The translations under genes and the position numbers were made by a program. From contig JAISOC010000030.1 of the NCBI GenBank assembly GCA_031275915.1, positions 1 to 19,205 of the forward strand: DNA of 19,205 nucleotides. Direction: 5' to 3'. The notes under the pieces were generated by a model. It worked only from the letters and a program-made list of their open reading frames with translations, searched no databases and was not told the origin of the DNA. The number at the start of each line of letters is the position of its first letter. Position 1 is the first letter of the stretch. Positions 1-19,205 of the stretch are shown here, piece by piece. Origin of the DNA: Holosporales bacterium. Its GTDB lineage: Bacteria > Pseudomonadota > Alphaproteobacteria > RUG11792.

Positions 1-1
1 A

Positions 2-151
2 GCAGGGTGTAAACTAATATATTTACCTCCATATAGTCCAGATCTTAATCCTATAGAGAGATTCTGGAGTTGGCTTAAGAGACAGATTAGAAGTATTATG
101 AATAAGTTTACTTCTTTGGGTGAAGCAATAGATCATGTGTTTGTTAATTAG
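2..151 (+). CDS. IS630-family transposase, C-terminal part (cut by window edge)
   Basis: The frame from base 2 to the TAG at 149-151 gives 49 residues with the motif LPPYSPDLNPIERFWSWLK. In IS630/Tc1-mariner DDE transposases this stretch carries the third catalytic acidic residue (the E of NPIE) near the protein end. The rest of the gene lies to the left of the window, so I cannot tell whether the element is intact. No clear terminal inverted repeat follows the stop codon. Family assignment is strong because of the signature motif; activity is unknown. Confidence 0.85.
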   Translation, partial: AGCKLIYLPPYSPDLNPIERFWSWLKRQIRSIMNKFTSLGEAIDHVFVN

Positions 152-303
152 ATGGAGTATATCTGCATAAAAAGGTCTCCTTATAGAATGAATGAGTCAA
201 CACTTATTCTAGAGACATTTTTTGTCTCACATGTGTTTGAACTTGGTCAATTGGGATTAACAACTAAATGTAAGAGTCTAGCTGTAAAGTTTTGTGTTCC
301 TTC

Positions 304-511
304 AGTACTCTTCCTTTTTGGAGGAACTCCATTGTACCAGATTACTTCCGTTTGTCTGTCAAGGATCACTTCGTTCTCCTCCTTGACCAATCGCTCTGCA
401 ATTGAGATCTCCGCTGCTGTTCCAAAAAGGAAAATACAGTATATGTATAGGAAAAAAAAGAAGGTAAGAGTGTACACTTGCTCACTTCGTTCGCTAACGC
501 TACTTCTGGCA
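304..511 (+). repeat. Two-module palindromic repeat, copy 1 (partly decayed)
   Basis: Module A spans about 304-438 and module B about 470-511. The outer termini (CTTTTTGGAGGAACTCCA and GTTCCAAAAAGG) and the tail TTGCTCACTTCGTTCGCTA match the other copies. The left arm of the central stem is of the TGTCTGTCAAGGA type seen in copies 4 and 5. The right arm reads CCTTGACCAA as in copies 2 and 3, so the inner stem no longer pairs fully. The following right-arm part (about 395-420) has diverged. This is the least intact of the five copies. Confidence 0.85.
331..362 (-). promoter_or_regulatory. Sigma-70-like promoter carried by repeat copy 1
   Basis: On the minus strand TTGACA (357-362) is followed after 20 bp by TACAAT (331-336). 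It would transcribe leftwards, away from rpoD and against the transposase remnant. The other four copies have a 19-bp spacer, so this version is probably weaker. This is sequence match only. Confidence 0.35.
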
Positions 512-626
512 GGGTCTATAGAAGGTAAGATTACATTTAGTTATTAATCCCAAACGACAAAGTGTCTGTGATATTTCCCTTTCATCAAAACACATTTGAC
601 TCTCTCTCTGGGTTAAGTAATGTACC

Positions 627-2531
627 TCAGCTGTCCAGAAAACTCCTCAGTTTCCTGGCTCTGCTGGGGTGTTTGAGTTTTCGAAGGGCCTTTGCTTCTA
701 TTTGTCTGATTCTTTCCCTTGTTACAGCGAATTGCTGTCCGACTTCTTCCAGAGTGTGATCCGTATGAAGTCCTATTCCAAATCTCATTCTAAGAACCTT
801 TTCTTCTCGAGCTGTCAAAGTGGAAAGAACTTTTGTTGTTGCGTCCTTCAGATTAGATTGGATTGCAGCATCAACAGGCATTACTGCCCCCTTGTCTTCT
901 ATAAAATCTCCAAGATGGCTTTCATCCTCATCCCCTATTGGAGTTTCAAGACTTATTGGATCTTTTGCTATTTTCATAACTTTTCTGACCTTATCAACTG
1001 GCATTGCCAATTTTTCTGCCAACTCTTCATGTGTTGCCTCCCTGCCAAGCTCACTCATTAATTGCTTGGACATCCTAACTAATTTGTTAATTGTTTCTAT
1101 CATATGGACTGGAATTCTAATTGTTCTTGCTTGATCCGCTATAGCCCTAGTAATAGCCTGCCTTATCCACCATGTTGCGTATGTTGAAAATTTATACCCC
1201 CTTTTATATTCAAACTTATCCACAGCTTTCATTAGACCTATGTTCCCCTCCTGTATTAGATCAAGGAACTGCAATCCTCTGTTTGTATATCTTTTTGCAA
1301 TAGATATCACGAGTCGTAGATTAGCCTCTGTCATTTCTTTTTTTGCTCTCGATTCATCTCTCTCCGCTTTTTGAATAGACTGAAATATACTTCTGAACAT
1401 TACAAAAGGAAGGTGCGTCGCATCAGCAACTTGTTTTGCAGCCTGCACAAGATTTTCAAAAATAGAAATGTTGTCTTTGTAAAACTTTTTCCATCCTCTC
1501 AATGAGAGGCGTGAAATCCCCTCCAGCCATTTGTTATCAAAATTTTTACCAGTAAATTCGTTCACAACATCCCGCCTTTTTAATTTGTATTTTTCAGAGA
1601 GAGATAAGAGTTTTCTCTCCATTATAGGAATCTCCGACATAAAAGAGGCGTGCATCTGCTTAAGAGACTCTATTCTTCTATCATTCAATCTTATTTCGCT
1701 AAAAATCTCTAAGGCTTCTTTTTTCAGAGATCCATATTCTTCATTTGTTGCCAATTTTTCTATGCAAAAATTCAAAGATTTTTGTTTTCTGAAGATTTTC
1801 CCAGAAACTTTCACAAATTTATGTAACGAATCGAGTAATTTTTGCTTTGCTTCTTGATCATCATCAATTACAACAGACTCCATCAATAAATCCTCTGCTA
1901 TTTGATCATCGTCCAAATCATCTGTAGATTCATCAGATGATGCTTCATCCATAGAAGAGCTCTCACTGGCCACTATGTCTTTTACAAGTAATATATTGCC
2001 CTCAAGTTTTTCAATAAAACCTGCAATCATTTCTTTAGTAAGAGGGCTTTCACAAAAAGCTGTATACAAATTCTCTTGAGCTGTCTCTATCTTTTTTGCT
2101 ATGGAAATTTCTCCTTCCCTAGACAAGAGATTAACATTTCCCATTTCTCTCAAATATATCTTTATCGGATCATCAGTCTTAATTTCTTCAGGTACTTCAT
2201 CTGGTTGATCGCTATCAACTTGAATGATGTCAGTATTTTCCTTATCTTCATTATCAATAATTGACATCTCATCTTCTGGAGATTGAGAATTGAGAATCAT
2301 TGCCTCTTCTTCTTCGACGCTTATGATATTCACGTCGTTATCAGTTATGTACGCTACAATTTCCGATAATGCATCAGAATCATATTCTGAACCTGGCAAA
2401 GCATCATTCAACTCATCATGTGTGATATATCCTTTGTTAATTCCCAATTTAACAAGTCCAATAACATTTGGATCAGATGCTATCTGCAATCCTTCAATTC
2501 TATCGTCATCTTTTTTGTTTCTTGTCATCAT
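627..2531 (-). CDS. rpoD: RNA polymerase primary sigma factor RpoD (sigma-70)
   Basis: This is the housekeeping sigma factor that directs RNA polymerase to -35/-10 promoters. The 634-residue product has the family architecture: an acidic N-terminal region 1.1, region 1.2 from about residue 121 ([11 protein letters not shown]), and a long acidic non-conserved insert (about 150-380). Region 2 follows from about 392, with [14 protein letters not shown], the [17 protein letters not shown] core-binding segment and [10 protein letters not shown] for -10 recognition. The region 4 helix-turn-helix is near the end ([19 protein letters not shown]). It lies 3 nt after dnaG, so the two form an operon. 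The Shine-Dalgarno GAGGG directly abuts the first ATG and suits the second ATG (2528) better, so the start may be 3 nt later. Confidence 0.97.
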
Positions 2532-2534
2532 CCC

Positions 2535-4172
2535 TCACTTTTTCGACAAATTAAGTTTCAAGGCTCTCAGCCTTTCCCAAGAATCATTTCTAAGATCTTT
2601 TTTAAATTCTTCCTCTGCAAGTTTTAAATCTCTGGAATATTCATCTCTGAACACGTGATTTCTATATACATCATACCAAAAATCAAGAGAATTATCTTGA
2701 CTAAAATTGCAGTATTTACCAGCTATTTTCCCCAACTTAATTACATCATCATCGTGTAGCTCTCTTTCATTTAACAGGCAATCCTTCACATTTTCCAAAA
2801 AATCATTTGAAAAAATGATACACGATAGCTGCTCCGCAATTTCCGGCAAAATAGCCTTATCCTTAACTATAACGTATAACAAAATAGCTTCTCTCAACAA
2901 AGCATTGTTTTTTTTATCAACAAACAGTGGCCCAACCGTCCTGGGCATTTCTCTTTTACCTTTGTTGACAGCTCTGATTCTATCTTTAATCGCAGATATA
3001 TATAAATTTCTTAGCTCAATATTGTTAATAATAAATAGCTTCTCAACGATCTCTTTTCTCCATGCAGCAATATACTCAGGAGTTTTCACAACCATTCGAC
3101 TATAAGCATCTGTAAAATTTTCCCATAAAAAATCTATAAGATATAAGGAATTCTTCAATAATATCTCCATGCTCTCCACGGATTTTTCACGAATATACAA
3201 ATCTGGATCATACCCACTTGGCATTTTGCAAAATCTCAGTGTTTTTCCCGGTTGAATATATTCAAGAGCAACATAGGCGGCTCTTTGCATAGCACTGTAT
3301 CCAGCCTCATCCCCATCAAAACATATTATTGGTTCATTGCAATGCCTCCATAGATTTAGCAAGTGTTCGCTGGAAAATGAGGTTCCCATGGAAGCGACAG
3401 TTGTGTGAAATCCAAATTTATGCATCATCACAACGTCCATATACCCTTCAACAACTATATATTGATTGTTCTTAGACACATTTTTGCTGGCTATGTTATA
3501 TCCATATAAAACTTCTCTTTTCTGAAAAATTGCAGATTCTGCGGAATTTATATATTTTGGCTGTTCATCTTTCTGCAAAGTTCTTGCCCCAAAGGCTATA
3601 ATCGACCCTCTTGGGTCAGTAATCGGAAAAATTAGCCTATTAGTAAATTTAGTAACCCACGCTTCTTTAACAGCAGGATATCCTATTTTCTCCATTAAAG
3701 GTAAGATGTTTTGGGGACAAAACCCAATTTGAAACAGCCTTATAGTCTCTTGATCTAAACCTCTTTTATGGCAGTATTCAAGAACTTCATTGTTGTTCAA
3801 CAACTGCCTAGCAAAAAATTTTGAACATTCATCCATTATATTTTTATAATTATTATCCAGTTCTTTAAAGGAATGTGCTGGTAATTTCACTCCAATCTCA
3901 TGAGCCATTTGCTCCACGGCCTGCATGAAAGTCACTCCTTTTGATTGCACAATATATGAAAAAATATCCCCCTTTGCCCCACACCCAAAGCAATAGTATT
4001 TTCCTTTTTCATCATTAACAAAGAAGGAAGCAGTTTTTTCGCTGTGAAAAGGACAATGCCCAACCAACTCTCTACCCTTTCTGATTAGTTTAACGTCTCT
4101 GCCAACTATCTCAGACAAGGCGACTTTTGATCGGATATTGTCTAATATAACATTTAAGTCTGTCGTTCTCAT
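2535..4172 (-). CDS. dnaG: DNA primase DnaG
   Basis: DnaG makes RNA primers at the replication fork together with DnaB helicase. From the ATG at 4172 the product has 545 residues. The N-terminal CHC2 zinc-binding domain has ligands Cys40, His43, Cys61 and Cys64 (GHCPFHSEK ... YYCFGCGAKGD). The TOPRIM catalytic domain follows with VVEGYMDVVMMHKFGF and the acidic motif CFDGDEAGYSAMQRAA. The C-terminal helicase-binding part is present, and the total is slightly shorter than many DnaG proteins. The frame extends upstream to a GTG at 4226, but that would overlap the divergent antiporter gene and add an atypical N-terminus. The ATG at 4172 matches the family start. It forms an operon with rpoD (3-nt gap), as in many proteobacteria. 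Confidence 0.96.
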   Translation of the reverse strand: MRTTDLNVILDNIRSKVALSEIVGRDVKLIRKGRELVGHCPFHSEKTASFFVNDEKGKYYCFGCGAKGDIFSYIVQSKGVTFMQAVEQMAHEIGVKLPAHSFKELDNNYKNIMDECSKFFARQLLNNNEVLEYCHKRGLDQETIRLFQIGFCPQNILPLMEKIGYPAVKEAWVTKFTNRLIFPITDPRGSIIAFGARTLQKDEQPKYINSAESAIFQKREVLYGYNIASKNVSKNNQYIVVEGYMDVVMMHKFGFHTTVASMGTSFSSEHLLNLWRHCNEPIICFDGDEAGYSAMQRAAYVALEYIQPGKTLRFCKMPSGYDPDLYIREKSVESMEILLKNSLYLIDFLWENFTDAYSRMVVKTPEYIAAWRKEIVEKLFIINNIELRNLYISAIKDRIRAVNKGKREMPRTVGPLFVDKKNNALLREAILLYVIVKDKAILPEIAEQLSCIIFSNDFLENVKDCLLNERELHDDDVIKLGKIAGKYCNFSQDNSLDFWYDVYRNHVFRDEYSRDLKLAEEEFKKDLRNDSWERLRALKLNLSKK

Positions 4173-4199
4173 ACAGGCTAATGATACAATACTGAGACC

Positions 4200-5456
4200 A
4201 TGAATAACGAGTATGTTTTTGCACACCTAACAGTAATACTGTTTATAGCTGCTTTGTCGGGACTACTCCTGGCAAGGTTTAGACAGCCTGTCATGTTGGG
4301 ATACATACTAGCAGGAGTGATATTTGGCCCATGTGGATATGGCTATATGTCATCTCTTGAACAAATCAAATTCTATTCAGATCTTGGAATAATTCTCCTT
4401 CTGTTCGTGATCGGTATGGAGATAAACATAAAGTCATTCCTTAAAATGTGGAAAATTCCGACCTTCTTCACAGCCATACAAATTCTGATAAATGTGATTA
4501 TAGCTGTTTTATGCGCAAACTTTCTTGATGTATCTATATACGCATCTCTATTAGCGGCTTTCATAATTTCTCTTTCTTCCACAGCCACAATTGTGAAAGT
4601 TTTGGAATATATTGGAGAATTACGGACAGATGTTGGACATATATCAATTGGAGTATTAATAGCGCAAGATATAGCAGTTGTTCCAATGATGCTCGTTATA
4701 AAGCAATGTAATGGTGGAATTTTCAATATATCTATGCTTTTAGATTTAGCCATGGCAGTGCTGTTGGTCTTTGTTCTCATAAGATACATCGGCAGATCCG
4801 AAGGAATAAAACTACCTCTCAGAGATTTGATATCAACCCCAGATCTCACCCCAGTTGTTACTCTTGGTTTGTGCTTCACATCTGCATCTTTGGTTGTTTT
4901 TTTAGGGTTATCAGAGGCATACGGAGCTTTTTTAGCCGGACTTTTCATAGGAAACACAAGAGAAAGACAGCATATCATGGCCAGTATCAAACCCATACAA
5001 GATGTGTTGCTAATGGTGTTTTTCCTCTCTGTCGGACTTATGTTTGACCTGAATTTCTTGATAAAAAATTGGATACTAGTAATAGGAACATTGCTCTTTG
5101 CAACTGTGTGGAAAGTAATATCAAACACCGTAATTTTGAGGAAATTTTCTATAGAATTGGCCAAAGCATCCTCAATTGGTATTATTCTCGCTCAACTTGG
5201 AGAGTTTTCTCTGATCCTCTCAAATGTTGCAATTAGTTCTAATATAATAGACATACACGGACAAAAGCTGATAGTGTGCGTCACGGCTCTCTCGTTATCA
5301 ATCAGCCCTTTCTTCATAGCTCTCTCAACAAGAACCAAAAATTTATCATTTGTCGGAGATAATTCCCTATTTTCAGTCATGAAAATAATCTTTTCCGGTA
5401 AGTTTGCGAAAGAAGTCCGCAACCTAGTTACCAAAAGCTCGCAACTAAAAGATTAA
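4200..5456 (+). CDS. CPA2-family (Kef-type) cation/proton antiporter membrane protein
   Basis: This is an inner-membrane monovalent cation:proton antiporter or glutathione-regulated-type potassium efflux protein. The 418 residues are mostly hydrophobic, with about 12 membrane segments. Family motifs include VMLGYILAGVIFGPCGYG, SLSSTATIVKVLEYIGEL, the core LIAQDIAVVPMM, EAYGAFLAGLFIGNT, VFFLSVGLMFDL and LAQLGEFSLILS. Full KefB/KefC proteins carry a cytoplasmic RCK/TrkA-N nucleotide-binding domain after the membrane part. Here the protein ends soon after the last helix, so that regulatory domain is absent. Transported ion and regulation cannot be told from sequence. It diverges from dnaG with only 27 bp between start codons, so at least one promoter must overlap coding sequence. 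It converges on bamE with a 12-bp gap. Confidence 0.9.
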   Translation: MNNEYVFAHLTVILFIAALSGLLLARFRQPVMLGYILAGVIFGPCGYGYMSSLEQIKFYSDLGIILLLFVIGMEINIKSFLKMWKIPTFFTAIQILINVIIAVLCANFLDVSIYASLLAAFIISLSSTATIVKVLEYIGELRTDVGHISIGVLIAQDIAVVPMMLVIKQCNGGIFNISMLLDLAMAVLLVFVLIRYIGRSEGIKLPLRDLISTPDLTPVVTLGLCFTSASLVVFLGLSEAYGAFLAGLFIGNTRERQHIMASIKPIQDVLLMVFFLSVGLMFDLNFLIKNWILVIGTLLFATVWKVISNTVILRKFSIELAKASSIGIILAQLGEFSLILSNVAISSNIIDIHGQKLIVCVTALSLSISPFFIALSTRTKNLSFVGDNSLFSVMKIIFSGKFAKEVRNLVTKSSQLKD

Positions 5457-5468
5457 TCACACCTCAAG

Positions 5469-5945
5469 CTATTTTTTCTTATCATCAGTAAATCTACTCA
5501 TATACTTACCAAGACCTCCAAATGTTTCACGAATAGCTCCACGTGTCTTTCCTTTAGTCTCTGTTTTCTCTGAAACAGTCGATATTGTCTTTTCATAACT
5601 ACTTTCTTTAACAGATTTAACAATTCCATTTCTATCGAAAGTCACAATAACAGTCACCTGATCAATGACAACAGGCGTCAAAAAGCTAGTCTTTTCTGTC
5701 CTCTTGGATACATAATACCAACTATGTGAACCATCTTCAGAAACAACGGACGACCTCATAGTTGGAGCACCAAAAGTCAAATACACTGCCCTGGCATCAT
5801 CTTTGCCAACCGTTATCTTTTTGAAATGTTCACGCTTTACTGCATATCCGTGATTAATCACAGTCTTTTCACAAGCAGAAGTCATAAAAAATACAGCAAA
5901 CACCGCCAGAAGTAGCGTTAGCGAGTGAAACGAGCAAGCATACAC
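5469..5945 (-). CDS. bamE: Outer-membrane assembly lipoprotein BamE (SmpA/OmlA family)
   Basis: BamE is a small outer-membrane lipoprotein of the BAM beta-barrel insertion complex. The mature part matches the SmpA/OmlA fold: HGYAVKREHFKKITVGKDD, a conserved turn LTFGAPT, SWYYVSKRTE, PVVIDQVTVIVTFDRNGIV and a C-terminal GGLGKYM. The hydrophobic segment LTLLLAVFAVFFMTSAC ends at the presumed lipidated cysteine, though Thr at -3 is not a classical lipobox. I chose GTG 5945, which has AAGG five bases upstream and yields 158 residues. The ATG at 5885 would remove the signal peptide, and ATG 6116 would add the whole repeat hairpin. Residues 1-14 or so lie in module B of repeat copy 2. It lies downstream of rplQ on the same strand. 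The family call is firm; the start is uncertain. Confidence 0.85.
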   Translation of the reverse strand: MYACSFHSLTLLLAVFAVFFMTSACEKTVINHGYAVKREHFKKITVGKDDARAVYLTFGAPTMRSSVVSEDGSHSWYYVSKRTEKTSFLTPVVIDQVTVIVTFDRNGIVKSVKESSYEKTISTVSEKTETKGKTRGAIRETFGGLGKYMSRFTDDKKK

Positions 5946-6109
5946 TCTTGCCTTATATCTCTCTCCATACCCTACAGTATTTTTCCTTTTTGGAACGAAA
6001 AAACGTCCACAGCTTACAAGGTATTTGGTCAAGGTGGAGAGCGAAGCGGACCTTGACCAAATTTGCCGAGTAAGCTGTACAATGGAGTTCCTCCAAAAAG
6101 GAAAGTACT
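5905..6109 (-). repeat. Two-module palindromic repeat, copy 2
   Basis: Module B is 5905-5946 and module A 5976-6109. The outer inverted repeats are CCTTTTTGGAAC and GTTCCTCCAAAAAGG. The middle stem is GCTTAC (6012-6017) with GTAAGC (6070-6075). The inner stem is ATTTGGTCAAGGT (6023-6035) with ACCTTGACCAAAT (6050-6062), a perfect 13 bp closing on a loop containing GCGAAGC. It fills most of the gap between rplQ and bamE, and its module B is read as the beginning of bamE. Confidence 0.92.
6053..6083 (+). promoter_or_regulatory. Sigma-70-like promoter carried by repeat copy 2 (antisense to rplQ)
   Basis: TTGACC (6053-6058), a 19-bp spacer and TACAAT (6078-6083) lie on the plus strand. The -35 hexamer is in the right arm of the inner stem. 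Transcription would run antisense into rplQ. This is motif evidence only. Confidence 0.35.
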
Positions 6110-6180
6110 TAGGCATTGTTGGAAACTTTTCTAACGAAAGTTCCGTATTATTTGATTTCAAGATAACATTCCTCATATCT

Positions 6181-6552
6181 TTATAAATTAACACTATTTT
6201 TCTCGACAAGTTCAATAATGGCCATGGGAGCTGCATCTCCATACCTGAATCCAGCTTTCATAATTCTTACATAGCCTCCAGGCCTATCTTTAAACCTCTC
6301 GACTATATCATCAAACAATTTTTTCACAACTGATTCTTTCTGAAGTCTTGCAACAGCCATCCTTTTCGCGTGCAAAGTCCCTTTTCTAGCCATAGTTATC
6401 ATTTTCTCGGCAGCTGGTCGAAGTTCTTTTGCCTTTGGTAAGGTCGTTCTAATTTGCTCATGCTCAAACAAAGAACACATCATGGCTCTCAACATAGCCT
6501 TCCTATGCGAACTCGTTCTATTTAATCTTCTCTTTGCAAAACCATGCCTCAT
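6181..6552 (-). CDS. rplQ: 50S ribosomal protein L17
   Basis: L17 is a large-subunit protein near the tunnel exit. The 123-residue product opens with the family signature [20 protein letters not shown] and continues with [20 protein letters not shown] and [19 protein letters not shown], ending with IELVE. Length and motifs are typical. A GGAG lies 9 nt before the ATG. It follows rpoA by 25 nt and is the last gene of the ribosomal cluster before repeat copy 2 and bamE. The rpoA-rplQ order is the usual end of the alpha operon. Confidence 0.97.
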
Positions 6553-6577
6553 TTTTCATTTCTCCAAAACATCTTCA

Positions 6578-7606
6578 TTAACTAAGCTGATCATCCAATC
6601 TCTTTGCAAGTCCATCTATATTTTCAGGAGGCCAACCAGGAACTGTCATTCCGAAATTAAGATCCATATCGACAAGCAAATTCTTTATTTCATTCAGCGA
6701 TTTGCGACCAAAATTCGGAGTCTTCAACATATCTGCTTCCGTCCTTTGTATGAGATCTCCTATATAAAATATATTTTCGTTCTTCAAACAATTTGCTGAC
6801 CTAACTGATAATTCGAGCTCATCAACCTTCCGCAGCAAATTTTTATTGAACGGAAACTCATCTTTTATTTCATCCGCATTGTATGACTGAAACTCTTCAA
6901 AATCAACAAATGTAGCAAAATGGTCTCTAAGAATTGCTCCAGCTTCCGCTATCGCATCATCAGGTCTAATCGATCCATCAGTTTTGACCTTTACTACTAG
7001 TTTATCGTAATCCGTTCTCTGTCCAACTCTTGTCTGTTCCACCTTAAAATCAACAAGGGTAATTGGGCTATATATCGCATCAACAAATATCACTCCTATC
7101 GGTTTTTCATCTATTCTTCTATTATTGGCAGAAACATACCCTGTCCCACAATCAGCAGTAATCTCCATGTTCATATGTCCCCCATCCTCAACATGACATA
7201 TAACATGGTCTGGATCCATAATTTCAACATCAGCAGAACAATCTATATCAGATGCCTTGACAAGTTTTTTCCCAGCTGCACTCACGTGCATTTTTCGACT
7301 TCTACCTCCATGCAATTTCAATCTCAAAGTCTTCAAATTCAATATGATCTCAGGAACATCTTCTCTCACCCCAGGAATCGCTGAAAATTCATGAGCAACC
7401 CCCTCTATTTTCACGGAAGTAATAGCTGATCCAGGAATAGATGACAGAAGAACCCTTCTCAAAGCATTCCCAACGGTAGTACCAAATCCTCTTTCAAGAG
7501 GACATATTACAACAGTTCCATCTCTCAATTTTTCATCTGAATACGAAACCTCTGCCTTATTAGGTTTTATCATCATTTTCCAAGTAGTACTCATAATCTT
7601 CAACAA
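6578..7606 (-). CDS. rpoA: DNA-directed RNA polymerase alpha subunit
   Basis: The alpha subunit dimerises to scaffold beta and beta-prime, and its C-terminal domain contacts UP elements and activators. The N-terminal domain shows [30 protein letters not shown] and [17 protein letters not shown]. The C-terminal domain has [16 protein letters not shown] and [16 protein letters not shown]. Total 342 residues, which is usual. Two starts are possible. The TTG at 7606 has GGGAG seven bases upstream, which I favour. The ATG at 7594 gives the N-terminus most like other alphaproteobacteria but has no good ribosome-binding site. It lies between rpsK and rplQ in the alpha operon. Confidence 0.96.
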
Positions 7607-7635
7607 AACGCTCCCGCTTTATAAAAAAAAACAAC

Positions 7636-8028
7636 TTAATTTCTTCTCGCCTTTGGAGGTCGACACCCATTGTGAGGCAAAGGAGAAGCATCCCTAATGG
7701 AGGTCACCGTAAATCCAGCCGCCTGCAAAGACCTAATAGCAGTCTCTCTGCCAGATCCAGGTCCTCTAACAACCACACTAACATTCTTGACCCCATGCTC
7801 AGCTGCCTTCTTGGCAACATCCTCTGCTGCCAATTGAGCTGCATATGGAGTGGACTTCCTTGATCCCTTAAATCCAACAACCCCGGCAGAACCTCCAACT
7901 ATTGTATTACCGTGCTCATCAGTTATAGTCACAATCGTATTGTTAAAACTGGCATTAATATGAGCAACGGCATTAACAATATTTTTCCTCTCTCTCTTCT
8001 TAACTCTCCCAACCTGTTTCTGTGCCAT
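7636..8028 (-). CDS. rpsK: 30S ribosomal protein S11
   Basis: S11 lies on the platform of the small subunit and helps shape the mRNA exit region. The 130-residue product has [48 protein letters not shown] and the C-terminal [18 protein letters not shown]. All are family hallmarks and the length is full. AAGGA lies 9 nt before the ATG. It sits between rpsM (23 nt upstream) and rpoA (29 nt downstream), the standard alpha-operon order. Confidence 0.98.
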
Positions 8029-8051
8029 AAAACATATTCCTTTAAAAAAAA

Positions 8052-8426
8052 TTACCTTGTTGCTATTTTCTTTCCTGCAATGGGAACTGCCTTACCCTTC
8101 CTAGTTCTGGCATTGGTATGAGTCCTCTGTCCTCTCACAGGCAGTCCCTTCCTATGTCTTAACCCTCTATAACACCCCAGATCAGAAATTCTCTTAATAT
8201 TCATGGAGACAACCCTTCTCAGATCTCCCTCAACCTTATAATCTGCGTCTATGACCTCCCTGATTTTGACAATCTCCTGATCTGTTAAATCAAATACCCT
8301 TTTATCAGGAATTCCTGCCTTCTCTAGTATGGTCTTCGCAGAATAACGACCAATACCATAAACATGGGTCAATCCGATAGAAACTCTTTTCTGACTCGGA
8401 ATATTAACACCGGCAATACGCGCCAC
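8052..8426 (-). CDS. rpsM: 30S ribosomal protein S13
   Basis: S13 is a head protein of the small subunit that contacts the large subunit and P-site tRNA. The 124-residue product shows [30 protein letters not shown], the DLRRVV helix and the basic tail [27 protein letters not shown]. The start codon is GTG (8426), fixed by the MARIAGV homology and a GGAG 9 nt upstream. That GGAG is formed by the last codons of adk, whose stop is only 4 nt away, so translation of the two is probably coupled. Confidence 0.98.
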
Positions 8427-8430
8427 CTTC

Positions 8431-9081
8431 TTATTCTCCTATCTTCAAAATTTTTAACACAGACTTCGTTACACTATCGAGTGCTTCATCAGCCTGAACG
8501 CTATATAAAATACCAGATTTATCGTAAAAATCAATCAAAGGATGAGTTTTTTCATGATATTCGCACAATCTTTTTCTGAGAGACTCCTCATTGTCGTCAT
8601 CCCTTGTCTCAAATTCCGTTCCTCTGCACACGTCGCAAACCCCCTCAATCCTCGTGTTATTAAAGAATTCATTGTATATCTTTCCACACTCTGAACACCT
8701 AAATCTTCCAGTAATTCTCTTTAAAATAACATCATCATCCATCACAAAATTAATAACTTTTTCAACTTCTTCATAAGACGAATCAGCCATCTTGCTTAAG
8801 GCATCAGCTTGCTCAAGAGTTCTTGGGAATCCATCAAAAATAACATTCCTGCCGTCTAATCTCTCTATTTCCTCTTCTATAAGCTCAATTGTAACATGTC
8901 CAGGTAACAATGCTCCAGTATTTATAATTTCCTCTATAGTTCTCCCATCATCAATTACTTTCTCTTTATTGGCCCTTATTAAATCTCCTGTTGAAACCGC
9001 AACAAATCCGAATTTCAAAGTAAGAATCTCAACCTGAGTTCCCTTGCCGCTTCCCGGAGCTCCTAAAAATACTACCCACAT
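8431..9081 (-). CDS. adk: Adenylate kinase (zinc-binding LID type)
   Basis: Adk converts ATP + AMP to 2 ADP in the cytoplasm. The 216-residue product has the P-loop [10 protein letters not shown] (residues 7-16), the NMP-binding TGDLIR and the signature FDGFPRT (82-88). It has a long LID with four cysteines, Cys129, Cys132, Cys149 and Cys152, in two CxxC pairs. This marks the structural zinc-binding form common in Gram-positives and found in some proteobacteria, not the E. coli type. GAGGAGG lies 7 nt before the ATG. Placement between secY and rpsM is the conserved arrangement in alphaproteobacteria. The gap to secY carries repeat copy 3. Confidence 0.97.
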
Positions 9082-9100
9082 GTTATGGCCTCCTCGTTAA

Positions 9101-9308
9101 CATTGCCAGAAGTAGCGTTAGCGAACGAAGTGAGCAAGCGTACACACCAACATTCATTTCCTCTTCTATCCTCAGTATTTTTCTTTTTTGGAACGAAAAA
9201 ACGTTCACAGATTGCAAGGCATTTGGTCAAGGTGGAGAGCGAAGCGGACCTTGACCAAATTCGCCGAGCAATCGGTATAATGGAGTTCCTCCAAAAATGA
9301 ACAATACT
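9101..9308 (-). repeat. Two-module palindromic repeat, copy 3
   Basis: Module B is about 9101-9146 and module A 9174-9308. The middle stem is GATTGC (9210-9215) with GCAATC (9268-9273). The inner stem is ATTTGGTCAAGGT (9221-9233) with ACCTTGACCAAAT (9248-9260). It takes up most of the 282-base gap between secY and adk. Module B ends about 20 bases before the adk start codon, leaving the adk ribosome-binding site intact. Confidence 0.92.
9251..9281 (+). promoter_or_regulatory. Sigma-70-like promoter carried by repeat copy 3 (antisense to secY)
   Basis: TTGACC (9251-9256), 19 bp, and a perfect TATAAT (9276-9281) lie on the plus strand. Transcription would run antisense into the 3' end of secY. 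This is motif evidence only; the 19-bp spacer is longer than the 17-bp optimum. Confidence 0.4.
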
Positions 9309-9363
9309 TTTGGAGACTAATTGGAATACCTGACAAATCAATTTTGCTATTTTTTTCATAGAA

Positions 9364-10707
9364 TCATATCAATCCTTTTGACCTTCCTCTCTTAAAGAGC
9401 CCCTCATATTGTTGAGCTATCAGATGAGATTGGAATTGTCCCATAGTATCTATCGAAACGTTAACCACGATCAAAAGACTCGTACCTCCAAGATAAAACG
9501 GTAAAGAAACCTGAGATAAAATAACTTCCGGAAGAATACATATGGCACACAAATATATAGAGCCTATTGTTGTTAATCTCAACATAATTGTATCTATATA
9601 ATCGGCAGTTGAATCTCCAGGTCTTATTCCAGGTATATAACTCCCAGCCTTTTTGAGATTTTCTGCGGTTTCTTTCGGATCATGCATAATGGCAGTATAG
9701 AAAAAGGCAAAAAACACAATAGCCACAATATAGAAGAACATATACAAGGGCTGGCCATGAGAAAACAACATAGATATTTTCCCAAAAATAGAATCTGGAT
9801 CAACAGCTACGAATCCAGAGATAGTGGCAGGTAGCAATAATATAGAGGAAGCAAAGATAGGAGGTATTACTCCAGCATTGTTGAGTTTAAGAGGAAGATG
9901 AGTATTTTGCTGATTCGCAGGCATATTCACCATTGTCTGCCTCTTTGGATATTGTATTGGAATCTTTCTGACTGCCTTTTCCATAAAAACTATAAATGCT
10001 ATAACGGTAATCACGAGAACCAACAGCAAAAACAGAGCCATTATAGATATAGCTCCCTGCTTTCCCATTGCAAATGTATTGAAAAGAGCTGCAGGTAGGT
10101 TGGCTACTATACCAGAATATATAATAATCGAGGAACCATTTCCGATTCCTCTCGAAGATATCTGTTCTCCAAGCCACATTATGAACAATGTTCCCCCAGT
10201 AAGACTCGTCATTGTCGTTATTCTAAAGAGCATTCCTGGTTCAAGAACTGCGCATCCTGAATGAGCAACAATTCTCTCCAATCCAGCGGCTATACCAAAT
10301 CCCTGTAACATAGCAAGAAGAACAGTTCCATATCTTGTATATTGGTTAATTTTCCTCCTCCCGACTTCTCCCTCTTTTTTGAGAGCAGTCAATTGAGGAG
10401 ACATAGCAGTCAAGAGCTGCACTATAATGCTTGCTGATATATACGGCATGATGTTCAAGGAAAACACTGTCATACGACCAATAGCTCCTCCAGAGAACAT
10501 GTCCAAAATTCCAAAGAGTCCTCCAGCATGACTTCTTGTGAATTCAGAAACCACAGCAGGATTGATATTTGGAAGAGGTATATATGTTCCGAGCCTGTAT
10601 ATAACCAATATAAAAAGGGTGAACCACAAGCGTTTTTTTAAATCCTCAGCCTTTTTAAAAGAAGAGAAGCTGAAATTTTTTGCTAATAACTCAATTGGAG
10701 ATGCCAT
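9364..10707 (-). CDS. secY: Preprotein translocase subunit SecY
   Basis: SecY is the pore of the SecYEG channel in the inner membrane. The 447-residue protein has ten hydrophobic segments. Family motifs include the first helix LVIYRLGTYIPLPNIN, the plug-region GGLFGILDMFSGGAIGRMTVF, LNIMPYISASIIVQLLT, QISSRGIGNGSSIII, the cytoplasmic loop RRKINQYTRYGT, and LKLNNAGVIPPIFASSIL near helix 7. The C-terminal FLGGTSLLIVVNVSIDTM matches the end of helix 10. A GAGGA lies 8 nt before the ATG. It follows rplO by 14 nt, as at the end of a typical spc operon, and precedes adk across repeat copy 3. Confidence 0.98.
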   Translation of the reverse strand: MASPIELLAKNFSFSSFKKAEDLKKRLWFTLFILVIYRLGTYIPLPNINPAVVSEFTRSHAGGLFGILDMFSGGAIGRMTVFSLNIMPYISASIIVQLLTAMSPQLTALKKEGEVGRRKINQYTRYGTVLLAMLQGFGIAAGLERIVAHSGCAVLEPGMLFRITTMTSLTGGTLFIMWLGEQISSRGIGNGSSIIIYSGIVANLPAALFNTFAMGKQGAISIMALFLLLVLVITVIAFIVFMEKAVRKIPIQYPKRQTMVNMPANQQNTHLPLKLNNAGVIPPIFASSILLLPATISGFVAVDPDSIFGKISMLFSHGQPLYMFFYIVAIVFFAFFYTAIMHDPKETAENLKKAGSYIPGIRPGDSTADYIDTIMLRLTTIGSIYLCAICILPEVILSQVSLPFYLGGTSLLIVVNVSIDTMGQFQSHLIAQQYEGLFKRGRSKGLI

Positions 10708-10721
10708 CTATAATTTCCTCA

Positions 10722-11195
10722 TCATTCAATAGTGAGAGTCCCGCCACTCTCTTCAAGCATTTCCTTGGCCTTTTTGCTAGCTCTTGTTACAACAACCTTC
10801 ACAGGATTTTCACATTTGCCATTGGCTATCAAAGAAATTCCTTCAATATATGCAGGAGTATACCCAATTTTTATTAAAAACTCCTTATCTATTGCATTTT
10901 CTTTTTCATTAAGTAATCCATTTTTCACAATTCTATTGATCTTATAAAAATCAAGCTCATACATCTTCATTCTATGAATATTCTTGAATCCTCTCTTGGG
11001 AAGCCTTCTGTGAAGAGGAGTCTGTCCTCCTTCGAATCCATTTATACTTACTCCAGATCTGGCAGTTTGGCCCTTCCCTCCCCTTCCAGAGGTCTTTCCT
11101 TTTCCTGATCCTATGCCCCTTCCAATACACTTCGTTTTGCGACGAGCTCCCTTATTGTCTCTCAAATTATTCAACTGCAAATTATCAAAAGCCAT
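10722..11195 (-). CDS. rplO: 50S ribosomal protein L15
   Basis: L15 is an assembly protein of the large subunit. From ATG 11195 the product has 157 residues. It shows LRDNKGARRKTKCIGRGIGS, the glycine- and lysine-rich GKGKTSGRGGKGQTARSG, GFEGGQTPLHRRLPKRGF and a C-terminal VVTRASKKAKEMLEESGG. The frame extends to a TTG at 11210, but GGAG seven bases upstream of ATG 11195 and the family N-terminus favour the shorter form. The start lies 4 nt after the rpmD stop, and the GGAG overlaps the last rpmD codons. Confidence 0.97.
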   Translation of the reverse strand: MAFDNLQLNNLRDNKGARRKTKCIGRGIGSGKGKTSGRGGKGQTARSGVSINGFEGGQTPLHRRLPKRGFKNIHRMKMYELDFYKINRIVKNGLLNEKENAIDKEFLIKIGYTPAYIEGISLIANGKCENPVKVVVTRASKKAKEMLEESGGTLTIE

Positions 11196-11199
11196 AAAA

Positions 11200-11727
11200 C
11201 TACTCCACAATTTTAATCATGTGAATAACCTTTTTTATCAAAGATCTCACAGAATTGCTATCAACAAGCTCTTTTTCCTTTCCAATTTTGCCAAGTCCAA
11301 GAGATTTCAGATATAAACTTTGTTTCTTGTTTCTCCTGGTAGAGCTGCCCGTCTGAATTATCCGTATCATTTTTTGAAATTTCCTTTCTTTAATTGCCAC
11401 AGAACTGGCTGCTTTTTCCATGTTTTCTTCAGTAGAGGATACTGAAACCTTTTCAACCACATCCGTTATTCCTGCTTTTGTTTTTTCAACCTCTGCAGAT
11501 TTTAAAGAAGTTTTAGTGTTTTCGGCTTTTATGACAGGCTTAACCTTTTGTTCTTTTGTTGGTGAAGACTTGTCAACAGTCTTAACTGTCTTTGCAACAG
11601 TCACTTTCGATTCCTTCTTAATGCTCTTGGCCTTAGGGGAAGGCTTCTTGTTTGCTACTGCAGTTGTCTTTTTTTCAACAACTTTCACCGACTTTTTAGA
11701 TGGAGTTTTTTTTGTTGTCTCTGTCAT
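11200..11727 (-). CDS. rpmD: 50S ribosomal protein L30 with a long lysine-rich N-terminal extension
   Basis: The last 56 residues (from 120) are L30: MIRIIQTGSSTRR, LYLKSLGLGKIGKEKEL and VRSLIKKVIHMIKIVE. The normal bacterial protein is only about 60 residues. Here 119 residues precede it, rich in Lys, Thr, Ser, Val and Ala with Pro (TKKTPSKKSVKVV, KKPSPKAKSIKK), with no recognisable fold. They resemble histone-H1-like or disordered tails. GGAGG lies about 5 nt before ATG 11727; the frame extends to a TTG at 11745. An internal ATG at 11370, exactly at the L30 domain start, has AAGGA 11 nt upstream. A short, normal L30 could therefore also be made. Position between rpsE and rplO is standard. 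Confidence 0.9.
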   Translation of the reverse strand: MTETTKKTPSKKSVKVVEKKTTAVANKKPSPKAKSIKKESKVTVAKTVKTVDKSSPTKEQKVKPVIKAENTKTSLKSAEVEKTKAGITDVVEKVSVSSTEENMEKAASSVAIKERKFQKMIRIIQTGSSTRRNKKQSLYLKSLGLGKIGKEKELVDSNSVRSLIKKVIHMIKIVE

Positions 11728-11840
11728 TGTCCCTCCACAATCCAAAGGCGAGCCACCGCCGCCACCACAAACAACCCATTCTGCGCAAAATGTCCCACAT
11801 ATCCCCCTAAAATCTCATTGCCCATAACAAATCTTCTCAT
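11724..11840 (-). CDS. Possible 38-residue small ORF between rpsE and rpmD
   Basis: An ATG at 11840 overlaps the rpsE stop (ATGA), and the frame's TGA (11724-11726) overlaps the rpmD ATG (ATGA). The predicted 38-residue peptide begins [16 protein letters not shown] and has a hydrophobic run [16 protein letters not shown] that could be one membrane segment. GGAG lies 10 nt before the ATG, in the last rpsE codons. I do not recognise it. The DNA is more GC-rich than its surroundings near 11745-11765. It may be a real coupled small protein, a translational linker, or chance: the rpmD frame is also open over most of the stretch. Confidence 0.4.
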
Positions 11841-12421
11841 GATTGTGTTGCTCCATCTTCCGATATCTCTCTACTTTTGGTATCTGTATATCTCCTTGCC
11901 AATATATCAGTGAGCTTTTTGCCAAGTTTGGCAGCCACCTGCTTTGGAGGAATAATCGACTGAAGGGCCGCAAACGTTGCCCTCACCATATTATGATAAT
12001 TCCCAGATCCAACGGATTTACTGACTATATCCTGAACTCCAAGAGCCTCGAAAACTGCTCGCATGGGGCCTCCAGCTATAACTCCTGTACCTGCCTGAGC
12101 AGTCCTCAGGAACACAAGACCTGCTCCAACCCTTGCCCTCACATCGTGCCTAATGGTTCTTCCTTCCTTCAAGGAAACCCTTATCATTCTCTTTTTGGCT
12201 TTTTCTGCAGCCTTTTTAACGGCATCTGGCACTTCCCTGGCCTTTCCTGAAGCATATCCAACTCTTCCCTTGCCATCTCCAACAACCACAAGAGCTGAAA
12301 AACGCATATTCTTGCCACCCTTAACAACTTTCGTCACTCTCCTAACGCTTATGAGCTTCTCTATGATCTGCTCTTCCTGCTGCTGTGGCCTTCTCTCTCT
12401 TTTTTCGCCCTGTCTTGCCAT
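11837..12421 (-). CDS. rpsE: 30S ribosomal protein S5
   Basis: S5 contributes to decoding accuracy and mRNA unwinding on the small subunit. The 194-residue product has a short charged, glutamine-rich N-terminus. The double-stranded RNA-binding part follows: [38 protein letters not shown]. The C-terminal domain has [40 protein letters not shown] and [10 protein letters not shown]. Length is normal. AGGGA lies 5 nt before the ATG. It is 8 nt after rplR and its stop overlaps the start of the possible small ORF. Confidence 0.98.
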
Positions 12422-12429
12422 AATAATCC

Positions 12430-12792
12430 CTAAAAATTCAACCCATTTTCTCTTGCGCTATCTGCAAGAACCTTAACACGACCATGATATAGAAATCCAG
12501 ATCTATCAAAAACTACATCAGCTATCTTCTTGGATTTCGCTTTCTCTGCTATGGTTTTTCCAACGTATACAGCTGCCTCTTTGTTTCCTCCATTTTTAAT
12601 GGATTTCTTACCATCTCTTGATAAAGTTGAAGCACTTACAACCACTTTTTCTCCATTTTGATCAAGAATCTGAGCATACATATGATTGTTGGTCCTATTA
12701 ATAACCAACCTGTATCTCCCCTTAATAGTCTTGGAGATTTTGAAACGCTGCCTGATTTTTCTTCTTTCTCGCAATTTTCCTGATATATCCAT
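12430..12792 (-). CDS. rplR: 50S ribosomal protein L18
   Basis: L18 binds 5S rRNA with L5 in the central protuberance. The 120-residue protein has the basic start [15 protein letters not shown], then the fold core [56 protein letters not shown] and the C-terminal [18 protein letters not shown], diagnostic of the family. Full length. It is 2 nt after rplF and 8 nt before rpsE in spc-operon order. Confidence 0.98.
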
Positions 12793-12794
12793 AA

Positions 12795-13328
12795 TTACTT
12801 CTTCTTCCCCTCTTTCCTATATATAAATTCACCAACTTTCATGACCCCTTTGCCCTTGTATGGCTCTGGCTTTCTATAACTCCTGAACAAAGCCGCTATG
12901 TCCCCAACCTGCTTCTTGGAGTGTCCCTTAACAACTATTGTTGTTGGCTTCGGACATTCTATCGTTATTTCCTCTGGGATATCATAATTAATATCATGGC
13001 TGTATCCGAGCTGCAAAGTCAGTCTCTTTCCATTCACTGCCGCCTTATATCCAACTCCAACCATCTCAAGCTCAACCTTAAATCCCTTGTCCAATCCATA
13101 CACTATATTGAAGACATTTTTCCTGGAAGTTCCCCAAAGGGCTCTCGTCTGCTGCTCTTCATTAACCGGTCTGAAAATAATTCCATTTTCAATTTTGGTA
13201 ACCTCAATACATGAAGGAACCTCGTATTTTTCCTCAATTTTTCCTTTTTTAAAGGTCAAAACATTCCCATCAATGGTGTGTTCAATACCACTTGGAATAT
13301 CTACAGGATGTTTACCAACTCTCGACAT
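12795..13328 (-). CDS. rplF: 50S ribosomal protein L6
   Basis: L6 lies near the sarcin-ricin loop and the factor-binding site of the large subunit. The 177-residue product begins MSRVGKHPVDIPSG and has the two similar L6 domains. Domain 2 contains VEMVGVGYKA, LQLGYSHDINYDIP, the TTIVVKGHSKKQVGDIAA helix and the terminal RKPEPYKGKGVMKVGEFIYRK-type stretch. Length is typical. It lies 21 nt after rpsH and 2 nt before rplR. Confidence 0.98.
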   Translation of the reverse strand: MSRVGKHPVDIPSGIEHTIDGNVLTFKKGKIEEKYEVPSCIEVTKIENGIIFRPVNEEQQTRALWGTSRKNVFNIVYGLDKGFKVELEMVGVGYKAAVNGKRLTLQLGYSHDINYDIPEEITIECPKPTTIVVKGHSKKQVGDIAALFRSYRKPEPYKGKGVMKVGEFIYRKEGKKK

Positions 13329-13349
13329 ATATTTCTCTCTAATACTTCT

Positions 13350-13751
13350 CTAAAACACAGAACAAATAACTTCTCCACCTATAGATTGTTTCCTTGCCTC
13401 AACATCGGACATAATTCCTCTATTAGTGGACAATATATTTATTCCCAACCCATTCTTCACAAAAGGCAAATCCTTGATTGAAGAATACTCTCTTCGACCA
13501 GGTTTTGAAATCCTCTTTATCTCATATATAACCGGCTTACCCTCAAAATATTTTAATTCTATTTTAAAGCAATTACGGCCAGTTTTTGCGCACTTCTCAA
13601 CATTATAGCCCCTAATATACCCCTCGTCCAGAAGCACTTTCAAAACTCCATCTCTCATTTTTGACACAGGAGAATACAGATGCTTCTTATAAACCATCTG
13701 TGCATTTCTAATTCTTGTGATCAAGTCGCTGATTGGATCAATAACACTCAT
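13350..13751 (-). CDS. rpsH: 30S ribosomal protein S8
   Basis: S8 is a primary 16S rRNA-binding protein, and in E. coli it also represses the spc operon. The 133-residue product has [42 protein letters not shown] and the RNA-binding C-terminus [20 protein letters not shown]. It ends GGEVICSVF, the usual GGE-C-V terminus. A strong AGGAGG precedes the ATG. It lies 15 nt after rpsN. No S8-binding leader was identified here. Confidence 0.98.
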
Positions 13752-13766
13752 CTATATCTCTCCTCC

Positions 13767-14072
13767 TCACCAACTCGACTTCACAACACCAGGAAGCAGC
13801 CCAAAAGATCCGAGATCTCTCAAAGCTATCCTAGACATCCCAAATTTTCTGTAATACCCTCTTGGCCTTCCAGTTAATGAACATCTATTTCTGAACCTTA
13901 CTTTCGATGTATTTCGGGGCATTTCAGCCAACTTATGCACCGCCTGCATCCTATCTTCAAAAGATGTCTCTTTATTCATAATAATCTCTTTCAAAGATTT
14001 TCTCTTGTTAAATCCACTTTCACTCAATTTCTTTCTTAAATTGTTGTGTTCAATTGAACTTTTTTTTGCCAT
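13767..14072 (-). CDS. rpsN: 30S ribosomal protein S14 (zinc-free type)
   Basis: S14 is a head protein of the small subunit near the A site. The 101-residue length and the absence of CxxC pairs identify the long, zinc-independent form usual in proteobacteria. Visible motifs are [28 protein letters not shown] and the invariant C-terminal [19 protein letters not shown] with [12 protein letters not shown] lies 5 nt before the ATG. It lies 10 nt after rplE. Confidence 0.98.
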
Positions 14073-14082
14073 ATATTCTCCA

Positions 14083-14622
14083 TTAACTAGTGAAAGGCAT
14101 ATTAAATGCCTTCAAAAGTGCCAACGCTTCTTTATCAGATTTGGTTGTCGTACAAATTGTGATATCAAACCCTCTGATCTTGTCTATCTTGTCATAATTA
14201 ATTTCTGGGAAAACTATCTGTTCCTTTATTCCCATTGAAAAATTTCCATGCCCATCGAAACTTCTGCTGGAAAGACCTCTGAAATCTCTGACTCTCGGAA
14301 GAGCCATATATATGAGCCTATCCATAAACTCATACATCCTTTCCTTTCTGATAGTTACCTTCACCCCAAGTTTCATTCCAGTTCTGAGCTTAAATCCTGC
14401 TATAGATTGTTTCGCTTTCGTTACAATTGGTTTTTGTCCAGAAATCAAGGTTATTTCATCTATAACTGAAGCCAAAACCTTATTGTCTTGAGCAACATCA
14501 GATGAAGTGCAATTCAAAACTATTTTCTCAAGCCTCGGAACTCTCATATCATTCCTGATGCCTAGTTCCTTCTTCAGGCTCTCCTTTATAACATTTTCGT
14601 ATTTCTGCTTCAAATAACTCAT
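14083..14622 (-). CDS. rplE: 50S ribosomal protein L5
   Basis: L5 binds 5S rRNA and contacts S13 and P-site tRNA. The 179-residue product has [73 protein letters not shown] and the terminal [21 protein letters not shown]. Full length. The ATG overlaps the rplX stop by 4 nt (ATGA), so translation is probably coupled. Confidence 0.98.
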
Positions 14623-14939
14623 AAACTGACTCCAGATTTCTTAAAATATCGAATTTTTTGTCCATTTTCATTCAATTTATAGCCAACCTTTGAAGGCTTA
14701 TCTGTTGAAGGATCAATCAACGAAACATTGGAAATAGCAATTGGCATTTCTTTTTTGAATGCTCCCTGTGGATGCCTGTAATCTGGTTTAACGTTCCTCA
14801 CAACAACATTCACATTTTCAACAAGGACCTTCCCTTCCGCCAGAAAAACCTTCTGCACAGCCCCTCTCTTGCCCTTGTGTGATCCTGTTATCACTTCAAC
14901 CACATCCCCTTTTTTTATCTTAAATTTTTTCTGCGTCAT
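14619..14939 (-). CDS. rplX: 50S ribosomal protein L24
   Basis: L24 starts large-subunit assembly by binding the 5' part of 23S rRNA. The 106-residue product has the KOW motif KGDVVEVITGSHKGKRGAVQKVF at about residues 10-32, then VLVENVNVVVRNVKP, the QGAFKKEMPIAISNVSLIDP stretch and a C-terminal KVGYKLNENGQKIRYFKKSG. It lies 2 nt after rplN, and its stop overlaps the rplE start. Confidence 0.98.
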   Translation of the reverse strand: MTQKKFKIKKGDVVEVITGSHKGKRGAVQKVFLAEGKVLVENVNVVVRNVKPDYRHPQGAFKKEMPIAISNVSLIDPSTDKPSKVGYKLNENGQKIRYFKKSGVSL

Positions 14940-14941
14940 AA

Positions 14942-15310
14942 TTATAAAACCTCCGGAGCCAGCGATATTATCTTCATATATCCTGCATTTCTGAGCTCTC
15001 TCGTCACTGGACCAAATATACGACTTCCAATGGGCTCTCCCTGTTTATCTATCAAGACAACCGCATTTCTATCGAAAAAGATCTGCATACCATCTTTGCG
15101 CCTCACAGGATGCTTCGTTCTCACAATAACTGCCTTGTGTATATCACCCTTTTTGACCTTACCTCTCGGGATAGCATCTTTTATAGTAACCACAATAACA
15201 TCTCCAACCCCAGCATATCTCCTCTTAGATCCTCCAAGAACCTTAATACACAAAACCTCTTTTGCTCCTGAATTATCTGCAACTCCCATTCTAGATTCTG
15301 CTTGAATCAT
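14942..15310 (-). CDS. rplN: 50S ribosomal protein L14
   Basis: L14 contacts the small subunit in an intersubunit bridge. The 122-residue product starts [19 protein letters not shown] and shows [46 protein letters not shown] and the C-terminal [20 protein letters not shown]. All are family constants. Its ATG overlaps the rpsQ stop by 4 nt, giving tight coupling. Confidence 0.98.
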
Positions 15311-15558
15311 TTTGAACCTCCAAGATGAACCTTAGAATCAACAACCCATTTTTTGGTCTTCGAAATAGGACGAGACTCAACGATCTTCACATAATCTCCA
15401 ATTTTATAAGCGTTTTCTGCGTCGTGAACAGCATATTTCTTATGTTTCTTTACATATTTTTTATAAAGAGGATGCATAACTCTGTTCTCAACTCGAACAT
15501 GAACTGTCCTATCTTCTTTATCGCTCACAACAAAACCTTGTAACACACGCCTAGGCAT
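15307..15558 (-). CDS. rpsQ: 30S ribosomal protein S17
   Basis: S17 is a small-subunit primary rRNA-binding protein with an OB fold. The 83-residue product begins [19 protein letters not shown] and has [20 protein letters not shown], the [19 protein letters not shown] segment and [11 protein letters not shown]. Length is typical. GGAG lies 6 nt before the ATG. It lies 9 nt after rpmC, and its stop overlaps the rplN start. Confidence 0.98.
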
Positions 15559-15567
15559 CTTTTTCTC

Positions 15568-15759
15568 CTAATTATTCTTCAATTGACGCAATCGCGTCTT
15601 AACTCTCGCTATATTTTTTTTACATTCCCTCACTGCAGATGTTTTCACATCCTGTGTTGTCTTCATAAGAATTCTGAGATTCATATGCTCCTTTTTAAAA
15701 GTCGCACACATTTCACAAAGCTCTTTTGAATCTTTTTTCAACAATTCCATAAACCTCAT
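15568..15759 (-). CDS. rpmC: 50S ribosomal protein L29
   Basis: L29 is a small helical hairpin near the tunnel exit of the large subunit. The 63-residue product has the expected two-helix pattern (LLKKDSKELCEM ... FKKEHMNLRILMKT ... RECKKNIARVKTRLRQLKNN) and the conserved place between L16 and S17. It is somewhat divergent: the usual FNLRFQ-type stretch is MNLRILMK, and three cysteines are present. AGGAGG lies 9 nt before ATG 15759; ATG 15750 is a less likely start. Confidence 0.93.
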   Translation of the reverse strand: MRFMELLKKDSKELCEMCATFKKEHMNLRILMKTTQDVKTSAVRECKKNIARVKTRLRQLKNN

Positions 15760-15772
15760 ATGTTAAATCCTC

Positions 15773-16183
15773 CTAAACTATACGCCTAACAAATTTCGTA
15801 TTAATTGGAAGCTTAGACGAAGCAAGCTTCAAAGCCTCCTCTGCCACGTTTTCCGGAACTCCATCGATCTCAAACATTATGCGTCCAGGATGAACCCTGG
15901 CTGCCCAATATTCATTTGATCCTTTGCCGCTTCCCATTCTGACTTCCGCTGGTTTTTTAGAAACAGGAATATCAGGAAAAATTCTGATCCACATGCGCCC
16001 TGCTCTCTTCATATATCTCGAAATCGCCCTTCTGGCAGATTCAATCTGTCTAGCGGTGAGTCTCGCTGGTTCAATTGCCTTCAAACCATAGCTACCATAA
16101 CTCACAGTCGATCCAGCAATCGTAACTCCTTTAATTCTGCCCTTAAAAGCTTTTCTGAACTTTGTTTTTTTAGGCGACATCAT
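15773..16183 (-). CDS. rplP: 50S ribosomal protein L16
   Basis: L16 contacts A-site tRNA and aids peptidyl transferase centre assembly. The 136-residue product has [77 protein letters not shown] and KLPINTKFV. Full length. GAGGG lies 9 nt before ATG 16183. It lies 13 nt before rpmC. Upstream, a 279-base gap to rpsC holds repeat copy 4, which is unusual because rpsC and rplP normally nearly touch. Confidence 0.98.
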
Positions 16184-16207
16184 AATTAAAAACCCTCATA
16201 TAAAAAA

Positions 16208-16411
16208 TGCTAGAAGTAGCGTTAGCGAACGAAGTGAGCAAGCGTACACACCAACATCCTCTTTCTCTCCCCCTAACAGTATTTTCCTTTTTGGAACGAA
16301 AAAAAGTGAACAGATTACCGAAGTGTCTGTCAAGGAGGAGAACGAAGTGATCCTTGACAGACAAACGAAGGTAATCGGTATAATGGAGTTCCTCCAAAAA
16401 GGAAGAATACT
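16208..16411 (-). repeat. Two-module palindromic repeat, copy 4
   Basis: Module B is 16208-16251 and module A 16278-16411. The middle stem is GATTACC (16313-16319) with GGTAATC (16370-16376). The inner stem is TGTCTGTCAAGGA (16324-16336) with TCCTTGACAGACA (16351-16363), a perfect 13 bp whose sequence differs from copies 2 and 3 on both arms. It lies inside the ribosomal operon between rpsC and rplP. Confidence 0.92.
16354..16384 (+). promoter_or_regulatory. Consensus sigma-70 hexamers in repeat copy 4 (antisense to rpsC)
   Basis: Perfect TTGACA (16354-16359) and perfect TATAAT (16379-16384), separated by 19 bp, lie on the plus strand. Transcription would run antisense to rpsC. Both hexamers match consensus, but the spacer is two bases over the optimum. 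Confidence 0.45.
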
Positions 16412-16462
16412 TTAGGGAATCATCCAAAAAAGAAAAAACACTGTGCAACACATCTATTTTTT

Positions 16463-17122
16463 TCATATTTTCTTCTCTCTTGAAGTGAAATCTCCGACTT
16501 CACAATCACCTTTATATACCCACACTTTAATACCACAAGTCCCGTAGGTTGTCTTTGCAACACCAACACTGAAATCAACATCCGATCTGAAAGTATGAAG
16601 TGGCACCCTTCCCTCTCTATACCATTCCATCCTGGCAATCTCCGCTCCTCCTAGACGTCCACTGATATTACATCTGATTCCATCTGCTCCCAACTTCATA
16701 GCAGACTGCATGGCTCTTTTCATGGCTCTTCTGTAGGACACGCGCTTTTCTATCTGGGAAGCTATATTTTCTGCAATTAAATAAGCGTCAAGCTCAGGCT
16801 TTCTAATATTCGTTATATTGATGGCAACCTCCATCCCAGCTATCTTTGAAATTTCTTTTTTCAATTTTTCAAGGTCAGCTCCTCCTTTCCCTATAAGAGC
16901 TCCTGGACGAGCTGCAAATATTTCAACACTAGCTTTCTTAGCAGGTCTTTCAACAATAACTTTGGAAACTCCGGCATGTGCACAATTTTTTTGTATATAC
17001 TGCCTAATTCTCACATCCTTCAATAATTGATCTGCATAATCTTTTTTGTTGGCATACCACCTAGATTCCCAGGTTCTGAGTATCCCTAATCTCAAACCAA
17101 TTGGATTAACTTTCTGTCCCAT
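16463..17122 (-). CDS. rpsC: 30S ribosomal protein S3
   Basis: S3 lines the mRNA entry site of the small subunit and has helicase activity with S4 and S5. From ATG 17122 the product has 219 residues. It shows [14 protein letters not shown], the KH domain with [57 protein letters not shown] and the C-terminal domain [20 protein letters not shown], with [14 protein letters not shown]. The frame extends to a TTG at 17146, but the MGQKVNP start is invariant and a GAGGG lies 7 nt upstream. It lies 4 nt after rplV. Repeat copy 4 follows. Confidence 0.98.
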
Positions 17123-17126
17123 GCCT

Positions 17127-17489
17127 CTACCCTCTCTGCTCAACAATTATGCTCAGGTGACTAAAGGGTTTGCGAACGCGGCCTCCCCTTCCCCTACCTC
17201 TCGGATGAAATCTTTTCAGAGTCAGACTATGACCAACATATGCTTCCTTAACATAAAGGTTATCTATATCAAGTCCATGATTATTTTCAGCATTCGCTAT
17301 AGCTGATTGAAGAGTTTTTCTCACTTCAACAGCAATACGTCTTTTGCAATGAGTCAGAGCTCCAATTGCCCTATCTGTTCTCATTCCTCTGATCATAGCC
17401 GCCACTATGTTCAATTTCTCAGGACTAACTCTGATTTTTCTCAAAATTGCTCTGGCTGTGTTGTTATATTCCATATCTATCATCATCAT
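17127..17489 (-). CDS. rplV: 50S ribosomal protein L22
   Basis: L22 reaches into the exit tunnel with a long beta hairpin. The 120-residue product has [20 protein letters not shown], the [20 protein letters not shown] helix, [20 protein letters not shown] and the hairpin-tip [20 protein letters not shown]. Four ATG codons near the start are in frame (17489, 17486, 17483, 17474). The first overlaps the rpsS stop as ATGA and is taken here; the true start could be any of them. Confidence 0.97.
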
Positions 17490-17761
17490 TTCTTAGCCTT
17501 TTTGTCTGCTCCATGCCCATGATATGTGCGTGTTGGAGCGAATTCACCCAATTTATGGCCAACCATATTTTCATTCACAGACACAGGGATGAATTTTTTC
17601 CCATTGTGAACTCCAAATGTCACTCCAACGAATTGTGGAATGATGGTCGATCTTCTCGACCAAGTTTTTATAACATCGGAACGGCCAGAGGCCTTCACTG
17701 CCTCCGCTTTTTTCAACAGATATCCATCAAAAAAAGGTCCTTTCCAAACTGATCTTGCCAT
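17486..17761 (-). CDS. rpsS: 30S ribosomal protein S19
   Basis: S19 is a head protein of the small subunit paired with S13. The 91-residue product begins [18 protein letters not shown] and has [30 protein letters not shown] and the C-terminal [18 protein letters not shown]. All are family constants. Length is normal. It lies 11 nt after rplB, and its stop overlaps the first rplV ATG. Confidence 0.98.
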
Positions 17762-17772
17762 CTACATTCTCC

Positions 17773-18594
17773 TTATTTTCGCTTTGATATTATATACTGA
17801 TTTGTTCTTTTATTTCTACGGGTTTTCTTTCCTTTCGTGGAAATACCCCATGGAGTCACAGGATGTCTTCCTCCAGAGGTTTTCCCCTCTCCTCCTCCGT
17901 GAGGATGATCAATTGGGTTCATTGCAACTCCTCTGACACACGGCCTTTTACCAAGCCATCTGCTTCTTCCAGCTTTTCCATAGCTTCTATTTTGATGATC
18001 AGGATTCGAGACAACTCCAATGGTAGCTATGCAGTCTCCACTAACAAGTCTCTGTTCTCCTGATGGAAGCCTTAAAATTATATACACTCCATCCCTTCCA
18101 ACTATCTGAACTCCTGCTCCAGCAGATCTAGCCATCTGAGCTCCTTTCCCGATTTTGAGTTCAACATTGTGTACAACAGTTCCAACAGGAATATTCTTCA
18201 AAAGCATAGTATTGCCATTTTTTATATCTGCTTTATCAGAGGAAATAACTCTGTCTCCAACTTTTAATTTCTGAGGAGCTATGATGTATTTGTATTCATT
18301 GTCAGTGTATTTCAAAAGGGCTATGAAAGAAGTCCTATTTGGATCATATTCAATTCTTTCAACGACTGCTTCTGTATCTTTCTTATCTCTGAGGAAATCA
18401 ATAATTCTATATCTTTGCTTATGACCCCCTCCCCTATTCCAAACAGTTATGTGACCATGATTGTTCCGACCAGCCCTATCCAACTTTCTTTCTGTTAGCT
18501 TCTTTAATGGTTTTCCACGCCAAAGCTCGGATCTATCAATATTAACAAGCTGCCTCTGAGAAGTTGTGATAGATTTATATTGTTTCAGTGCCAT
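17773..18594 (-). CDS. rplB: 50S ribosomal protein L2
   Basis: L2 is a primary 23S rRNA-binding protein needed for subunit association and peptidyl transfer. The 273-residue product has the OB-fold part ([35 protein letters not shown]), the SH3-like part ([25 protein letters not shown]) and the signature [20 protein letters not shown] with the conserved histidine. AGGAG lies 11 nt before the ATG. It is the first ribosomal gene of the cluster in this window. The gene upstream is not rplW but a small lipoprotein, and the intervening 289 bases hold repeat copy 5 with a promoter aimed at rplB. Confidence 0.98.
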
Positions 18595-18641
18595 TTTACA
18601 ATTTGCTCCTGTGTTGATTTATGTTTCATTTTACTTGAAAC

Positions 18642-18854
18642 GTATTTTTTTCCTTTTTGGAGGAACTCCATTATACCGATTACCTCCGTTCGTCTGTCAA
18701 GGATCACTTCGTTCTCCTCCTTGACAGACACTTCGGTAATCTGTTCACGTTTTTTCGTTCCAAAAAGGAAAAATACTAGGGGGATAAGAGAAGGTATATA
18801 CATAGGTGTGTAAGCTTGCTCACTTCGCTCGCTGGCGCTACCTCTGGCAATGTT
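18642..18854 (+). repeat. Two-module palindromic repeat, copy 5
   Basis: Module A is 18642-18777 and module B about 18806-18854. The middle stem is GATTACC (18678-18684) with GGTAATC (18735-18741). The inner stem is GTCTGTCAAGGA (18692-18703) with TCCTTGACAGAC (18718-18729). Its orientation is opposite to copies 2-4, so its internal promoter points at rplB. Module B has several substitutions (CGCTCGCTGGCGC) relative to the others. Confidence 0.92.
18670..18700 (-). promoter_or_regulatory. Consensus sigma-70 hexamers in repeat copy 5, candidate promoter of rplB cluster
   Basis: On the minus strand a perfect TTGACA (18695-18700) and a perfect TATAAT (18670-18675) are 19 bp apart and point at rplB. 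Transcription would begin near 18663, giving a leader of about 70 nt. The leader's first bases can fold as GGAG-TTC-CTCC, and it contains the rplB ribosome-binding site. No better promoter is visible in the gap. The hexamers are read directly; use in vivo is inferred. Confidence 0.55.
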
Positions 18855-18883
18855 GCATGGAAAATATGAAGATATCGCTATAG

Positions 18884-19192
18884 TCATAGTCCTGCTCCAG
18901 AGTCAATTTTATTATCATCTAATAATCTAGCCATTGCCTTACCATAGGGATCTAATACTCGCCTTTCCATTTTTTGAAAATGTATTTTTCGCTTTTCTTC
19001 CTTTGAAAAAATGCCTGCCTCTTTTTTTGTTAAATTTTCACCAGTAACATTCACATTTTTTAAACTCAACAATTGATTATCAATTGCATCAGCAGACCCC
19101 ACAGTTCGTTGAGTCTTTGATTCCGCCTTTTCGCCTTTTCTTCCATTTGAACAAGCACAAAGAAACAGAAATGAAAATACTGCACACGCCAT
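18884..19192 (-). CDS. Small lipoprotein of unknown function (start may lie outside window)
   Basis: I do not recognise the family. From ATG 19192 the product has 102 residues. It opens with a hydrophobic stretch MACAVFSFLFLCACSNG that ends in a lipobox-like LCAC, so the mature protein would be lipid-anchored from that cysteine. The mature part is charged and probably helical (KKEAGIFSKEEKRKIHFQ, MERRVLDPYGKAMARLLDDN). The signal lacks the usual basic N-terminus, and the frame stays open upstream to the window edge, so a longer N-terminus is possible. It is co-directional with rplB, where rplW is normally found. Confidence 0.6.
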   Translation of the reverse strand: MACAVFSFLFLCACSNGRKGEKAESKTQRTVGSADAIDNQLLSLKNVNVTGENLTKKEAGIFSKEEKRKIHFQKMERRVLDPYGKAMARLLDDNKIDSGAGL

Positions 19193-19205
19193 GAATTCAA
19201 CTGTA

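Follow-up and report, generated by a model that had tools for sequence, protein, structure and literature searches.

We found that a palindromic repeat present in five copies in the window analysed here is likely a non-autonomous mobile element of one gut Holosporales-type family, built on a B-A core that in some copies is enclosed in an outer shell, mainly selfish in nature, and protein-coding in a few copies. The window is the whole stretch of DNA studied, 19,205 nt long, and makes up an entire contig (C84) of a 727-kb (727,082 bases), 112-contig draft MAG that is estimated to be 85% complete. The nearest RplB relatives of this source genome are MAGs titled Holosporales, proteobacterium or Alphaproteobacteria, the last of these including two from roe deer rectum and rumen.

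Copies in the window and across the genome

Using profile and inverted-repeat searches, we recovered five two-module copies at the places where an earlier sequence-only reading of the window had put them. One copy lies in each of the five gene gaps longer than 100 bp, which bears out the earlier statement that nearly every large gap is occupied, and the sixth largest gap between listed window genes, of 91 bp, carries no copy. The profile boundaries agreed with the earlier size of about 45 bp for module B (43-45 bp), but reduced module A from about 135 bp to 123-124 bp and moved the spacer between the two from 26-31 bp to 29-33 bp in these five copies. Copy 1 lies on the minus strand, with A at 311-434 (108.5 bits with nhmmer and 105.9 bits with a covariance model) and B at 468-511 (55.5 bits with nhmmer). 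Copies 2 to 4 lie on the plus strand, with B at 5905-5947 and A at 5981-6103 for copy 2, B at 9104-9148 and A at 9179-9301 for copy 3 in the adk/secY gap, and B at 16208-16252 and A at 16282-16404 for copy 4 in the rplP/rpsC gap. Copy 5, upstream of rplB, is again on the minus strand, with A at 18650-18772 and B at 18805-18849. In copies 2 to 5, every B module was found as a profile match and every A module as a match to both profile and covariance model, joined for copy 4 by its fold. With the nhmmer profiles of A and B, the window modules scored 43-117 bits; as a chance control, 50 Markov-shuffled windows (0.96 Mb) yielded four matches at E ≤10, the best of them at 8 bits. The core unit measures about 200 bp and consists of module B and the palindromic rod A with a pyrimidine-rich spacer between them.

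Few or no other copies genome-wide, an outcome that the sequence-only reading had set against its own proposal of a mobile element, is not what we found, as the genome holds at least 34 full A modules. DNA searches with two of the copies as queries returned at least 51 and at least 50 matching pieces in the source genome, both being lower bounds since the best 40 of 87 and the best 40 of 74 candidates were scored. In an annotated sample of 57 stretches, which covers 364,416 of the 727,082 bases and yields lower bounds, with nearly all stretches picked for having matches, we counted 56 A matches in all, 65 B matches and 61 outer-repeat matches. Module B stands upstream of A in the same orientation in 33 of the 34 full copies, and the remaining A begins 12 nt away from the end of its contig. 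An outer repeat lies near 19 of these 33 B-A copies and none is nearby in the other 14, while B and the outer repeat occur without A in twelve stretches, indicating that A-less forms exist. Copies are found in both orientations, and several sit at contig ends.

The same sequence at the same junctions in all relatives, which would speak for vertical inheritance, was likewise not observed at the two of the five window junctions that we compared, where the gaps of the relatives are approximate values. The rpsC-rplP gap measures 279 bp here versus about 11-22 bp in all 19 covering loci of close relatives (L066-L085), and across ten loci that are more distant it takes values between −7 and 59 bp. 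The secY-adk gap measures 282 bp here versus ≤22 bp in 15 of 18 relatives, with the others at 58 bp, 61 bp and an extrapolated 206 bp, and from −1 to 11 bp in ten more distant loci. These short gaps indicate lineage-specific insertions and argue against vertical presence at both junctions.

The palindromic rod and its spread in the family

The rod structure of A, which spans 124 model positions, is maintained by paired changes. Copy 4 folds into a long rod on either strand, with z scores of −5.05 (DNA, plus strand) and −6.52 (RNA, minus strand). Upon aligning 44 A copies from four genomes, we found 95.7% of the 1313 cells at 30 tested pairs to be paired, versus 88.1% after shuffling. Cells changed on both sides numbered 98, versus 32.5 after shuffling, a count that is not to be read as a probability because the A copies are related rather than independent; gene conversion could also make them more alike. 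Sliding the partners destroyed the signal, with pairing lower than for the true partners. The number of pair types in the 44-copy alignment was not above that of the shuffles, and in a separate covariation analysis neither pair types nor doubly changed pairs were clearly above the shuffles. The alignment left out the shortened A of L187, that of L202 (one of three full copies in the genome G024) and the G001 copy of L253.

As the sequence-only reading had suggested, we built a covariance model of A and scanned it over related genomes. A was detected in 10 of 45 genomes, i.e., in 10 of 27 from the same family and in none of 18 outside it, where the copy numbers are lower bounds owing to strict filters and the scoring of 78 candidates per genome. 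Six of the ten positive genomes had not been used in model building, with weak matches in three of these six (best E about 1e-7 to 1e-6). G018 contains 17 copies in which A is nearly identical, pointing to recent spread, and their left side carries a different hairpin module wherever the contig reaches that far. G001 contains at least 77 A matches, again with a different left module, and in some of its copies a large palindromic module follows on the right. The build of left module, spacer and rod thus recurs in the family, with the modules differing. A fragment joined to one G001 copy (L373), which we take to be pyrG-like, probably reflects a chimera at the contig end and was not considered further. 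A phage or plasmid origin was also considered and rejected: copy 4 had no match in phages or plasmids, and the exact end of A had none in viral contigs. Rfam gave no matches in the window at the gathering score and none at E ≤1 for positions 16190-16480.

The rod further contains a promoter-like motif pair. TAYAAT is present in all 44 aligned A copies and TTGAC in 43 of them, and both motifs occur in 56 of 60 further matches (64 less four that were dropped, three as opposite-strand duplicates and one as weak), at a spacing of 18-22 and most often 20; the usual optimum for promoters is 17. Since none of the 30 tested pairs includes TAYAAT, the motif may be retained for its sequence, whether as a promoter or as a site with some other binding role. 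The embedded promoter of the sequence-only reading stands as a candidate, with the resemblance to TTGAC/TAYAAT in its favour and the prevailing spacing of 20 against it.

The outer shell, copies inside genes and competing readings

In part of the copies, the B-A core is surrounded by an outer shell that is a MITE, with inverted repeats and target duplications of ~9 bp. In the window, this applies to copy 1 and not to the other four: copy 1 sits within an imperfect inverted repeat spanning 253-551, beyond the extent that had been assigned to it before, with its right arm (TIRR) at 253-310 on the plus strand (60.9 bits with nhmmer) pairing with its left arm (TIRL) at 512-551 on the minus strand (15.6 bits). 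The ends of the outer repeat read GGGA(T/C)TGACAACTAAAT, and the imperfect inverted repeat extends over about 45 bp. At ≤4 mismatches, this end pattern occurs at 66 sites of the source genome, which form 17 pairs within 520 bp. Four of the 17 pairs (C24, C65, C73 and C105) are flanked by duplications of 9-10 letters when the ends are allowed a 2-base slip, or 8-9 bp when the ends are held fixed, and mispaired flanks, used as a control, reached ≥8 letters in 1 of 272 cases. A fifth duplication was seen by eye on C73 near 170, and 13 of the 17 pairs, including copy 1, showed no flanking duplication. On C24, the shell was inserted in another B module, from which the duplicated bases derive. For the bare B-A core, we found no target duplication, as direct repeats at 14 copies were not longer than in shuffled flanks.

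At ≤2 mismatches, the end pattern occurs at 49 sites of the source genome and, among four relatives, at five in G024, at two in G013 and at none in G001 or G009. One of the five G024 sites (L248) aligns with the end of the shell along 48-51 positions (21.5 bits), and the other four have no match. The whole A-less shell matched the source genome alone among 35 genomes, a set that does not include G024. Among the inspected end-pattern sites of this 85%-complete draft, we found no parent IS or transposase with the shell's ends; at one of them (C22), a decayed transposase-like N-terminus lies about 0.14 kb further on.

The placement in gene junctions that was claimed for the window holds for its gaps, while the family also reaches into genes. 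A bare core lies within mfd on contig C20, where the frame is uninterrupted over 1090 aa and scores 892 bits with the NCBIfam mfd model, and another within ybeY on contig C55, where the frame is uninterrupted over 310 aa (TIGR00043, with the identity given by NCBIfam and Pfam). Both inserts have the same orientation and the same reading frame, and neither has an outer repeat. The insert is missing from 12 of 12 aligned relatives of Mfd and from 12 of 12 of YbeY, where the alignments show 12 of 18 Mfd relatives (four of the 18 being 656-689 aa long, which is not Mfd length) and 12 of 19 YbeY relatives; at the insert position, two of the YbeY relatives carry loops that are shorter and unlike the insert. 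Over the 33 copies, 43 of 198 frames are free of stops, versus 47 of 3300 (1.4%) in mononucleotide shuffles. Only 2 of the 33 copies are within conserved genes, plus the one at the start of bamE. We identified no in-gene copies in relatives, with no spanning frame of more than 92 codons among 31 A matches, and six of the 60 further matches in relatives lie in stop-free frames of 91-139 codons.

At bamE, the body of the gene (5469-5888, minus strand; Pfam BamE and an alignment with 12 relatives) continues in a frame that stays open through copy 2 up to 6242. Only 10 codons separate the element from the lipobox cysteine (5871-5873), with an ATG four codons and a GTG ten codons before the cysteine, and relatives of bamE have a hydrophobic stretch ahead of the lipobox within their own frame. 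As 10 codons are too short for a signal peptide, the element would have to supply the start of bamE and some of the signal peptide, provided that BamE is produced as a lipoprotein. Read on the minus strand, copy 2, with its module B in frame, thus probably encodes part of the BamE signal peptide.

These data allow for several rival explanations to be weighed. All copies could represent one ordinary MITE, with the bare B-A form being shells that have lost both inverted repeats, a reading that fits the same core in both forms (one or more outer repeats lie near 19 copies and none near 14), the A/C-rich TATAAAC-like stretch ahead of B in many bare copies, and the shell-like end in G024. However, A occurs with other left modules and without a recognised shell in other genera, which makes the bare form look older, the full A-less shell is seen in the source genome alone of the 35, and the copies in mfd and ybeY have no outer repeat. 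We consider the one-MITE explanation rather unlikely, although it fares best among the rivals. The mobile palindrome of the sequence-only reading, akin to Rickettsia palindromic elements (RPE) or MITEs, survives as a dispersed, mobile, two-module repeat, while a true MITE is present only as the outer shell of some copies.

An RNA device passed on vertically with ribosomal and other operons, such as an attenuator, a terminator or a riboswitch-like leader, would explain the strong fold of copy 4, the location in operon gaps and the unpaired TAYAAT in all 44 aligned copies, but is very unlikely in view of the two junctions that are empty in relatives, the occurrence in both orientations, the copies within coding sequence and the lack of Rfam matches. 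We give slightly less credit still to REP/BIME-type repeats that a RAYT (Y1) transposase mobilises, or to an IS200/IS605-type hairpin element: while the repeat is palindromic, its core has no duplication, and Y1_Tnp fragments occur in the source genome, G009 and G024, the sole intact Y1 frame of the five genomes searched, that of G013, sits in a 2.8-kb locus free of matches to A, B and the outer repeat, G001 with its many A matches has no Y1 match, and the rod of 124 positions is not a 20-40-bp REP. A REP with an associated RAYT gene was hence rejected in these five genomes. An assembly or binning artefact has next to no probability, because in mfd and in ybeY the sequences on either side of the copy are parts of a single gene, joined by an uninterrupted frame, and related copies occur in nine other genomes, even though the genome is a draft MAG with several copies at contig ends and the G001 junction at L373 looks chimeric.

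Comparison with known repeats and proposed explanation

The best-known protein-coding palindromes are those of Rickettsia; among the literature titles listed, none treats such palindromic repeats in Holosporales. By analogy, the element works like an RPE, with BOX-like modularity. Like RPE, which are dispersed palindromes of ~100-200 bp with a long stem and open frames, it has a rod-like fold (A with its 124 positions, within the range of about 105-150 bp for RPE palindromes) and inserts in frame in conserved protein genes, here mfd and ybeY; the absence of a detected target duplication for the core compares with the '?' that marks RPE target duplication in the part of PMC2229807 cited here. 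It differs in that the host is not Rickettsia, the relatives being Holosporales/Alphaproteobacteria MAGs, in its two or three modules, with some copies inside a MITE shell, and in an in-gene share of 2 of 33 compared to 'nearly half' of RPE copies in the part of PMC10969869 cited here. Owing to the different host and the few in-gene copies, we do not file the element as an RPE, and the likeness is one of behaviour, compared by description.

Pneumococcal BOX elements are described, in the part of PMC3049150 cited here, as folded modules with open frames on both strands and as repeats inserted into one another. By this description, the element resembles BOX in its modular build of folded modules, its open frames on both strands and its repeats within repeats, while its modules are others, namely B and A together with left and right modules that differ between genera. 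The shell resembles bacterial MITEs such as Correia, RUP and ERIC in its inverted repeats, its target duplication and its lack of room for a transposase gene, but it carries a second repeat as cargo, and we found no parent IS sharing its ends. Sigma-70-like promoters have been described in several MITEs (PMC10969869, in the part cited here). For YPAL/RU-2 of Yersinia, the part of PMC2229807 cited here describes how a repeat, fused in frame, contributes a portion of a signal peptide, giving a putative new exported protein. The repeat-derived signal peptide part that we propose for BamE would parallel this case by description, in a different host and with the difference that BamE is an old, conserved lipoprotein.

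We suggest that mobilisation of the shell occurs in trans, through a transposase that would be absent from, or unassembled in, the 85%-complete draft. The bare core may move by a second route, or it may be copied in from neighbouring copies, either of which would leave no detectable duplication. Copies, being mainly selfish DNA, would be tolerated at sites where neither frame loss nor fatal polarity results, and a few would become part of proteins, as appears to be the case for Mfd, YbeY and probably the BamE signal peptide. A more far-reaching reading, which we regard as quite improbable, takes the A rod to be an old modular plug-in that was kept across nine genera while its neighbour modules were swapped, with a promoter-like pair whose spacing hardly varies, with insertion in operons as well as reading frames, and with coding roles in Mfd, YbeY and the BamE start; it would constitute a second, independent system of protein-coding palindromes outside Rickettsiales. 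If true, such an element would feed both new transcripts and new protein segments.

A repeat comparable to RPE is present here in another alphaproteobacterial group with reduced genomes, with the shell (and its duplications in some copies) and the core separable as layers. The near-identical copies in G018 would open insertion to study on young events. Furthermore, the inserts in Mfd and YbeY provide natural in-frame insertions on which the effects on proteins may be tested.

Composite copies and repeats associated with the rod

At locus L171 (118-456), we found a composite form of the dispersed repeat, B-A-B', in which the ~45-bp module B flanks the palindromic rod module A on both sides in opposite orientation, and which carries only a single end of the shell, the outer MITE layer that encloses part of the copies. 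An end akin to the shell's inverted repeat across ~50 positions was observed in the relative G024 (L248 472-522), where the end motif is present again ~150 bp further on.

A third repeat of ~143 bp, with ends AGTTCTTA/TAAGAACT, lies within A's inner loop at L169 3675-3816, L170 6034-6176 and L168 110-252, three copies in which the A profile overlaps it by 5-6 positions on both sides; pieces of it were found again on contigs C13, C17, C38 and C43. Another dispersed element, seen in the relatives G024 (L203, L205-L207) and G009 (L208-L213), combines the inner hairpin of A with another one around GGTATAAT and is devoid of the outer stem of A, its G024 form reading GGCGCGAGTATGG.../...CCATACTCGCGCC.

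Frames and gaps in the ribosomal cluster

Two minus-strand frames, of 95 codons at the secY junction (window 9072-9359) and 98 codons at the rpsC junction (16170-16466), traverse the entire inserted element, both starting with MKKI at ATGAAAAAAATAG, which is common to both junctions and falls at or just past the secY and rpsC stops. At window 11200-11745, a ribosomal protein L30 domain occupies residues 127-177 of an open frame whose Lys/Thr/Ser-rich N-terminal extension exceeds 100 residues. In one relative (L070 19162-19960), the adk-rpsM gap measures ~784 bp versus ≤81 bp in the others, possibly reflecting a separate insertion.

Transposase traces

The end of a DDE_3 transposase frame, presumably IS630-like, adjoins copy 1 of the repeat at window 14-148, and a similar stretch adjoins a repeat copy on C17. 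At L255 (3088-3420), a shell-type end precedes the degraded remains of a transposase-like N-terminus (MGQVLHGCAKTTKTVRKEIQ...), which we take to be IS481-like; this locus is the only lead to a parent IS.
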